A DNA stretch of 64,000 bases from Pseudohongiella sp. O18 (GTDB lineage: Bacteria; Pseudomonadota; Gammaproteobacteria; Pseudomonadales; Pseudohongiellaceae), in assembly GCF_021729085.1 (NCBI RefSeq), contig NZ_JAJSAR010000001.1, positions 1,550,001 through 1,614,000 of the forward strand, written 5' to 3'. Positions 1 to 64,000 of this stretch are shown here, in pieces. Within the stretch, counting starts at the first letter, position 1; every line of letters begins with the position of its first letter. The position numbers were made by a program, and so were the translations under genes. A model generated the notes under the pieces. The model had not been told where the DNA came from. It did not search any database and was given only the letters and a program-made list of their open reading frames with translations.

Positions 1-1476
1 GTTGAAGAGAGTATTGAGCAGTCGGTCGTAATGGGTTTTGTAAGCGGTTCCAGTGCCAACTGGTTCTCTCTGCAGGGTGGTCCTGTTTCATTTGCAGCCG
101 GTGGTGAATGGCGCGAAGAGAAAAGCTCACAGTCCTTCGACAGCTACGATCAGGGCATTATCCAGGTCAGCGGTGTAACGCCGCAGGGCACCAGCTTCAG
201 TCCGGGAGACTGGGTAGGTGACGTCAGTGCCGCAAAGAGCCTGGGCAGCTCACCCGGTAACCGGCTGCTGAATACCAGTGCCAAGTATGATGTATGGGAT
301 ATGTTTGTGGAAGCAGAACTGCCCATTCTGGCCGGTCTGCCCCTGGCAGAGACACTGACAGTTGATGCGGCTTTCCGTCGTGCTGACTATTCGACCTTTG
401 GTAGCAACGATACTTACAGTGTTGGCGGTGTCTGGGCGCCCGTCATGGACTTCCGTATCCGCGCCAATTACAGCGAAGCGGTACGGGTACCTAACCTGTT
501 CGAACTGTATTCGCCAGAGCAGGGACAAAGCTTCCGTCCCAATGATCCCTGTGATGCATCGCAGATTGCCAGTGGCCCGAATCCGGCCCTGCGACAGGCT
601 AACTGTGTGGCCGATCTGACCGCCAATGGTGTACAGCAGTCAAAAATCTTCGATGCCAACGGGAACTACATTTTCGTAGACCCGCTGTCAGCCGGATTCC
701 CGGGTGTCGTCGGGGGTAACCCAAACCTGAAGCCGGAAATTGCTACCACGGAGACGGTTGGTTTTGTATTCCAGCCGCGATTCCTGGAAGGCTTCACGAT
801 GAGCATGGATTACTGGAACATCGAAATTGAGGAGGCGATTGCCGAGATTTCTTCTCAGAACATTGTGAACAGCTGCTACGACGCGGCATCAATCAACAAC
901 CCGTTCTGTGAATTGATTCAGCGTAACAGCACTTCAACATCAGCACAGTCCGGCGGTTTTGTCTTCCTTCGTCAAACCCAGCTGAACTTTGGTGAAGCGT
1001 TGGCAGAAGGTGTTGACTTGAACCTGTCATACCGCTTTCAGCTGGCTGACTACAACATCTCCTTGAGCACTAACGTGACCAAGCAGCTGAAGCTTGACTT
1101 CGTCGAGCCCACCAACCCGGGCGAAGAAGCTGTCGTTGACGAAGACCTGTTGGAGATGCGTTCGCCAGAATATGCTGGACAGTTGTCTGCCACCGTTGGT
1201 CGCGACAACTGGAGTATCAGTCTGCGATCACAGTATCTGAGCGAGATGGCGCTGACAGGCCCAATTGAGACTGCAGTCCAGAACTACGGTGAAGGCATTT
1301 TCACTGACGAGTTCTACTCACACAACCTGTCGGGTAACTACCAGTTCAATGATACCGTGCGTTTCTATGGTGGTATCAGCAACATTACCGATGAAAAACC
1401 GTTCATAACTGAACGTGCCTATCCAGTGAGCCCGGTTGGCCGCTCCTACTTCCTGGGTATTAACGTCGCACTCTGA
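1..1476 (+). CDS. TonB-dependent outer-membrane receptor, C-terminal part (5' end outside window)
   Basis: The frame is open from base 1, so the gene begins upstream and only the last 491 codons are seen. The protein has the alternating aromatic/polar pattern of a TonB-dependent receptor beta-barrel. Family hallmarks are visible: a VRVPNLFELYSP-type segment near residue 162, an NPNLKPEIATTETVGF segment near 240, and a C-terminal strand ending in YFLGINVAL. The plug domain and TonB box are missing because they lie outside the window. Such receptors import scarce substrates across the outer membrane using TonB/ExbBD energy. It precedes the exported ureohydrolase genes on the same strand, so a guanidino compound or a peptide carrying one is a reasonable guess for its ligand. 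That is inference from position only. Confidence 0.9.
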   Translation, partial: VEESIEQSVVMGFVSGSSANWFSLQGGPVSFAAGGEWREEKSSQSFDSYDQGIIQVSGVTPQGTSFSPGDWVGDVSAAKSLGSSPGNRLLNTSAKYDVWDMFVEAELPILAGLPLAETLTVDAAFRRADYSTFGSNDTYSVGGVWAPVMDFRIRANYSEAVRVPNLFELYSPEQGQSFRPNDPCDASQIASGPNPALRQANCVADLTANGVQQSKIFDANGNYIFVDPLSAGFPGVVGGNPNLKPEIATTETVGFVFQPRFLEGFTMSMDYWNIEIEEAIAEISSQNIVNSCYDAASINNPFCELIQRNSTSTSAQSGGFVFLRQTQLNFGEALAEGVDLNLSYRFQLADYNISLSTNVTKQLKLDFVEPTNPGEEAVVDEDLLEMRSPEYAGQLSATVGRDNWSISLRSQYLSEMALTGPIETAVQNYGEGIFTDEFYSHNLSGNYQFNDTVRFYGGISNITDEKPFITERAYPVSPVGRSYFLGINVAL

Positions 1477-1493
1477 TAGAGCCTCTCCTGGTG

Positions 1494-1554
1494 CTACTGC
1501 CCGCCGCTGTCAACTCTCCTGTTTATTGGTGAGTTGGCTGAGGCGGGCAAGTAG
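1494..1554 (+). terminator. Long stem-loop after the TonB receptor gene
   Basis: A 12-base arm (1494-1505) pairs with 1542-1554 with one bulged base. An inner 8-base arm GTCAACTC pairs with GAGTTGGC through one G-U pair. Only three U follow, so it may be a weak intrinsic terminator or an attenuating or mRNA-stabilising hairpin between the receptor and the ureohydrolase operon. Confidence 0.5.
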
Positions 1555-1610
1555 TTTCCGGCTTACCAGCCTCAGCGCAGTCGGCTGCGGATATAAAGCA
1601 AGGAAAAAAG

Positions 1611-3080
1611 ATGACAACAAAAAACAATCAAACAAATATTGGCAGGCACATGCGCCTGTTACTCCAGGTAACTCTCAGCAGCGCACTTCTGTTGGGCCAG
1701 TTTGCCACGGCACAGACAGAAGAAGAGTCTGATCATCCCGAGCTGGTAGAGTTCCCCGCCTCGCTGGACAGTCGCCTGGGTCTGCTTAGCGACGAGGAAC
1801 TCGAGTTTCTCCGCACCCCCCGAAATACTCGCTCCTACGCCGAAGATCTTGATCAGCTAGTAGAGCAGATCGAAAAACGTTCTGCAGACGAGGTCAAGGC
1901 TTATGTTGAGGCCATGATGTGGGTGCGGGATCAGCGTGGTTTTCAGGAAGGTCAGGATCTGGACCATATTCCCTTGAATACGGATACACCAGAATTCAAT
2001 GCCTGGAAAGTCAGGCGTCCCCGCAGTTTTGACCCAGAACGTGAACCAGGCCCCATCAGCCTCGGGCGCTACATGCGTGGTAACGGAGGTATTCCGACAT
2101 TCGCTGGTGCGCCTGTTGCACTAACGCCAGAAGATCTTATCGCCGGTGAAGTAGACGTGGCCTTTGTGGGTGCGCCGCTAAATATGGGATCCGGTTGGCG
2201 CGGCGCGCAGCACGGACCACTGGCGCTGCGAACGATGGGTCGTATGAGTGGCAATGACCAGTACACACAGGTTAACGCGGGATCGGTGTTGAACATCGTC
2301 GATTACGGAGACATTGCCATCGATAACGACAGCACCGAGCGCAGCATGGAACATGTACGTGAAGTGGTGCGGGAAATTGTTGAGACCGGTGCCATTCCAT
2401 TCATTATTGGTGGTGACCATTCTCTGGAGTATCCCAACGTGGCAGCACTTGTGGATGTCTTTGGTGTCGGCAATCTGGGCGTTATTCACTTTGATGCGCA
2501 TTACGATGTCGGCCGGGATCGTGCCCACCTGATTGACCACGGGGCACCCATTTATCGATTGCTGAATGAAGGACTCATTACTGGCGCTGACTATATACAG
2601 GTTGGACTGCGTGCGAATAGTCCAAATGAAAGCATTTTCCGCTGGATGCGCGAAGAAGGTTTCAAGTACCACACTATGGCCGAAGTGGAAAAGTATGGAT
2701 GGGACTATGTACTGGAGCGCGTACTGGCAGAAGCCAAGGGTGACGGACGCAAACTCTATATCTCATTCGATGTTGACGTACTGGATCCTTCCTATACCTC
2801 GGCAACCGGAACACCGGTGTCTGGCGGAATTAAACCACGAGAGGCGATACCTATCGTGCGTCGCCTTTGTGCGGAATCCAATGTGGTGGGGTTCGACCTG
2901 GTTGAAGTCGCACCCGAGCTGGATCCGACCTACGTTACAACCCTTCACAGTGCTGCTATTGCCAAAGCCTGCCTGACCGGCGTGGCGATGCGACGACTTG
3001 AATTGACAGAACCACATTATCTTAACCCTGTATCGCTGGATCACGCCCAGGACGATTACCACGAGGAGAATCAACAATGA
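1611..3080 (+). CDS. Exported ureohydrolase (agmatinase/arginase family), catalytic copy 1
   Basis: A 489-residue ureohydrolase-fold enzyme of the family that hydrolyses guanidino compounds to urea plus an amine. A signal peptide (residues 1 to about 35, hydrophobic core then FATA before Gln) predicts export. An acidic extension of roughly 130 residues precedes the catalytic core (about 180-465). All six binuclear-metal ligands are present: His270 in GGDHS, Asp295, His297 and Asp299 in DAHYD, and Asp387 and Asp389 in SFDVDVLDP. Cytoplasmic agmatinases are usually about 300-320 residues without a signal, so length and location are both unusual. The start has AAGGA eight bases upstream. Its stop overlaps the next start by four bases. 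Close to the third copy (4574). The substrate (agmatine, guanidine, methylguanidine, guanidinobutyrate or other) cannot be read from the sequence. Confidence 0.88.
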   Translation: MTTKNNQTNIGRHMRLLLQVTLSSALLLGQFATAQTEEESDHPELVEFPASLDSRLGLLSDEELEFLRTPRNTRSYAEDLDQLVEQIEKRSADEVKAYVEAMMWVRDQRGFQEGQDLDHIPLNTDTPEFNAWKVRRPRSFDPEREPGPISLGRYMRGNGGIPTFAGAPVALTPEDLIAGEVDVAFVGAPLNMGSGWRGAQHGPLALRTMGRMSGNDQYTQVNAGSVLNIVDYGDIAIDNDSTERSMEHVREVVREIVETGAIPFIIGGDHSLEYPNVAALVDVFGVGNLGVIHFDAHYDVGRDRAHLIDHGAPIYRLLNEGLITGADYIQVGLRANSPNESIFRWMREEGFKYHTMAEVEKYGWDYVLERVLAEAKGDGRKLYISFDVDVLDPSYTSATGTPVSGGIKPREAIPIVRRLCAESNVVGFDLVEVAPELDPTYVTTLHSAAIAKACLTGVAMRRLELTEPHYLNPVSLDHAQDDYHEENQQ

Positions 3081-4519
3081 AGTGCTCAAAAATGAAGTAC
3101 GTGGCGATGGTCTCTACAAGTATGTGTCTGTTCCTTGGAGCCTGTGCCAGCACAACTTCCAGCTCCAGTTCGGTGATGTTGTCATCGTCGGAGCCGACGC
3201 CCGACGCGGTGGCGATGCCGGAAAGTGTGACCGATAAACTGGCGCTTTTGACACCCGAACAGCGCAGCTTTTTACGCGGGACCGAACCGCTGCGGATTGT
3301 CGCGTCTCGCGAGAAACTGATGCAGGAGCTGGACAGCCGCACGCCAGAGCAAATTGCACTTTATGTGTCCGATATGATGCAGGCGCTTGATGAATTTGCC
3401 TACGACCCCGAGCGCGACATGGGGCAGATTCCACTTAACCCTGAAGCAAGCGGATTCAACAGCTGGAAGATTGTTCGTCCTGAAGCCTTGTGGGAGCGAC
3501 GCCGTACTCCGGGTCCCTTCAGTGTCTCGCGTTATATTCACCAGTGGGGTGGTATTCCCACTTTTGCTGGTGCGCCAGTCGCTATTACGCCTGCAGACCT
3601 GGTTGCTGGCAAAGTTGATATTGCCATCTCCGGTATTCCGCAAAGTATGAGCAGTGGCTCACGCGATGCGCGCAACGGTCCCGAAACACTGCGCGCGATG
3701 AGTGGCATAGCCGACTCCAACGTGCATGCCCTGATTGATCCTATGGCAGTGCTCAATATTGTCGATTATGGTGACTTTAACGTCGACCGCATGAGTGTGG
3801 AGCGCAGCATTGGTCATATCACCGAGCAGGTCACACTTCTGGCTGAGACAGGTGCTGTCCCGTTCCTGGTTGGCGGTGACCATTCCGTGATGTATCCGAC
3901 GGTGAAGGCTGTCAAGACTGCCATGGGCGATGAGGAACTGACTGTTGTTCATCTCGGTGCGCACTACAACGCCGAGCCGACTCGCGCACACCGCCTGTCA
4001 GATCGTGATGCTGTCTATCGTCTGATGGACGAACAGATTATCAGTGGTGAAAACCTGATTCAGGTGGGGCTGCGCGGACCGCAACCCACGCGCGAAGCCT
4101 TTATGTGGATGCGAGAGCAAGGTGTCAAATATCACACCATGGCGGAAATCGAGCTTCGCGGCTGGGACTCGGTCATGAATCGTGTCATAGACGAGGCAAA
4201 AGACTCTGGCAATCCAGTTTACATTTCATTTGATGTCAGCATATTTGATCCCTCAGCAGTTTCTGGCATTGGTCGCGCAGTTCCTGGTGGTCTGACGGTG
4301 CGCGAACTTCAGCCTTTGCTGCGCCGTTTGTGCGCGGAAACTCAGATCGCCGGATTTGAACTCATGGACCTGGCCCCGATGCTGGACTTCAGCTATGTCA
4401 GCGCCATGAATGCCAATGCCATGTTGAACGCCTGTCTGACGGGTGTGGCGATGCGAAAAAGTGGGCTGACCGAGGAAAACTACCTGGATCCAATAGCGGT
4501 GGATCATGGTCAGGACTGA
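3077..4519 (+). CDS. Ureohydrolase-family lipoprotein with degenerate metal site (probable pseudoenzyme)
   Basis: A 480-residue paralogue of its two neighbours, translationally coupled to the first (ATGA overlap). The N-terminus has a lipobox LGAC with Cys23, followed by a Ser/Thr-rich linker, so it should be a lipoprotein. Ala at +2 favours the outer membrane. Three of the six metal ligands are replaced: the DAHYD motif is GAHYN (Gly294, Asn298) and the DVD motif is DVS (Ser388). His269, His296 and Asp386 remain. The full ureohydrolase length and fold signature (GGDHS, IPTFAGAP, HTMAEIE) are kept without frameshift, so it is a maintained protein rather than a decaying gene. A role as a scaffold, a membrane-tethering partner or a regulatory subunit of the catalytic copies is inferred. 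Hydrolysis with a single altered metal site is an alternative. Confidence 0.85.
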   Translation: MKCSKMKYVAMVSTSMCLFLGACASTTSSSSSVMLSSSEPTPDAVAMPESVTDKLALLTPEQRSFLRGTEPLRIVASREKLMQELDSRTPEQIALYVSDMMQALDEFAYDPERDMGQIPLNPEASGFNSWKIVRPEALWERRRTPGPFSVSRYIHQWGGIPTFAGAPVAITPADLVAGKVDIAISGIPQSMSSGSRDARNGPETLRAMSGIADSNVHALIDPMAVLNIVDYGDFNVDRMSVERSIGHITEQVTLLAETGAVPFLVGGDHSVMYPTVKAVKTAMGDEELTVVHLGAHYNAEPTRAHRLSDRDAVYRLMDEQIISGENLIQVGLRGPQPTREAFMWMREQGVKYHTMAEIELRGWDSVMNRVIDEAKDSGNPVYISFDVSIFDPSAVSGIGRAVPGGLTVRELQPLLRRLCAETQIAGFELMDLAPMLDFSYVSAMNANAMLNACLTGVAMRKSGLTEENYLDPIAVDHGQD

Positions 4520-4573
4520 TTGCAATTACAGGAAGAATCGCCAAACGTGTTTCAACATTGACAGGTATTCAGT

Positions 4574-6061
4574 ATGAACTTTGAATTAACAAAAACGCGT
4601 TTTTCCTGTCGGACCATGCTGCTGTCGGCACTATGTCTGTCCGCTTTGCTTTCATGGCAGTCAGGCCATGCACAGTCTTCAGAGGAAGCCGAGGAAGAGC
4701 CGGAGTCGATTGAGTTTCCCAGTAATCTCGCCGACCGACTGGCGCCGCTGACTGAGGAAGAGATGGCTTTTCTGTCGGATCCGTCGATGACCCGTTCTTA
4801 TGCGGAGACTCCGGAGGAGCTGTTTGAAGCGCTGGAAAAACGCAGCCCGGATGAAGTGAAGGCCTACGTTCAGGCAATGATGTGGGTTCGGGAACAGCGC
4901 CCCTTTCAGGAAGGTGTGGATGAGGCGTTTATTCCTTTGAATACTGACTCACCCGATTTCAATGCCTGGACAGTCAGACGTCCCCGCAGTTTCGACCCTG
5001 AGCGTGAGGATGGTCCCATCAGTCTGGGCCGTTACATGGGGGGTAATGGTGGCATTCCAACCTTTGCCGGCGCCCCGGTAGCCCTGACGCCAGAGGATCT
5101 GGTCGCGGGTGATGTGGACATCGCCATCGTGGGTGCACCACTGAACATGGGATCTGGTTGGCGTGACGCCGACCATGGACCATTGGCCCTGCGCCTGCGC
5201 GGCGGCATGGCCGGTAACGATCAATATACCCAGGTCAATGCCAGTTCCGTGCTGAATATCGTCGACTATGGCGATATTGCCATCGACAACGACAGTACCG
5301 AGCGCAGCATGCAGCATGTGCGCGAAGTGGTCAGAGAAATTGCCAGTACCGGCGCCATTCCGTTCATCATTGGTGGTGACCACTCCCTGGAATACCCCAA
5401 CGTTGCGGCCATGGTGGATGTTTATGGCAAGGGAAACGTCGGAGTGATCCATTTTGATGCACACTACGACGTTGGCCGCGACAGTCCTCACTATATCTCA
5501 CACGGTCAGCCTATCTATCGACTGCTGCGTGAGGATCTGATCACCGGTGCGGACTACATTCAGGTGGGCCTTAGATCGGGCAGCCCAAATGAGCGCATCT
5601 ACCGCTGGATGCGTGAAGAGGGCTTTAAATACCACTCTATGGCTGAGGTTGAGCGTTATGGCTGGGACTACGTCCTGGAGCGTGTGCTGGCTGAAGCCAA
5701 AGGTGATGGCCGCTATCTATATATTTCCTTCGATGTGGATGTGCTCGATCCCTCCTATATCGCCGGTACTGGCACGCCAGTTGCAGGAGGTATGACACCG
5801 CGTGAGTCGATACCGATCATCCGTCGCCTGTGTGCGGAAGACCAGGTAATCGGTTTCGATCTGGTTGAAGTGGCCCCCGCACTTGACCCGGCCTACACAA
5901 CGGCACTGCACAGCGCAGCCATTGTAAAGGCCTGTCTGACGGGAATTGCGATGCGGGCAGAGGGTATTGACGAGCCTCATTACCTGAACCCGGTATCCCT
6001 TGACCACGCCCAGGATGACTATCACGCCAGGAACGCGCCCGATGAATCTGCCGAGCCTTAA
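4574..6061 (+). CDS. Exported ureohydrolase (agmatinase/arginase family), catalytic copy 2
   Basis: A 495-residue protein strongly similar to the first copy along its full length. It has a signal peptide (residues 1 to about 34, ending SGHA before Gln), an acidic linker, the same N-terminal extension and a complete metal site: His270, Asp295, His297, Asp299, Asp387 and Asp389. The two catalytic copies differ mainly in the signal and linker, which points to duplication, while the middle lipoprotein copy is far more diverged. It follows that copy after 54 bases and lies 27 bases before the parvulin-like gene, so it is probably in the same operon. Expected reaction: guanidino compound plus water to urea plus amine, in the periplasm. 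The metal (Mn2+ or Ni2+) is unknown, and the nickel-related genes nearby make Ni2+ worth considering. Confidence 0.88.
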   Translation: MNFELTKTRFSCRTMLLSALCLSALLSWQSGHAQSSEEAEEEPESIEFPSNLADRLAPLTEEEMAFLSDPSMTRSYAETPEELFEALEKRSPDEVKAYVQAMMWVREQRPFQEGVDEAFIPLNTDSPDFNAWTVRRPRSFDPEREDGPISLGRYMGGNGGIPTFAGAPVALTPEDLVAGDVDIAIVGAPLNMGSGWRDADHGPLALRLRGGMAGNDQYTQVNASSVLNIVDYGDIAIDNDSTERSMQHVREVVREIASTGAIPFIIGGDHSLEYPNVAAMVDVYGKGNVGVIHFDAHYDVGRDSPHYISHGQPIYRLLREDLITGADYIQVGLRSGSPNERIYRWMREEGFKYHSMAEVERYGWDYVLERVLAEAKGDGRYLYISFDVDVLDPSYIAGTGTPVAGGMTPRESIPIIRRLCAEDQVIGFDLVEVAPALDPAYTTALHSAAIVKACLTGIAMRAEGIDEPHYLNPVSLDHAQDDYHARNAPDESAEP

Positions 6062-6088
6062 CAGGGCTCGGTGTGCAGGAGAAACTTG

Positions 6089-6982
6089 ATGTTTGACAGA
6101 CTGTTGAAAGAACCACTGGCCATATTCTGTGTGGCGGCGGCGGGCATATTTGTCGTTGATGCGATCAGAAACGGTGGGGAAACCACGGAGAGTCTGGCGG
6201 AGGCTGACCAGAATGCGGTCAGCACGATTATTGTGAACGAAGCCGTGGTGGACATTCTGCAGGAAGATTTTGAGTGGCTGGAAGGCCGCGAGCCCAACGA
6301 AGAGGAAACCGAACAGATCGTTCAGGAATGGCTGAATGAGGAAATCGTTTTTCGTGAAGCACTGCGTCAGAACATGCATCTGTCCGACGGCAAAATGCGC
6401 GCCCACCTGATTGAGAAAGTCCGCCTGTTGTGGGCTGGGGTACCGAGCACACCCAGCGAAGAAGACCTGCTTGCCTTCTACATGGACAATATTCAGGAGT
6501 ACTACAGTGAAACCCGCGTCAGTTTTGATCAGGTCTTTTATTCAGAGCAACCTGAGAATGCTGACGAGTTGTTGGAGCGACTGCGTTCTGGTGAAGACAT
6601 CGAAGGCGAGCGTTACTGGCTGGGAGACAATATGTCGGACTATGCTGCCAGTATTCTGCGTTCCAGTTTTGGTGGAGAATTCTTTACTGCACTTCTGGAG
6701 GCGCCCCTGGAAACCTGGATGGGCCCCTATCAGTCACCACGTGGTTACCATTACGTCAAGGTCAGCGGTGTGCAGCAACCTCAGCCAATAGCCTATGAAG
6801 CGGTTCGTGACAGACTGCTGCAGGACTGGTCAGATGCAATGCTTTTCAATCGGGTGGCTGAGCGCACCGAGCAGATTCGTGATGAGTTTGATGTCGTCTA
6901 TGACTCCAGCGGGGAAGTCAGTTCCAGCGTAGAGGCATTGCTGGCAAGCGCCAGAAATCTGCGCGAAGAAGAGGGGCACTGA
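6089..6982 (+). CDS. Membrane-anchored parvulin-like peptidyl-prolyl isomerase
   Basis: 297 residues from the ATG at 6089, which has AGGAG seven bases upstream. An N-terminal hydrophobic segment (about residues 8-24) probably anchors it in the inner membrane. An acidic helical SurA/PpiD-like N-domain follows, then a parvulin-like region (about 130-235) with the GPYQSPRGYHYVKV segment typical of the last strand of rotamase domains. The middle of the rotamase region is shortened, so isomerase activity is uncertain and it may act only as a folding chaperone. It lies between three exported ureohydrolases and a HupE/UreJ gene and ends one base into the HupE start. A role in maturation of the exported proteins is inferred from this position. 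Confidence 0.75.
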   Translation: MFDRLLKEPLAIFCVAAAGIFVVDAIRNGGETTESLAEADQNAVSTIIVNEAVVDILQEDFEWLEGREPNEEETEQIVQEWLNEEIVFREALRQNMHLSDGKMRAHLIEKVRLLWAGVPSTPSEEDLLAFYMDNIQEYYSETRVSFDQVFYSEQPENADELLERLRSGEDIEGERYWLGDNMSDYAASILRSSFGGEFFTALLEAPLETWMGPYQSPRGYHYVKVSGVQQPQPIAYEAVRDRLLQDWSDAMLFNRVAERTEQIRDEFDVVYDSSGEVSSSVEALLASARNLREEEGH

Positions 6983-8079
6983 TGAAAGTGACAGGCGCTA
7001 CTCTCTTGCGACTGCGGCTTGCCCGATTTGCTGCACTGCTGTGTGCGCTGCTGTTGATGGCAGCACCGGCACGCGCTCATTATCTGGATATCGTGCAATT
7101 TACCCTGGTCGAACAGGCCAATCCGAATGTGCACCAACTGGTAGTGACCATGCCTGCCAACCTCGATGCCAATGCGCCTCTGCTCGTTCCTCGCCACTGT
7201 GTTCTGATGCAGCGCGATTCAGTAACAGAAGGGCAGTCGCATGTCGTCACCATGATGATTGACTGCGATCCAGAGCTGGCTGCGGAAGCGGGCACTGAGT
7301 TGACCGGGCAGATCGAAACGCGATGGGGTCGTGATGGCGGCATGCTGCAATTGCAGATGTTGGATGGCACCAGTTCGTCTGTCATGCTGTCGGGCAATCG
7401 AACCGGCATCAGTCTCGACATGCCAGTCTGGGACGAACTTGCCGCGCAACCACCGCAGGGCTTTTTTGAAAAGGCCTGGCGCTACCTTGAGCTTGGAACG
7501 GTACACGTTCTTATTGGCTGGGACCACCTCGCTTTTGTGTTCTGTCTGGCGATGCTTGCCACGGGGCTGCCGCTGATTGGCCTGATTACATCATTCACGG
7601 TAGGGCACTCACTGTCGCTTGCGCTGGCGCATCTTGGTCTGGTCAACATTCCAATTGCGCCAGTTGAAGCGGTGATCGCTCTGTCGGTTGTATTCATGGC
7701 GCGTGAGGTTTTCTTCACACCGGGCTCACGACTGAGCCTGCGGCGCGGGCAAGGCTCTGAAACCCTCTCGGGACCTCAGGCGCAAGTGCATTCGCATCGC
7801 TGGCGTATGGGTGTGACGGCTGCATTTGGACTCATTCATGGTCTCGGGTTCGCCAGCGTGTTGGGCGAGCTGGGTGTCTCTGCCGCTGATACGGTGATTG
7901 CACTGGCATTCTTTAATATCGGCGTTGAGGTAGGTCAGGTCTTGTTCGTGGGTGTCATTCTGCTGGCTCTTGCGATACTAAGACGCCTGGGTCGAGTGGA
8001 ATACGCACTGATACACGCAACCACGTGTCTCGTGGGCGGTATGGGGGTCTTCTGGACACTGCAACGGGTGGTCGGCTGA
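6982..8079 (+). CDS. HupE/UreJ family membrane protein
   Basis: 365 residues. A signal peptide ends at about residue 33 (APARA before His), followed by a periplasmic domain of about 130 residues. The C-terminal membrane domain has about six or seven helices and the family motifs: HVLIGWDHLAF (a HX5DH motif near 175), FTVGHS, GLIHGLGFAS and FNIGVEVGQ. HupE/UreJ proteins are associated with nickel enzymes (hydrogenase, urease) and thought to move nickel. A Ni2+ role here fits the downstream urease and perhaps the ureohydrolases. It overlaps the parvulin gene stop (TGATG), so it belongs to the ureohydrolase operon rather than to urtA, which starts 245 bases later. Confidence 0.85.
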   Translation: MKVTGATLLRLRLARFAALLCALLLMAAPARAHYLDIVQFTLVEQANPNVHQLVVTMPANLDANAPLLVPRHCVLMQRDSVTEGQSHVVTMMIDCDPELAAEAGTELTGQIETRWGRDGGMLQLQMLDGTSSSVMLSGNRTGISLDMPVWDELAAQPPQGFFEKAWRYLELGTVHVLIGWDHLAFVFCLAMLATGLPLIGLITSFTVGHSLSLALAHLGLVNIPIAPVEAVIALSVVFMAREVFFTPGSRLSLRRGQGSETLSGPQAQVHSHRWRMGVTAAFGLIHGLGFASVLGELGVSAADTVIALAFFNIGVEVGQVLFVGVILLALAILRRLGRVEYALIHATTCLVGGMGVFWTLQRVVG

Positions 8080-8177
8080 CAGGCTGGTTCCCTTGTTAAA
8101 TCAGCTGATTCGGCAGGTTCAGTCAGAGGCCGGATCGCTGCTACGTAGCAAAAGGGGTCATGAGGCGCATTCTGCGT

Positions 8178-8210
8178 CAAACTACGTAATACGCATTATG
8201 ACGTAGTTTG
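8178..8210. promoter_or_regulatory. Perfect inverted repeat upstream of urtA
   Basis: A 10-base perfect inverted repeat (CAAACTACGT, 13-base spacer, ACGTAGTTTG) sits 115 bases before the urtA start in a 245-base gap. A related CTACGTAG palindrome lies just upstream near 8142-8149. There is no U-tract, so this looks like an operator for a dimeric regulator of the urea operon rather than a terminator. No clear sigma-54 or NtrC site was recognised in the gap. Confidence 0.45.
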
Positions 8211-8324
8211 TGCCGTCAATCGCCGACTGGTCGCAGAGCCCTTTAAATTGCAACAATCTACTTAGCATCATGAACCTTGTCGCAGACTGTCAGGTTCGCC
8301 ATCAATCACCAGCAGGAGTAGACA

Positions 8325-9626
8325 ATGAGCACCCGCAAACCCAAGTCATCCATGATCCTGAAAGCCGGCGCCTGTTTGATGGGGCTGATGGCATTGAGCC
8401 CGGTAGCTGTGGCCCAGGACACGATCAAAGTGGGCGTGCTGCACTCACTCTCGGGCACCATGGCCATCAGTGAAACCACACTGAAGGATACCGTGCTGAT
8501 GCTCGTTGAGCAGCAGAACGAGCGTGGTGGAGTGCTTGGCCGACAGCTTGAACCAGTCGTGGTCGACCCCGCATCGGACTGGCCACTGTTTGCAGAGAAG
8601 ACCCGCGAGCTGCTGACCCAGGAAGAAGTCGATGTCATTTTTGGTGCATGGACCTCGGTGTCCCGCAAATCGATGTTGCCAGTCCTGGAGGAGCTAAATG
8701 GCCTGCTGTTCTACCCTGTTCAGTACGAAGGTGAAGAGTCATCCAAAAATATTTTTTATACGGGGGCCGCTCCAAACCAGCAGGCCATTCCTGCTGTTGA
8801 CTATCTGATGAACGAGCTGGGTATTGAGCGCTGGGTGCTGGCCGGTACTGACTACGTGTATCCCCGCACCACCAATCGCATTCTTGAAGCCTATCTGAAA
8901 GCCAATGGTGTTGCTGATGAAGATATCATGATCAATTACACGCCATTCAGCCATTCTGACTGGCAGAGCATCGTTGCAGATATCCGTCGCTTCGGGAGCA
9001 CCGGTAAACCCACGGCAGTTGTTTCCACCATCAATGGCGATGCCAATGTGCCGTTCTATCGTGAATTGAGTAATCAGGGAGTCTCATCGTTCGACATTCC
9101 TGTGATGGCATTCTCCGTCGGTGAAGAAGAGTTGTCCGGTATTGATACACGCCCACTTGTGGGGCACATGGCTGCCTGGAACTACTTCCAGAGTGTCGAT
9201 ACTGCTCAAAACGAAGAATTCATCGACAACTGGCACGACTTCATTGGTAGCGAGTCACGTGTCACCAATGACCCGATGGAAGCGACCTACATCGGTTTCA
9301 ATATGTGGGTGAAAGCCGTTGAGAAAGCCGGCACTACCGATGTAGATGCGGTAGAACAGGCCATGATCGGCATGGAAACACCCAACCTGACTGGCGGAAC
9401 TGCGGTGATGGGCAAGAATCACCATTTGTCCAAGCCTGTTCTGATCGGTGAAATCCAGGAAAACGGCCAGTTCCAGGTTGTCTGGGAAACCGAAGGCCTG
9501 GTGCCCGGTGATGCCTGGTCCGACTACCTGGAAGGTTCCCGCGTGCTGGAAGCCGACTGGACTGATCCTATTCGTTGCGGCAACTACAACACAGTAACTG
9601 AAGTCTGTTCTGGTCAAAGCTACTAA
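8325..9626 (+). CDS. urtA: Urea ABC transporter substrate-binding protein UrtA
   Basis: 433 residues, the usual length for UrtA. A signal peptide runs to about residue 28 (VAVAQ). The start IKVGVLHSLSGTMAISETTLKD is diagnostic of UrtA within the branched-chain amino-acid/amide binding family, as is the LLFYPVQYEGEESSKNIFYTG segment. It captures urea in the periplasm and hands it to UrtBC. The start has a CAGGAG site. It is the first gene of an uninterrupted urtABCDE-ureDABCEFG series. Urea released by the exported ureohydrolases upstream would be a direct substrate. Confidence 0.97.
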   Translation: MSTRKPKSSMILKAGACLMGLMALSPVAVAQDTIKVGVLHSLSGTMAISETTLKDTVLMLVEQQNERGGVLGRQLEPVVVDPASDWPLFAEKTRELLTQEEVDVIFGAWTSVSRKSMLPVLEELNGLLFYPVQYEGEESSKNIFYTGAAPNQQAIPAVDYLMNELGIERWVLAGTDYVYPRTTNRILEAYLKANGVADEDIMINYTPFSHSDWQSIVADIRRFGSTGKPTAVVSTINGDANVPFYRELSNQGVSSFDIPVMAFSVGEEELSGIDTRPLVGHMAAWNYFQSVDTAQNEEFIDNWHDFIGSESRVTNDPMEATYIGFNMWVKAVEKAGTTDVDAVEQAMIGMETPNLTGGTAVMGKNHHLSKPVLIGEIQENGQFQVVWETEGLVPGDAWSDYLEGSRVLEADWTDPIRCGNYNTVTEVCSGQSY

Positions 9627-9665
9627 GACAATTGCTACTGAGTTGCACGGCGACGGAGTCACCTC

Positions 9666-11321
9666 TTGAAACACCTAAGTATTACTGCTGTCCTGGTCTG
9701 GATTGCAATGGCATTCGCTTCTGTGTCGCAGGCACAGGCGCAGTCCCAGGCCGGGTCAGATACCTCTGACCTGGAACCCCTGTTGGCCCGTCTGGTTGAT
9801 GCCAGCCTGAGTGAGGCCGTCGAGTTGATTCCGCAACTCGAGACTCAGGGTGGCCGGGGCATCCTGCCGCTATTCACCGCGATGTTCGACAACTCGCTGG
9901 CCGTCGACCCAGAATCCATGACCTTCTACCGGCTGGCCGAAGATAATTCGGCCACACCGGTCTATCCTCCCGCAGATGCTTCTAACGACGAGGCTGTTCA
10001 GCTGTTGCCGACGGCAGCTGATGAGCTTGAGCGAATCCGGGTCAGCAACCGGCTACGTGTTCTGTTACGTGATGCGATCGCACGCATACGTCTGTTTGAA
10101 GGTGATGCGGAAGAGCGCAGCATAGCGGCGGCGGAGTTACTTTCCCAGATGGGAGAAGATACCGTGCTCTTGCTGCGAGAAGCGCTGGCGTCTGAAGAGG
10201 ATGCTGAGGTTCGCGAAGTTCTGGAAGTCGGTATCGCCATGAACGTGCTGGTCTCCGATGCCCCTGATGAGGAACGACTGCAGGTGGTACCGACGCTTCA
10301 CGGACGCCTGGAGGCACCCGTACGGAATCTGCTGAACAGCCTGCTGGACCCCAATGGCCGTAATGAACAGAACCCTGAAGTGCGTGCGGCGATCGAAGAA
10401 GCCAATGCGGCGATTGACACGCGTATCCGCTTTTACGGATTCATCGAAGAGCTGTTTTATGGACTGAGTCTTGGGTCTGTGCTGTTGCTGGCCGCGATCG
10501 GGTTGGCCGTTACCTTTGGGGTGATGGGTGTAATCAACATGGCACATGGCGAGATGCTGATGCTGGGTGCCTACACCACCTACGTCGTGCAGCTGGTGAT
10601 GCCCGGATTCATCACTTACTCGCTCTGGGTTGCCATTCCCGCCGCTTTCCTGGTGTCTGCCTCAGTAGGTATTCTGATTCAGCGCTACGTTATTCGTTAT
10701 CTGCATGGTCGTCCTCTGGAAACTCTGCTGGCGACCTTTGGTATCAGTCTGATTCTGCAACAGACAGTCCGCACCATATTTTCACCGCTAAACCGTATGG
10801 TGGTCTCACCCGAGTGGATGAGTGGGACAATACAGATAAACCCGGTGCTGGCAATTACCAATAACAGACTATTCATTCTGATATTTTCACTGATTGTGTT
10901 TTTTGCCCTGATGATGATTCTGAGAAAAACCTCTCTGGGACTCCAGGTTCGTGCAGTATCCCAGAACAGGAACATGGCCAAGGCGATGGGGATTAGAACT
11001 GACAGAGTAGATGCGCTGACTTTCGGACTCGGTTCGGGTATTGCTGGGATCGCCGGTGTCGCGCTGAGCCAGCTGACCAACGTGGGCCCTAATCTCGGCC
11101 AGTCGTATATCATCGACTCATTCATGGTTGTTGTGTTCGGCGGTGTCGGTAATCTGTTTGGTACGCTGGTAGGCGCATTCAGCCTGGGTGTATCGAATAA
11201 ATTCCTCGAGCCCGCAGTAGGTGCGGTACTGGCAAAAATTATCACACTGGTCTTTATTATCGTGTTCATCCAGTTCCGTCCCAAGGGCCTGTTCCCGCAG
11301 AAAGGGAGGGCCGCGGAATGA
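9666..11321 (+). CDS. urtB: Urea ABC transporter permease UrtB
   Basis: 551 residues. It starts at TTG with a GGAG site upstream, and no better ATG is available before the signal peptide (cleavage about SQAQA). An N-terminal extracytoplasmic helical domain (about 30-250) precedes a LivH-type permease domain with about eight helices, including the GVMGVINMAHGEMLMLGAY motif. This long form of UrtB is the common bacterial type. It overlaps urtC by four bases, indicating translational coupling. Confidence 0.96.
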   Translation: MKHLSITAVLVWIAMAFASVSQAQAQSQAGSDTSDLEPLLARLVDASLSEAVELIPQLETQGGRGILPLFTAMFDNSLAVDPESMTFYRLAEDNSATPVYPPADASNDEAVQLLPTAADELERIRVSNRLRVLLRDAIARIRLFEGDAEERSIAAAELLSQMGEDTVLLLREALASEEDAEVREVLEVGIAMNVLVSDAPDEERLQVVPTLHGRLEAPVRNLLNSLLDPNGRNEQNPEVRAAIEEANAAIDTRIRFYGFIEELFYGLSLGSVLLLAAIGLAVTFGVMGVINMAHGEMLMLGAYTTYVVQLVMPGFITYSLWVAIPAAFLVSASVGILIQRYVIRYLHGRPLETLLATFGISLILQQTVRTIFSPLNRMVVSPEWMSGTIQINPVLAITNNRLFILIFSLIVFFALMMILRKTSLGLQVRAVSQNRNMAKAMGIRTDRVDALTFGLGSGIAGIAGVALSQLTNVGPNLGQSYIIDSFMVVVFGGVGNLFGTLVGAFSLGVSNKFLEPAVGAVLAKIITLVFIIVFIQFRPKGLFPQKGRAAE

Positions 11322-12469
11322 CATCGTTGCTGGTTAAGTTAGGCGATATGCGCAGCGCGACTTCGGGCACGATTACGCTGTTTGTGATTGTGCTTTTTGT
11401 CAGCACCACACTGGCGTCATTAAGTAATCTGCTGCTGCCTGAAGACTCGGCATTTCATGTCAGTACCTACACAATAACGCTGCTGGGCAAGTATCTGTGT
11501 TATGCCATGCTGGCGCTGGCGGTGGATGTGATCTGGGGCTACTGCGGCATCCTGAGCCTGGGCCATGGGGCGTTTTTTGCGCTGGGTGGTTATGCCATGG
11601 GCATGTATCTGATGCGCCAGATCGGTGACCGGGGTGTCTATGGCAACCCCGAATTACCTGATTTCATGGTGTTCCTGAACTGGGATTCGCTGCCCTGGTT
11701 CTGGCTGGGTATGGATCAATTCTGGTTTGCCATGTTGATGGTGCTGCTGGTGCCCGGGCTGCTGGCCTTTGTATTTGGCTGGCTGGCATTCAGGTCCCGC
11801 GTGACAGGCGTGTATCTGTCCATCATGACGCAGGCGCTGACTTACGCTCTGATGCTGGCTTTCTTTCGCAACGAAACAGGGTTCGGCGGCAATAACGGAC
11901 TGACTGACTTCAAAGATATCCTCGGTGTCAGCCTGACGGAAGACAGCACCCGGGTGACGCTGTTTATGATGACTGCAGTGATGCTTGCACTGGTATTCGC
12001 GACCAGTCGCTATATTCTTGACTCCCGTATGGGGCGGGTCATTATCGCAGTGCGCGACAGCGAGGCACGTGCCCGGTTTCTTGGCTACCGCACTCAGGAC
12101 TACAAGGTCTGGCTGTTTGTTTATTCAGCGCTGATTGCTGCCATGGCCGGTGCTCTCTATGTACCACAGGTTGGCATCATCAATCCCGGTGAGTTCAGTC
12201 CCATCAATTCCATTGAGATTGTGGTCTGGGTTGCTATTGGGGGACGTGGCACGCTTTATGGTGCTGTGGTCGGCGCGATTCTGGTCAGCTACGCCAAGAC
12301 AAGGTTTACTGCATTGATTCCCGAGAGCTGGATCTTCATGCTGGGCGCCCTGTTTGTGATTGTTACCATCTTCCTGCCCAAGGGTCTGGTTGGCATTCTG
12401 CAAAGCCGCTTGCCGGGGTCTTCCGGTGGGGGCAAAGGTAATGCAAATCTGGGGAGGGCGAGCTCATGA
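11318..12469 (+). CDS. urtC: Urea ABC transporter permease UrtC
   Basis: 383 residues of LivM-type permease with 8-10 predicted helices and the family segments WGYCGILSLGHGAFFALGGY and AVRDSEARARFLGY. It forms the membrane channel with UrtB. It starts inside the last codons of urtB and overlaps urtD by four bases. Confidence 0.96.
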   Translation: MTSLLVKLGDMRSATSGTITLFVIVLFVSTTLASLSNLLLPEDSAFHVSTYTITLLGKYLCYAMLALAVDVIWGYCGILSLGHGAFFALGGYAMGMYLMRQIGDRGVYGNPELPDFMVFLNWDSLPWFWLGMDQFWFAMLMVLLVPGLLAFVFGWLAFRSRVTGVYLSIMTQALTYALMLAFFRNETGFGGNNGLTDFKDILGVSLTEDSTRVTLFMMTAVMLALVFATSRYILDSRMGRVIIAVRDSEARARFLGYRTQDYKVWLFVYSALIAAMAGALYVPQVGIINPGEFSPINSIEIVVWVAIGGRGTLYGAVVGAILVSYAKTRFTALIPESWIFMLGALFVIVTIFLPKGLVGILQSRLPGSSGGGKGNANLGRASS

Positions 12470-13248
12470 GCTACAAAGCAGTCAGCGCCCGACCGGATGT
12501 CTCGCACAATGTCATACTTTATATCGAAAATCTATCGGTCAGTTTCGATGGTTTCAAAGCTTTGAACAATCTCAGCCTGTACGTCAACGATGGCGAACTG
12601 CGCTGCCTGATTGGTGCCAATGGTGCGGGCAAAACCACGCTGATGGATGTCATAACCGGCAAGACGCGCTGTGATTCTGGTCAGGTGTGGTTTGGTCAGA
12701 CGATAGATCTGCTAAAGCATGATGAAGCGGCCATAGCGCGACTGGGCATTGGTCGAAAATTTCAGAAACCCACAGTCTTCGAGGCTTTGACGGTTTACGA
12801 GAACCTGGAGTTGTCACTGGCCAGCCACAAGGGCGTCTGGTCGACGCTGATGGCAAAAGTGAGTGCAGCGCAAAAAGATCAGATGGATCAGGTGCTTGAG
12901 ACAATTGGCCTGGTCTCCGAGCGGCATCGCAAGGCAGGTGTGCTGTCTCATGGTCAGAAACAGTGGCTGGAGATTGGCATGCTGTTGACCGCCAACCCCC
13001 GCGTTATGTTGATCGATGAACCTGTTGCCGGCATGACGGCGCAAGAGACTGAGCGCACAGCTGAGTTGCTCAAATCCCTGGCTGGCGAACGCACGGTGAT
13101 TGTCGTGGAACATGATATGGAATTTGTGCGCAGTATTGCGCGTACAGTGACTGTCTTGCATCAGGGGGCCGTACTGGCTGAAGGGACAATGGATCAGGTG
13201 CAAAATAACCGCGACGTCATTGAGGTGTATCTGGGGGAGTCATCATGA
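12466..13248 (+). CDS. urtD: Urea ABC transporter ATPase UrtD
   Basis: 260 residues of ABC ATPase. Walker A is GANGAGKTT near residue 44, the signature region is LSHGQKQWLEIGMLL, Walker B is VMLIDEPVAGM and the H-loop is EHDMEF. The Q-loop context IGRKFQKPTVFEALTV and the LSHGQKQ form of the signature are typical of UrtD rather than LivG. It overlaps both urtC and urtE by four bases. Confidence 0.96.
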   Translation: MSYKAVSARPDVSHNVILYIENLSVSFDGFKALNNLSLYVNDGELRCLIGANGAGKTTLMDVITGKTRCDSGQVWFGQTIDLLKHDEAAIARLGIGRKFQKPTVFEALTVYENLELSLASHKGVWSTLMAKVSAAQKDQMDQVLETIGLVSERHRKAGVLSHGQKQWLEIGMLLTANPRVMLIDEPVAGMTAQETERTAELLKSLAGERTVIVVEHDMEFVRSIARTVTVLHQGAVLAEGTMDQVQNNRDVIEVYLGESS

Positions 13249-13949
13249 CAACGCCAACCATAGCCATCAGTGGTCTGAACCAGCGCTACGGTGGATCCCA
13301 GATTCTCTGGGACGTTGATATTTCGGTGGAGCAGGGCTCCTGTACCTGCATCATGGGCCGAAACGGTGTTGGCAAGACGACACTGCTAAAGTGCCTGATG
13401 GGTTTGCTGCCCATTGACAGCGGCACTATAGAATTGAGCGGAACAGCCATCCAGGACATGCCCGCACATCAAAGGGCACGCGCCGGTATTGGCTTTGTGC
13501 CACAAGGCCGCGAGATATTTCCATTGCTGACCGTGGAGGAAAACCTGCAGACCGGACTGGCGTGCCGTACAGACGGAATAAAAACCATTCCGGATCGCAT
13601 TTTCGAATTGTTCCCGGTATTGGCCGATATGTTGCATCGACGTGGTGGAGACCTGTCAGGTGGACAGCAGCAGCAACTGGCTATCGGCCGTGCGCTGGTG
13701 ACTGACCCGCAGGTTCTGGTGCTGGACGAACCGAATGAGGGCATCCAGCCGAATATCGTCAAACAGATTGGTGACGTCATTATGAAACTGAATTCGGAAG
13801 GTCTGACCGTTATTCTTGTTGAACAAAAACTGGCATTCGCGCGACGTGTCGGTACTGAGTTTCGTTTGATGGAAAAGGGCCGTGTGGTTGCCAGCGATGC
13901 CATGAGTGGACTTAGTGACGAGCTGATTCGACGGCATCTGGCAGTATGA
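13245..13949 (+). CDS. urtE: Urea ABC transporter ATPase UrtE
   Basis: 234 residues of ABC ATPase with Walker A GRNGVGKTT, signature LSGGQQQQLAIGRAL and Walker B VLVLDEPNEGIQPNI; the last is characteristic of UrtE. It is coupled to urtD upstream and to ureD downstream through ATGA-type overlaps, so urea uptake and urease assembly are translated as one chain. Confidence 0.96.
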   Translation: MTTPTIAISGLNQRYGGSQILWDVDISVEQGSCTCIMGRNGVGKTTLLKCLMGLLPIDSGTIELSGTAIQDMPAHQRARAGIGFVPQGREIFPLLTVEENLQTGLACRTDGIKTIPDRIFELFPVLADMLHRRGGDLSGGQQQQLAIGRALVTDPQVLVLDEPNEGIQPNIVKQIGDVIMKLNSEGLTVILVEQKLAFARRVGTEFRLMEKGRVVASDAMSGLSDELIRRHLAV

Positions 13950-14824
13950 CCGCCGCGTTAGCCAGGCCTGCAGCGTCACGCTGGCAGGCATCGCTTGATT
14001 TAAGATTTGCGCAGACAGCCCGCGGCTGTCGCCTGGTGGCCAGTGCCCACAACGGGCCTCTTTACGTGCAAAAACCATTTTATCCGGAAGGCCCTGATCT
14101 GGCGCATGTTTACCTTTTGCACCCACCCGGTGGACTGGTTTCGGGCGACTCTCTGGAGATATCAGTAGCTCTGGGCAATGACGCCAGCGTTCTGGTGACC
14201 ACTCCTGGTGCAGGGCGAGTTTACCGTGCACGAGAAGATCGCACGCTGCAATGGCAGCGCACCAGAATGGTGCTTTCGGAGGGTGCGAATATCGAATACT
14301 TCCCCCAGGAAACCATTATCTATCCCGGCGCGTCTGCCGGTCTTGAAACCCGAGTTGAGTTGAGCGATCAATGCCATTACGTAGGCTGGGAAATCACCTG
14401 CCTGGGTCTGCCGGCCAGTGCGCTGAAATTTGATAGCGGAGAATTCAGGCAGCATTTAGGTATTTTTCGCGATGGCCGGCCACTAATCGTTGAGAATTTC
14501 GTGCTTAACGAGGGCAGTCGCTTTCTGTATGACGCCTCTGTAGGGCTGCGTGGCCAGCCGGTCATGGGCCTGATGGTCGCCGGCCCGTTTGCAGAAAGCC
14601 GTAGCGGCGAAACTGCAGAAATAGTCACCAGTCTGCGATCAGTGACCGATTCCTGTAAGCCTGGAATGCTTTGCAATGTCAGCGTTTTTAACGGCTTTGT
14701 AACGGTTCGCTATCTCGGCAGTTCGTCGGCAGAGGCCAGAGAAATATTCATCCAGTGCTGGCAATTGTTGAGGCCGCTACTGCTCGGACGCGAACACTGC
14801 CCGCCGCGTATATGGGCAACCTGA
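13946..14824 (+). CDS. ureD: Urease accessory protein UreD
   Basis: 292 residues with UreD motifs: HPPGGLVSGD, TTPGAGRVYRA, EYFPQETIIYPGA, and the C-terminal PRIW motif. UreD forms the UreDFG platform that delivers nickel to the apo-urease. It starts within the stop of urtE. About 124 bases separate it from ureA. Confidence 0.95.
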   Translation: MTAALARPAASRWQASLDLRFAQTARGCRLVASAHNGPLYVQKPFYPEGPDLAHVYLLHPPGGLVSGDSLEISVALGNDASVLVTTPGAGRVYRAREDRTLQWQRTRMVLSEGANIEYFPQETIIYPGASAGLETRVELSDQCHYVGWEITCLGLPASALKFDSGEFRQHLGIFRDGRPLIVENFVLNEGSRFLYDASVGLRGQPVMGLMVAGPFAESRSGETAEIVTSLRSVTDSCKPGMLCNVSVFNGFVTVRYLGSSSAEAREIFIQCWQLLRPLLLGREHCPPRIWAT

Positions 14825-14948
14825 TGCAGGCTGATGGGCGTCAGGTACCTGACATGCCGGCGGGGCTGGCAAACTTTGTGCATAGGCACATGCATGTTTA
14901 TGAATGATGTGACCCCGTCACCTGAACTTCTACCCCGGTGAAACGATC

Positions 14949-15251
14949 ATGGAACTGTTACCCAGAGAAAAAGACAAGTTAATGCTATTCACAGCCGCTT
15001 TGCTGGCTGAACGCCGTCTGGCCAGGGGCCTCAAACTGAATTATCCAGAGGCTGTTGCCCTGGTTTCAATGGCCATCATCGAGGGTGCCCGGGACGGCAA
15101 AACCGTGGCGGAACTGATGAGCGAGGGCAAGCAGGTACTGAGCAGTGATCAGGTGATGGAAGGGGTCGCTGAGTTGATGCCTGAAGTTCAGGTTGAGGCA
15201 ACATTTCCTGACGGCACCAAATTGGTCACCGTGCACAATCCCATCAACTGA
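14949..15251 (+). CDS. ureA: Urease gamma subunit
   Basis: 100 residues, the normal length for the separate gamma subunit. The start [20 protein letters not shown] and the [22 protein letters not shown] segment are highly conserved in UreA. The separate gamma, beta and alpha genes are the usual bacterial arrangement. Confidence 0.97.
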
Positions 15252-15260
15252 GCACCGCAA

Positions 15261-15617
15261 GTGAGAATTTTCATGACACCAGATAACGGCAGCGGAAACA
15301 TGATTCCTGGTCAGGTTGTGACGGCTGACGACGACATTACCATTAACGATGGTCGAACACGTCTTCTTCTGTCTGTGGAAAACACTGGCGACAGACCGGT
15401 TCAGATTGGCTCTCACTATCACTTCGCCGAGGTTAATCCTGCTTTGCGACTGGACAGAGCCGCGGCACGGGGGCATCACCTGAATATCGCCGCGGGCACC
15501 GCCGTACGTTTTGAACCGGGTCAGACCCGCGAGGTCGAGCTGGTGCCATTTGCCGGTGCCCGGCGCGTTGTCGGATTCCGTGGTGAAGTCATGGGTGACC
15601 TGGATACTTTAAAATAA
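15261..15617 (+). CDS. ureB: Urease beta subunit
   Basis: 118 residues from the GTG at 15261, or 114 from the ATG at 15273. Neither start has an ideal ribosome site, and GTGAGAAT may itself serve the ATG. Conserved segments are [29 protein letters not shown] and [15 protein letters not shown]. It lies ten bases after ureA and 15 bases before ureC. Confidence 0.96.
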
Positions 15618-15631
15618 GGGGAGAACTGACT

Positions 15632-17341
15632 TTGGCCACAATCGATCGCACAAGTTATGCACAAATGTTCGGCCCCACTGTCGGTGACCGGGTTCGCCTG
15701 GCAGATACTGATCTGTGGGTTGAAGTGGAATACGATCACACCCAGTATGGAGACGAGGTCAAATTTGGTGGCGGCAAGGTTGTACGCGACGGCATGGGAC
15801 AAAGCCAGTGTGGCGACAGCGAAAGCATGGACCTGGTTATCACCAATGCCCTGATCATCGACTATTGGGGTATTGTAAAAGCAGATGTTGGCATTAAACA
15901 CGGACGGGTGCATCACATCGGCAAGGCCGGTAACCCGGATGTCCAGCAGGGCGTCAATATCATCATCGGTCCTGGTACAGAAATCGTGGCAGGCGAGGGC
16001 TGCATCCTGACAGCAGGAGGTGTCGACTCACACATTCACTTTATTTGTCCGCAGCAGGTAGAGGAGGCCTTGATGTCCGGGGTGACCACCATGATTGGTG
16101 GCGGTACCGGCCCAGCCACCGGCACCAAGGCAACCACTTGTACTCCCGGTATCTGGAATATGGCGCGCATGCTGCAGGCAACCGATCAGATGCCCATGAA
16201 CCTGGGCTTTCTCGGCAAAGGCAATGGCAGCACACCGGAGCCGCTGGTGGAGCAGTTACGTGCAGGTGCCTGTGGCCTGAAACTGCATGAGGACTGGGGT
16301 ACGACGCCGGCATCGATAAATAATTGCCTGAACGTTGCTGACGACTACGATGTGCAGGTTGCCATTCATACCGATACCCTGAATGAATCCGGCTTTGTGG
16401 ATGACACCATTGATGCCTTCAAGGGTCGTGCCATTCATACCTACCATACTGAAGGCGCAGGAGGTGGTCATGCGCCCGATATTATCAAGGCGTGCTCTCT
16501 GCCAAACGTATTACCCTCATCAACCAACCCGACACGACCGTACACAGTAAATACCGTTGATGAACATCTGGATATGCTGATGGTCTGCCATCATCTGGAC
16601 TCGGCCATACCGGAAGATGTCGCTTTTGCCGATTCGCGTATCCGCAAGGAAACTATCGCCGCAGAGGATATTCTTCATGACCTCGGCGCTTTCAGCATGA
16701 TTGCCTCAGACTCACAGGCCATGGGCCGGGTGGGTGAAGTAATAACACGAACCTGGCAGACCGCGCACAAAATGAAAGTGCAGCGTGGTCAGCTGGATGA
16801 TCCTGACGGCATCACAAGGGCTGACAACTTCCGAGTGAAACGCTACATCGCTAAATACACCATCAACCCGGCAATCACGCACGGTGTCGGGCATGAGGTC
16901 GGCTCAATTGAGGTCGGCAAAATGGCTGACCTTGTACTCTGGAAGCCGGCGTTTTTTGGTGTCAAACCCTCGCTGATCATAAAGTCTGGTTTTATAGCAG
17001 CAGCGCCTATGGGGGACCCCAATGCATCCATTCCGACGCCCCAGCCGGTGCACTATCGGTCTATGTTTGGCGCTTACGGCGCGGCGGCAGCGGCGCTGTC
17101 AGTAACCTTCACCAGTCAACTGGCGCTGGATGCCGGGGACATAAATTCGCTGGGCTTGCAACGACGACTGGTAGCCTGTCGAAATGTGAGAGCGATGCGC
17201 AAAAGTGACATGAAACTCAACAGCTGGCTGCCCACTATTGAGGTGGACGCGCAAACCTACGAAGTCAGGGCAGACGGTGTGTTGCTGACCTGTGAGCCCG
17301 CCTCTGTGCTGCCGATGGCACAGCGGTACTTTCTGTTTTAA
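15632..17341 (+). CDS. ureC: Urease alpha (catalytic) subunit
   Basis: 569 residues, the family's standard length. It starts at TTG with a strong AAGGGGAG site. The nickel ligands and carbamylated lysine are visible: the His pair in [11 protein letters not shown], the Lys in [12 protein letters not shown], and the His residues in [13 protein letters not shown] and [12 protein letters not shown]. The mobile-flap Cys-His is in MVCHHLD, and the metal Asp is in [11 protein letters not shown]. It hydrolyses urea to ammonia and carbamate in the cytoplasm. Nothing indicates inactivation. Confidence 0.98.
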
Positions 17342-17352
17342 GGAAACACGAC

Positions 17353-17931
17353 ATGTTGGAAGTTTGCGAACGACTCGGCACTGAAGCCTCCTGTGCGATT
17401 GATGCGCGGATTATCCTGACGCATGAGCAACGGGACCGCGGACGGCTAAGAGCATTCTCGCCGGAAGGTGAGGAAGTGCGAATCTTTCTGTCGCGTGGGA
17501 CGCCCCTGCAAGTGGGAGAGTTCCTGCGTTGCAGGTGCGGGCGCCACGTACTCGTTGAAGGTGCTATCGAGCCAGTCGCCATCGCGCGTTGTGACGATTG
17601 GCTGCTGTTTGCAAAAGCCTGTTATCACCTGGGCAATCGCCACGTAAAACTGCAGGTTTCTGAATTGAGCCTGAGTATTCAGAGAGATCATGTACTTGAA
17701 GACATGTTGACCCAGCTGGGCCTGAAGGTTGAGCACGGGCACGATGTCTTCATCCCTGAGTCTGGTGCCTATTTTCAAAATCAGCCTCACTCGCATGCAC
17801 ATCACCATTCACATGGGCATGCTCACGAACATTCGCACGAGCACCATCACGACAAAGAGGACTCGCACGCCGAACAGGCTGCAATCACGATTGGAGAAGC
17901 CGGTGACAGGACCCGCCACAATCACCACTGA
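17353..17931 (+). CDS. ureE: Urease accessory protein UreE with histidine-rich tail
   Basis: 192 residues. The N-terminal domain (about 1-70) and metallochaperone domain (75-145, with CYHLGNRHVKLQV) are followed by a histidine-rich tail (about 147-180, more than a dozen His) that should bind several nickel ions. The tail is longer than in many UreE proteins and suggests nickel storage or low-nickel habitats. Its 3' end overlaps the chosen ureF start by 29 bases. Confidence 0.95.
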   Translation: MLEVCERLGTEASCAIDARIILTHEQRDRGRLRAFSPEGEEVRIFLSRGTPLQVGEFLRCRCGRHVLVEGAIEPVAIARCDDWLLFAKACYHLGNRHVKLQVSELSLSIQRDHVLEDMLTQLGLKVEHGHDVFIPESGAYFQNQPHSHAHHHSHGHAHEHSHEHHHDKEDSHAEQAAITIGEAGDRTRHNHH

Positions 17932-18586
17932 CCTGATGCTGCTGCGCCTGATGCAGCTGTGCAGCCCGGGGTTGCCAGTAGGTGCTTATGCATTCTCGCA
18001 GGGACTTGAGTACGCGATTGAGGCCTCCTGGGTGAAAAATCGAGATGAGGTGGCGGACTGGCTCGGCACACAGATTCGTTTCTCGCTGGCACGTCTGGAC
18101 CTGCCAGTCCTGCTGCGCCTTAGTGATGCGCATCGACTAAATGATGATGCTGCTGTTCAGTGGTGGAATGACTTTCTACTGGCGAGCCGTGAGACTCACG
18201 AACTGCAGTTGACTGATACAGCGACGGGAGAGGCACTGATCAGACTGCTGCCGACGCTGACTATTGATCCGCCGCGCTGGCAAGGCCGCAGCAGCTTTGC
18301 CACGGTATTCAGTTATGTTGCAGCGCAGTGGCAGATTCCAGCACAGATGGTTGCGCTTGGTTATGGCTGGGCCTGGTTGGAAAACCAGGTAAACGCGGCA
18401 ACCAAGCTCGTGCCGCTCGGTCAGTCCCAGGCACAGAGTCTGATTCAACAATTGCAGCAGGATCTGCCGACTGCGATTGAGCAGGCAAGAGAGCTTACTG
18501 ACGATGAACTGGGCATGACGCTGCCGGCCCTCAGTCTGGCCAGCATGTACCATGAGACTCAATACACAAGGCTTTTCCGCTCATGA
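17903..18586 (+). CDS. ureF: Urease accessory protein UreF
   Basis: 227 residues from a GTG at 17903, chosen because GGAG lies about seven bases upstream and the length then matches the family; more upstream starts would run deep inside ureE. Motifs: [20 protein letters not shown] near the N-terminus, and a C-terminal [13 protein letters not shown] tail that contacts UreG/UreD. It regulates GTPase-dependent nickel delivery by UreG. Confidence 0.94.
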
Positions 18587-18629
18587 GCGCCAAGCCGATG
18601 CTTACCCAAAACAAATCAGGAGACTGCTA

Positions 18630-19331
18630 ATGAGTAATGAATCTGCACGTCAGACACTGCGCGTGGGTGTCGGAGGGCCAGTAGGCTCCGGCAAGACTGC
18701 TCTGCTCAGGGCGCTTTGCACTCTGATGCGCGAGCACTGGCAGATAGGCGTTGTGACCAATGATATTTACACCCGCGAGGACGCTGATTTTCTGACGCGC
18801 CATGAAGCACTGGATGCCGACCGGATCCTCGGTGTAGAAACTGGTGGTTGCCCGCATACCGCAATTCGCGAAGATGCATCGATGAACCTCGCTGCCATTG
18901 ATGAGCTCTTGCGCCGGCACCCGCAGTTAGAAGTCATATTCGTGGAGAGCGGTGGCGACAATCTAAGTGCAACATTCAGCCCGGAGTTGTCCGATCTGAC
19001 ACTCTATGTCATTGATGTTTCCGCTGGTGACAAGATTCCCCGCAAAGGTGGTCCCGGTATCACCCGGTCTGACCTGCTGATCATCAACAAGACAGACCTG
19101 GCCCCGTTGGTAGGTGCATCTCTGGATGTGATGAATCGGGACTCACTAAAAATGCGAGGTGAAAGACCTTTTGTGTTCAGCAATCTGAAAGCCTGGGAAG
19201 GCCTGGATCGTATCATCGATTTTATCGTTGAGCAGGGCATGCTGGCGCCACGCTTGTCGGGGGCTGAGCTTGTCAGTCGTGCGGGTGCCAGAGCGGCAGA
19301 TGTCGCCGAAGAAACCCGGGCCAGCCAGTGA
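18630..19331 (+). CDS. ureG: Urease accessory GTPase UreG
   Basis: 233 residues from the ATG at 18630, which has AGGAG just upstream. Motifs: P-loop [11 protein letters not shown], the [15 protein letters not shown] metal site with the conserved Cys-Pro-His, [13 protein letters not shown], and NKTDLAP as the guanine-specificity motif. It supplies energy and nickel for urease activation. The C-terminal tail after about residue 205 is a little longer than usual. Confidence 0.97.
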
Positions 19332-19379
19332 CAACATTGCTTTCAAGAGCGCAGATTTACTATTCAGGAGTCCAGTTTT

Positions 19380-19625
19380 ATGAATGTGTTTAAAAAGATT
19401 GTTACTTGTCCAGGCCGCTGGCTGCGTGACAGCCTTGTTGCCGCTATGCTGTTCGCGGGCGTGACGGTGTCGCCCATGGCTGTTGCTCACGAAGGGCATG
19501 GAACGCCTGGCACTGTATTACATGATATTCAGCACGCTGCATGGCTGGTGCTGGCGATCAGTGCTGTCGTAATTATCGGCATGATTCTGAAGCAGAAGTG
19601 GAATCAGAGCCGCAGAGGTGACTGA
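19380..19625 (+). CDS. Small exported/membrane protein at the end of the urease operon
   Basis: 81 residues. A long basic N-terminus and hydrophobic segment end in AVAHEGHG (signal peptide with a likely cleavage after VAHA-type site near 37). A short His-containing stretch (HEGHG, then HDIQH) follows, then a transmembrane helix (about 55-72) and a basic cytoplasmic tail. The family is not recognised. Position and histidines suggest a small metal- or urease-related membrane peptide, which is inference. Confidence 0.6.
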   Translation: MNVFKKIVTCPGRWLRDSLVAAMLFAGVTVSPMAVAHEGHGTPGTVLHDIQHAAWLVLAISAVVIIGMILKQKWNQSRRGD

Positions 19626-19633
19626 CATCGTTC

Positions 19634-19657
19634 GGGGCGACTATTGATAGTCGCCCC
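19634..19657. terminator. Hairpin between convergent operons
   Basis: A perfect 11-base inverted repeat with a two-base centre (GGGGCGACTAT / ATAGTCGCCCC). It lies just after the urease operon and close to the end of the convergent response-regulator gene. A U-tract is missing, so it is terminator-like rather than a textbook intrinsic terminator. Confidence 0.5.
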
Positions 19658-19685
19658 TGCTACGAAAATCAGTTAATTCGCTATT

Positions 19686-20624
19686 TCAATCGCGCTCCAG
19701 AATACCGATGGCGATACGTGCAGCGGCAGTTCTATTCTGAACATTCAGCTTCTTGAATATCTGCTCCAGATGTTTGTTAACAGTTCTCGGGCTCATCTGA
19801 AGAATCTGTGCGGCCTCCCAGTTGGTTTTGCCTTGACTGATCCATGCCAGTACTTCCGACTCCCGCTTGGTCAGGTTCAACTTTTCGCGCAGTAACTCCT
19901 CGCCTGTGGTTTCGGCGGCTTCCGATAATCGCAACAGTTTTTCTTCTGCATTGACATGTCGGATGAAGGTCACGCTCAGTCGTTTTTCCTGGTAAGACGG
20001 ACCACTGCCAGACTCTACGGTCAGAGTGAGCATCTGATTTTCTTCGCGCTGGGCTGGTGGCGACAGCCAGTTGCTCAGCGCCACAGACAGGGTTGAGGTT
20101 TGCCACTGCTCGCTGGCGCCAGCGCGTGCAAACAGCGCCAGGGTCTGCGGCGTTGCCCAGAGAATGCGCCCGTCGCGGCTCACAGAAAACAAATGCTGGC
20201 CTGCCGAATCCAGGGCATTGTAGGCGCTGCTGGTCAGGCGGGCATTGTTCAGGTGCACGTTCATTCTGGCCAGTAATTCCTCGGGCTTAATGGGTTTGGT
20301 CAGGTAGTCTACGCCTCCCGCCTCAAGTCCCCTGACAATGCTGGCAGAGTCGCTGAGACCAGTCATAAACACCACGGGAATGCTGGCAAGTTCTGGTATG
20401 GCACGCAGATCCCGGCAGGTCTCAAAGCCGTCCTTGTTGGGCATGATGGCATCGAGCAGGATCATGTCAGGCCTGATTCGCCGGGCAATGGTCAATGCCT
20501 GACGTCCCTCAAGCGCAACCAGGACGTTGTAGCCGGCCTCCTCCAGTGTGTCATTGACGAAGCTCAGTGATTCGGGGGAGTCATCGACTACCAGTATCAC
20601 ATTGGAATTGGTTTTTTTGTTCAT
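19686..20624 (-). CDS. Response regulator with LuxR-type DNA-binding domain
   Basis: 312 residues. An N-terminal receiver domain (about 8-125) has the acidic pair VVDD, the phospho-Asp in MILLDAIMPNKDG and the conserved Lys in LTKPIKPEE. A central region (about 130-235) looks PAS-like. The C-terminal LuxR/FixJ helix-turn-helix has LTKRESEVLAWISQGKTNWE and SPRTVNKHLEQIFKKL. Its start overlaps the stop of the permease-kinase gene by four bases, so the two form a cognate pair. It lies between urease and amine dehydrogenase clusters, and control of one or both is the likely output. Confidence 0.92.
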   Translation of the reverse strand: MNKKTNSNVILVVDDSPESLSFVNDTLEEAGYNVLVALEGRQALTIARRIRPDMILLDAIMPNKDGFETCRDLRAIPELASIPVVFMTGLSDSASIVRGLEAGGVDYLTKPIKPEELLARMNVHLNNARLTSSAYNALDSAGQHLFSVSRDGRILWATPQTLALFARAGASEQWQTSTLSVALSNWLSPPAQREENQMLTLTVESGSGPSYQEKRLSVTFIRHVNAEEKLLRLSEAAETTGEELLREKLNLTKRESEVLAWISQGKTNWEAAQILQMSPRTVNKHLEQIFKKLNVQNRTAAARIAIGILERD

Positions 20625-23600
20625 TTTTCAGTAGCACTCATCTGTTCGTCCGGTGTGGGTTTTGGCTTTTTTGTGGCGGTAAAGCTGCGTGCAATCTGCG
20701 CAAACTGCATTCCATCCAACAACTTTTTGAGAGATTTTCTGCTGGTTTCGTTTATCAGTTCATGCCGCGCCAGCTCGTCCAGTTTGTTCTGAACGCCGCG
20801 CTTGTAGCCCAGCTCTGCGCAGGTGATCAACTCCCTGACCAGTTCGTGATCAGCGATGGTTGTCAGATCGGTAGGAGGCTCAGTTTTCTCCAGCAGTGAG
20901 TTGTCAGCGCCGGGCCTGTCGACTATCCAGTCGATAGATAACAGATCCCCGATGGTTTCCAGCAAGCGCTGGTGATTGATTGGTTTGACCAGGTAGGCAT
21001 TATGGTGGGCCGTATCCTGAACGCTACGGTGATGCTCCTGGGCGTCGGCAGAAATCATGATCGCCGGTTGGCGGTGGCCCATTTCGCGCAACGTTCGGAT
21101 CAACTCCAGACCACTCAGTCCGGGCATGCTGACATCCAGCAGCAGAATATCAGGGCGGGCCTCTTCGATGGTTTCAAGACAGTCATGGGCGTCAGGTGAC
21201 TCCAGTACCGTGAATCCCAGCGGAGGCAGTAACTCTGACATCAGTCCGCGATGGATCGGATCGTCGTCCACAACCATGACAGTGAGTCGTGGTCCGCGAT
21301 AGCCTTTAATCTGATGTGGTACTGGGGTCTGTACTGAATGCTCGGTGACCCGGGACATCATGAGGCTGACGGTAAAGCGGCTTCCTTTTCCGGGTGTGCT
21401 GACGATGTCCAGCTCCCCACCCATGATTTCCGATAACAGGCGGACAATGGTCAGACCCAGACCGGTACCCGGCACATTAGGTACGTCAGGCCCGCGGACC
21501 CGCTCGAAGGGGTCAAGGATGCGTTTGAGGTCTTTTTCGCTGATGCCAATACCAGTGTCGACTACCGAGAACTCGGCGACCTGATTGCGATAGCGGACAT
21601 GGAACTCAACGCTGCCACGAGGTGTGTACTTAATAGCGTTGGACAGCAGATTCACCAGGATCTGATAAAGCCTTTTTGAGTCGGTGGTAACGACTTCCGG
21701 GAGCTTGTTGTGGATATGGCAGCTGAAGTCAATCTGTTTGTTTGCCGCCATGTCGCGGAACATCTGCACCATCTGGTCAATGAACTCAGGCAGCTTGACG
21801 TGATTTCGATAGATCTCCAGGCGGCCGGCCTCGATTTTTGAAATATCGAGCAGACCTTCGATAAGTCCCGCCAGGTGATCGCCGCTGCGTTTGATGATCT
21901 GCACCGCATCCCGGTTACGCTCGCTCATGTCTTCGCGCTGAATCAAAAGCTGTGCGTATCCGAGAATGGCCTGCAATGGGGTGCGCAATTCATGACTGAT
22001 GCCGGACAGATATCGGCTTTTGGCATTGTTCGCGCGTTCGGCCAGGTCCTTGGCGCGCTGCAGTTGTTCATCGGTTCGACTGTGGGCTTCAATCTCTGCC
22101 AGCAGTCTATTGGTCTGAATGGTCGACTCCGCCTGGGCGACGACCCGGCTTTCACTCGCCAGCAGATAAAGCCAGCAGATAACGCCAAGAATGATCATCA
22201 TTACAAAGAACAGCATGGTCAGCGCCTGATTCAGAATCAGGGCGCTGACCGGATCGGTGCTCAACTGGAAATAAACCAGTGATAACAGTGCAGCACTGAT
22301 CAGATTAGCAATACTGAAAAGTGTCATGAATCGCACCAGGCGTCTGCCCACAGGACGGAACAGGGCCGCAGGCAGCCAATGCTGCAACCATTCTTCAAGT
22401 TGACTGCTGAGCGTTGCTTCGGGTTTGCAGGCGTCCATGCAACGTGAGTCGAGTGAGCAACACAGCGAGCAGATTGCGCCTTCATAGGCAGGGCAATAGG
22501 CAAGGTCGGGTCGCTCGAAATGATTCTCACATATGCAGCACTGCGCTTTTTCTTCCGGGCCGGTGGAGACCATGATGTGGTCAATTTCGGGGGATGTTCT
22601 GGCCAGGTAAAAGCGACCTTTAGTAAGCAGTGCGATAAGTGGAACGCAGACAAAGCACAATCCCAGACTGATAAAGTGAGCCAGGTGCCTGGGTGTATCA
22701 CCGAACATGCCGAGATAGCAGAGTACGCCGACAATCGATGCAATCAGGACGGAGACGACACCGACCGGATTGATGTCATACAAATGAGCTCGTTTGAATT
22801 CAATGTAGGAAGGGCTGAGTTTCAGCGGTTTATTGATCATCAGATCGGCCGACAGGCAGCCCAGCCAGCTCAGGGTAACTATCGAGAACAAACCCAGAAT
22901 TGATTCCAGTGCCCGGTAGAGTCCAAGCTCCATCAACAACAGTGCGATTGCCACATTAAAAACCAGCCAGACCACGCGGCCGGGGTGGCTATGTGTCAAT
23001 CTCGAAAAGAAGTTGGACCAGGCGATGGAGCCAGCATAGGCATTAGTTACGTTAATCTTCATCTGCGAGACAATGACCATCAACCCTGCCAGCACCAGCG
23101 AAAACGTTGGCGAACTGCTGACGTAGTTGAAGACCATCTGATACATCCAGGTCGGGTCAATAGCCCTTTCGACCGACGCGCCCTCAGAGACTGCAATCCA
23201 GGCAAGAAAGGATCCCAGCAGCATTTTAATAAGACCGATAAGAATCCAGCAGGGACCAGCCAGCGACAACCAGAACCACCAGCGAAAACGATTGGCATGG
23301 GTTTTTTGCGGCATGAATCTCAGGTAGTCCACCTGCTCGCCAATCTGGGCGACCATGGCGAACAGTATGGCCGTTGATGCACCGAACAGCGCAAGGTCAA
23401 AACCGGGCAGGCCGCCGGTGGTGCCGTCTGGCATGTAGGCTGCCCAATCTTCGACCCTGGAGAACTCAAACCACAAAACAAGCACCAAAGCAGTGCACTG
23501 TAGCGTCAGCCAGAACGTTTGTGTGCCGATCTGGAAGCGTGAGATGAGTGTAATACCATGTGTCACGATGGGTATGACTGCAACCGCGCAGATGATGTAG

Positions 23601-24052
23601 CCCAGCCATAATGGAATGCCCAGCATAGCGTTTAACGCTGCCGCAAGAATGGCTCCTTCAATCGCGAAGAATATGAAAGTGAATGAAGCATAGATCAAGG
23701 ATGTGATGGTTGAACCCAGATAGCCGAAACCTGCGCCGCGTGTCAGCAGGTCAATGTCCAGGCCATAGCGCGCCGCGTAGTAACAGATTGGAAACCCAGT
23801 TGTGATAATGACCAGCGCGACCGCCAGCATGGCGGCTACTGCATTCACCACCCCGTAATTCAAAGTGATGGTTGCAGAAATCGCTTCCAGTGCCAGGAAG
23901 GCGGTGGCGCCTATCGCCGTCATCGCTACCGTGCTGATGCTGAATCGGCGCGCTCCTATCGCCGTGAATCGCAGCGCAAAGTCTTCCAGTGTTTCGTTGC
24001 CGACCCACAGGTTGTACTTTCGTCGCACACGAAAAATCTTTTGAGTTGGCAT
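20621..24052 (-). CDS. NCS1-type permease fused to hybrid sensor histidine kinase
   Basis: 1143 residues. Domains in order: an NCS1 (cytosine/purine/allantoin/hydantoin-type) permease of about 12 helices (about 20-490; start motif NLWVGNETLEDFALRF); a Cys-rich segment (about 504-545) with CCIC, CSLCC and CMDAC clusters that could bind zinc or iron-sulphur; a second membrane region (about 574-634); HisKA with the phospho-His in GISHELRTPLQ (about 686); HATPase with NLLSNAIKYTPRG and PGTGLGLTIV; a receiver (about 924-1040) with LLLDVSMPG; and a helical tail of about 100 residues. The transporter part probably acts as ligand sensor, possibly also importer. It is coupled to the LuxR-type regulator. 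NCS1 substrates are nitrogen-rich (allantoin, hydantoin, uracil), which fits nitrogen scavenging. Confidence 0.92.
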   Translation of the reverse strand: MPTQKIFRVRRKYNLWVGNETLEDFALRFTAIGARRFSISTVAMTAIGATAFLALEAISATITLNYGVVNAVAAMLAVALVIITTGFPICYYAARYGLDIDLLTRGAGFGYLGSTITSLIYASFTFIFFAIEGAILAAALNAMLGIPLWLGYIICAVAVIPIVTHGITLISRFQIGTQTFWLTLQCTALVLVLWFEFSRVEDWAAYMPDGTTGGLPGFDLALFGASTAILFAMVAQIGEQVDYLRFMPQKTHANRFRWWFWLSLAGPCWILIGLIKMLLGSFLAWIAVSEGASVERAIDPTWMYQMVFNYVSSSPTFSLVLAGLMVIVSQMKINVTNAYAGSIAWSNFFSRLTHSHPGRVVWLVFNVAIALLLMELGLYRALESILGLFSIVTLSWLGCLSADLMINKPLKLSPSYIEFKRAHLYDINPVGVVSVLIASIVGVLCYLGMFGDTPRHLAHFISLGLCFVCVPLIALLTKGRFYLARTSPEIDHIMVSTGPEEKAQCCICENHFERPDLAYCPAYEGAICSLCCSLDSRCMDACKPEATLSSQLEEWLQHWLPAALFRPVGRRLVRFMTLFSIANLISAALLSLVYFQLSTDPVSALILNQALTMLFFVMMIILGVICWLYLLASESRVVAQAESTIQTNRLLAEIEAHSRTDEQLQRAKDLAERANNAKSRYLSGISHELRTPLQAILGYAQLLIQREDMSERNRDAVQIIKRSGDHLAGLIEGLLDISKIEAGRLEIYRNHVKLPEFIDQMVQMFRDMAANKQIDFSCHIHNKLPEVVTTDSKRLYQILVNLLSNAIKYTPRGSVEFHVRYRNQVAEFSVVDTGIGISEKDLKRILDPFERVRGPDVPNVPGTGLGLTIVRLLSEIMGGELDIVSTPGKGSRFTVSLMMSRVTEHSVQTPVPHQIKGYRGPRLTVMVVDDDPIHRGLMSELLPPLGFTVLESPDAHDCLETIEEARPDILLLDVSMPGLSGLELIRTLREMGHRQPAIMISADAQEHHRSVQDTAHHNAYLVKPINHQRLLETIGDLLSIDWIVDRPGADNSLLEKTEPPTDLTTIADHELVRELITCAELGYKRGVQNKLDELARHELINETSRKSLKKLLDGMQFAQIARSFTATKKPKPTPDEQMSATEK

Positions 24053-24241
24053 TGGTGTTTTCGGCTGCTAAGCTTCCTTCGAGTCTGTTTTTTGGATTCC
24101 CGATCCACAAAGGCTATGCAAAATGTGAGCCATGCAGCTGACAGACGTCATTAGTGCCCACGCCATTGCATTAAACAGGTCATATGCAATCACGGGTGAC
24201 ATTGCCATGCGCACTCATACCCGCTCTCTACGTCGTTTAAC

Positions 24242-24267
24242 CCACTGCGCCTGCAGGACTGCAGTGG
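24242..24267. promoter_or_regulatory. Inverted repeat between the sensor kinase and amine dehydrogenase genes
   Basis: CCACTGC and GCAGTGG arms with a 12-base spacer lie 53 bases before the amine dehydrogenase start, in the 267-base gap separating the divergent permease-kinase gene. It is a plausible operator for the LuxR-type regulator. No obvious -35/-10 pair was assigned. Confidence 0.35.
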
Positions 24268-24319
24268 TATTAATAGATTCCGTCGTCAATAACTATCCTG
24301 AAATAAATTGGAGCATCAG

Positions 24320-25453
24320 ATGTTGCAACGCACACTCTGGTCCCTTGCGCTCTTGCTGAGTTGCGGGGCAGTACACGCGCAGTGGGACACAATCGTAGGT
24401 GACGTGCTAACCGTGGAGGAGCCTGACGTTCGCTGGGTAGCCGTTCGCGGAGGCAGTTCTGCCTACCTGGTCGATACCGATGAGGGTGTCGTTAAAGGTA
24501 CTCTGCCACTCTCAAGATTTTCGCCAACGCTGGTTTCGCATGCCAGTCAGGGCCGAATCTACTCATACGGAAGCTTTTACACCCGTGATACCTATGGCGA
24601 GCGTACTGACGTCGTTTTGATCTTTGACATCGAGACAGCCTCACCTGTCGGCGAAGTGGAAATTCCCGCGCGGGCCGCTGGTATCGGCCATCGAGGCATG
24701 ATCAGCGTCATAAATGATGCGTTCGTGGGCGTATTTAACCTGACGCCGGCGCAATCAGTCAGTCTGGTTGACACCCGCACCAATGCATTTGTCAACGAGA
24801 TATCTCTGGCCGGCTGCTCGTCAATGTATCCGATCGAAGCAGGGTTCATGTCTATCTGCGGCGACGGTACGGTTCAGTATATTGAGGTCTCCAATGCCGG
24901 TCAGGAAGTGTCCCGGGTAAGAAGCGAGCCATTTTTTGATCTGACGGTTGACCCTGTCTACGACTATGCCTCTCCGGCGTCTGACGGCTGGATGATCATG
25001 TCGTTTGATGGCTACCTGCGCAAGGCGTATCTGGATGGCGGCGAAGTAGTCGTTACTGAATCGTTCAACATCAATCCGGAAAACGACGGTGAAGCCGACA
25101 TCAACGGTGTAGTCAGAGAGCCGGACGACAACTGGCGCATTGGTGGACGTCAACCTTTTGCCTATCACGATGAAGCTGCCCTGCTGGCGACCGTCATGCA
25201 TCAGGGTGGTGGCCAGGAGACGTTTGAGAAGGCCGGTACCGAAATCTGGGCTTTTAACATGAAGACCGGAAATCGCGGCTATCGACTTAAACTGGATGAA
25301 GGTGAGACTGCCAGTGCCGTCATGTTTACCCCTGACGCCGAGCCACTTATGCTGATCCAGACCAATGAAGGCTTGCGTGTGCATGATCCGGTAACGGGTC
25401 GTCATCTGCGCACTGTCAGCAGTGTCAGCGGCTCAATCTTCAACCTGTTCTGA
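24320..25453 (+). CDS. mauB: TTQ amine dehydrogenase heavy (beta-propeller) subunit
   Basis: 377 residues from the ATG at 24320, which has GGAG six bases upstream. A signal peptide ends at about residue 20 (GAVHAQ). The rest is the repeated beta-strand pattern of a seven-bladed propeller, as in methylamine or aromatic amine dehydrogenase heavy chains, with family segments SHASQGRIYSYGSFYTRDTYGERTD-like near 80 and a C-terminal GRHLRTVSSVSG. It carries no cofactor itself; it clamps the TTQ light chain. It heads the B-E-D-A gene order shared by known mau and aau clusters. Whether the enzyme prefers methylamine, aromatic amines or polyamines cannot be decided. Confidence 0.9.
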   Translation: MLQRTLWSLALLLSCGAVHAQWDTIVGDVLTVEEPDVRWVAVRGGSSAYLVDTDEGVVKGTLPLSRFSPTLVSHASQGRIYSYGSFYTRDTYGERTDVVLIFDIETASPVGEVEIPARAAGIGHRGMISVINDAFVGVFNLTPAQSVSLVDTRTNAFVNEISLAGCSSMYPIEAGFMSICGDGTVQYIEVSNAGQEVSRVRSEPFFDLTVDPVYDYASPASDGWMIMSFDGYLRKAYLDGGEVVVTESFNINPENDGEADINGVVREPDDNWRIGGRQPFAYHDEAALLATVMHQGGGQETFEKAGTEIWAFNMKTGNRGYRLKLDEGETASAVMFTPDAEPLMLIQTNEGLRVHDPVTGRHLRTVSSVSGSIFNLF

Positions 25454-25466
25454 GGAGGTTCACGAA

Positions 25467-25985
25467 ATGGATCCTTTGCTGACACTGGTTGTTGCGACAT
25501 CGATAGGTTTGCTGTTCTTCACTGCTGCTCGACACAAAATGAACAGTGGTCGTCGCTTCGAAGCGCAACTGGCAGCTTATCGCCTTTTGCCGGAGTCCAT
25601 GCTGCGACCGGTTGCCAAAGCATTGCCCTGGCTCGAGCTGACAGTGGCGGTCGCACTCCTGGTTCCGGTCACCCGCATACCTGCTGCGCTGGTAGCGATC
25701 GCACTGCTGGTGATGTATGCCACAGCCATGGCTGTCAATATCAAGCGTGGCCGCAGCGAAATCGACTGTGGATGTGGCGATCAGCCGCAGAGTCTGTCCC
25801 GCTGGCTGTTGCTGCGTAATGCGGTACTGGCTGTCGCCACTGCTGCGCTGATTGCGCCTGTGGCAGAGCGGGCGCTGGGCGTCGCTGACATACTGTTCAT
25901 GGTGATACTGACGGCGACCTTATCGTTGGCCTATGTCATGTGCGAACAGCTGACACGAAATTTTTCCGGATTGAGTAAGTCATAA
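25467..25985 (+). CDS. mauE: MauE-like membrane protein for amine dehydrogenase maturation
   Basis: 172 residues from the ATG at 25467, 13 bases after the heavy-chain stop, with a GAGGAGG site. Four or five hydrophobic helices are predicted (DoxX/MauE type), with the conserved CGCG cysteine pair in EIDCGCGDQPQ (about residue 97). MauE is needed, with MauD, for export and disulfide formation of the light chain. Confidence 0.9.
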   Translation: MDPLLTLVVATSIGLLFFTAARHKMNSGRRFEAQLAAYRLLPESMLRPVAKALPWLELTVAVALLVPVTRIPAALVAIALLVMYATAMAVNIKRGRSEIDCGCGDQPQSLSRWLLLRNAVLAVATAALIAPVAERALGVADILFMVILTATLSLAYVMCEQLTRNFSGLSKS

Positions 25986-26019
25986 TTGGCAGGTTCTGGC
26001 CTGCACGAGGAGTCATGTA

Positions 26020-26646
26020 ATGGGTAGTGCTTCTATGGTGGTGTTAAGCGTACTTTGTTTTGTTGTACTGGTGCTGATACTGGCGGTCATTGCGCTGGCC
26101 AGGCAGATCGGCATTCTGCATACACGTTTGGCACCTGCCGGTGCGTTGATGACAACAGCCGGCCCTAAGGTGGGAGACAAGGCACCTGCTTTGTCAATCC
26201 CGGATATTAATGGCAAGCCGGTCGCCATTGGTGCAGGTCCATCAGAAGTGGGCATGGTGAAAAAGCCGCAGCTGATTCTGTTTGTCTCGCCAAGCTGTCC
26301 AATCTGTAAGGACCTGGTGCCAGTAGCTAAAAGTATGGCACGTGCTGAAAAGCTGTCGCTGGTTTTTGGTAGCGATGGCGGTCAACTGAACAAGCATCAG
26401 AACTATGTAGCAAAGATGGGGCTGGAAGACTATCCCTATGTTGTCTCACTCGAGTTGGGCATGAAGTTTGAAGTCGGCAAATTGCCGTACGCAGTCCTCA
26501 TCGATCAGCACGGCGTGCTGCGTTCGAAAGGTCTGGTCAACAGTCGGGAGCATCTGGAGTCCCTGGTGACATCAATGCAGAGTGGATATGAATCAATACA
26601 GGACTACCTGGTCAAATCAGGCAGTCTGCAGGAGCAGGCATCATGA
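26020..26646 (+). CDS. mauD: MauD-like thioredoxin-fold disulfide protein
   Basis: 208 residues. An N-terminal membrane anchor (about 5-25), then a thioredoxin/redoxin domain with the active site SPSCPICK (CPIC, residues about 93-96) and the cis-Pro region in LPYAVLID. It is the partner of MauE in forming the six disulfides of the TTQ light chain. It has a GAGGAG ribosome site and overlaps the light-chain start by four bases. Confidence 0.93.
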   Translation: MGSASMVVLSVLCFVVLVLILAVIALARQIGILHTRLAPAGALMTTAGPKVGDKAPALSIPDINGKPVAIGAGPSEVGMVKKPQLILFVSPSCPICKDLVPVAKSMARAEKLSLVFGSDGGQLNKHQNYVAKMGLEDYPYVVSLELGMKFEVGKLPYAVLIDQHGVLRSKGLVNSREHLESLVTSMQSGYESIQDYLVKSGSLQEQAS

Positions 26647-27242
26647 GTGATAGACAGGCGCTGATCGCACAGTTGTACAAAGATCTGGATGCAAAAACTA
26701 CAGGGGCTATCCGTTTCCTGGCCGGTAGAACCTCGCGACGTTCCTTCCTGGGTCGCATTGGGGTGTTCATGGCAGGTATGGGTGCCTTGCCGGTGTTGCC
26801 GGTGGCCCGTGCTTCGGCACAGACACAGTTCCCACCAGCCGGTAATTCCGGCCCGGTGAATGGCGTTGCAGACATTGAAGAGATGGGTGATCCACAAGAG
26901 TGTGAGTACTGGCGCTACTGCGCGTTCAGTGGTTCGCTGTGTAGCTGCTGTGGTGGTTCACTGACACAATGTCCTCCAGGGTCACAGACCGCAACAATCG
27001 CCTGGGTTGGCTCCTGCCATAACCCGACCGATGGTCGCGACTACCTGATTTCCTACAACGACTGCTGCGGCAAGGGTAGTTGTGGTAGCGGCTGTGGCTG
27101 TTCGCGCTCGGAAGGCGACCGTCCGGTTTACTTCCCATCGAAGTCCAATAATGTGTTGTGGTGCTTTGGTTCTACGAGCCATGCCTATCACTGCACACTC
27201 GCGCTGGTCATCGGTCATGCTGATGCGAATTCACTGCCTTGA
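26643..27242 (+). CDS. mauA: TTQ amine dehydrogenase light (catalytic) subunit
   Basis: 199 residues. A long signal region carries a twin-arginine motif (TSRRSFLG, Arg32-Arg33), as is usual for this family. The mature part is Cys-rich with the family blocks YWRYCAFSGSLCSCCGG, CHNPTDGRDYLISYNDCCG and WCFGSTSHAYHC. Trp121 (AWVGSC) and Trp173 (NVLWCF) align with the two residues that form tryptophan tryptophylquinone. The catalytic Asp region (DGRDYL) is also present. From memory, some blocks look more like aromatic amine dehydrogenase (CHNP.DG.DYLISYNDCCGK) and others more like methylamine dehydrogenase (LWCFG), so substrate class is open. It oxidises a primary amine to aldehyde and ammonia in the periplasm. 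Confidence 0.93.
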   Translation: MSDRQALIAQLYKDLDAKTTGAIRFLAGRTSRRSFLGRIGVFMAGMGALPVLPVARASAQTQFPPAGNSGPVNGVADIEEMGDPQECEYWRYCAFSGSLCSCCGGSLTQCPPGSQTATIAWVGSCHNPTDGRDYLISYNDCCGKGSCGSGCGCSRSEGDRPVYFPSKSNNVLWCFGSTSHAYHCTLALVIGHADANSLP

Positions 27243-27705
27243 TCGTTCGCCGCAGCCTGGCTATCAATCCAGGCTGCGGTTCAGCCACAAAAGCAGGATT
27301 CGGGCGGCAGCCGTCACCCTTTTGCTAAGCCTGTTGCCAATGGGTAAGGCTTTGGCGCAGCATGGACAGGGCCCGCAATATATGTATCTGCTGCATTGTG
27401 GTGGATGTCATATTGAAAATGGCTCGGGCATGCCGCCAGCCATTCCGGATCTGCGGATAACCATGCCAAAGCTGGCCAGTCATGACGAGGGTCGTGCCTA
27501 TATGGTTCAGGTGCCGGGTGCTTCACAGGCACCAGTCACAGATGCCCAGCTTACCGAAATTATGAACTGGATGTTGAGGACATTTGCCGAAGGGACATTC
27601 AGGCCCTACACAGAGTCTGAAGTCACCCAGCATCGCGCCAATAAAGTGCTGGATATCCTGGCATTGCGCAGACAATTGATTGCGGAGAATCTGGAGGCGC
27701 CATGA
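27223..27705 (+). CDS. Small exported c-type cytochrome
   Basis: 160 residues from the ATG at 27223, which lies inside the end of the light-chain gene; an ATG at 27217 is equally possible and neither has a clear ribosome site. A signal peptide with a basic n-region and Leu-rich core ends at about KALA before Gln. One heme-binding motif CGGCH is followed by a Met-containing segment (GSGMPPAIPDL) that may give the axial ligand. No amicyanin or azurin gene is nearby, so this cytochrome is the likely electron acceptor of the amine dehydrogenase. It overlaps the mauG-like start by four bases. Confidence 0.8.
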   Translation: MRIHCLDRSPQPGYQSRLRFSHKSRIRAAAVTLLLSLLPMGKALAQHGQGPQYMYLLHCGGCHIENGSGMPPAIPDLRITMPKLASHDEGRAYMVQVPGASQAPVTDAQLTEIMNWMLRTFAEGTFRPYTESEVTQHRANKVLDILALRRQLIAENLEAP

Positions 27706-28865
27706 TCTTCAGGTGTCAAGTGATGTTGGGTCTTCTGTTGGCGAACTTCAGTTCGGTCGCAATCGCAAACGATGATTCCACCTCTTTGGCCTGGCTAGGA
27801 CAGGCCTTTTTTTTTGACACCAATTTATCAAGAGAGCGCACTTTGGCATGTGCCACATGCCACGATCCCAATCGCGCGTTCACTGATGCCCGTGACAACG
27901 GCGTATTTTCAGCAGCGTCGCTAGGTAGCGATGGCATTTCCCTGGGGGATCGTCAGGCCCCGTCACTCGGCTACGTTTCGCTGACACCTTCGTTCTCGCA
28001 GGATGAAGAGGGCCTTTATCACGGCGGACTGTTCTGGGACGGCCGGGCTGCTGATCTTGCTGAACAGGCACTGATACCGATTTTTGATCCCACTGAGATG
28101 CAGTTGTCCGGTCCGGAACAACTGGCGGATCGCGTTTTGGAGAACCCGGAGTATCAGCGACGTCTAGTATCACTGTTCGGTGAGCAGGTTGTGGCCGATA
28201 CGCAACTCCTTAGCGAAGCTGTCGGCCAGGCACTGGCGGCCTTTCAGCAAGGCGAACAGTTTCAGCCTTTTGATTCGAAATACGATGAATATCTCCAGGG
28301 AAACTATCAGCCCACGCTGCAGGAGTCGCTTGGCATGGCTCTGTTCTTCACAGAGGGATTCACCAATTGCAATGAGTGTCATCAGCTTCAGGACGTGCCT
28401 GGACGCAGGCTGGAAACCTTCAGCAACTACGCGTTTGAAAATATCGGTGTGCCAGTGAATCAACGCTTGCGGGCTGCCAACGGCCGTCAGTTCGATGTGG
28501 AGGGAAAACCCTATGTGGACAAAGGGCTGGCGTTCCGGCCTGAGACACCACAGGGCGATACGGATGGTCGATTCAAGGTTCCGAGCCTGCGCAACGTCGC
28601 AGTAACGGGGCCTTATATGCACAACGGTGTGTTCAGCGAACTACGCACGGTTCTGGATTTTTACAACAAGTACAATCGCAGTGGCGGTGACAGCCAGATC
28701 AACCCGGAGACTGACGAGCCCTGGGGTAACGCCGAAGTGCCCGAGACAATTGCTCTGGATAAACTGACAGGGACCATGCCTCTGGAGCCGCGTCACCTGG
28801 ATGCGCTGGAGGCCTTCCTGCGGATGCTGACAGACAAGCGCTATCAGCATCTGCTGGAGGATTGA
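27702..28865 (+). CDS. mauG: MauG-like di-heme enzyme for TTQ biosynthesis
   Basis: 387 residues of the bacterial cytochrome c peroxidase/MauG family. A signal peptide (about 1-22) is followed by two c-heme motifs, CATCH (about residue 50) and CNECH (about 225), and conserved segments GGLFWDGRA and VPSLRNVAVTGPYMHNG. MauG completes TTQ by hydroxylating and cross-linking the two light-chain tryptophans. Placement directly after the light-chain and cytochrome genes supports MauG function over peroxide detoxification. Whether the second heme has the Tyr ligand characteristic of MauG needs an alignment; a Tyr lies in the relevant region (NYAFENIGVP). Confidence 0.88.
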   Translation: MIFRCQVMLGLLLANFSSVAIANDDSTSLAWLGQAFFFDTNLSRERTLACATCHDPNRAFTDARDNGVFSAASLGSDGISLGDRQAPSLGYVSLTPSFSQDEEGLYHGGLFWDGRAADLAEQALIPIFDPTEMQLSGPEQLADRVLENPEYQRRLVSLFGEQVVADTQLLSEAVGQALAAFQQGEQFQPFDSKYDEYLQGNYQPTLQESLGMALFFTEGFTNCNECHQLQDVPGRRLETFSNYAFENIGVPVNQRLRAANGRQFDVEGKPYVDKGLAFRPETPQGDTDGRFKVPSLRNVAVTGPYMHNGVFSELRTVLDFYNKYNRSGGDSQINPETDEPWGNAEVPETIALDKLTGTMPLEPRHLDALEAFLRMLTDKRYQHLLED

Positions 28866-28876
28866 TCAATCGTTTG

Positions 28877-30166
28877 TCAGCGGTTTGATTCCGTGATGGC
28901 GCTGTAAACAAGTTCCTTGCTGATAGCCTGCAGCTGGCGGGCATACATCAGGTTGCGGTTTTGAATCATGCCGATGAAGGTCAGGTTCTCGACCGGGTCT
29001 ATCCAGAACCAGGTGCCGCCGATGCCCCACCACCAGTAACTGCCCTCGCTCATGCCATTATTGCGGGAAGGGTCAACCACGACAGCAAAATCCAGTCCGA
29101 ACTGGTTACCGGGATAACCCGGAATCTCTTCCATGCCTTCTGGCAGTTGATTGCTGCGCATCAGCTCTACAGATTCGGGCGACAGAACGCGTACGCCATC
29201 CAATTCACCACCATTGGCCAGCATCTGGGTGAACTTCATATAGTCGCCAATCGTTGAGACCAGCCCGCCACCGCCGCCGTAAAATGTAACTGGCTCCCGG
29301 TAGTCGCCACCAAGCGCGTCCTGGGGTTGTGCCAGGCCACCCTGGCCAGACTGGTACATAGTGGCAAAGCGCTCGCGGTCACTGTCCGGTACGGCAAAGC
29401 CGGTGTCGTCCATGTTAAGCGGATCAAACAGACGTTGCTGCAGGAATTCCGCAAAGGTCTGGCCGGACAGCACCTCGACCAGGTAGCCCTGCACATCGAC
29501 CGAGACACTGTAGTGCCATAGCGAACCGGGTTGTTGACGTAGCGGGATTTCTGCCAGCTTGTCGATCATTTCCTTGAGAGTCCCGTTGGCATCCAGGATA
29601 TTGGCAGCCTGATACATAGAATCGACCTGCGAGCGAGAGAAAAGCCCGTAGGTCAGGCCGCCGGTGTGAGACATTAGCTCACGAATGGTCATTTCATGGT
29701 CGGCAGGTTCTGTTTCGGGAACGCCATCAGGGCCGTCAGCTGCGGCGACGCGCAGGCCCGCCAGTTCCGGAATGTACAGCGAGACCGGGTCTTCGAGAGA
29801 GAATTTGCCTTCTTCGTGCAGCATCATCAAGGCCACACCAGTGACGGGTTTGGTCATTGAGAAGATGCGGAAGATGGTCTCTTCTGTCATTGGCACCTGA
29901 TCCTGAATGTCCTGATATCCATAGGCGTCCAGATGCACAATCTTGCCATCACGAATCAAAGTGCTCACGATGCCTGCCAGGTTGCCCTCATCTACAGCCT
30001 TGCGCATTCCGGCTGCCAGATCCTCGATGCCCTGCTCACTCAAGCCAGCACTTTGTGGCGACGCATGTTCGAGGTCCTGCGCGAACGTGTGAGTGGAAAA
30101 ACTCGTGGCTATGGCCATCGCCAGCGTCAGTTGCTTGAGGTAACTCGGGTAATGTCTTGTTTTCAT
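28877..30166 (-). CDS. Exported serine beta-lactamase-like hydrolase
   Basis: 429 residues with a signal peptide (cleavage about HTFAQ). The beta-lactamase/DD-peptidase (class C-like) fold is indicated by the SMTK motif (SxxK nucleophile, about residue 105), a YSVSVD segment in the place of the Tyr-x-Asn motif, and HTGGLTYG. Members include esterases, peptidases and lactamases, so the substrate is unknown and an antibiotic-resistance role should not be assumed. It converges with the mauG-like gene, 11 bases apart, and has a GAGG site before its ATG. Confidence 0.85.
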   Translation of the reverse strand: MKTRHYPSYLKQLTLAMAIATSFSTHTFAQDLEHASPQSAGLSEQGIEDLAAGMRKAVDEGNLAGIVSTLIRDGKIVHLDAYGYQDIQDQVPMTEETIFRIFSMTKPVTGVALMMLHEEGKFSLEDPVSLYIPELAGLRVAAADGPDGVPETEPADHEMTIRELMSHTGGLTYGLFSRSQVDSMYQAANILDANGTLKEMIDKLAEIPLRQQPGSLWHYSVSVDVQGYLVEVLSGQTFAEFLQQRLFDPLNMDDTGFAVPDSDRERFATMYQSGQGGLAQPQDALGGDYREPVTFYGGGGGLVSTIGDYMKFTQMLANGGELDGVRVLSPESVELMRSNQLPEGMEEIPGYPGNQFGLDFAVVVDPSRNNGMSEGSYWWWGIGGTWFWIDPVENLTFIGMIQNRNLMYARQLQAISKELVYSAITESNR

Positions 30167-30423
30167 GGTGATCCTCGGGAGTCGGACAGAAATCGATCAG
30201 TCGTTCTATCCCTTATATCAAACTTTTTGACACTGGCACAGTGGCCACCTGCGGGCCGAGACGGGCATACGTCTTGATGCGACAACCTGACAGCAGCATG
30301 CCGCCCGTGTTAAAACATTTCTCCAGTATTTGCGGCGGCCCCAGCTTTGGTGCCGCACACCAAATTCATTGTTGGACAATTGTTGCAGGGCCTGTCTTCT
30401 GGCTCTTTATTGGGAGTTCTATC

Positions 30424-31116
30424 ATGGCTGATTATTTGATCACTGGCACAAACAGGGGTATCGGACTGGAGCTGGTAAAACAGACGCTGGCGCAGGGGCA
30501 TCATGTGATAGCCACCGCCAGAGATCCGGAGGCGGTGCCCGCGCTAAAAGAGCTGGCAGCCATAAACCCTGCTTTGACACTGGCGCCTCTGGACCTGGCT
30601 GATGCAGACAGTTATGACGCGCTGCTTGGACGTCTGGGTGACCGGCCGATTGACGTGCTGATCAACAATGCCGGGATTTACGGGCCGCGCGACGCTGTGT
30701 TCGGCAAGCTGCAGGCTGATGAGTGGCTGCAGGTCTTTCACGTCGATACCATCGCGCCACTGCTTCTCACTCAGAAACTGATGCCCAATCTCCGGCAGGG
30801 CAATGAGCGACGCATTGCATTCATGAGTTCAAAAATGGGGTCGGTTGCCGACAATGGCAGTGGCGGGTCCTACATCTATCGGACTGCCAAATCCGCCCTG
30901 AATCAGGCCGTCAAGTCACTCTCAATTGATCTGCAGCCAGAGCAGTTTATTGTACTGAGCCTGCATCCGGGCTGGGTGCGGACCGACATGGGAGGGCCGA
31001 ACGGTCTTATCGACACAGAGACCAGCGCTAATGGTCTGCTGTCGGTAATTCAGCAGGCCGGCCCGGTTGATAGCGGCGCATTCATTGCCTATGACGGGCA
31101 GCGTATTCCATGGTAA
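30424..31116 (+). CDS. Short-chain dehydrogenase/reductase
   Basis: 230 residues from the ATG at 30424, with GGAG upstream. Rossmann motif TGTNRGIG at the N-terminus, NNAG (about residue 83), a catalytic Ser region (AFMSSKMGS), and YRTAK as the YxxxK motif (about 154). The CsgA/sniffer-like SDR subgroup fits best. Substrate unknown. It ends 46 bases before the probable trp leader peptide. Confidence 0.88.
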   Translation: MADYLITGTNRGIGLELVKQTLAQGHHVIATARDPEAVPALKELAAINPALTLAPLDLADADSYDALLGRLGDRPIDVLINNAGIYGPRDAVFGKLQADEWLQVFHVDTIAPLLLTQKLMPNLRQGNERRIAFMSSKMGSVADNGSGGSYIYRTAKSALNQAVKSLSIDLQPEQFIVLSLHPGWVRTDMGGPNGLIDTETSANGLLSVIQQAGPVDSGAFIAYDGQRIPW

Positions 31117-31123
31117 TGCTGGC

Positions 31124-31153
31124 TTGACACAGGGCGCGGATCGGGCGCATCAT
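31124..31153 (+). promoter_or_regulatory. Candidate sigma-70 promoter for the trp leader
   Basis: TTGACA at 31124-31129 is a perfect -35 hexamer. An 18-base spacer leads to CATCAT at 31148-31153, which matches four of six -10 positions. The transcript would start near the leader-peptide ATG at 31162, so the leader could be almost leaderless. Weak evidence. Confidence 0.35.
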
Positions 31154-31161
31154 TGCGAACT

Positions 31162-31239
31162 ATGAACATTCAGACCGTATATTTCTGGTGGTTTAGCAAC
31201 AAGGGCCGCCAGGAAAACAGCATAAACGCCTTCAGATAG
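31162..31239 (+). CDS. trpL: Probable trp leader peptide with tandem Trp codons
   Basis: A 25-codon reading frame (starts MNIQTVYFWWFSNKG, ends at TAG 31237-31239) carries two consecutive TGG codons at 31186-31191. It lies 145 bases before the fused anthranilate synthase gene. Tandem Trp codons in a short frame upstream of trpE(G) are the hallmark of ribosome-mediated attenuation, known for example in rhizobial trpE(G). No ribosome site is evident before its ATG, which lowers confidence. Confidence 0.6.
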   Translation: MNIQTVYFWWFSNKGRQENSINAFR

Positions 31240-31382
31240 GCATTGTTTTCAGGCTGCCCCCGACAGGAAGGCGGCCTGAGTCATACCTGCAAGAACCGAT
31301 CTGAAATCCCGGATCAACTCTTCACAAAGTAACGATCAAGCCAGCTCTCCCAGGGTGGCAGCCTCTTGAAACTTAAGAGGAG
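31203..31382 (+). promoter_or_regulatory. Alternative RNA structures between trp leader and trpEG (attenuator candidate)
   Basis: Four mutually interfering segments are visible. Bases 31204-31210 (GGCCGCC) can pair with 31270-31276. Bases 31249-31258 can instead pair with 31270-31279 in a 10-base stem. The same 31251-31258 can pair perfectly with 31357-31364. Finally 31362-31369 and 31373-31380 form an 8-pair hairpin that hides the AAGAGG ribosome site of trpEG. No U-tract follows the 10-base stem, so control may be at translation rather than transcription termination. Confidence 0.5.
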
Positions 31383-31383
31383 A

Positions 31384-33654
31384 ATGATCGTGCACATACA
31401 ACAGACCCGATATACCACCGACGGTGGTGTTGTCGTCAACCGACAGCAAAGCCAGTGTGATGGCAGCGCTGAGCTGACGCGGATCGTGCAGGCGCTGGAC
31501 ACTCGTCCGGGGGCTGTTTTCAGCTGCGAAGTAGATTATCCGGGCCGATACCGGCGCAAGTCACTGGCCTTCATCAACCCGCCCTTGCGGATTACCTCTC
31601 GTGATTACTGCGTGCGTGTCGAGGCACTGAATTCACGCGGCACTGTCCTGCTGCCAGAAATTCATCGCTCACTTGCTGCTCAGGCATCAATAAGCTGCTG
31701 CGACATCATGGAAACGCGTGAGTTGCGTGTGGAGGTGTTGCCTGCGGCAGAGGCGGCCGCAGATGAAACCGAAGAGATGCGAACGCGGCGGCCGAGTGTC
31801 ATGTCGGTTATTCGTCACATACTGGCGCACTTCGCCAGTGATGAGGACAGTTTTCTGGGTCTTTATGGACCTTTCGGTTACGACCTTGCTTTTCAATTTG
31901 AACCTGTTGAGCTGCAACACCCCAGAGCGAAGAAGCAACGAGACCTGGTGTTGTACCTGCCGGATGAACTTATTGTGGTCGATCCGGCAACAGGCGCAGG
32001 GGACCTGCTTCGCTACGAATTCTTCTGTCGCGACTTGCATGGCGAAACGCAGACCACTGGCGGACTTAAACGCCTGGCGCCGCAGACCGTCACCGAAAAC
32101 GCTGCTGCAAAAGTCAGCGCCAAAATTGGTCAGCGTTGCGATCATGCCCCTGGTGAGTATGCGGCGCTGGTGGAGAAGGCGAAAGCCTGCTTCAGTCGCG
32201 GTGACCTGTTTGAAGTGGTTCCAGGACAAATGTTCAGCCAGGCCACAGCCGAGTTGCCCAGTGCAATTTTCCGGCGTCTGCAAAAGGCAAATCCGGCACC
32301 TTATCTGGCACTGATGAATCTGGGCCAAGACGAGTTTCTGATTTCCGCCTCACCTGAAATGTACGTTCGGGTCGCTGGCAGGCGGGTCGAAAGCTGTCCC
32401 ATCTCGGGGACAATCGCCAGAGGCAGAAATGCACTGGAGGATGCCGAACTGATTCGCGAGCTGCTGAATTCAGCCAAGGATGAGGCAGAGCTGTCGATGT
32501 GTACGGATGTCGACCGCAATGACAAAAGCCGGATCTGTGAGCCCGGATCTGTGCGTGTTATCGGCAGGCGACAACCGGAACTCTATTCACGTTTGATACA
32601 TACCGTTGATCATGTGGAGGGGCGGCTGCTGCCGCAATTTGACGCTCTGGATGCCTTTCTTGCGCATACCTGGGCGGTAACTGTGACAGGTGCTCCCAAG
32701 CGTGCTGCGATGGCATTCATAGAGCAGCACGAGAAGTCACCTAGGCAATGGTATGGTGGCGCCTTCGGGCGGCTGGGTTTTGACGGCAGCATGGACACCG
32801 GGCTCACACTGCGGACCATCCATCTGCAGCGGGGCATTGCACACGTCCGTGCCGGTGCAACCTTATTGCATGATTCCGACCCGCATGCGGAAGAAGCGGA
32901 AACCCGCCTGAAAGCATCCGCTTTGCTGGCAGCGCTGCAGCCCGCAAAGAAAGAGAATACAGTCGGTGCAGCCCCTCAATCGCAGGCAGGGATCAAACCG
33001 CCGAATTTACGTGCACTGATGGTTGATCATCAGGATTCATTTGTACAGACACTTGCCGCCTGTTTCCGCATGCAGGGGGTGGATGTGATCACGCTGCGAC
33101 CTGAGGCTGCCCGTCGTGCCTTGTCTGGGCAGGCTTTCGACCTGGTGATCCTTTCACCAGGCCCTGGTCGCCCAGCCGACTTTGACTGTCAGACAACGCT
33201 CAGTCTCTGCGAGCAGCAGGGGCTTCCAGTATTTGGAGTGTGTCTGGGCCTGCAGGCGATGGTTGAATACTGTGGCGGTGAGCTGGGTGTCATGCCCACA
33301 CCCAGACACGGCAAGGCATCAATGGTGAAACACGATGGCAGTCTGATGTTCAGCGGGCTGCCGCCCCGGTTCATGGCCGGCCGCTATCATTCCCTGGTGG
33401 CAAGCCGATTGCCAGAGGCGCTTGCGCCGGTTGCGGTCACAGATGACGAGAGTTGTCACACCATGGCGGTCATGCATCGCACGTTGCCGTGGATGGCGGT
33501 GCAGTTCCATCCCGAATCGATCCTGACACAGCAGACGGGAGTCGCTGACGGGTCGAGTCTTACGGCTGGCGATGCACTGGTGCGAAATGTGGTCAGAGCT
33601 GTCAGCGCCCGCTGCGAAGGAAGGCTCAAACCGCAGGCTTGTGCGGTGGGTTGA
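31384..33654 (+). CDS. trpEG: Fused anthranilate synthase TrpE-TrpG
   Basis: 756 residues. The N-terminal two-thirds is a chorismate-utilising component I (EVVPGQMF, ISASPEMYVRV, CPISGTIARG, CTDVDRNDKSR). The C-terminal part (about 540-735) is a class I glutamine amidotransferase with SPGPGRP, nucleophile Cys in GVCLGLQAM and FHPES. It makes anthranilate for tryptophan. The single-chain form is known in some proteobacteria but most gammaproteobacteria have separate genes. The start could be the ATG at 31384 or GTG at 31390; the GTG has better spacing to AGGAG. No other trp genes are adjacent. Its 3' end overlaps the convergent HupE/UreJ gene by 29 bases. Confidence 0.93.
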   Translation: MIVHIQQTRYTTDGGVVVNRQQSQCDGSAELTRIVQALDTRPGAVFSCEVDYPGRYRRKSLAFINPPLRITSRDYCVRVEALNSRGTVLLPEIHRSLAAQASISCCDIMETRELRVEVLPAAEAAADETEEMRTRRPSVMSVIRHILAHFASDEDSFLGLYGPFGYDLAFQFEPVELQHPRAKKQRDLVLYLPDELIVVDPATGAGDLLRYEFFCRDLHGETQTTGGLKRLAPQTVTENAAAKVSAKIGQRCDHAPGEYAALVEKAKACFSRGDLFEVVPGQMFSQATAELPSAIFRRLQKANPAPYLALMNLGQDEFLISASPEMYVRVAGRRVESCPISGTIARGRNALEDAELIRELLNSAKDEAELSMCTDVDRNDKSRICEPGSVRVIGRRQPELYSRLIHTVDHVEGRLLPQFDALDAFLAHTWAVTVTGAPKRAAMAFIEQHEKSPRQWYGGAFGRLGFDGSMDTGLTLRTIHLQRGIAHVRAGATLLHDSDPHAEEAETRLKASALLAALQPAKKENTVGAAPQSQAGIKPPNLRALMVDHQDSFVQTLAACFRMQGVDVITLRPEAARRALSGQAFDLVILSPGPGRPADFDCQTTLSLCEQQGLPVFGVCLGLQAMVEYCGGELGVMPTPRHGKASMVKHDGSLMFSGLPPRFMAGRYHSLVASRLPEALAPVAVTDDESCHTMAVMHRTLPWMAVQFHPESILTQQTGVADGSSLTAGDALVRNVVRAVSARCEGRLKPQACAVG

Positions 33655-34690
33655 AACGCCGTACAAGCAGCGCCGAAAGCAGCAGCAGGGCGGCGATGAT
33701 GAAATAGAAAGGAATGTGGAAGGCCTCATGCTCATGGGCAGGGGCCGGATCCCCCAGCGCCACACTGGTGCTTCCGCTATCCCCCTGGGCAGTGCTCGCC
33801 TGGAGTTGATAGCTGTTGTCAATTGTGCCAGCGAACGAGAACCAGCCATCAGCATCGGTGCTCACTTCATTGCTGGTCCCCGAGGCGACGTCGGTGATCT
33901 GCACGCTTGCATTGCCAAGGCCCTGCCCACTGCCGTCAGTGACCTGGCCCATCATCTGGTCCTGGTCAGTGAACACCGTGAAACGCACCGGAGCGTTGAT
34001 TTCGGCCTGCTCGCGAGCGTAACCGGTCAGTTGCACCACCAGCAGCACGGCGCCGGCCAGAATCAGGCTGATGTTGGCGACATAACTGATTTTCGGCCAT
34101 GCGCTGACCTGTTGCCAGGCTCTGATGGCCACCGCCATGATCACCAGCGCAATGATCTGACCAAATTCGACGCCAACGTTAAACAGCAGGATTTTACTCA
34201 GCAGTGCCGGGTCCTCGGCCAGTGTTACAGCCTGGAGTCGCGCGGACAGACCAAAACCATGAATCAGGCCGAAGATGAAAACCATCAGCAGCAGACTGGG
34301 AGCTCTGGTGCCCAGCCAGCGCTGGAAACCGTTGATGTTCTCAAAACCCTTGTAGGCCACCGTCAGGGCGATCACGGCATCAATCAGATAGTGGTTGGCG
34401 GTGATGCCGGCATAGGTAGCGAAAATCAGCGTGATGGTATGGCCGATGGTGAAAGCCGTAACAAATTTAAGAATGTCGACGAAGCGCGTCAGAAAGAACA
34501 TGACACCAAGCAGGAAGAGAAGGTGGTCGTAACCACTCAGCATATGCTCGGCGCCAGTCCACATGACCTCAAGATAGCCACCGGAGGCCATCCGTTCGCG
34601 GGCGATGTCGGTCATGTCGTGCCCAAGCGCCAGGCTGGGCAGAAACAACAGGCATGCAATAAAAAGGCAGAGAGGTCGACTACTGGACAT
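33626..34690 (-). CDS. HupE/UreJ family membrane protein with C-terminal beta-sandwich domain
   Basis: 354 residues. A signal peptide (about 1-23) is followed by about six helices with family motifs: HMLSGYDHLLFLLG, FTIGHTITL, FGLIHGFGLSA and FNVGVEFGQ. After about residue 225 comes a periplasmic carboxypeptidase-regulatory/Ig-like domain (GQVTDGSGQGLGNASVQI, STDADGWFSF) and a last transmembrane helix. This differs in build from the HupE/UreJ protein at 6982, which has its soluble domain in front. A metal-transport role is inferred from the family. It is convergent with trpEG. Confidence 0.8.
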   Translation of the reverse strand: MSSSRPLCLFIACLLFLPSLALGHDMTDIARERMASGGYLEVMWTGAEHMLSGYDHLLFLLGVMFFLTRFVDILKFVTAFTIGHTITLIFATYAGITANHYLIDAVIALTVAYKGFENINGFQRWLGTRAPSLLLMVFIFGLIHGFGLSARLQAVTLAEDPALLSKILLFNVGVEFGQIIALVIMAVAIRAWQQVSAWPKISYVANISLILAGAVLLVVQLTGYAREQAEINAPVRFTVFTDQDQMMGQVTDGSGQGLGNASVQITDVASGTSNEVSTDADGWFSFAGTIDNSYQLQASTAQGDSGSTSVALGDPAPAHEHEAFHIPFYFIIAALLLLSALLVRRFNPPHKPAV

Positions 34691-34775
34691 TCGCCTAAAT
34701 TAGCATCAATTCACGTCTGTGCAAAGACGGTGCAGGACGCGTAAAATAGTATCACGCCAATGTACGGGGAGCCCC

Positions 34776-35654
34776 ATGTCCAAACCAGCCCAAATTGACA
34801 CTTGTCAGCGATTCCTTTTCAGTCAGTCGGATGTGCGCGGCGAAATCGTGCGGTTGAACAAGAGTTACCTGGATACAGTCAGTAACCACGCCTATCCAGA
34901 AGGAGTTCGCCACTTGCTGGGTGAGTTTCTGGCAGCCAGTGTGTTGCTGGGATCGGCCATCAAGTACGAGGGGCGGCTGGTGCTGCAGGTGCGTGGCGAT
35001 GGTGAGCTGAGCCTGATCATGTCCGAGTGCACCAGCGAAGGCGCTATTCGGGGTATTGCCAGGTTTGACTCACCGCCCAAGAGCAGCGAGTTTACGACCC
35101 TGACGGGTGACGGCGTGCTGGTCATTACTGTCGACTCGCGCAAACGCGAACCCTACCAGGGTATTGTGTCACTGGAAGGCGGATCCCTGTCGGCCGCCCT
35201 GCAGACCTACTTTGGTCAGTCCGAGCAGCTGCCAAGCTGGTTCATTTTTGCAGTTGATGGGGAACAGGCCTGCGGCTTCATGCTGCAGCAGTTGCCGGGT
35301 TCCTCGCAGCAAGACGATGATGATCGCGATGATGCCTGGCAGCACCTGGTGATGCTGGCACAGACACTGACCACCAGCGAGCTGTTGCAGCTGGACAATG
35401 AGGCCCTGTTGCACAGGCTTTATCATCAGGAGCAGGTCGAACTGTTTGAGCCGCGCACATTCCATTATCAGTGCAGCTGTTCGCGCGAGCGTACTGCCAG
35501 AGCACTGATCTCCATTGGCAAAGAAGAAGTGGACAGCATTGTTGCTGAACACGGTGCCGTCAATATCGCCTGCGAATTCTGCGGCACCGAATACCAGTTC
35601 GATGCCGCAGAAGTGTCCATGCTAATGCAGGAGCGTGGTAACGTCCTGCACTGA
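34776..35654 (+). CDS. hslO: Hsp33 redox-regulated chaperone
   Basis: 292 residues from the ATG at 34776 (GGGGAG site upstream), matching the family length. Typical Hsp33 segments include RGEIVRLNKSYLD, GEFLAASVLLGSAIKYEGRL and TLTGDGVLVIT. The C-terminal zinc switch is present as CSCSRE and CEFCGTEY (CxC and CxxC). It is activated by oxidation and unfolding stress in the cytoplasm. Confidence 0.96.
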   Translation: MSKPAQIDTCQRFLFSQSDVRGEIVRLNKSYLDTVSNHAYPEGVRHLLGEFLAASVLLGSAIKYEGRLVLQVRGDGELSLIMSECTSEGAIRGIARFDSPPKSSEFTTLTGDGVLVITVDSRKREPYQGIVSLEGGSLSAALQTYFGQSEQLPSWFIFAVDGEQACGFMLQQLPGSSQQDDDDRDDAWQHLVMLAQTLTTSELLQLDNEALLHRLYHQEQVELFEPRTFHYQCSCSRERTARALISIGKEEVDSIVAEHGAVNIACEFCGTEYQFDAAEVSMLMQERGNVLH

Positions 35655-35658
35655 GTGA

Positions 35659-36663
35659 TCAGGGCTGGCCCAGATCCTTCATCACGGCTGCCAGGAAGCG
35701 GGCAGCCTCGCCGCCACTGACACAGCGGTGGTCAAAACTCAGCGATAGCGGCAGTACCCGGTGGGCTTCAATGCCATCGTCAGTGGCGACGGCTTGCCTG
35801 CGTATTTTTCCGGCACCCAGAATAGCGACCATGGGCGGCACAATCACCGGATTGGCATAACGACCGGCCATGGTGCCGAAGTTGGACAGCGTGATGGTCG
35901 CACCCCGCATCTCCTCAGGTGGAATTTTGCGTGTGTTGACCGCTTCACGCAGCGCATTCAGCCCCTTGCGAAGATCAGCACGGTCACGTCCCGCAATGTC
36001 GCGCAGCACCGGTACAAACAGTCCGTCGGGTGTATCAACGGCGATTCCCAGATCAATGTGCTCGTGCTGCTTTACAGCCATGCGTTCACCATCGTACCAG
36101 GTGTTCAGTCCGGGCTCTGCCAGGCAGGCCGCCGCTATAGCACGGACCAGCCGCATGGTCGGGTCCTCACCGCTCTGCCAGGCGTGAATGTCCACGTCAT
36201 CATGGATTGAAACACTGACCACTTCGGCGTGAGCCCTGGACATGTTTTTTGCCATCACACGCTGAACGCCTTTCAACGGCGTACCACCGCTGAATACCGA
36301 TCGTTCCCGCACAGGTGCCGGTACGTCAGCGTCATCATGGGCACTGCCAATGATAAAGTCGTCCTCCTGAACAGCGTTGTCATCGGAGGGGCCAGACATT
36401 TCACCCACGACGGTCCCTGAGTCATCACTTTCGGCGTCATACTCAAGCAGCGGGTCGCCCACATGCACGATATCACCCGGCTGACCAAACAGTTTTACAA
36501 TCTTGCCGGCCTGGGGTGCTGGCAGATCAACGATGGCCTTGGCTGTTTCGACGGACAGAATTGTCTGGTCTTCGCTGACTTCATCGCCCTGGGCGATATG
36601 CCATTCAACAATTTCCGCTTCCTGCAGACCTTCCCCCAAATCAGGCAGTTTGAAGTATTTCAT
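35659..36663 (-). CDS. bkdB: Short dihydrolipoyl acyltransferase (E2) of branched-chain 2-oxoacid dehydrogenase
   Basis: 334 residues, about 80-100 shorter than usual E2 proteins. One lipoyl domain (1-78) has the lipoyl Lys in VETAKAIVD. A linker rich in Asp/Glu follows, then the acyltransferase domain (about 115-334) with SFDHRCVSGGEAARFL. The usual peripheral subunit-binding domain is not recognisable between the two. The catalytic HxxxDG motif reads HRCVSG, so Asp is Ser. It overlaps the E1 beta stop by four bases and forms an operon with E1 alpha/beta and the amino-acid dehydrogenase. The E3 gene is not in the window. Confidence 0.85.
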   Translation of the reverse strand: MKYFKLPDLGEGLQEAEIVEWHIAQGDEVSEDQTILSVETAKAIVDLPAPQAGKIVKLFGQPGDIVHVGDPLLEYDAESDDSGTVVGEMSGPSDDNAVQEDDFIIGSAHDDADVPAPVRERSVFSGGTPLKGVQRVMAKNMSRAHAEVVSVSIHDDVDIHAWQSGEDPTMRLVRAIAAACLAEPGLNTWYDGERMAVKQHEHIDLGIAVDTPDGLFVPVLRDIAGRDRADLRKGLNALREAVNTRKIPPEEMRGATITLSNFGTMAGRYANPVIVPPMVAILGAGKIRRQAVATDDGIEAHRVLPLSLSFDHRCVSGGEAARFLAAVMKDLGQP

Positions 36664-37664
36664 AAGCCCTCCAGAGTGGTTCTAGCCGCCGCGATGATAT
36701 CGTCGGTTGCTGGCATATACAGATGTTCCTGCCGTGGATATGGCATGGTGGCGTCATAACCGGTCACCCGCTGTACCGGAGCGCGCAAATGCATCAGGCA
36801 GGTTTCTGCAAGTCTGGCGCTGATTTCTGAAGCAACGCCGCCATTGCGGGGCGCCTCCTGAACAATTATGCAGCGACCTGTGTGCTGCACAGAGCGCTTG
36901 ATGGTATTGAAATCGAGAGGGCTGATGGTGGCGACATCAATCACTTCACACTCGATTCCGTCCCGGGCGAGCCTCTCGGCCGCCTGCAGGGTTTCGTGCA
37001 TCGCCGCACCCCATGACACCAGCGTGACATCCTTGCCCTGACGCAGCGTAAAACAGGTGTCCAGCGGAAGGCCTTTGCCCGAGTCGACCAGGCGCTGGCG
37101 GACCATACGGTAAATCCGCTTGGGCTCCAGGAACAGCACCGGGTCCGGACACTGGATGGCCGAAAGCAGCAGTCCGTAGGCACGAGTGGGCGATGACGGT
37201 ATGACGACCCGCAGACCAGGTATATGGGCAAACAGCGCCTCAGTGCTTTCAGAATGATGCTCGGGCGCCTGTATGCCACCCCCAAAAGGAGCGCGGATCA
37301 CCAGCGGGCAATGCAGTCTGCCGCGCGTGCGATTTCGCATACGTGCCGCATGGCACACTATCTGTTCAAAGGCAGCAAATATGAATCCCATAAACTGGAT
37401 TTCCGCCACTGGTTTCATGCCCTGTGTGGCCATGCCAACGCTGAGGCCGGCGATCATGGATTCCGCCAGTGGTGTGTCAATGACACGCTTATAGCCAAAA
37501 TCCTGCTTCAGGCCCTCGGTTGCGCGAAATACGCCACCGTTGGTGCCGATGTCCTCGCCCAGCAGCACCACGTCCGGGTCGTCGCTCAATGCCCGGCGCA
37601 GCGCCAGATTGACCGCTTCGACCAGTGTAACTTCGTGAGTGTTGCTGTTGTTGTCCTTGCCCAT
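36660..37664 (-). CDS. bkdA2: 2-oxoisovalerate dehydrogenase E1 beta subunit
   Basis: 334 residues with E1-beta features: LGEDIGTNGGVFRATEGL, DTPLAESMIAGLSVGMA, PFGGGIQAPEHHSES, and the C-terminal VTGYDATMPY. With E1 alpha it forms the thiamine-diphosphate enzyme that decarboxylates branched-chain 2-oxoacids. It begins three bases after the E1 alpha stop on the same strand. Confidence 0.93.
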   Translation of the reverse strand: MGKDNNSNTHEVTLVEAVNLALRRALSDDPDVVLLGEDIGTNGGVFRATEGLKQDFGYKRVIDTPLAESMIAGLSVGMATQGMKPVAEIQFMGFIFAAFEQIVCHAARMRNRTRGRLHCPLVIRAPFGGGIQAPEHHSESTEALFAHIPGLRVVIPSSPTRAYGLLLSAIQCPDPVLFLEPKRIYRMVRQRLVDSGKGLPLDTCFTLRQGKDVTLVSWGAAMHETLQAAERLARDGIECEVIDVATISPLDFNTIKRSVQHTGRCIIVQEAPRNGGVASEISARLAETCLMHLRAPVQRVTGYDATMPYPRQEHLYMPATDDIIAAARTTLEGL

Positions 37665-37666
37665 AG

Positions 37667-38761
37667 CTACCCCCCGTGCCGCTGCAGCAGCCAGGTGCGT
37701 TGTTGTTCGAGCGCTGGTGTCATGTCGGCGTACTGATATCGCAGAATGTCATCCACCGGTGCTGGTTCAATGGCCAGATAGTCAGCGACGGCACGCTCGA
37801 TCTGCTGTTTGATTTCGCCATGCAGTGATTGCTCACGGGTGGCATCCCAGGCATCGTGATCATGTAGCCAGGTCTGAAGGCGTTTGATGGGTTCGCGTTG
37901 CCAGGCATCACTGACTTCAGAGGCGCTGCGGTAGCGGGTTGCATCGTCTGCTGTGGTATGGTCTCCGAGTCGGTAGGTAATCGCCTCAATCAGTGTGGGG
38001 CCTTTGCCACTGCGGGCTTTTTGCAGGGCATGATTGACGGCATCGAACACGGCCACGACATCATTGCCGTCTACCTGAATACCCTCAATTCCGGCCGCCA
38101 CCGCTTTCTGTGCCAGGGTTGGTGTTCCTGACTGCATCTGCCGGGGAACCGAGATAGCCCACTGGTTATTGTTGATGACAGTTACCAGTGGTAGCTGCCA
38201 GAGGCCGGCAACGTTTAGTGCTTCATAAAAGTCGCCGCGTGAAGTGGCACCATCACCACAACTGGTGACGACGGCGCCCTTTACCCCTTTGCTTTTGAGA
38301 GCGACCGCAGCGCCTGCGGCCTGGGTCAGCTGTGTTGCAATGGGCACGCAGATGGGCAGGTCTTTTTTGGCTGCCCCGTCAAACAGGTGGCCGCGTTCAT
38401 CGCCGCCCCAAAGCTGCAATATCTGTTTCAGTTGCACGCCACGCAGATACAGTGTCGCCTGATCGCGGTAGTAGGGCACATATACATCGGCGTCCATCAT
38501 TGCCATGCCGGTCCCGATGCCCACGGCTTCCTGTCCCAGGCAGGAAGGGTAGGTACGCATCTGGCCGGTACGCTGCAGTGCAACGGCTTTTTTGTCGAGC
38601 GCCCGAATCAGCGACATATGCTGATAGGCCTGACGCAGCCAGTCGAAATCGATCTGCGCTGGCAGATCCCGATTACTTTTGCCACTGGGTTCGATATACA
38701 CCAGCGGAGGTGGTGCAACATAACGTGGTTTTTCAATGGAGCTCGGCACTGGAGTGGACAT
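37667..38761 (-). CDS. bkdA1: 2-oxoisovalerate dehydrogenase E1 alpha subunit
   Basis: 364 residues with the E1-alpha signature: LGQEAVGIGTG, YYRDQATLYLRG, and the thiamine-diphosphate motif SCGDGATSRGDFYEALNVAG...NNNQWAIS. Pyruvate dehydrogenase E1 alpha is the main alternative, but adjacency to a leucine/valine-type dehydrogenase favours branched-chain substrates. Confidence 0.92.
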   Translation of the reverse strand: MSTPVPSSIEKPRYVAPPPLVYIEPSGKSNRDLPAQIDFDWLRQAYQHMSLIRALDKKAVALQRTGQMRTYPSCLGQEAVGIGTGMAMMDADVYVPYYRDQATLYLRGVQLKQILQLWGGDERGHLFDGAAKKDLPICVPIATQLTQAAGAAVALKSKGVKGAVVTSCGDGATSRGDFYEALNVAGLWQLPLVTVINNNQWAISVPRQMQSGTPTLAQKAVAAGIEGIQVDGNDVVAVFDAVNHALQKARSGKGPTLIEAITYRLGDHTTADDATRYRSASEVSDAWQREPIKRLQTWLHDHDAWDATREQSLHGEIKQQIERAVADYLAIEPAPVDDILRYQYADMTPALEQQRTWLLQRHGG

Positions 38762-38795
38762 GGTTTGCCCTCCTGTCAGTCAGGCCATCAGATTG

Positions 38796-39860
38796 TCAGA
38801 TCACCAGTTTTGCGGACGCGCGCTGTCCGAAATGACGCTGATACAGAATGTCCTCGGCCATCTGATCAGCAATGTCGCTGCTTGGACTTCCCTCGGCTTG
38901 GCTGCGTTCGAACAGCGTCAGCAGGGTAGTCTCGAGCGCCAGTACACGTTGCTGAATCCCAGGCATGGAGGCATTCATATAACCCAGAGATACCGTGATC
39001 AGGCCACCGGCATTGATGACATAGTCAGGCGCGTAAAGGATGTCGGACTGGTGCAGCAGAGCGCCATGCTCAGGTTTTTGCAGCTGATTGTTTGCGGCGC
39101 CGGCCACGATTGGGCAGCGCAGCTGCGGGATGCTGATGTCATTGAGGATGCCACCCAGGCCACAGGGTGCCAGCACATCACATTCCTGCGTCAGAATGTC
39201 ATCGCCCGTTACTACGGTGGCTCCAAACTCTGAGACACAGCGCGCTGTCTTGGCCGGATCAGTGTCGCTGACAGTAAGCCTGGCGCCAGCGTCTGCAAGC
39301 AATGCCGCCAACGCGTACCCTACGTTGCCGACGCCCTGAATCGCGACATGTATGTCTTTAAGTGAATTGCGCCTGAGTTTGTGTCGCACGGCTGCCTTGA
39401 TACCAGCAAAAACACCCAGTGCAGTCAGCGGTGACGGGTTGAAGCCATCTCGGCTGGTGCCTGACACGTAGGGTGTGACACCTGATACTTCATCCAGGTC
39501 GGCCAGCGTTGTGCCGCTGTCAGCAGCGGTGATATAGCGCCCCCCCAGGTCGTGAACGAAGCGCCCGAAGGCCTGGTAGAGACTTTTGCGATCTTCAACG
39601 CCGTCGGCGGGTAGCATGATGACAGCTTTGCCACCGCCCTGCGGTACACCGGCCAGAGCAGCCTTGTAGCTCATACCTCGAGCCAGTCTGATGGCGTCGT
39701 CTACAGCCTGATCGTCACTTGTGTAATGAATGCATCGACAGCCGCCGAGGGCCGGGCCCAGACGGGTGTTATGAATGGCAATAATGGCGTTCAGCCGGGA
39801 ATCGGGGTCATGCCGGAAGTGAATTTCTTCCAGTCGGGCGCGCTCGAGTTTATCGAACAT
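38796..39860 (-). CDS. Leucine/valine/phenylalanine-type amino-acid dehydrogenase
   Basis: 354 residues of the Glu/Leu/Phe/Val dehydrogenase family. The substrate-binding block includes LGPALGGCRC, MSYKAALAGVPQGGGKAVI (catalytic Lys) and a GVGNVGYALAALL Rossmann motif. The length and short N-terminus match leucine or valine dehydrogenases rather than glutamate dehydrogenase. It deaminates branched-chain amino acids to 2-oxoacids, which the bkd genes directly downstream would decarboxylate. Ammonium release links to the nitrogen theme only loosely. Confidence 0.92.
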   Translation of the reverse strand: MFDKLERARLEEIHFRHDPDSRLNAIIAIHNTRLGPALGGCRCIHYTSDDQAVDDAIRLARGMSYKAALAGVPQGGGKAVIMLPADGVEDRKSLYQAFGRFVHDLGGRYITAADSGTTLADLDEVSGVTPYVSGTSRDGFNPSPLTALGVFAGIKAAVRHKLRRNSLKDIHVAIQGVGNVGYALAALLADAGARLTVSDTDPAKTARCVSEFGATVVTGDDILTQECDVLAPCGLGGILNDISIPQLRCPIVAGAANNQLQKPEHGALLHQSDILYAPDYVINAGGLITVSLGYMNASMPGIQQRVLALETTLLTLFERSQAEGSPSSDIADQMAEDILYQRHFGQRASAKLVI

Positions 39861-40030
39861 AAGATGTCTCCACCGCTGTCAGACCGTTTGGGTCAATTGC
39901 AAGAGATTTGGCGTCGGGGTGTTGAGGCCAGGTCTCTGCGGTTCAAACATGCATCTGGGATATCAGACGCTGTTGATTGAGCTTAACGCAAATTTTTCGG
40001 GTGAGCAAAATATTTGATAAGTTATTGTAA

Positions 40031-41071
40031 TTAAAGGCGATGCTCGCGCAGGAACTCGGTAAAGACCTCGGCTGCGCGATCTATGTCGGCATCCGATACA
40101 TCCAGGTGCGTCACCAGCCGAATATTGTCGCGGCCCAGGCAGTCGGCCTTGATACCGTGTCTATCCAGCCACTGTGCAAGTGCTGTACGTGGCAGCTCAC
40201 TTGAGTCAACAAACAGTATGTTGGTCTGCGGCGTTGCTACTGAGTATCCGGCTGCCTGCAGGCGCTCCGCCAACAGTCTGGCACGGCGATGATCGTCAGC
40301 CAGACGTTCGACATGATGATCCAGCGCATGCAATCCAGCGGCTGCCAGAATGCCCGCCTGACGCATTCCGCCACCGGTGACTTTGCGCCAGCGCCGGGCC
40401 TGCTCAATGAAATCGACAGGGCCGAGCAGTACTGAGCCGACCGGTGCCCCAAGTCCTTTCGACAGGCATATCGACACCGTATCAAAGTGCTGGCTAATAT
40501 CGGTGAGTTTACAGCCCAGCGCCATAACAGCGTTGAAAATCCTGGCCCCGTCCAGGTGTCGCTGCAGACCATATTCCTGAGCGACCTCGCTGGCTTGAGC
40601 AAGATAGTCCAGAGGCAGTACCTTTCCGTGCACGGTATTTTCCAGACATAGCAGGCGGGTGCGCGCGAAATGGCAATCGTCGGGTTTGATGGCCTTTTCG
40701 ACATCATGCAGGTCCAGGCCACCGAATTCGGTCATTGGCAAAGGTTGCGGCTGTATGCCGCCCAGTGCTGCTGCTCCGCCGCCTTCGTAGCGATAGGTGT
40801 GTGCCTGCTGTCCGACAATGTACTCATCGCCGCGCCCGCAATGTGTGAGCAAAGCCACCAGATTTGACTGTGTGCCTGACGGCAGAAACAGACCTGCCTC
40901 AAGACCGGCGCGCTCTGCCAGCACCTGCTGCAGCCTGATGACGGTTGGGTCTTCGCCCCAGACGTCATCGCCGACATCTGCAGTGAACATGGCCTGCCGC
41001 ATCGCCTCAGTTGGCTGGGTTACGGTATCACTGCGCAGGTCGATCCAGCGGGAATTAGATTGAGTCGTCAT
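40031..41071 (-). CDS. ltaE: Low-specificity L-threonine aldolase
   Basis: 346 residues of the PLP-dependent beta-eliminating-lyase/threonine aldolase family. Motifs: DLRSDTVTQPTEAM at the N-terminus, DDVWGEDPTV, HLDGARIFNA (Asp binding the pyridine nitrogen) and the PLP Lys in CLSKGLGAPVGSV. It cleaves L-threonine or L-allo-threonine to glycine and acetaldehyde. Divergent from the FAD oxidoreductase with 57 bases between starts. Confidence 0.94.
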   Translation of the reverse strand: MTTQSNSRWIDLRSDTVTQPTEAMRQAMFTADVGDDVWGEDPTVIRLQQVLAERAGLEAGLFLPSGTQSNLVALLTHCGRGDEYIVGQQAHTYRYEGGGAAALGGIQPQPLPMTEFGGLDLHDVEKAIKPDDCHFARTRLLCLENTVHGKVLPLDYLAQASEVAQEYGLQRHLDGARIFNAVMALGCKLTDISQHFDTVSICLSKGLGAPVGSVLLGPVDFIEQARRWRKVTGGGMRQAGILAAAGLHALDHHVERLADDHRRARLLAERLQAAGYSVATPQTNILFVDSSELPRTALAQWLDRHGIKADCLGRDNIRLVTHLDVSDADIDRAAEVFTEFLREHRL

Positions 41072-41128
41072 GGCTAGCTGAGAATCCTGTTATGATCAGT
41101 GGATTCAGTGTAATGCGATGATACTACT

Positions 41129-42265
41129 GTGGCCAACCCCCTGGCAGTAAATGTGACACAGGCACAACACAATATGGATGCTCCGCTGGTAATGGCTGGT
41201 GCTGGACATACGCATCTGGTCGCCATGCGATGCTGGGCCGAACAGGGTCTCAAAGTGCCTGAGAACAGTGTGCTGATATCGCCAGGAACGCATGCCTGGT
41301 ATTCGGGCATGATGCCGGGTCTGCTGGCGGGACGGTTCCATGTTGAACAGTGTGCCGTTGACCTGAGACCGCTCGCTGACGCGGTGGGTCTGCACCTGGT
41401 ATATGGTGAAGTCAGTGCCATGAACGCTGACAATCAAAAACTGGTGCTGAGTAATAATCAGTCCATTACCTACCAGGTTCTGTCTATCAACACCGGTTCA
41501 GAGCCGCCGGTCCCCAAAAACGACAGTAGTGTTCCCATCGAGCCGGCAAAACCTTTTGCCAATTTTTTTCAACGCTGGCAGCTTTGGCGTCAGCAACCAC
41601 CCGGCGAAATTGTTGTGCTGGGAGGTGGCCCCGCCGCTTTTGAGCTGGTGCTGGCACTGCAATGGAAATTGCCCACCACCGGATTCAGATTGATTTGCGC
41701 TGAAGAGCTATTGCCGGGGCAGCCAGTAGAGCTGCAACGGGCAGCTGCTGCTCTGTTGCGGGAACGCGAGATTGAGTGCCTGCCTGACACGTTTATTTCC
41801 AACATCCGCGACGGGCAGTTATGGTCCGGAGGCAAGATCGTTGCGCACCCGGATGCTGTCGTGCTGGCGACGGGAGCCGCGCCACTGCCCTGGTATGCCT
41901 GTTCGGGACTGGCGACTGATAAAAGGGGCTTTCTGCGAGTTGATGCCTGTCTGCAAAGTGTGAATCACCCGCAGGTGTTCATCAGCGGCGACGCCTGTTC
42001 GCACAAAGGCAGCCAGCGCTCTGGGGTATATGCTGTCCGGCAGGGCCCTACGCTGGCGCATAATGTCATGGCATTTCTGAATGACCGCCCATTGCGAAAA
42101 TATCAGCCTCAGCCCAGAACACTGGCGCTGCTGGCAACAGCAGATGGTGGTGCGCTGTTGAGCTACGGAAAATACAGTATCAGCAATACTGCGCTGCGGC
42201 CCTTACTTGGCTTCTGGAAGGATCGCCTGGACCTGGGGTTTATCCTCCGTCACGAGCGAAAATGA
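41129..42265 (+). CDS. FAD-dependent pyridine nucleotide-disulfide oxidoreductase (SelD-associated type)
   Basis: 378 residues from a GTG at 41129, or 363 from the ATG at 41174. The N-terminus has the FAD motif VMAGAGHTHL with the His that marks the NDH-2-like group often fused in front of selenophosphate synthetase SelD. A second Rossmann motif VVLGGGPAAFELVLAL (about 165) should bind NAD(P)H. ISGDACSHKG closes the FAD site. Here it stands alone with no SelD. Its 3' end overlaps the convergent alkC-like gene by 63 bases. Confidence 0.85.
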   Translation: MANPLAVNVTQAQHNMDAPLVMAGAGHTHLVAMRCWAEQGLKVPENSVLISPGTHAWYSGMMPGLLAGRFHVEQCAVDLRPLADAVGLHLVYGEVSAMNADNQKLVLSNNQSITYQVLSINTGSEPPVPKNDSSVPIEPAKPFANFFQRWQLWRQQPPGEIVVLGGGPAAFELVLALQWKLPTTGFRLICAEELLPGQPVELQRAAAALLREREIECLPDTFISNIRDGQLWSGGKIVAHPDAVVLATGAAPLPWYACSGLATDKRGFLRVDACLQSVNHPQVFISGDACSHKGSQRSGVYAVRQGPTLAHNVMAFLNDRPLRKYQPQPRTLALLATADGGALLSYGKYSISNTALRPLLGFWKDRLDLGFILRHERK

Positions 42266-43384
42266 ACCTAGCGGGTAGGCAGTGCCATTGATCAGCAACT
42301 CCAGTCGATGTTCGCCTGCGTAGTGCTTGCGAGTGGTCATGGGTTTTAGTGATATGCGCTTGCCAACGGTCACACTCTGTTTGCCATCAAGTTCCATACG
42401 GGTCAGTTTAAACACTTTGCCGCGACTGCTGCCATTGGCTTTAAGGTAATGCACCACGAAATCGATCAGCAAGGACTGCGAAGCCGGGACCTTGCTGTTG
42501 ATGGTGACACTAAACGCAAGGCTATCGCCTTCTGTGACGACGTCCGGCGTAATGTTTATATCACTGAGCGACACCTGAGGCTTACTCCCAAACCCGATCA
42601 GCCGCAACGCCCGCGGTTCACCGTTTTTGATGGCAACGCGCAGCGCATGACTGATAATCCATTCGCGATCCGGGCTGGCGTTCTTGAGCCAGCGTTCAGC
42701 AGTTTCAAACAAGTGGTCAGGGTTGTCTTTGCCAATGTCATTGAGATTATTTGCCACCGATCTGCGCACGTACAGGGACGGGTCATCTTTGAGAAGCTCA
42801 AGCACTGACAGCACTGGTTCTGGGTTTTTCTGAAATGCAGGCAGCCGTGAAGCCCAGGGCAGGCGTGGACGTGTTCCTTCCGAGACCAGCCGCCTGACAT
42901 GTTCGCTGCTGTCTTCAGTCCAGCCTCGCAATACTTTCAAAGTCCGTTCAGGGAACTGTTGCAGAAATGGCCGGATACTGAATTCGGCGGTAAAGCGCTG
43001 TGTCAGTTCATACTGTGCGCGCATCGAAGCGTCGAAATGATTTAATCCATAACGTGCGACAAAAAATGTATGCGGCATGAAGATGAAGGGTGCCAGAGTG
43101 TTGCCTTCACGATCTGCTGTCGCGGATGTTTCTGCTACTGGTGGTCGCGCCGGCGGCAGTGAGGCCAGCAGTATGTCAATAGCGGTCTCGTAGTCTTCCG
43201 GCAAGGCATGTTTAAGTCCATCAGCCATATGCCAGCCGCGTGGCATTAATTCCAGCCCGTCATACTCAGGCAGTACGTAATCAAGAAAACGCTGCCGATC
43301 AAAGATCGGGGACGCATTGCTGATCATGTTCGCGATACGATGCGGAATCTCCTGCCCATAAAGGTTTTTGAGTGGCTCGGCCAT
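42203..43384 (-). CDS. alkC: AlkC/AlkD-type DNA alkylation repair glycosylase with C-terminal Ig-like domain
   Basis: 393 residues. The N-terminal two-thirds is a run of HEAT-like helical repeats typical of AlkC (EHVRRLVSEGTRPRLPWASRLP and YVRRSVANNLNDIGKDNPD are family hallmarks). AlkC excises 3-methyladenine and 3-methylcytosine from alkylated DNA. After about residue 265 comes a beta-rich Ig-like domain (SLSDINITPDVVTEGDSLAF), a known accessory of some AlkC proteins. It is overlapped at its start by the stop of the MipA gene, suggesting one transcript. Confidence 0.9.
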   Translation of the reverse strand: MAEPLKNLYGQEIPHRIANMISNASPIFDRQRFLDYVLPEYDGLELMPRGWHMADGLKHALPEDYETAIDILLASLPPARPPVAETSATADREGNTLAPFIFMPHTFFVARYGLNHFDASMRAQYELTQRFTAEFSIRPFLQQFPERTLKVLRGWTEDSSEHVRRLVSEGTRPRLPWASRLPAFQKNPEPVLSVLELLKDDPSLYVRRSVANNLNDIGKDNPDHLFETAERWLKNASPDREWIISHALRVAIKNGEPRALRLIGFGSKPQVSLSDINITPDVVTEGDSLAFSVTINSKVPASQSLLIDFVVHYLKANGSSRGKVFKLTRMELDGKQSVTVGKRISLKPMTTRKHYAGEHRLELLINGTAYPLGSFSLVTEDKPQVQAILPEAK

Positions 43385-44283
43385 CAGGGTCTCACTACCA
43401 TACGTTCACTTTCCAGGAAGCTCCAGATAAACCCAATGGCGACACCCATGGTGAAATCGTCTTCAAACAGGGGGCTTTGACGGTTGGCTGCGCCATGGTG
43501 GAAGCTGGTCTGTATGCCGCCAAAAACCCTTGCCTTGTCAGACAGATGCCAGGTGCCAGAGAAGTTCAGTCCGGTACCAAAGTAGCCGGACTCAGCCAGG
43601 TAGGCGGGTCTGAAAGCGGTGGCGTCAACAGCAGCCACATCGTAGAAATATTGGTGCAGTTCGCGCGTCGCCCAGATAGGCCGCAGAGAAACTGTGGCTT
43701 CCAGTTGCGGGCTGAACAATCCGTAGTGGCGATAGCGCAGCATTGGTTCGAACACATAGCCACGATGATCGATACGACCAAAATCGGTGGAAAAAGCTGC
43801 ACGTGCCTGCAGTGCCAGCTGTAACTCACTGCGACTGGTGTCGCTGTAAGTGTAATTGCCAAGTTTAAAGACCAGTTGCGGGCCCACTTCAAAAATGAAG
43901 TCCAGGTCGTCCATGCCCCGACGCAGTTCATTGCCCTCGCTGTCGGCGTCAAACGCCGCAGCGAAAGACATGGACAGTTCGTAGCGGCTGTTCTCTGCGG
44001 CTACTGCACGAGCCGACTGGCCATCTCCGATGCGCAGCACTTCGCCGCGGTAAACAAGGTAGGGCAGTGCCAGGCTGCGAGTCTGATGTTCTGACGATGA
44101 CGGGTAGTGGGGCTGCATCAGGGCGCCGGCGCCGACGCCGAGCTCCCATAATGGTTTCTCGAGCTCGGCAACGATTTCCTCGTCAGCATCCTGGGCACTG
44201 GCCAACGAGCAATGTGTCAGGCTTGTATAAAATGCCAGAGCCCGGAGCGACCAGGGCGACCGTATAATTGCGGAATATTTCAT
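43384..44283 (-). CDS. MipA/OmpV family outer-membrane protein
   Basis: 299 residues from the ATG at 44283; an ATG at 44310 would overlap the upstream gene more. A signal peptide is predicted (cleavage about SLASAQ). The mature part is a 10- to 12-strand barrel with the MipA/OmpV hallmarks LWELGVGAGALMQPHYPSS, LPYLVYRG and a C-terminal strand MGVAIGFIWSFLESE. Some homologues scaffold murein enzymes; here the role is unknown. Confidence 0.85.
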   Translation of the reverse strand: MKYSAIIRSPWSLRALAFYTSLTHCSLASAQDADEEIVAELEKPLWELGVGAGALMQPHYPSSSEHQTRSLALPYLVYRGEVLRIGDGQSARAVAAENSRYELSMSFAAAFDADSEGNELRRGMDDLDFIFEVGPQLVFKLGNYTYSDTSRSELQLALQARAAFSTDFGRIDHRGYVFEPMLRYRHYGLFSPQLEATVSLRPIWATRELHQYFYDVAAVDATAFRPAYLAESGYFGTGLNFSGTWHLSDKARVFGGIQTSFHHGAANRQSPLFEDDFTMGVAIGFIWSFLESERMVVRP

Positions 44284-44287
44284 GAAG

Positions 44288-45286
44288 TCAGGGCTGTCCG
44301 TGTAGTTCATTTAGAGTGCGGAGCAGGCGCTGGCCAGCTTCGGCAATCCGTTGCAAAGCCATGGTGCGCATACCGTCACGATAGCTGTCACTGGTTTCAA
44401 TGCTGTCCAGCTGATTGCCAGTGCGTTCGCTGCGCTGTATGGCACTGATGACGGCATCAGGATAAACGGCGGCATGCAGCAGTTCGCGACTCTCCAGCAA
44501 CCAGGTGCCCGGCGTGAAGGCAAACTCATGCTCTCTCAGGCTGCGCTGAATGTCACGCAGTTCACTCAGATTGCGCTGCAGGCTGACACCACGTAAGGCG
44601 CCGTCCCACATTGCGTGCAGATTTGTAGTGTCGACGGCGATGCCATTGCCGCCGCGGTCGCCGTCCGGAAAGACTCCCGGGGAATAGAGCGCGCCTGCGT
44701 GTAATGGTTGATGGATGTCGCCGCCCAGATGCAGCAACCAGCAAAGCGCGATGGCGCGCTCTTCCGGGTCGCTGTTGGTCACCAGTACGCGCCTCGCGTA
44801 AACCAGTCCCGTCAGCACATTATCTGCCTGGTATTCCCGAGTGATCTGTTGGTCTTGTGGTCCCTGGATATCAGGCAATGGCTCCATATCAATGTAGATA
44901 TTGCCCTGCATCTCCACATCATCCCTGACCCAGGCGCCATCTATCCAGTGACGGTCAGGGAAATGGAAACGCTCATCCAGGCCTCGGAAGCCGCGCGCTA
45001 TATCGGGCCAGACAGCAGCCTGTCCGAACTGCCAGCGCGCCTGGGCGATTGCACCCTGAGCTGCTATTTCTGCCGGCATGGCGGTCACAAAGTCCTGCTG
45101 ATACCTGGGATGGCCCTGTAGCGTGCTAACCCAGAATCTGCGTTGTGCCTCGTTCATTTGATCGTAGGCGAGGTAGGCCGACAGGCGATGCCCCAGAGCG
45201 TCCCAGGCCAGCACGGGAGATGCTGACAGTATCGATAAAGCTGCGATCAGCAACATGCGCAAGATCAGAGGGCGGGTTATGGTCAT
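44288..45286 (-). CDS. S1/P1-type nuclease, exported
   Basis: 332 residues. A signal peptide ends at PVLA, and the mature protein starts with Trp-Asp, with the N-terminal Trp that ligates zinc in this family (WDALGHRLSAYLA). Other zinc ligands appear in LCWLLHLGGDIHQPLHAG and NLHAMWDG. It is a three-zinc nuclease degrading single-stranded DNA/RNA in the periplasm or outside, which could supply nucleotides as nutrients. Confidence 0.9.
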   Translation of the reverse strand: MTITRPLILRMLLIAALSILSASPVLAWDALGHRLSAYLAYDQMNEAQRRFWVSTLQGHPRYQQDFVTAMPAEIAAQGAIAQARWQFGQAAVWPDIARGFRGLDERFHFPDRHWIDGAWVRDDVEMQGNIYIDMEPLPDIQGPQDQQITREYQADNVLTGLVYARRVLVTNSDPEERAIALCWLLHLGGDIHQPLHAGALYSPGVFPDGDRGGNGIAVDTTNLHAMWDGALRGVSLQRNLSELRDIQRSLREHEFAFTPGTWLLESRELLHAAVYPDAVISAIQRSERTGNQLDSIETSDSYRDGMRTMALQRIAEAGQRLLRTLNELHGQP

Positions 45287-45718
45287 AGGGTTGGGCCTGT
45301 TTCGAATTCAAGACCCTAGTATAGCAGGCAAAAAAAAGCCCACGTGGTACGGGGATACACACGTGGGCGAGATCACCCATCAATGGAAAAGGGGAGAGTC
45401 AGTTCCATTTACCGCATCAGCAGGGGAGTGCCGATGCTTGATCTGTTAAATGCATGTGGCGTGCCAGTTTTTTATACGGTGCGCTATAGTGTTGATATAT
45501 CTGAAAATAAAAGTTTATATGGCTATGGCGGTCAGGCATGATGCTTTTAACTGCACGATGACGAGCGCATTAGCCGTGCATGCCCTGAGTCGTTTTGGTT
45601 CTGAATTCGTGTATTTGCACCAAAAACGGGCGATTCTCTGCTGAGTTTTAATGTCGCCCCGCGATCCGCTACTATCACAGGACACAACGCTATTTCGGTT
45701 TCTAAATAAAGGTTCTGG
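45287..45718. other. Intergenic region of 432 bases
   Basis: No convincing protein gene is present. It contains a minus-strand terminator (45330-45368) with no assigned gene, a run of A/T-rich sequence around 45480-45530 and GGGGAG-like purine tracts. A small minus-strand RNA ending at the terminator is possible. The arfB promoter should lie near 45660-45710. Confidence 0.5.
45330..45368 (-). terminator. Rho-independent terminator on the minus strand
   Basis: A 9-base perfect stem (GCCCACGTG / CACGTGGGC, 45338-45346 with 45360-45368) is preceded on the plus strand by eight A (45330-45337), which gives a stem followed by eight U on the minus strand. It points toward the S1/P1 nuclease gene, so it does not end any annotated gene. 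Confidence 0.75.
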
Positions 45719-46117
45719 ATGATCAGAGTTAACGAGCAGGAGGTCGAGCTGACCGCGGTGCGGGCTCAAGGGGCGGGCGGGCAAAACGTCAACAAGGTGT
45801 CGTCGGCCATTCATTTACGCTTTGACATCCCTGCGTCAAGTCTGCCGGCACATATCAAGTCGGCGCTGCTTGACTTGAAGGACCGGCGAATCAGCCGCGA
45901 GGGCGTATTGATCATCAAAGCCCAGCGTTTTCGCACGCAGGAAAAAAACCGCGAGGATGCGTTGGTGCGCCTGCAGTCCCTGATAGACAAGGCAGCCCAG
46001 CCGGCAGCGCCCAGGGTTCCTACTCGAATACCCAAAGGCCAGAAGCGCAAACGTCTGGATACTAAACGACGTGTGGCTGCAGTAAAATCCCTTCGCAACA
46101 AACCACCCGTTGACTGA
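45719..46117 (+). CDS. arfB: ArfB peptidyl-tRNA hydrolase (ribosome rescue)
   Basis: 132 residues. The release-factor GGQ motif is in RAQGAGGQNVNKVSSA, and the basic C-terminal tail (KGQKRKRLDTKRR, from about 105) inserts into the empty mRNA channel. ArfB frees stalled ribosomes that lack a stop codon. The length and tail match ArfB rather than full release factors. Confidence 0.95.
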   Translation: MIRVNEQEVELTAVRAQGAGGQNVNKVSSAIHLRFDIPASSLPAHIKSALLDLKDRRISREGVLIIKAQRFRTQEKNREDALVRLQSLIDKAAQPAAPRVPTRIPKGQKRKRLDTKRRVAAVKSLRNKPPVD

Positions 46118-46144
46118 CAGCACCCTACCGGTGCAGGAGAGCCC

Positions 46145-46576
46145 ATGCTGACACCCTTTCATCTGGCAATACAGGTGCGAGACCTTGACGAGGCACGTGA
46201 ATTTTATGGCAATCGTCTCGGTCTGCCGCAGGGCCGCAGCTCTGACCAATGGATTGATTACAACCTGTTTGGTCATCAGCTTGTTGTGCACCTGAATCCC
46301 CGAATTGGCCGCGATGGTCAGGTAAACCAGATGAACAATCATGTGGACGGGCATGGTGTGCCAGTGCCGCATTTCGGCGTGGTCCTGACCCTGCCTGACT
46401 GGGAGGCGCTGGCAGCCAAACTGCGCGCGCTGGACACGCAGTTCATTATTGAACCCTATGTCCGATTCAAAGGGCAGCCGGGTGAGCAGGCTACGCTGTT
46501 TTTCATGGATCCATCCGGCAATGCGCTTGAATTCAAGGCATTTGCAGATATCGAAACACAGCTGTTTGCCGTGTAA
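46145..46576 (+). CDS. VOC-family (glyoxalase/dioxygenase-like) protein
   Basis: 143 residues with the betaalphabetabetabeta start TPFHLAIQVRDLDEAREFY and a second half ending DPSGNALEFKAF, where the His and Glu of the VOC metal site lie. Such proteins range from glyoxalases to bleomycin-binding proteins, and the substrate is unknown. It begins 28 bases after arfB. Confidence 0.85.
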   Translation: MLTPFHLAIQVRDLDEAREFYGNRLGLPQGRSSDQWIDYNLFGHQLVVHLNPRIGRDGQVNQMNNHVDGHGVPVPHFGVVLTLPDWEALAAKLRALDTQFIIEPYVRFKGQPGEQATLFFMDPSGNALEFKAFADIETQLFAV

Positions 46577-46679
46577 ATGTGCAGGAATTCAGGAATATTT
46601 GTGACATCGTTATTGGTGGTATTGATTATGCCCTGAGCATCGGCCTTAATGTGCGGTCGAATATTGACGGAGCAGGGCA

Positions 46680-48077
46680 TTGATCAGACCGGGTGTAACG
46701 GCAAAACTGTTTTTGGGACTGTTTGCCACCAGTGTAGTGGTGGCGCTGGCCATGGCTATTGCCATGCAGGCAAGTTTTGCGCGTGGCTTTATCGGCTATC
46801 TGAGTCAGCAGGAGCAGCAACGCGTAGAACGATTGATCCCCGTTCTGGCCCAGGCCTATGAAGAAAACGGCGGCTGGGATTTTCTGCGCGGAAGACAGCG
46901 CGGCGCCTGGTACAGTTTGATGCGTGCAATGGATCTGGGCCCCAGCGGTGTGGATGAGTCCGATGGCCCGGCTGACGAAACGCTGCTGGGTCTCAATATT
47001 CGTATCAGCCTGCTCGACGCTGAGCTTGATTACCTGGCAGGCGCCCGCCTGGATACGGTTGACATAGAAAACCTTCGCGCAGTCACTGTTAATGGAGAAT
47101 TAGTGGGGCATGTGGCGCTGTTGCCGTTTACACAGGTCAGCTCTGCCGCTGCCAAGGCCTTTGAGGCGCAGCAGCGTCAGGCTACCTGGGTGATCAGTGG
47201 GCTTTCGCTGCTGCTGGCTGCCGTAGTTGCCACCGTGCTGGCGCGGCTGTTGATGCAGCCAGTAAGGCTGATCGCCAGTGGCACGCGACGTCTGGCAGTG
47301 GGAGATTACGAACACCGCATCCAATTGAATTCCCGCGATGAGCTCGGACGGCTGGCTGACGATTTCAACCTGCTGGCTCTGTCACTGAAAAAGAATGAAA
47401 AGCTGCGCAAGAACTTTATGGCGGATGTTTCTCACGAGCTACGCACTCCCCTGTCGATTCTGAAAGGCGAGCTGGAAGCGCTTGAGGATGGTGTTCGCAA
47501 GTTGGACGGTCAGAGCATTCGATCGCTGCAGACAGAAGTGCTGGCGCTGAGTCAGCTGGTGGACGATCTCTACGACCTCTCCCTGGCTGACCTGGGCGCA
47601 CTGAGTTATCGCAAGGAGCCACAGGACCTGCGCGACGTGCTTTCTGATGCCCTGCTGCAGTATCGGCCCCGTCTTGCAGCGCAGAAGATTGATGTCCAAT
47701 ACGACATGGCAGAAGAGCCGCTGATGATTCTGGCTGATGGTGGCCGTTTGAGACAGCTGTTCAATAACCTGTTGGAGAATGTGCTCAAATACACGGATGC
47801 GGGCGGGGTACTCAGGCTAGAGGCAACTCAACAGGACGACGAGCTTGTTATTGTCATCCAGGACTCCCCCCCAGGTGTACCGGCGCCACTTTTAAATTCA
47901 CTGTTTGACCGTCTGTTCCGCGTGGAGACGTCGCGCAACCGTGCCCGCGGCGGGGCAGGTCTGGGGCTGGCGATCTGCAAAAAAATCGTCGAGGGACATG
48001 ACGGGACAATACAGGCAAGTCACTCCGAGCTGGGTGGTTTGTGTCTGACCATTCGCTTCCCGGTCAATCGAAGCTGA
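46680..48077 (+). CDS. BaeS-like sensor histidine kinase
   Basis: 465 residues, starting at TTG with GGAG seven bases upstream. Two transmembrane segments (about 8-30 and 168-190) flank a periplasmic domain of about 135 residues, followed by HAMP (about 190-245), HisKA with MADVSHELRTPLSILKGELEAL, and HATPase with NNLLENVLKYTD and GGAGLGLAICKKIV. Envelope-stress type by resemblance to BaeS. It is followed after 29 bases by its response regulator. Confidence 0.9.
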   Translation: MIRPGVTAKLFLGLFATSVVVALAMAIAMQASFARGFIGYLSQQEQQRVERLIPVLAQAYEENGGWDFLRGRQRGAWYSLMRAMDLGPSGVDESDGPADETLLGLNIRISLLDAELDYLAGARLDTVDIENLRAVTVNGELVGHVALLPFTQVSSAAAKAFEAQQRQATWVISGLSLLLAAVVATVLARLLMQPVRLIASGTRRLAVGDYEHRIQLNSRDELGRLADDFNLLALSLKKNEKLRKNFMADVSHELRTPLSILKGELEALEDGVRKLDGQSIRSLQTEVLALSQLVDDLYDLSLADLGALSYRKEPQDLRDVLSDALLQYRPRLAAQKIDVQYDMAEEPLMILADGGRLRQLFNNLLENVLKYTDAGGVLRLEATQQDDELVIVIQDSPPGVPAPLLNSLFDRLFRVETSRNRARGGAGLGLAICKKIVEGHDGTIQASHSELGGLCLTIRFPVNRS

Positions 48078-48106
48078 ACCACAACTGTCTATGACTGAGC
48101 CAGGTT

Positions 48107-48835
48107 ATGACTGAGCAAACTAACGCATCTGATAATGCCTCTTCTATGGCGTCGACCGCAGAGTCTCCATTGATACTGATCGTTGAAGACGAGCCCAGGC
48201 TCAGCAGTCTGATGAAGGACTATCTGGAAGCCTCGGGCTACATGACCCGCATCGTCGATCATGGCAATGAGGTGTTGACGGTCGTACGACAACAGCCACC
48301 TGCGCTGATCGTACTCGATTTGATGCTGCCCGGACGTGATGGCCTGGATGTCTGTCGGGAGTTGCGAACTTTCAGCGATGTTCCGGTCATCATGGTGACG
48401 GCGCGCGTTGAGGAAATCGACAGGCTGCTGGGGCTGGAACTGGGTGCAGATGACTATTTGTGCAAACCCTTCAGTCCGCGTGAACTGGTGTCACGCGTCA
48501 AGGCCATCCTGCGTCGAGTAGGTCGCCAGGAACCGGCGAACAGTAGCCAGGAAGGCCTGATTATCGATGAGGAGGCCTATACGGTGTCGCTGAACGGCAA
48601 GTCGCTGGCAGTGACGCCCGTTGAGATGAGGCTGCTCAAAACCATGGTCGCTGCGCCCGGTCGGGTGTTTTCCCGCGACCAGTTACTTGATCATGCCTAT
48701 GTGGATCATCGCGTAGTGACCGACCGTGCCGTTGACAGTCATATCCGCAATCTGCGCCGGAAGCTGGAGCAGGCCTACCCCGACAAGGATCTGATTCATT
48801 CGGTATATGGCGTCGGCTACAAATACGAACCCTGA
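48107..48835 (+). CDS. OmpR-family response regulator (BaeR-like)
   Basis: 242 residues. The receiver domain (about 22-135) has VEDEPR, the phospho-Asp in [12 protein letters not shown] and [12 protein letters not shown]. The winged-helix output (about 145-240) ends in [11 protein letters not shown]. It forms a two-component pair with the preceding kinase and is followed by a strong terminator. Confidence 0.93.
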
Positions 48836-48838
48836 AAT

Positions 48839-48879
48839 AAAATCAGGCCCACGGAAAGCATTCCCGTGGGCCTGATTTT
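48839..48879. terminator. Bidirectional rho-independent terminator
   Basis: A 16-base perfect stem including AAAA/TTTT flanks (48839-48854 with 48864-48879), with a nine-base loop. It serves both the response-regulator gene and the convergent thiolase gene. Confidence 0.92.
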
Positions 48880-48907
48880 GTAACTTTGCCTTGTATCAGG
48901 CTTAGTC

Positions 48908-50089
48908 TCAGAATACTTCGAACAGGCCTGCCGCGCCCATGCCGCCACCAATACACATGGTGCAGACAACATACTTGGCGCCGCGGCGCTTGCCTTCGAT
49001 CAGTGCGTGACCAACCATACGGGCACCGCTCATGCCGTAAGGGTGACCAATTGAAATCGCACCACCGTTAACGTTGAGCAGTTCGTTGGGGATGCCCAGT
49101 TTGTCACGGCAGTACAGCACCTGCACGGCAAACGCTTCGTTCAGCTCCCAAAGGCCGATATCGTCCATTTTCAGGTTGAAACGCTGCAGCAGTTTCGGAA
49201 TCGCGAACACCGGACCGATGCCCATCTCATCCGGATCACAGCCAGCCACGGCCATGCCACGATAGGCGCCCAGAGGCGTCAGGCCGCGCTTCTCGGCTTC
49301 TCTGGCTTCCATGACAACGCTGGCAGACGAGCCATCTGACAACTGGCTGGCATTACCTGCGGTGATGAAGCCGCCTTCGATAACAGGTTTGAGCCCAGCA
49401 AGGCCCTCTATATTTGTTTCCGGCCGGTTGCCTTCGTCTTTCTCCAGCTTTACGTTTTTGTAGCTGATTTCACCGGTTTCCTTGTTCATTACACCCATGA
49501 CTGATTCCATGGGAACAATTTCATCGTCAAACTTGCCGGCTGCCTGGGCAGCTGCTGTGCGCTGCTGGCTCTGCAGGCTGTACTCATCCTGTGCCTCACG
49601 GCTGATGCCATAGCGCTTGGCCACGACTTCGGCAGTTTGCAGCATTGGCATGTAGGCGTGCTGGGAAATCGCCAGTACGTTCTCATCAACGGTGCGGAAT
49701 TTGTTGCGATGGTCGTTCTGCACCAGGCTGATGGACTCCATGCCTGCGCCCACAACGATGTCCATGTTGTCGCTGATAACCTGCTTGGCGGCGGTACAGA
49801 TGGCCATCATGCCTGAGGCACACTGGCGGTCCATACTCATACCTGCAACGGTGTTGGGAAGGCCGGCGGCAACCGAGGCCAGTCGGCCGATGTTATAGCC
49901 AGTCGTGCCCTGCTGAACAGCACAACCCATTACCACGTCATCGACTTCATCCGGCGCAATGCCGGCGCGCTGCACGGCGTGCTTGATGGCATGGCCACCC
50001 AGGGTGGGGCCTTCAGTGTTGTTGAATGCTCCCCGATAGGCCTTGCCAATTGGGGTTCTGGCGGTTGCTACGATTACGGCTTCTCTCAT
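48908..50089 (-). CDS. Acetyl-CoA acyltransferase (thiolase)
   Basis: 393 residues from the ATG at 50089, which has GAAGGA upstream. Motifs: [20 protein letters not shown] start, nucleophilic Cys in [26 protein letters not shown], the [18 protein letters not shown] His motif and the second Cys in [11 protein letters not shown]. It acts in fatty-acid oxidation or acetoacetyl-CoA metabolism; which of these cannot be determined. Confidence 0.93.
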
Positions 50090-50420
50090 GACTGGTCCTT
50101 CTCTCGTCCATTTTTTTGGATGGGTACTCATACTGAGCGTTTGTTCGGGAAAACAAGTGTAACGGAAACCTTGAGTGAATTCATTATTCCGTGAATGACA
50201 AATACCCGGTCCGCTGGAGGTGGACTTCAACAGGTCGTACTGCCTGTCGTTCAGCGGTTCTTGGGGAGCGCCGAACGGCGTTGTCCAGTGATTGTGCGGT
50301 GACTGGGGCTGTGATAGCGTCTAAAGCGTTGATCTTATGTATTGCCGGTGCCGAGGCTGCCGTCCGGATTGCGTTTGTCCTTATTGTTTAATGAGTGTCA
50401 GGTGTTCACCGGAGGTGCAC
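50090..50420. other. Intergenic region of 331 bases between divergent genes
   Basis: It holds the thiolase ribosome site (50092-50100 region on the minus strand), a small CCATTTTTTTGG repeat near 50108-50119, and the GGAGGTG ribosome site of the next gene (50411-50417). No protein or RNA gene was recognised. Confidence 0.4.
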
Positions 50421-52199
50421 ATGAGTTCCTTTCGTCGTCGTGTCTGTTTCACGTCTCTTTTCTCAGCTTCTTTGCTGGTTGGTGGATTGTCTTTAGCTGC
50501 CACACCTGCACTGTATGCCCAATCGGCCACTCTCGAGACTGCCGGGCAGGTTGGCCATCGGGTAGGCGATTTTGCCCTGCTCGATCACGATGGTTATTTC
50601 CATCACATGAGCTGGTATGACAACCGGACTGCCATTGTTTTCCTCGTTCAAACCAATGAAGCGGCACAACTCGACGCGCTGCAGTCTGAATATGCGGCCC
50701 TGGCTGCACAGCGGGAGAACTTCCAGTTTTTCATGATCAACCCGCTGGGACAAAACCGACAGTCTGTTTCACAGGCTGTTGCTGGTTCTGATATCCCGGT
50801 GTTGATCGACGATGCCCAGATCGTATCGGAATCCATGGGGCTGAATATCGTCGGTGAGGCCCTGGTCTACGACCCGCGCAGCTTCCGTATCGTGTTCCGC
50901 GGACCGGTCAGTGCGCTGGGTGAGGCACTGGATGATCTGGCTGCGCAGCGTCCGGTCAGCCGCGCTCAGGTAGCCATGTCAGGAGAGGCCATTGAATACG
51001 CAGCGCGCGCCCAAAACATGGCGGAGCCCGTATCATATACACGTGATGTGGCGCCGATTCTCGCCGAGAATTGCGCTGCCTGCCACCGCGAGAGTGGCAT
51101 CGCACCGTTTGCGCTGAACAATCACAGCATGGCACAGGGCTGGTCACCGATGATCAGGGAAGTGCTGATGACCAAGCGCATGCCACCAGGCCAGATCGAT
51201 CCGCACGTTGGTGACTTCGTCAACAGCTACACGCTCAGCCCGGAAGACCAGCAGACGCTGGTGCACTGGATAGAGCAGGGTTCCACCTTTGATGGCCCCA
51301 GCGACCCACTCGCTGAGTTGACCTGGCCAGAGACCGAATGGGCCTTCGGTGAACCTGACCTGATTGTGAACGTGCCGCCTCAGACCATACCCGCCACAGG
51401 TGTGCTGGATTACATCAACGTTGTTGTCCCATTTGACGGACTGACGGAAGATCGCTGGGTACGCGCAAGCCAGTACATTGCCGGCGACCGCACCGTGCTG
51501 CACCACACACTGAACAGTATTCTGCCACCTGAGGCCGGTGATCGAGCACGTTTCCTGGGAGGCGGCAGCCCGGATGATCCCAGCATTACCGCTTACATCC
51601 CTGGCGCCGCACCCTATCACGAACCAGAAAATACCGGAGGTCTGCTACGCGCTGGCTCCCGTCTGGCACTGCAACTACACTACACAACCAATGGCCGCGA
51701 GACTGTTGACGAGAGCCGGATAGGTATCTGGTTCTATCCGGAAGGGTATGTGCCGGAGAAGCGCATGTCGGGCCAGTGCGCCTGTATCTTCCCCAATGAC
51801 TGGACGTCGATTCCGCCCTTCGATCCTGACTTCGAGCAGACCAAATCGGTAACGGTGCCACGTGATGCCTATCTGCATGCATTCCTGCCGCACATGCATT
51901 TCCGCGGCAAGCGCATGCGCTTTGAGGCGCATTATCCGGATGGCACCATCGAAGAGCTGATCAATATCGCCAACTACAACTACAACTGGCAGTTGCGATA
52001 TCAATTGCGTGAACCAAAGCTGGTGCCGGCGGGCACGGTTATCACGGCGATCGGTGCATTCGATAACTCGGAGCAGAACAAGGCAAACCCGGATCCGTCA
52101 CGTCTGGTGCCGTGGGGGCAGCAGAGCTGGGATGAGATGTTCTTCGGCTCGGTCAGCTGGCAGTTCGTCGAGCCCGCTTCAGCCTCTGGGGCAGACTGA
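50421..52199 (+). CDS. Exported redoxin-cytochrome c-copper type II monooxygenase fusion
   Basis: 592 residues from the ATG at 50421, with GGAGGTG upstream. A signal peptide (cleavage about LYAQS) is followed by a thioredoxin-like domain (about 45-185) lacking the CxxC pair. Next come a c-heme motif CAACH (218-222) and a PHM-like copper monooxygenase region. All six copper ligands of that family can be matched: His361, His362 and His420 for one site, and His491, His493 and Met573 (in DEMF) for the other. In animals PHM uses ascorbate; here the attached heme could supply electrons instead. Substrate unknown. A stem-loop follows the stop. Confidence 0.85.
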   Translation: MSSFRRRVCFTSLFSASLLVGGLSLAATPALYAQSATLETAGQVGHRVGDFALLDHDGYFHHMSWYDNRTAIVFLVQTNEAAQLDALQSEYAALAAQRENFQFFMINPLGQNRQSVSQAVAGSDIPVLIDDAQIVSESMGLNIVGEALVYDPRSFRIVFRGPVSALGEALDDLAAQRPVSRAQVAMSGEAIEYAARAQNMAEPVSYTRDVAPILAENCAACHRESGIAPFALNNHSMAQGWSPMIREVLMTKRMPPGQIDPHVGDFVNSYTLSPEDQQTLVHWIEQGSTFDGPSDPLAELTWPETEWAFGEPDLIVNVPPQTIPATGVLDYINVVVPFDGLTEDRWVRASQYIAGDRTVLHHTLNSILPPEAGDRARFLGGGSPDDPSITAYIPGAAPYHEPENTGGLLRAGSRLALQLHYTTNGRETVDESRIGIWFYPEGYVPEKRMSGQCACIFPNDWTSIPPFDPDFEQTKSVTVPRDAYLHAFLPHMHFRGKRMRFEAHYPDGTIEELINIANYNYNWQLRYQLREPKLVPAGTVITAIGAFDNSEQNKANPDPSRLVPWGQQSWDEMFFGSVSWQFVEPASASGAD

Positions 52200-52222
52200 T
52201 CCCCGGCTCAAGCGCGTCCGGC

Positions 52223-52284
52223 GCCGGAACCTGGGTGGCAGTCCTCGTCAGGTTTTCCTCGCTCCTTGCCACCCAGTCCCCGGC
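52223..52284 (+). terminator. Stem-loop after the copper monooxygenase fusion gene
   Basis: 18-base arms 52223-52240 and 52267-52284 pair with three mismatches (nine-base GGGTGGCA-containing core and five-base GCCGG outer stem). A U-tract is lacking, so it may be a rho-dependent or mRNA-stabilising structure. Confidence 0.45.
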
Positions 52285-52308
52285 ACCTCGATTGAGCTTT
52301 GGTGTGGC

Positions 52309-52434
52309 GGGTAACAGATTACGCCCGGATCGGGAATCGGTCCGAGAGGTGGGTATTAAATCTCGCCCGGATCGGGAATCGGTTCGGGTAGTGGGTGACA
52401 GGTCATGCCCGGATCGCATCCTTCCCCCGCGCAC
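52309..52434 (+). repeat. Three tandem copies of a 42-base repeat
   Basis: Copies start at 52309, 52351 and 52393, exactly 42 bases apart. Each begins GGGT and contains GCCCGGATCGGGAATCGGT (the third copy diverges after GGATCG). The unit forms the left arm of the larger inverted repeat. Confidence 0.85.
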
Positions 52435-53001
52435 CCGGCGGGGCGGAACTCGACTTCGCGGCTTTGCCGCTCAGGACTCAGACAGTCCTCCCGCTGATCG
52501 GGTGCGCGGGGAAAGGATAAAGCGCGCCCTGATTGGGCAGGACTCTGTCACCCACAACACGCCCCTAGTGCCATCGTCTACAGCGGTTTCCCGGTTGGCA
52601 AGGCGCATCAAGCAACAGTGCGCAAATCAGCATCATGGGCGTGATTTGCTGTATCGCTGTGGTAGCCTCCTCAGTTGCGATGACGTCTGAAGTGCAGGGG
52701 AACAGTTAACGTCGAAAGGCGGCGCCACGCCTACCCTGGGCACCTGGGATAAGCTGACGTAACACGGTTGTTCAAGAATGTTCTCTACCATGCGCGATTG
52801 TGACTGCTCGGCAGAAGTAGGCACAAGGGTAGGGCGGCGGGTAGCAGAATTACGCCCAATCAGGGCGCGTTTATCCTTTTGCGTGGCGCCCGATCAGCGG
52901 GTAGGACTGTTCGAGTCCCGAGCCCGCGCAGCGCGCGAGGTCGAGACCCGCACCGCCGGGCGCCAGGTGAAAGGATGCGATCCGGGCGTAATCTGTTACC
53001 C
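52309..53001. repeat. Large imperfect inverted repeat (about 0.7 kb) without genes
   Basis: The outer ends 52309-52332 and 52978-53001 are perfect 24-base inverted copies. Further inward, 52409-52424-type sequence pairs with 52968-52983. The block around 52484-52510 pairs with that around 52887-52914, and 52522-52538 pairs with 52854-52870. Arms are therefore about 230 bases around a centre of about 315 bases. No open frame in it looks like a real gene; short frames only reflect the repeats. No transposase is present. It may be a non-autonomous element, a relic, or a structured intergenic repeat. Confidence 0.8.
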
Positions 53002-53060
53002 GTCGTCCGGACCGCTCCCGATCTCTGCAGACGTTTAAACGCTCTTCCAGGGGAAAGGTT

Positions 53061-53858
53061 TCAGGGGACGTAGATCTCGCGGTGGTACCAGGGGGTGGAG
53101 GTCACGCCCTGTAGCACTTCGGTGCCATCGAAGATCCGGGAGAACAGCGGGCCTCTCGCAGTAAATTCAAAGCCTTGCAGTCGGCTATCGGTTTCTCCTG
53201 GCACGCCTAGCGCGTCGGATGCCTGCTCTATCCTGTAGGTGCGCGTGTAGCCGGTGTTTTTCGCAGATCGAATGACGAGCGTTGGCTCGCGAAGCACTGG
53301 CACCGCTGGCTGATACTGCAGATGCAGCCGGATGCTGTCGCCGCTCTCTGCCGTCATTTGCCAGGTTTCTTCGACCTCACCCATCTGCTCACCATTTCCC
53401 GACACCAATCGTTGAGCGCTCGCCTCCTGTGCCGTTTGATAGACCTCGTAGGCGCCGGCACCTTCTGGCGAAATGCCGTTGATGATCAGAATGCTGGTTT
53501 GACCGTCAGAGTGGTTGCGTCCCTGCACCGACATCACCATGTAACGGCTGGTGCCCGAGCCGATTGCGTCACCATCTGCATCCAGCACGATGTGGCGATC
53601 CATGAAGGTAACCGTCAGGTTGACCCGGTCTGGGTTTTCTGCGACAACCGGCACCACCCAGCCGTCTGCCAGTAAGGGTTTAACTGCCTCGGCATTGACC
53701 TGAAAGCTCAGTGAGGTACGTGTCTCTGCGCTCCACTCCTGGAAAGTATCAGCCGTATCGGGCTGCGCTGCGTTGCTGCTGAGTGACAGCAACGCCAGCG
53801 CGACGAACAGAGTCATGTAGCCGATTCGTGTTTTCTGGGTAGAGTATTTACAGAGCAT
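53061..53858 (-). CDS. Exported protein of unknown function
   Basis: 265 residues from the ATG at 53858; a GTG at 53873 is an alternative with a GGGACCAGG sequence upstream. A signal peptide core (TLFVALALLSLSSNAAQ) is followed by a beta-rich domain. The segment LLADGWVVPVVAENPDRVNLTVTFMDRH and a Gly-rich middle vaguely recall acetoacetate-decarboxylase-like folds, but this is not firm. It overlaps the AbgT gene stop by 11 bases, so it is probably co-transcribed and may act with that transporter. Confidence 0.7.
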   Translation of the reverse strand: MLCKYSTQKTRIGYMTLFVALALLSLSSNAAQPDTADTFQEWSAETRTSLSFQVNAEAVKPLLADGWVVPVVAENPDRVNLTVTFMDRHIVLDADGDAIGSGTSRYMVMSVQGRNHSDGQTSILIINGISPEGAGAYEVYQTAQEASAQRLVSGNGEQMGEVEETWQMTAESGDSIRLHLQYQPAVPVLREPTLVIRSAKNTGYTRTYRIEQASDALGVPGETDSRLQGFEFTARGPLFSRIFDGTEVLQGVTSTPWYHREIYVP

Positions 53859-55431
53859 ACTCAGTGCCTGCACCTGGTCCCAGTGGCAGCCCCAGCCAGA
53901 TCCAGATCACGGCCAAGATCAGACCGGTGATCATCATCCAGATACTGTAGGGGATCATGGTCGCTGCCAGCGAACCGAGGCCAAACTCCTTGTTCCAGCG
54001 TTGACAGAAAGCCAGAATCAGTGGGAAGTAGGGCATCAGCGGTGTGATGATATTGGTGGCGCCATCACCCACGCGGTAAGCAGCTGTGGCCATCTCTGGG
54101 CTGATGCCCAGCAGCATTAGCATGGGTACCAGAACCGGTGCCAGCAAAGCCCATTTGGAGCTTGCGGAGCCAATGAACAGGTTGATCATGCCGGTCAACA
54201 GGACAATGAAGCTGACCAGCAACGGCATTGGCATGTTTACTGACTGGATGAGACCAGCGCCATTGATGGCAAAAATCAAACCCAGATTCGACCAGTTGAA
54301 CATGGCAACGAAGTGCGCTGCTGCGAATGCCAGTACCAGATAGTAGGACAGGTCAGCCATGGCCTCGGACATCATGGTGACAACATCACGATGGCTTTTG
54401 ACCGTACCGGTGGCACTGCCGTAGGCCCAGCCGCAGGCGAGGAAAAGTATGAAAAAGCCGGCAACCAGTGACTGATAAAATGGCTGCAGGCGCGCGGGGC
54501 CGCCGTCTTCGTTGATCAATGGGGTGCCCGGGGCGAAGCACAGCAGCAGCCAGACTCCGATCACGGCGAGTGCAGACAGGCCGGCGCGACGCATGCCACG
54601 GCTCTCGGCTTCTGTAGCAGGCTCCTCGGCATTCTTGATGGTGCCGGCGGTGCTGCTGACCGCGTTGCCCTTGAGTGTTCCCAGCCGGGGCTCGATGATT
54701 TTGTCGGTGATATACCAGATGACAGGCAGATAAATCAGCGTCATCGCAGCGATGAAATACCAGTTGCCGGCGATGTTCATTACCCAGCTCTGATCCAGCG
54801 TCTGCACAGCAGCTTCGGTAATACCAAACAGTAGTGCGTCCAGCTGCCCGGGCATCAGGTTGGCTGAGAAACCACCCGACACGCCAGCAAAACCGGCGGC
54901 AATGCCTGCGATCGGGTGTCTGCCCGCAGCGGCGAACACCACGCCCGCCAAAGGAATCAAGACCACGTAAGCAGCGTCGGCTGCGAGGTTGCCGATCATT
55001 GCCAGCAGAGCCACGACAGGCGTCAACAGAGCCGCTGGAGCCATCTTGACCGCACTGCTCATGACCGTGCCAAACAGTCCGCTGCGCTCAGCAACACCTG
55101 CACCCAACATCACAACCAGGACGTATCCGAGCGGGTGAAAGTGCGTAAACGTTGTTGGCATTTCAACCAGCAACCGCTGGATGTTCTCGGGTGACAGCAG
55201 ACTGGCAGCACTGATGATCAATGGGCTGCCGTCGGCCTGCACCTGCGTCGGGTGCACTGCAGAGACGCCCATCATGGCAGCAATCACGCTGATTACCATG
55301 ATCGCCAGTATCAGCCACAGGAAGATGAATGCAGGGTCGGGCAGTCGGTTGCCGGTGTGTTCTATCCAACCCAGGATGCCGGGTTGCCGTGTCTGCTCGG
55401 GAGGTGTCTGATCGGACGGAGTTTGGGCCAT
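53848..55431 (-). CDS. AbgT-family transporter
   Basis: 527 residues with 11-13 hydrophobic segments. AbgT signatures: GWIEHTGNRLPDPAFIFLW at the N-terminus, HFHPLGYVLVVMLGAGVAERSGLFG, and a C-terminal GDGATNIITPLMPYFPLI. Family members take up p-aminobenzoyl-glutamate or export sulfonamides/aminobenzoate using ion gradients. No peptidase partner is adjacent, so the substrate is open. Confidence 0.93.
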   Translation of the reverse strand: MAQTPSDQTPPEQTRQPGILGWIEHTGNRLPDPAFIFLWLILAIMVISVIAAMMGVSAVHPTQVQADGSPLIISAASLLSPENIQRLLVEMPTTFTHFHPLGYVLVVMLGAGVAERSGLFGTVMSSAVKMAPAALLTPVVALLAMIGNLAADAAYVVLIPLAGVVFAAAGRHPIAGIAAGFAGVSGGFSANLMPGQLDALLFGITEAAVQTLDQSWVMNIAGNWYFIAAMTLIYLPVIWYITDKIIEPRLGTLKGNAVSSTAGTIKNAEEPATEAESRGMRRAGLSALAVIGVWLLLCFAPGTPLINEDGGPARLQPFYQSLVAGFFILFLACGWAYGSATGTVKSHRDVVTMMSEAMADLSYYLVLAFAAAHFVAMFNWSNLGLIFAINGAGLIQSVNMPMPLLVSFIVLLTGMINLFIGSASSKWALLAPVLVPMLMLLGISPEMATAAYRVGDGATNIITPLMPYFPLILAFCQRWNKEFGLGSLAATMIPYSIWMMITGLILAVIWIWLGLPLGPGAGTEYAL

Positions 55432-55561
55432 GCTGAATTCCTGTGCCAGTAGGTCAGAGCCTGTGAGTTTATTGTTCTAGCAGTGTGTGCTTGTCATACG
55501 CCTGTATTGAGCTTGTTTCGCTGTCGCACGTATCTGGCAAGAATAGTGCAGCTTGGCACGT

Positions 55562-55601
55562 AAAAAAAGAGGACGACGGGAATTGGCTGCCCGTCGCCCT
55601 C
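55562..55601 (-). terminator. Rho-independent terminator on the minus strand
   Basis: Arms 55569-55580 and 55590-55601 pair over 12 bases with one position that is G-U only in the minus-strand RNA. Seven A at 55562-55568 give the U-tract on the minus strand. It would stop transcription coming from the small membrane-protein gene at 55987-56307 before abgT. Confidence 0.75.
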
Positions 55602-55648
55602 TCGTTCTCCACCGGTTGCTTCCTGCTGGTAGAAAATTGCTGGCTCTG

Positions 55649-55692
55649 AACCGCATGTGGTTCGTTACTAGCAGTATAAACCACATATGGTT
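55649..55692 (+). promoter_or_regulatory. Two AACC-N6-GGTT operator-like palindromes at the XRE gene start
   Basis: AACCGCATGTGGTT (55649-55662) and AACCACATATGGTT (55679-55692) lie exactly 30 bases apart, about three helical turns. The second covers the ATG at 55687. Paired dyads overlapping the start of a small helix-turn-helix gene suggest autorepression. Confidence 0.65.
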
Positions 55693-56040
55693 CATTTGCG
55701 TTACAGACTGGCGAATTACGTGCGCAGTCGCCGGGGCGAGGCGACCCAGCGGGCATTTGCCCGCAAACTGGGTGTGGCGCAGTCAACCATCATGCGCATC
55801 GAGAATGAAGACCAGAACGTCACACTTCAGACACTGGAACAGCTGTGTCGTGCGTTTCGGGTAGATGTTGCGGATCTGTTCCCAACTGACATGCCTGTCA
55901 GGCATTACAGTGCTGCCAAAAATGAGCCTGCCGGCCAGCCTGGGCAGCCAGCGATGATACACGAGCAACCGGCACGAACTCTGCGTTCAGATAAAGCTCA
56001 GAGTCGCCAGGGCGTTGGTGAGATTAAGAAGAAGAAATAA
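55687..56040 (+). CDS. Small XRE-family transcription regulator
   Basis: 117 residues. A Cro/CI-type helix-turn-helix spans about residues 5-62 (TQRAFARKLGVAQSTIMRIE is the HTH core; LEQLCRAFRVDVADLFP closes the domain). The C-terminal half is low-complexity, Pro/Gln-rich and ends in four Lys. The start codon lies inside an operator-like palindrome, and no ordinary ribosome site is seen. Its end overlaps the convergent membrane-protein gene by 54 bases. Confidence 0.82.
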   Translation: MVHLRYRLANYVRSRRGEATQRAFARKLGVAQSTIMRIENEDQNVTLQTLEQLCRAFRVDVADLFPTDMPVRHYSAAKNEPAGQPGQPAMIHEQPARTLRSDKAQSRQGVGEIKKKK

Positions 56041-56307
56041 TACGGAAATGCGACTGATGGCCTTGCCCGGGTCCGAGCCCTGATAGGCGCGGCGGATGCC
56101 AAACAGCAGCACAAACGACCACGCGACTACCCCTCCCAGCAACATCAAATAGACTTGCCAGTTACGATCTGCGACAGCAAAACTGCCGGTGACAAAAAAA
56201 ATCACTGCCATAATCCAGTACAATGTCCAGTACTTTAAGGCCAGAGATACATGGCCACTTCGCAGGCGCTGCCAAAAAGAAGTTTGCGGTGCGTTGTGCT
56301 CGGTCAT
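55987..56307 (-). CDS. Small membrane protein of unknown function
   Basis: 106 residues with three hydrophobic segments (about 24-42, 50-70 and 84-104) and a short soluble N-terminus. No family is recognised. It is divergent from the yfbR-like gene and convergent with the XRE gene. Confidence 0.6.
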   Translation of the reverse strand: MTEHNAPQTSFWQRLRSGHVSLALKYWTLYWIMAVIFFVTGSFAVADRNWQVYLMLLGGVVAWSFVLLFGIRRAYQGSDPGKAISRISVLFLLLNLTNALATLSFI

Positions 56308-56399
56308 AGGATAGCCCGTCGGTCAGATGACGCATTCTAGCATGGTCGGCGAAGTACGCAGCCCCACATGGGTGAATGATCAGGAAAACAGGTTAAATC

Positions 56400-56996
56400 A
56401 TGGTACAAGCACTCAGAAGTCACTTTTACGCCTACATCAGCAAATTGCGCTGGTTACAACGCTGGGGCATGAAGCGCAATGTCATCGCCGAGAACGTCAT
56501 GGAGCACAGCTGGGAGGTTGCGACCATTGCGCATGTGCTGGCACTGGCCAAGAACCGGTTCTTTGGTGGCACGGTCGACGTCAACGCGGTGGTCGTTGCT
56601 GCGCTGTACCACGATTGCAGTGAAGTCATCACTGGTGACATGCCGTCGCCGATCAAATATCACTCGCCAGAAATCACCCGGGCCTATAAGGCTATCGAGC
56701 ATCAGGCCGACCATGAGCTGCTGAACCTGTTGCCTGCCGATCTGCAGGCAGACTTCCGCAAGGTGCTGGTTGAGGCAGAAATACCGCCTGACTATCACGC
56801 CATCATCAAGTCAGCTGACACGATCTGTGCCTATCTCAAATGCAAAGCCGAGGTGCAGGCGGGTAACCCGGAGTTTCGACAGGCAGAAAAGGATGTCCGG
56901 GCGCGTCTTGACCGGATTGACGCGCCAGAAGTGAAGTATTTTCTGGATACCTTTGCTCCCAGCTACGGTTTGACCCTGGATGAATTGTTGAAATGA
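56400..56996 (+). CDS. yfbR: YfbR-like 5'-deoxynucleotidase (HD domain)
   Basis: 198 residues. HD-domain metal ligands are visible: His in ENVMEHSWEVA, the HD pair in LYHDCSEVITGDMPSPIK, and the Asp in IKSADTICAY. Length and motifs match YfbR, which removes phosphate from dNMPs in nucleotide salvage. The MFS gene follows closely. Confidence 0.92.
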   Translation: MVQALRSHFYAYISKLRWLQRWGMKRNVIAENVMEHSWEVATIAHVLALAKNRFFGGTVDVNAVVVAALYHDCSEVITGDMPSPIKYHSPEITRAYKAIEHQADHELLNLLPADLQADFRKVLVEAEIPPDYHAIIKSADTICAYLKCKAEVQAGNPEFRQAEKDVRARLDRIDAPEVKYFLDTFAPSYGLTLDELLK

Positions 56997-57018
56997 GTCA
57001 TCGACTATCGAGCACGAC

Positions 57019-58302
57019 ATGATGTCTTACCTTGGGTTCATCCGGCGCAACTGGCCGCTGCTGGCTTTCGGATTTACAGCTGTATTCTGGGGTAACTTTG
57101 GCCAGTCGTTTTTCGTCGCCTGGTTTGGCGCGGAAATACAGCGCGACCTGGGACTTAGTGCGGGCGCGTATGGCAGTGCTTACTCACTGGCAACGCTGGG
57201 TGCGGCTATTGTTGTAGTGTGGGCTGGCGGTCTGATTGATCGTATGCCACTGCGCCGCTTCTGTCTGTTTATCAGCCTGGGGCTGTGCATTGCGATGCTG
57301 GGTCTGTCGCTGTCACAGAACCTGTTGATGCTGCTGCTCAGCTTTTTTCTGCTGCGCCTGTTTGGCCAGTCTTTGCTGCCGCATACCGGCATGACAACCA
57401 TGTCGCGCTATTTCAGCGATGGGCGCGGCAAGGCCATCAGCCTGGCCATGTCGGCGGTTCCGCTTGGTGAAATCGTGCTTCCCATTTTGGCGGTGGCACT
57501 GATTGCCGCGCTTGGCTGGCAGGGCACTTTTCAACTGCTCGCACTCGGTGTTGCATTCGTTTTGATTCCGACAATGCTGCTACTGCTTAAGATTACCGGT
57601 CTGAGTGCAGGAGATACGCGACGCGTCTCAGGAGCAGCGGCACCGGTCAGCAGTGAGCTTGGCTCCCCTGAAGATGCAGGACGCCGTGAGCTACTGACCG
57701 ACTATCGCTATTGGCTGGCGTTGCCTGGCATCATGGTCAATCCCTTCATAATCACAGGTGTTTTTATTCACCAGAACTTTCTGGTCGACAGCAAGGGATG
57801 GAGTGTCAGCTGGCTGGCCAGCTGCTTTATCGTCTATGGCGTTGTACACTGGCTGAGCTCGATGGTGATGGGTGTGCTGGTGGATCGGCTGAAAAGTGCG
57901 TGGTTGCTGCCGACCATTGTCGCGCCTACGCTTTGCAGCATACTGGTCGCGGCCTATATGCCGGGTGACATTGCAGCGCTGGTGATGCTGTCACTGCTGG
58001 GTATTTCAGCTGGCAGTGGATCGCCGATCACCGGGTGGTTGTGGCCAAAGGTATACGGCACAGCGCGACTTGGTGCGATCCGGTCCATGAATATGGCGCT
58101 GATGGTGTTCAGCACGTCGGTATCACCTATCCTTTACGGATATTTTATCGACAATGGTGCAACGGCGGAGTCACTGTTCGGGACCAGCGCCCTGGTGATC
58201 ACTGTTGCACTGATACTGTTACTATTCTCGTATCCCATGAATACGTCACCGCGCCAGAGAATCAATCGGAACAAGACTTCAGACAAGGAAATTGACCTGT
58301 GA
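57019..58302 (+). CDS. MFS transporter
   Basis: 427 residues with 12 predicted helices and a cytoplasmic loop between the two halves (about 195-225). The motif GGLIDRMPLRR (loop 2-3) is the MFS signature. The substrate is not recognisable. It overlaps the ppc start by one to four bases, so the two may be co-translated. Confidence 0.88.
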   Translation: MMSYLGFIRRNWPLLAFGFTAVFWGNFGQSFFVAWFGAEIQRDLGLSAGAYGSAYSLATLGAAIVVVWAGGLIDRMPLRRFCLFISLGLCIAMLGLSLSQNLLMLLLSFFLLRLFGQSLLPHTGMTTMSRYFSDGRGKAISLAMSAVPLGEIVLPILAVALIAALGWQGTFQLLALGVAFVLIPTMLLLLKITGLSAGDTRRVSGAAAPVSSELGSPEDAGRRELLTDYRYWLALPGIMVNPFIITGVFIHQNFLVDSKGWSVSWLASCFIVYGVVHWLSSMVMGVLVDRLKSAWLLPTIVAPTLCSILVAAYMPGDIAALVMLSLLGISAGSGSPITGWLWPKVYGTARLGAIRSMNMALMVFSTSVSPILYGYFIDNGATAESLFGTSALVITVALILLLFSYPMNTSPRQRINRNKTSDKEIDL

Positions 58303-60872
58303 TGAGTAATGATCCCGCCCGGTTGTTCGAAGAATTGGTAGGCCTTAACTACCAGCTCTACAGCAGCCTGTTTCTGAAATTACCACTCGACGCCATTGAA
58401 CAGACGGGAACATTGTTGCCGTTGCTGTCAGAAGCCTGTGCAGACGGGCTGTCAGAAGGCCGGACCCCGGTTGAAATTATCGAGAAGTTCTTTGAACAGC
58501 ATCGCGATCATTTCTCCGAGCGGGAACAGGTACAGTTTCTGTTCAAGATCATTCAGTACGTCGAGCGCCAGGTCGTATTGATTGATGCTCTGGAGGATGC
58601 GTCCTATACAAAGATTCACCAGATCGACAACAAAAACGCACTGACTCGTCTCGCTGAGCGGGCGGAAGATGAGGGTCGCGCGGACAGGCTTGCGGCGCTG
58701 CTGCGCAATTTTGGTGTGCGCGTGGTGCTGACGGCACACCCGACACAGTTCTATCCGGGACAGGTGCTGGCTATCATCTCCGATCTCAATCAGGCCATTT
58801 CGCAGGCACGCACCGGAGAGGTGCGAGATCTGCTGCAACAACTGGGTAATACACCTTTCTTCCAGAAAGAAAAACCCTCGCCGTACGACGAGGCTGTGCT
58901 GCTGACCTGGTATCTGGGCAATATTTTCTATTCAAGCATCGGTGAGCTCGTCGATCCGCTGGCACAGCGCTTTCCCGATGCCATCAATACCAACGCCGAG
59001 CTGATCAGTATTGGTTTCTGGCCGGGTGGCGACCGCGACGGCAACCCTTTTGTTACTACGGATACAACGTTGCGTGTGGCCGCGCGGCTGCGTCAGACCA
59101 TCATGCAGTGCTATCACCAGGACCTGCGGGCAATGAAGCGTCGCCTGAGTTTCCGTGATGTATACGAGCCGCTGGATAAACTGGAAAAACAAATTCGTGA
59201 GGAGCTGGCGGGCAGTCTCGAACACGAAAACATTCTGTTGCGCGATATCTACAGAACACTGGATGAGGTTGAAGCCCGTGTCGTTGAAAAACACCAGGGC
59301 ATGTACGTTGAGATGATCCAGTCTTTCCGTCGCAAGCTGACGCTGTTCGGCTTCCATTTTGCCAGCCTTGATATCCGCCAGGACAGCCGCGTTATTGCCC
59401 GCACGCTGACAGAGATTGCAGAGAAACAACCAGGGCTGTTGCCGGAAGATTTCGATGATCTGAGTGAAGACGCACAAGTGGCCGCGTTGTTTAATTGTCA
59501 TGGTGATGTTGATCCCAGCCAGTTTGACGACCCGGTGATACGGGACACTATTGAGTCATTTGAGGTGATTCGTCATATCCAGCTCAGTAACGGTGAGCGC
59601 GGTGCTCATCGATATATCATCAGTAATTGCCGGGGGCCCGTCGATGTGGCGCGCGTACTGGCGCTGTTCCGTCTGTGTGGATGGGGCGATCAACCCATCA
59701 CGGTAGATATCGTGCCCCTGTTTGAAACGGTCAATGATCTTCAGCATGGTGGCGCCTCCATGCAAAGTCTCTATCGGACTGAAGCCTATAAGGCACACCT
59801 GGGACAGCGGCGTCAGCGTCAGACGGTAATGCTTGGCTTCTCCGACGGTACCAAGGACGGTGGTTACCTGATGGCCAACTGGGCGATCTATTCGGCGAAA
59901 GAAGACATCACCGCGGTGTCGCGGGAGCAGGGCGTGGAAGTCATATTCTTCGACGGGCGCGGTGGTCCGCCCGCCAGAGGTGGTGGTGACGCCTATCTTT
60001 TCTACGCCGCGCATGGCCGGACCATAGAAAGCAATCAGATTCAGATGACTGTGCAGGGGCAGACCATCAGCTCCTATTATGGTATCAAGGCTGCAGCCAA
60101 ACACAATCTGAGTCAGCTGCTGACTGCGGGTCTGGAGAATAACCTGATAGAGCGTCCGGACCGTGAACTGGATGATCTGCAACGCAATCTGATTCGCGAT
60201 CTGGCCGAGCGCAGTTATGCCAAGTACGAAGCATTCAAGCAGCATGAGCTGTTCATGCCTTATCTCGAAGAGATGAGTACGCTGAAGTACTACGCCATGG
60301 CCAATATCGGCAGTCGACCCTCCAAACGGGGTGGTGGCGGTGCCATGAAATTCGAGGACCTGCGTGCCATTCCATTTGTTGGCTCGTGGAGCCAGCTCAA
60401 GCAGAACGTGCCTGGCTTCTATGGTCTTGGTTCGGCACTGAAGGCCCAGGAGGAATTGGGGCGTCTGGATGCCTGCCTGGACCTCTATCAGAAATCACGT
60501 TTTTTCCGCGCGCTGATATCCAACAGCATGCAAAGCATGAGCAAGACCAACTTCGCACTGACCCGTTATATGGAGAGCGACAAACGTTTTGGTGCGTTCT
60601 GGCAGGATATTTACCAGGAGTTTCTGCTGAGCCGCGAGATGGTGCTGAAAGTGGCAGGCCAGCAGGAGTTGCTGCAGGACAATGCGCGCAGCCGTTTAAG
60701 TATCAAGTTGCGAGAAGAAGTGGTCCTGCCGTTGCTGACCATTCAGCAGTACGCACTTATAAGGATTCGCGAAGCGCGTGAGCAGGACGACCAGCAGCGC
60801 CTGGCAATGTACGAAAAAATGGTTGTCAGAACCCTGTTCGGTAATATCAATGCGGCTCGTAATTCGGCCTGA
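58302..60872 (+). CDS. ppc: Phosphoenolpyruvate carboxylase
   Basis: 856 residues from the ATG at 58302 (the GTG at 58299 is an alternative). Catalytic motifs: VVLTAHPTQFYPGQ, FWPGGDRDGNPFVT, FDGRGGPPARGGG and GSRPSKRGGGG. It makes oxaloacetate from PEP and bicarbonate, replenishing the citric-acid cycle. It is a little shorter than the roughly 880-residue enterobacterial enzyme, and the C-terminal RTLFGNINAARNSA differs from the usual RNTG end. Confidence 0.95.
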   Translation: MSNDPARLFEELVGLNYQLYSSLFLKLPLDAIEQTGTLLPLLSEACADGLSEGRTPVEIIEKFFEQHRDHFSEREQVQFLFKIIQYVERQVVLIDALEDASYTKIHQIDNKNALTRLAERAEDEGRADRLAALLRNFGVRVVLTAHPTQFYPGQVLAIISDLNQAISQARTGEVRDLLQQLGNTPFFQKEKPSPYDEAVLLTWYLGNIFYSSIGELVDPLAQRFPDAINTNAELISIGFWPGGDRDGNPFVTTDTTLRVAARLRQTIMQCYHQDLRAMKRRLSFRDVYEPLDKLEKQIREELAGSLEHENILLRDIYRTLDEVEARVVEKHQGMYVEMIQSFRRKLTLFGFHFASLDIRQDSRVIARTLTEIAEKQPGLLPEDFDDLSEDAQVAALFNCHGDVDPSQFDDPVIRDTIESFEVIRHIQLSNGERGAHRYIISNCRGPVDVARVLALFRLCGWGDQPITVDIVPLFETVNDLQHGGASMQSLYRTEAYKAHLGQRRQRQTVMLGFSDGTKDGGYLMANWAIYSAKEDITAVSREQGVEVIFFDGRGGPPARGGGDAYLFYAAHGRTIESNQIQMTVQGQTISSYYGIKAAAKHNLSQLLTAGLENNLIERPDRELDDLQRNLIRDLAERSYAKYEAFKQHELFMPYLEEMSTLKYYAMANIGSRPSKRGGGGAMKFEDLRAIPFVGSWSQLKQNVPGFYGLGSALKAQEELGRLDACLDLYQKSRFFRALISNSMQSMSKTNFALTRYMESDKRFGAFWQDIYQEFLLSREMVLKVAGQQELLQDNARSRLSIKLREEVVLPLLTIQQYALIRIREAREQDDQQRLAMYEKMVVRTLFGNINAARNSA

Positions 60873-60995
60873 TTGATAGATAAATTGTGCTGGCTGGCCG
60901 TATTGAATCAGGCGCTCGCTTAAAACAGAATGAGCGCGCCCGGTTGGTGTATCCATGCCAACTGAGCGCGCGGATCTGACTGAAAGGGGGGGCTT

Positions 60996-61970
60996 ATGGC
61001 TTACGTGGTATTGATTGCTGGTTTGGTGTTGCTGGTGCTGGGTGCGGAGGCGTTGGTGCGAGGTGCATCCCGATTGGCGGCAGGACTGGGTATCACTCCT
61101 CTGGTTATCGGTCTAACCGTGGTGGCTTTTGGGACCAGCGCTCCGGAAATGGCGGTCAGCATCGGCGCTGCGCTGAGCGGTCAGGCGGATATCGCGCTGG
61201 GCAATGTGGTTGGCAGCAATACTTTCAATATTCTCGCCATCCTCGGCCTTTCTGCTCTGGTGGCACCGCTTGTCGTGGCATCTAATCTGGTAAAACTGGA
61301 TGTACCCTTGATGATACTGGCTGCGATTGTGCTGCTGCTGATGGCACTAGATGGTCGGGTGTCCGGGTTTGATGGCTTGATACTGTTCTCTGGTGTTGTT
61401 GTCTATACAGCCGGATTGATCTGGCTGAGCAAAAAAGCGCCGACTGATGTGGCCATGACAGAAATCACCGGTGGTGACGTCGTTACAGCCGGTAAGTCGG
61501 CGAACACGCTTGCCAATCTGGCGTGGATTGCGGGTGGTCTGATACTGCTGGTACTCGGTTCACGCTGGCTGGTCGACAGTGCCGTCCAGATTGCCCAGAC
61601 ATTCGGTGTCAGCGAGCTGGTTATTGGGCTGACGATTGTGGCAGCTGGCACCTCAATGCCGGAGCTCGCCACTTCGGTGGTCGCCAGTATTCGTGGTGAA
61701 CGGGATATTGCGGTTGGTAACGTCGTCGGTAGTAACCTCTTTAATATTCTTGCCGTACTGGGCCTTTCCAGCATGATTTCGCCTGACGGCGTTGATGTCG
61801 CCTCGTCGGCCTTGCGGCTGGACATACCCGTCATGATTGCGGCATCGCTGCTCTGTCTGCCAATTTTCTTCTTTGCCAAGCGCATCTCGCGCGGCGTTGG
61901 TGCTATGTTCCTGTTGTCCTATGTGGCCTACACCGTGTACCTGATCACCAGCATGGCACCAACACCGTGA
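60996..61970 (+). CDS. CaxA/YrbG-type calcium/sodium antiporter
   Basis: 324 residues. The two inverted repeats each carry the alpha-repeat motif of the cation/Ca2+ exchanger family: VVAFGTSAPEMAVSIGAAL...GNVVGSNTFNI and IVAAGTSMPELATSVVAS...GNVVGSNLFNI. Ten helices are expected. It exchanges Ca2+ for Na+ or H+ across the inner membrane. Confidence 0.94.
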   Translation: MAYVVLIAGLVLLVLGAEALVRGASRLAAGLGITPLVIGLTVVAFGTSAPEMAVSIGAALSGQADIALGNVVGSNTFNILAILGLSALVAPLVVASNLVKLDVPLMILAAIVLLLMALDGRVSGFDGLILFSGVVVYTAGLIWLSKKAPTDVAMTEITGGDVVTAGKSANTLANLAWIAGGLILLVLGSRWLVDSAVQIAQTFGVSELVIGLTIVAAGTSMPELATSVVASIRGERDIAVGNVVGSNLFNILAVLGLSSMISPDGVDVASSALRLDIPVMIAASLLCLPIFFFAKRISRGVGAMFLLSYVAYTVYLITSMAPTP

Positions 61971-62566
61971 GTCAGGCAGATAAAGAAAAGTGGGACGCCA
62001 GATACCGAGACGGGGCTTACGCAACGCGCAACTATCCATCCCCATTCCTGGTGCAGGCTCTGAATCTGATCGGCACGCTCCCTGTCAACGGCAGGGCGCT
62101 GGATCTGGCCTGCGGGGCCGGCCGCAACGCCATGTATCTGGCATCCTGCGGCTATCAGGTGGATGCCGTGGATATCTCGGAAACAGCGCTGGCACTGGGT
62201 GCAGACATGGCGAGACAGGCAGGACTGTCCAGCATCCGGTGGCATGCGCATGATCTAGATGGGCCTCTGCCGGGCACGTTGAATGGATTCCACCTGATAA
62301 GTGTCCTGCGCTACCTGAATCTGTCGATCATTCCCTCTCTTGTTGAACGGTTGATACCTGGTGCATTCCTTATTGTGGAGGTCCACCTGCAGTCCGACGA
62401 AGCAGTATCGGGGCCAGGTGGCACGCGATTCCGGGCTGCGCCAGGTGAGCTGCGGGAAAGCGCCAGCAATCTGGAAGTGATCGAGTATTTTGAAGGGCTG
62501 GTAGATGAGCCTGATGGCAGTCGTGCCGCTGTTGCACGCCTGATCGGTCAAAGCAAAGCCGACTAA
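61967..62566 (+). CDS. Class I SAM-dependent methyltransferase (TehB-like)
   Basis: 199 residues starting at GTG within the stop of the exchanger gene. Motif I is LDLACGAGRNAMYLASCGY with acidic VDAVDIS after it. The N-terminal WDARYRDGAYATRNYPSPFL resembles TehB/small-molecule methyltransferases, including tellurite-resistance and thiopurine types. Substrate unknown. Confidence 0.87.
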   Translation: MSQADKEKWDARYRDGAYATRNYPSPFLVQALNLIGTLPVNGRALDLACGAGRNAMYLASCGYQVDAVDISETALALGADMARQAGLSSIRWHAHDLDGPLPGTLNGFHLISVLRYLNLSIIPSLVERLIPGAFLIVEVHLQSDEAVSGPGGTRFRAAPGELRESASNLEVIEYFEGLVDEPDGSRAAVARLIGQSKAD

Positions 62567-62677
62567 GGTTCGGATTGCCACAAAACTGTTTTAAAACTGA
62601 CATCGAACTGTCGCTCGATTGTTACAGTCAGACCCTAAAGTGCCAGTTCCTACGACACTATCCAGGGTTTGACAACA

Positions 62678-64000
62678 ATGAGAAATAACACATTAACACG
62701 CGCAATCTGCGCCGCGATCGGATCCATGATTGCCACGCCGCTGGCCTTTGCACAGCAAGCCCCGGCGGTTGAAGAAATGGTCGTGACAACACAGCTGCGT
62801 ACATTTGCCAGCAGCAGCGTCACTGAAGAAATGCAGAATCAGGTATCAGCTGCTTCCAGCGTGCTGGGTGCCATAGATTATATCCCCGGCGTGCTGGTAA
62901 ATGAGGGCGACGCCTTTGGCGGTGATGACTGGTCCACAACAGTCAGTATCCGCGGATTCCAGGTGAGTCTTGATGAGCAGCAGCTGGGTATGACCATCGA
63001 CGGCATACCCAACGGTAACTCAAATTATGGTGGTGGCTCCAAAGCCAACCGATTCCTCGATACCGAAAACCTGTTCGCCGTCGACGTGGTTCAGGGCACT
63101 TCTGATATAGCCTCCTGGTCGCATGAAGCACTGGGTGGCAGCATGAATTTTCGCAGTGTGGATCCCACAGACCAGGCCGGGCTGACCGTTTCCACAACAT
63201 TCTGTGATAACAATGCACGCAAGGTTTTTGCACGCTACAACACCGGTGAAATTGCTGACAATACATACGCCTGGATCAGCGTATCTACCTCTGATATCGA
63301 TGCCTGGATAGATGCCTCAGGTGAGTCTAATCGCGATCATATCGCCGCAAAGCTGAAAGGTCACTACGAGTCCTTTGAGCTGACTGGCTATATCTCTTTT
63401 GACGATGCGCATGAGGACAACTACCAGCGTGTCACACCACAGGAGTTTGCCGAGGATCCGACCTGGGATCGATTGACCGGGGACTGGACTGGCATTCCAC
63501 ACATCGACCAACTGTACCGTCGCGGCTGGTCCACACTGCGTGAAAACCTGCTCGCCTACGCAAAAGTTGATTTCACTGTTTCAGAGATCGATTTCAGTAC
63601 TTCCGTTTATCATCATGACAACAGTGGTCGTGGAGACTGGCTGCCACCATATATTGTTGATGTGAGAAATGACGGTGCGGGCAATCCGCATTCGGAGCTG
63701 ACCACGGGTGCACCGGTGCTGGGTGGCAGCCCGCTGGGTACCATCACCTTTGTCGACGCGAACGGCCGGGCGCTTCAGCCCAGAGCCAACTGTCAGAGCT
63801 CACTGGTATTCCCTTACGGCGGTGCCGGGCCTGCGTATGATCCGGCCTGTTTCCCTGCTGGTGCCATTCCGGTTGGGTCCTATCGCCACACTGTGTATGA
63901 CAAACAGCGAACCGGTTTTATCGCTGACTTCGCGTGGGAGCAGGATCTGAGTGGTTTCAGCAACGAGCTGCGCGGCGGCTTCTGGTATGAAGACAATACG
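62678..64000 (+). CDS. TonB-dependent outer-membrane receptor, N-terminal part (3' end outside window)
   Basis: The frame starts at the ATG at 62678 and remains open for 441 codons to the last base. A signal peptide (cleavage about PLAFAQ) is followed by the TonB-box-like VEEMVVTT and a plug domain (about 45-170) with LGAIDYIPGVLV, TVSIRGFQ, GMTIDGIPNGNSNYGGGS and a barrel start. Vitamin or siderophore uptake is common in the family; here the ligand is unknown. It is a different gene from the receptor at position 1. Confidence 0.92.
   Translation, partial: MRNNTLTRAICAAIGSMIATPLAFAQQAPAVEEMVVTTQLRTFASSSVTEEMQNQVSAASSVLGAIDYIPGVLVNEGDAFGGDDWSTTVSIRGFQVSLDEQQLGMTIDGIPNGNSNYGGGSKANRFLDTENLFAVDVVQGTSDIASWSHEALGGSMNFRSVDPTDQAGLTVSTTFCDNNARKVFARYNTGEIADNTYAWISVSTSDIDAWIDASGESNRDHIAAKLKGHYESFELTGYISFDDAHEDNYQRVTPQEFAEDPTWDRLTGDWTGIPHIDQLYRRGWSTLRENLLAYAKVDFTVSEIDFSTSVYHHDNSGRGDWLPPYIVDVRNDGAGNPHSELTTGAPVLGGSPLGTITFVDANGRALQPRANCQSSLVFPYGGAGPAYDPACFPAGAIPVGSYRHTVYDKQRTGFIADFAWEQDLSGFSNELRGGFWYEDNT

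Follow-up and report, generated by a model that had tools for sequence, protein, structure and literature searches.

A putative locus for nitrogen acquisition by periplasmic ureohydrolase, with a separate amine dehydrogenase unit, in Pseudohongiella

The closest described counterparts of the locus analysed here are hydrolases of guanidino compounds. Metformin hydrolase (MetCaCb, MfmAB or MefH) and dimethylguanidine hydrolase (DmgH) are encoded by adjacent genes, one product having a full metal site and the other having lost it, as parts of PMC11271267 and PMC11399263 describe. According to portions of PMC11410670, guanidinase carries an N-terminal extension, as do the proteins described below, and an active-site tryptophan in a GTGW motif (Trp305/Trp313). 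Nickel is used by both guanidinase and metformin hydrolase (parts of PMC11410670 and PMC11271267).

In the window, by which we mean the whole 64,000-nucleotide stretch of Pseudohongiella DNA that was analysed, profile searches recovered genes for ureohydrolases, urtABCDE, ureDABCEFG, a kinase and regulator, and a mau cluster, all in the order originally read from the sequence. The original prediction had also treated these blocks as a single unit, which did not hold. Because the two opposite-strand kinase and regulator genes set the mau block off from ureG, it does not form one operon with the rest, and it is conserved separately from the ureohydrolase array and the urt and ure genes. The locus consists of three layers rather than one conserved unit, namely a ureohydrolase/receptor core, an addition of urea genes, and the mau block. 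On balance, it probably serves to acquire nitrogen, with a periplasmic ureohydrolase as its basis, and is accompanied by a separate mau unit.

Three exported Arginase-family proteins (PF00491) open the array after a TonB-dependent receptor, all encoded on the plus strand. The first is of an active type, designated A (1611..3080, E 2.4e-72), with a Sec-type N-terminus ending in ATAQ. The second is of a pseudoenzyme type, designated B (3077..4519, E 4.8e-57), while the third is another A (4574..6061, E 3.1e-73), for which AlphaFold gave an arginase fold with a mean pLDDT of 79.2. Both A proteins keep the six residues that we take to be metal ligands (H, D, H, D, D, D), as well as the presumed catalytic His and guanidinium-side Glu. 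By sequence B belongs to the same family, but several metal-ligand residues and the presumed catalytic His are missing from it, with G, N, D, S, and D at the positions of D295, D299, H310, D389, and E432. Two exported, apparently active ureohydrolases had been expected, and these are the first and third, the middle one lacking the checked catalytic set. This set was intact in 40/40 full-length paired A sequences and 7/7 unpaired ones and broken in 34/34 full-length B sequences, six truncated sequences being left out of the count.

In a crude hydropathy test for N-terminal signals, with start codons set mechanically, all three window ureohydrolases passed, and values above the threshold were obtained for 17/20 A1, 13/14 B1, 14/20 A2, 18/20 B2, and 7/7 UH3 sequences, compared with 0/1 cytoplasmic sequences. 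A strict lipobox was present in 6 of 34 B sequences and in none of the 40 A sequences; the loosely lipobox-like LGAC of the window B fails the strict pattern.

The A and B genes are neighbors in the array, and also as a stand-alone pair in 21/21 clustered loci. In the phylogenetic tree, the B of the array and the B of the stand-alone pair trace back to one duplication (support 100/100), and the exported ureohydrolases form their own clade, apart from the eight solved ureohydrolases included (100/99). By this sequence phylogeny, the A and B types derive from one duplication. The window genome carries a second, unlinked A/B pair with no urea genes nearby, so that the enzyme can serve elsewhere. 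Of the 21 loci found in a scan of named genomes, four were arrays, every one of them in the genus, and the other 17 were stand-alone pairs. When 21 loci were clustered for conserved neighbors of the stand-alone pair, the groups found beyond the ureohydrolases were common to five loci at most. Elsewhere in the class, none of the 368 further genomes sampled matched at E 1e-120, a stringent limit that remoter exported relatives would escape. In literature searches, no paper was found that describes a bacterial ureohydrolase as exported, and as far as these searches reach, a periplasmic, urea-releasing system of this kind is undescribed.

Between the ureohydrolases and urtA, the plus strand encodes a PpiC-type peptidyl-prolyl isomerase (6071..6982, PF13145) and a HupE/UreJ protein, a possible nickel permease (6982..8079, PF13795). 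The transporter genes follow on the same strand. UrtA (8325..9626; TIGR03407, 565.1 bits, cut-off 492.75) and UrtB, which has a long N-terminal extension (9666..11321; TIGR03409 over residues 261-548, 429.2 bits, cut-off 250.3), score above the NCBIfam urea-transporter cut-offs, while urtC (11318..12469, PF02653), urtD (12466..13248, ABC_tran and BCA_ABC_TP_C), and urtE (13245..13949, ABC_tran) were placed by Pfam matches and position. The urease genes, also on the plus strand, are ureD (13946..14824, PF01774), which overlaps urtE by 4 bases, ureA (14949..15251, PF00547), ureB (15261..15617, PF00699), ureC (15632..17341, PF00449 and PF01979), ureE (17353..17931, PF02814 and PF05194), ureF (17729..18586, PF01730 over residues 102-243), and ureG (18552..19331, PF02492), the last two being open frames whose true starts probably lie later. 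The UreABC set and its accessory genes are complete, and UreC contains all the motifs that we take to be the metal, lysine, and catalytic motifs of urease.

The layout of receptor, ureohydrolases, PpiC, HupE, urt, ure, regulator, and kinase is common to the array genomes, with the ureohydrolases to ureC on one contig in seven genomes and two cut by contig ends. Within the genus, urtA (E <= 1e-100) was found in 9/9 genomes with the array and ureC in 8/9, the ninth (G028) being a 700-contig assembly in which a contig ends inside urtA, while 0/6 genomes without the array had urtA or ureC. These counts bear out the proposed joining of exported ureohydrolases to urea import and urease, and the gene linkage supports a putative periplasmic urea release that feeds Urt and urease. 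However, the genus lacks urease wherever it lacks the array, so that inheritance of a single island from a common ancestor could account for these counts without any shared function. The combination of array and urt/ure was found in one genus only; ureC (E < 1e-50) also occurs in five family genomes outside it that have no array, and 16 of the 29 genomes matching Urease_alpha, which scored only E 1e-5 to 1e-3, were left out of the ureC counts. A tenth genome of the genus (G025, locus L045) has lost the ureohydrolase-urt-ure block and retains the receptor, a ureohydrolase remnant, and the kinase and regulator. Judging from the gene maps, the conserved addition comprises PpiC, HupE/UreJ, urtABCDE, ureDABCEFG, and the kinase/regulator, as shown by or compatible with 9/9 array genomes. 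The exported ureohydrolases might alternatively act on peptides or secondary metabolites, processing or detoxifying their guanidino groups, with the urea genes salvaging the by-product, which would suit both the exported pairs without conserved neighbors among 21 loci and the distance of the family from the solved enzymes in the tree. We regard this as quite unlikely, as the array is linked with urt/ure in every genome of the genus whose assembly permits a judgment, and G025 has lost the block as a whole.

The TonB-dependent receptor of 1160 aa has plug and barrel Pfam matches. Only its 3' part lies in the window (1..1476, plus strand), the whole gene being L007:15994-19476. It is found upstream of the array in 9/9 array genomes, with only its last 3% present before the contig end on the main array contig of G030. 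To judge from gene order, this large receptor and the exported ureohydrolases are the core layer. In the sister genus, a related receptor adjoins an unpaired ureohydrolase at 8/20 loci, without urease genes in the stretch, while the other 12/20 unpaired-ureohydrolase loci have no adjacent receptor, two of these 12 stretches being shorter than 7 kb. HupE/UreJ precedes urtA in 9/9 array genomes, and together with the nickel use of the analogous guanidinase and metformin hydrolase, this is consistent with a receptor and permease that take up nickel for urease, and perhaps for a nickel-dependent ureohydrolase, while small guanidino substrates enter via porins. Such a role is unlikely in view of the eight sister-genus loci where the receptor adjoins a ureohydrolase without urease genes, and a metal receptor would be expected to be smaller than 1160 aa. 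The TonB-dependent receptor weakly points to a larger ligand.

On the minus strand, a LuxR-type response regulator (19686..20624, PF00072 and PF00196), whose gene adjoins ureG in eight array genomes, is followed by a hybrid histidine kinase (20621..24052; HisKA, HATPase, and receiver domains). The kinase had been described as transporter-like. Its sensor domain is indeed hydrophobic by sequence and its regulator is present, but the transporter likeness was not recovered: there was no SSF or NCS1 match at the place of this domain, and for residues 1-650 Pfam gave no match, and NCBIfam and the PDB none above chance level. AlphaFold modeled the sensor domain with a pLDDT of only 33.7.

The mau block lies on the plus strand in the order mauB-E-D-A, followed by genes for a monohaem c-type cytochrome and for a dihaem protein resembling MauG/MbnH. 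It comprises a mauB-like heavy chain gene (24308..25453), mauE (25422..25985, PF07291, start uncertain), mauD (26020..26646; TIGR02661, 199.7 bits, cut-off 188.6), mauA for the TTQ small subunit with a twin-arginine leader RRSFLG (26643..27242, PF02975), an open frame for the cytochrome with a CGGCH haem motif and a sub-cut-off Cytochrom_C match (27082..27705, E 0.003), and the dihaem protein gene (27702..28865, PF03150, with TIGR04039 and TIGR03791 below cut-off). The cytochrome gene probably starts near 27240 rather than 27082. By score, the heavy chain lies closer to aromatic amine dehydrogenase (88.5 bits) than to methylamine dehydrogenase (59.1 bits) and fails the methylamine dehydrogenase test TIGR02658 (68.0 bits, cut-off 454.45), whereas the light chain is nearer to methylamine dehydrogenase (141.5 vs. 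132.7 bits for the aromatic enzyme), the chains being of similar length.

The amine branch had been proposed as part of one integrated pathway, in which the adjacent TTQ dehydrogenase oxidizes the amine that the ureohydrolase releases from agmatine or methylguanidine. Beyond the adjacency of the mau and ure blocks in the window, the distribution of mauA is in line with this proposal. It is present in all nine array genomes versus 3/6 genus genomes without the array, and in 32/33 family genomes with any exported ureohydrolase of this type versus 46/104 without, a comparison that ignores kinship and counts G025 (remnant) and G109 (fragment) among the 33. In G055-G136, taken as the sister genus, the corresponding values were 22/23 and 41/59 (p 0.017, uncorrected for ancestry). 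Furthermore, the receptor that accompanies mau at other sites is distantly related to the window receptor (31-36% over the main stretch). However, mauA adjoins ure in only 2/8 genus genomes with both ureC and mauA, these two being close relatives, and the window genome has a likely vacated older mau site beside another TonB receptor. At the limit used, mauA also occurs in genomes that lack an intact exported ureohydrolase of this type, namely G021, G033, and G025 in the genus and 44 others in the family; of the 78/137 family genomes with mauA, 69 are without the array. The suggested co-occurrence was supported for the array with urt/ure within the genus; for mau it concerns the presence of the gene rather than its position. 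The proposed substrates find no support in the heavy chain, in the weak hint of a larger ligand from the receptor, or in the guanidine riboswitch search, which gave no match at gathering score in the window, L007, L008, and L034, the two matches obtained belonging to other families. We therefore consider an integrated pathway very unlikely, and on the basis of the gene maps, together with the site that mau probably left, we reject the mau block as a conserved part of the pathway. Instead, the block seems to have moved beside ure in one lineage, leaving its older site. A recent gain of mau from outside is unlikely, since divergence is even across three lineages (MauB 50-60% between them), and a search for repeats flanking mau gave nothing telling.

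In a locus built on a periplasmic ureohydrolase, the TonB-dependent receptor would take a guanidino compound across the outer membrane, and the two exported A enzymes, active as far as residues and family indicate, would split the guanidino group in the periplasm and free urea. As the paired genes suggest, A may be assembled with the exported and possibly membrane-tethered B. UrtABCDE would then import the urea for hydrolysis to ammonia and CO2 by urease, which would be assisted by UreDEFG and may be supplied with nickel through HupE/UreJ, the block being probably controlled by the kinase and the LuxR-type regulator beside ureG. The TTQ cluster would be a separate periplasmic amine oxidation, which may profit from the neighborhood and is not needed. 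Tentatively, we propose a dedicated periplasmic route in which a compound whose size or scarcity precludes uptake through porins passes from the TonB receptor to an exported heteromeric ureohydrolase, one subunit of which is a membrane-tethered pseudoenzyme, and the urea goes on to Urt and urease. If this is true, the guanidino group is attacked before entry into the cytoplasm, which would explain a urea importer downstream of a ureohydrolase. It would also point to an unrecognized source of organic nitrogen, whose identity could be sought with assays of the receptor and the enzyme, and metformin hydrolase could be compared with an older, repeatedly duplicated ureohydrolase that includes a pseudoenzyme.

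Like the metformin and dimethylguanidine hydrolases, the window A and B are adjacent, with one catalytic and one metal-less member, and the folds match. Unlike the window genes, those of the known hydrolases occur with nickel chaperone genes. The known enzymes are taken as cytoplasmic, the words periplasm and signal peptide being absent from the main text of PMC11399263, while the window proteins have signal-like N-termini, are about 120 aa longer, and share 21-24% identity with them in the fold comparison. By phmmer, the window B scored higher with GdmH (131.9 bits) than with MetCb (66.2 bits), the tree being built without MetCa/MetCb; guanidinase and guanidinobutyrase are both nearer to it than MetCb is, which suggests a place outside the MetCa/MetCb clades. 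The catalytic/pseudoenzyme pair would apparently have a separate origin from the metformin hydrolase pair. The guanidinases GdmH (7esr, 7oi1) and that of Nitrospira inopinata (9fek) are among the solved sequences nearest to the window ureohydrolases, which differ in being exported (predicted) and paired. In the A protein aligned, the GTGW tryptophan, position 307 of the PDB chain by count and taken as the same residue as Trp305/Trp313, is replaced by threonine. GbuA and GpuA (3nio, 3nip) are single, cytoplasmic enzymes that share the core and fold, GbuA being the best PDB sequence match of both A proteins, but they are without the long N-terminal extension and fall outside the clade of the window ureohydrolases. 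The window mau block resembles aau/mau clusters in its B-E-D-A order, its TTQ small subunit, and a MauD above the cut-off, and differs from them in that no mauF or amicyanin gene was seen among the frames examined from 24308 to 28865. Known UrtABCDE and urease operons have the same full gene set as the window, whose own set stands apart in lying downstream of exported ureohydrolases and in its overlapping urtE and ureD.

All genes named in the original prediction were found in the window as listed, by family searches and motifs. The surrounding genome comprises 3.47 Mb, with Gammaproteobacteria bacterium UBA2675 as a close relative and Pseudohongiella records among the other named relatives. 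Adjacent genes from the first ureohydrolase to HupE overlap or lie at most 54 bases apart, the HupE-urtA gap is 245 bases, and each junction from urtB to ureD is a 4-base overlap. In UrtB (9666-11321), about 260 additional N-terminal residues precede the permease domain. An antisense Rfam match to 5_ureB_sRNA inside ureC (15783-16060, minus strand, 91.8 bits) may be a mere echo of the conserved urease coding sequence or a genuine antisense RNA, while a match to AaHKsRNA22 in a relative (L034:17048-17134, minus strand) scored 43.0 bits, barely over its gathering score.

Six Arginase-family matches were present in the genome: three in the window (1611-3080, 3077-4519 and 4574-6061), two paired genes at 502-505 kb, and a relative at 1642 kb that lacks a signal-like N-terminus. 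Alignment of the five putatively exported proteins split them into types A and B. Among the loci compared (six truncated rows and 13 further unpaired loci excluded, and some rows being identical or near-identical copies of one gene from two loci), H270, D295, H297, D299, H310, D387, D389 and E432, numbered by the protein of 4574-6061, were kept in 40/40 full-length paired A rows and 7/7 full-length unpaired rows; in all 34 full-length B rows, between two and five of the six metal ligands were missing and Asp stood in place of the catalytic His 310. The roles of these residues are those known from work on arginases. A strict lipobox occurred in 6/34 B rows and in no A row. The pair outside the window (L008:7892-10961, genome C1 at about 502-505 kb) is a stand-alone B-A pair with pel polysaccharide genes on one side and an M20 peptidase/argA-like pair on the other; pairs of this type were also found in other gammaproteobacterial assemblies, those of Woeseiaceae among them, and had no neighbours in common.

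In a tree of 36 sequences, from which MetCa/MetCb were left out, the exported-type proteins formed a single clade against eight solved ureohydrolases and the cytoplasmic relative (support 100/99); placement of the long HutG branch was flagged by the tree program as possibly wrong. The two B kinds were sisters (100/100), the unpaired kind branched outside the paired ones (89/84), and the A side was less well supported (90/67). Since the B kinds are sisters and the unpaired kind lies outside, A and B are products of one duplication that preceded the parting of array and stand-alone types; the two proteins may act as a heteromer. AlphaFold modelled the second A protein (4574-6061; mean pLDDT 79.2) with an arginase core; ahead of it, residues 50-108 form a helical segment predicted mostly with confidence, and residues 110-140 are poorly predicted. 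The closest matches of this model in a fold search were agmatinases and guanidinobutyrase, with metformin hydrolase appearing from rank 32.

The array was carried by 9/15 genomes of the genus, typically as A-B-A-B and in the window as A-B-A. Ureohydrolases, urt and ure shared one contig in seven (G000, which is the window genome; G022, G020, G024, G026, G027 and G030), and in G029 and G028 the contig stops at urtA. In raw counts that ignore kinship, urtA was present in 9/9 array genomes versus 0/6 others, ureC in 8/9 versus 0/6, and mauA in 9/9 versus 3/6. The co-occurrence proposed for the ureohydrolases is supported in the genus for urt/ure and not for adjacency of the amine dehydrogenase (mau) block, seen in 2/8 genomes that have both ureC and mauA. 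The regulator and kinase followed ureG in all eight genomes where their place was visible and would regulate the locus; the sensor of this hybrid kinase (20621-24052, minus strand), a hydrophobic region of about 500 residues with a cysteine-rich stretch, matched none of the families tested. The genome G025 is a natural loss of the ureohydrolase-urt-ure block: it retains the receptor, a short ureohydrolase remnant and the kinase/regulator (L045, G025:C2:905001-925000), everything between is gone, and neither ureC nor urtA was found. Outside the genus, five genomes had ureC (E < 1e-50) without the array, and in the four of these that belong to the sister genus g8, ure lies ahead of urt. A further ureC lies on a separate contig of G026 (G026:C4:1429-1782), and two tandem TonB receptors, 53% and 79% identical to that of the window, lie upstream of the array in G027 (L038, G027:C17).

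The sister genus has an unpaired, shorter, putatively exported ureohydrolase. At 8/20 fetched loci it directly adjoins a TonB receptor 41-44% identical to that of the window over nearly its full length; no adjacent receptor was seen at the other 12, and urt/ure matches were absent from all 20, save weak UrtE-like ABC proteins (26-27%). Three of the eight receptors gave BLASTP scores of 793-861 bits to the window's receptor, and the best other receptor of the window genome reached about 500 bits, summed over pieces and obtained with a different program. The receptor may import the ureohydrolase substrate, from which urea would be released in the periplasm. Its link argues mildly against the proposed agmatine and methylguanidine, because both should pass porins; nickel could instead be its cargo.

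The mau block (24308-28865) comprises mauBEDA together with genes for a monohaem cytochrome and for a dihaem MauG/MbnH-like protein, in an order resembling that of the aau cluster of Alcaligenes. Its heavy chain is nearer to aromatic amine dehydrogenase, whereas its light chain is slightly nearer to methylamine dehydrogenase. A beta-lactamase-family serine hydrolase adjoins the block (28877-30166, minus strand), and a relative of it also lies near mau in G021. The gene mauA was found in 78/137 family genomes and 12/15 of the genus. Its presence in 32/33 family genomes with an exported-type ureohydrolase versus 46/104 without (raw counts, kinship ignored) is the strongest argument for the predicted amine branch. 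Eight genomes of the genus had both ureC and mauA, adjacent only in G000 and G022; the two were about 0.95 Mb apart in G020 and on different contigs in G024, G026, G027, G029 and G030, and ure and urt genes were absent from the 14-16 kb fetched around mau. Upstream of mau lie a TonB receptor and a TPR protein in G020, G026, G030, G021, G033 and the outside genome G047, the TPR protein is one gene from mau in G024, and mau occupies a third place in G027, G029 and G025. In the window genome, the gene immediately after the corresponding receptor and TPR protein encodes a 222-aa protein whose counterpart flanks the far side of mau in G021. The place between the TPR protein and this protein (L071:9585-11811) is likely the emptied ancestral mau site, judging from that single comparison, because the genes further out are rearranged. 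Since divergence of the mau genes is even between lineages, relocation to the window locus is likelier than foreign gain.

No account of an exported ureohydrolase system was found in the openly licensed literature or in passages of PMC11271267, PMC11410670, PMC11399263 and PMC13390362. These passages provide precedent for catalytic/pseudoenzyme ureohydrolases and describe guanidinase features, and the ligand pattern of A and B is consistent with that in PMC11271267.
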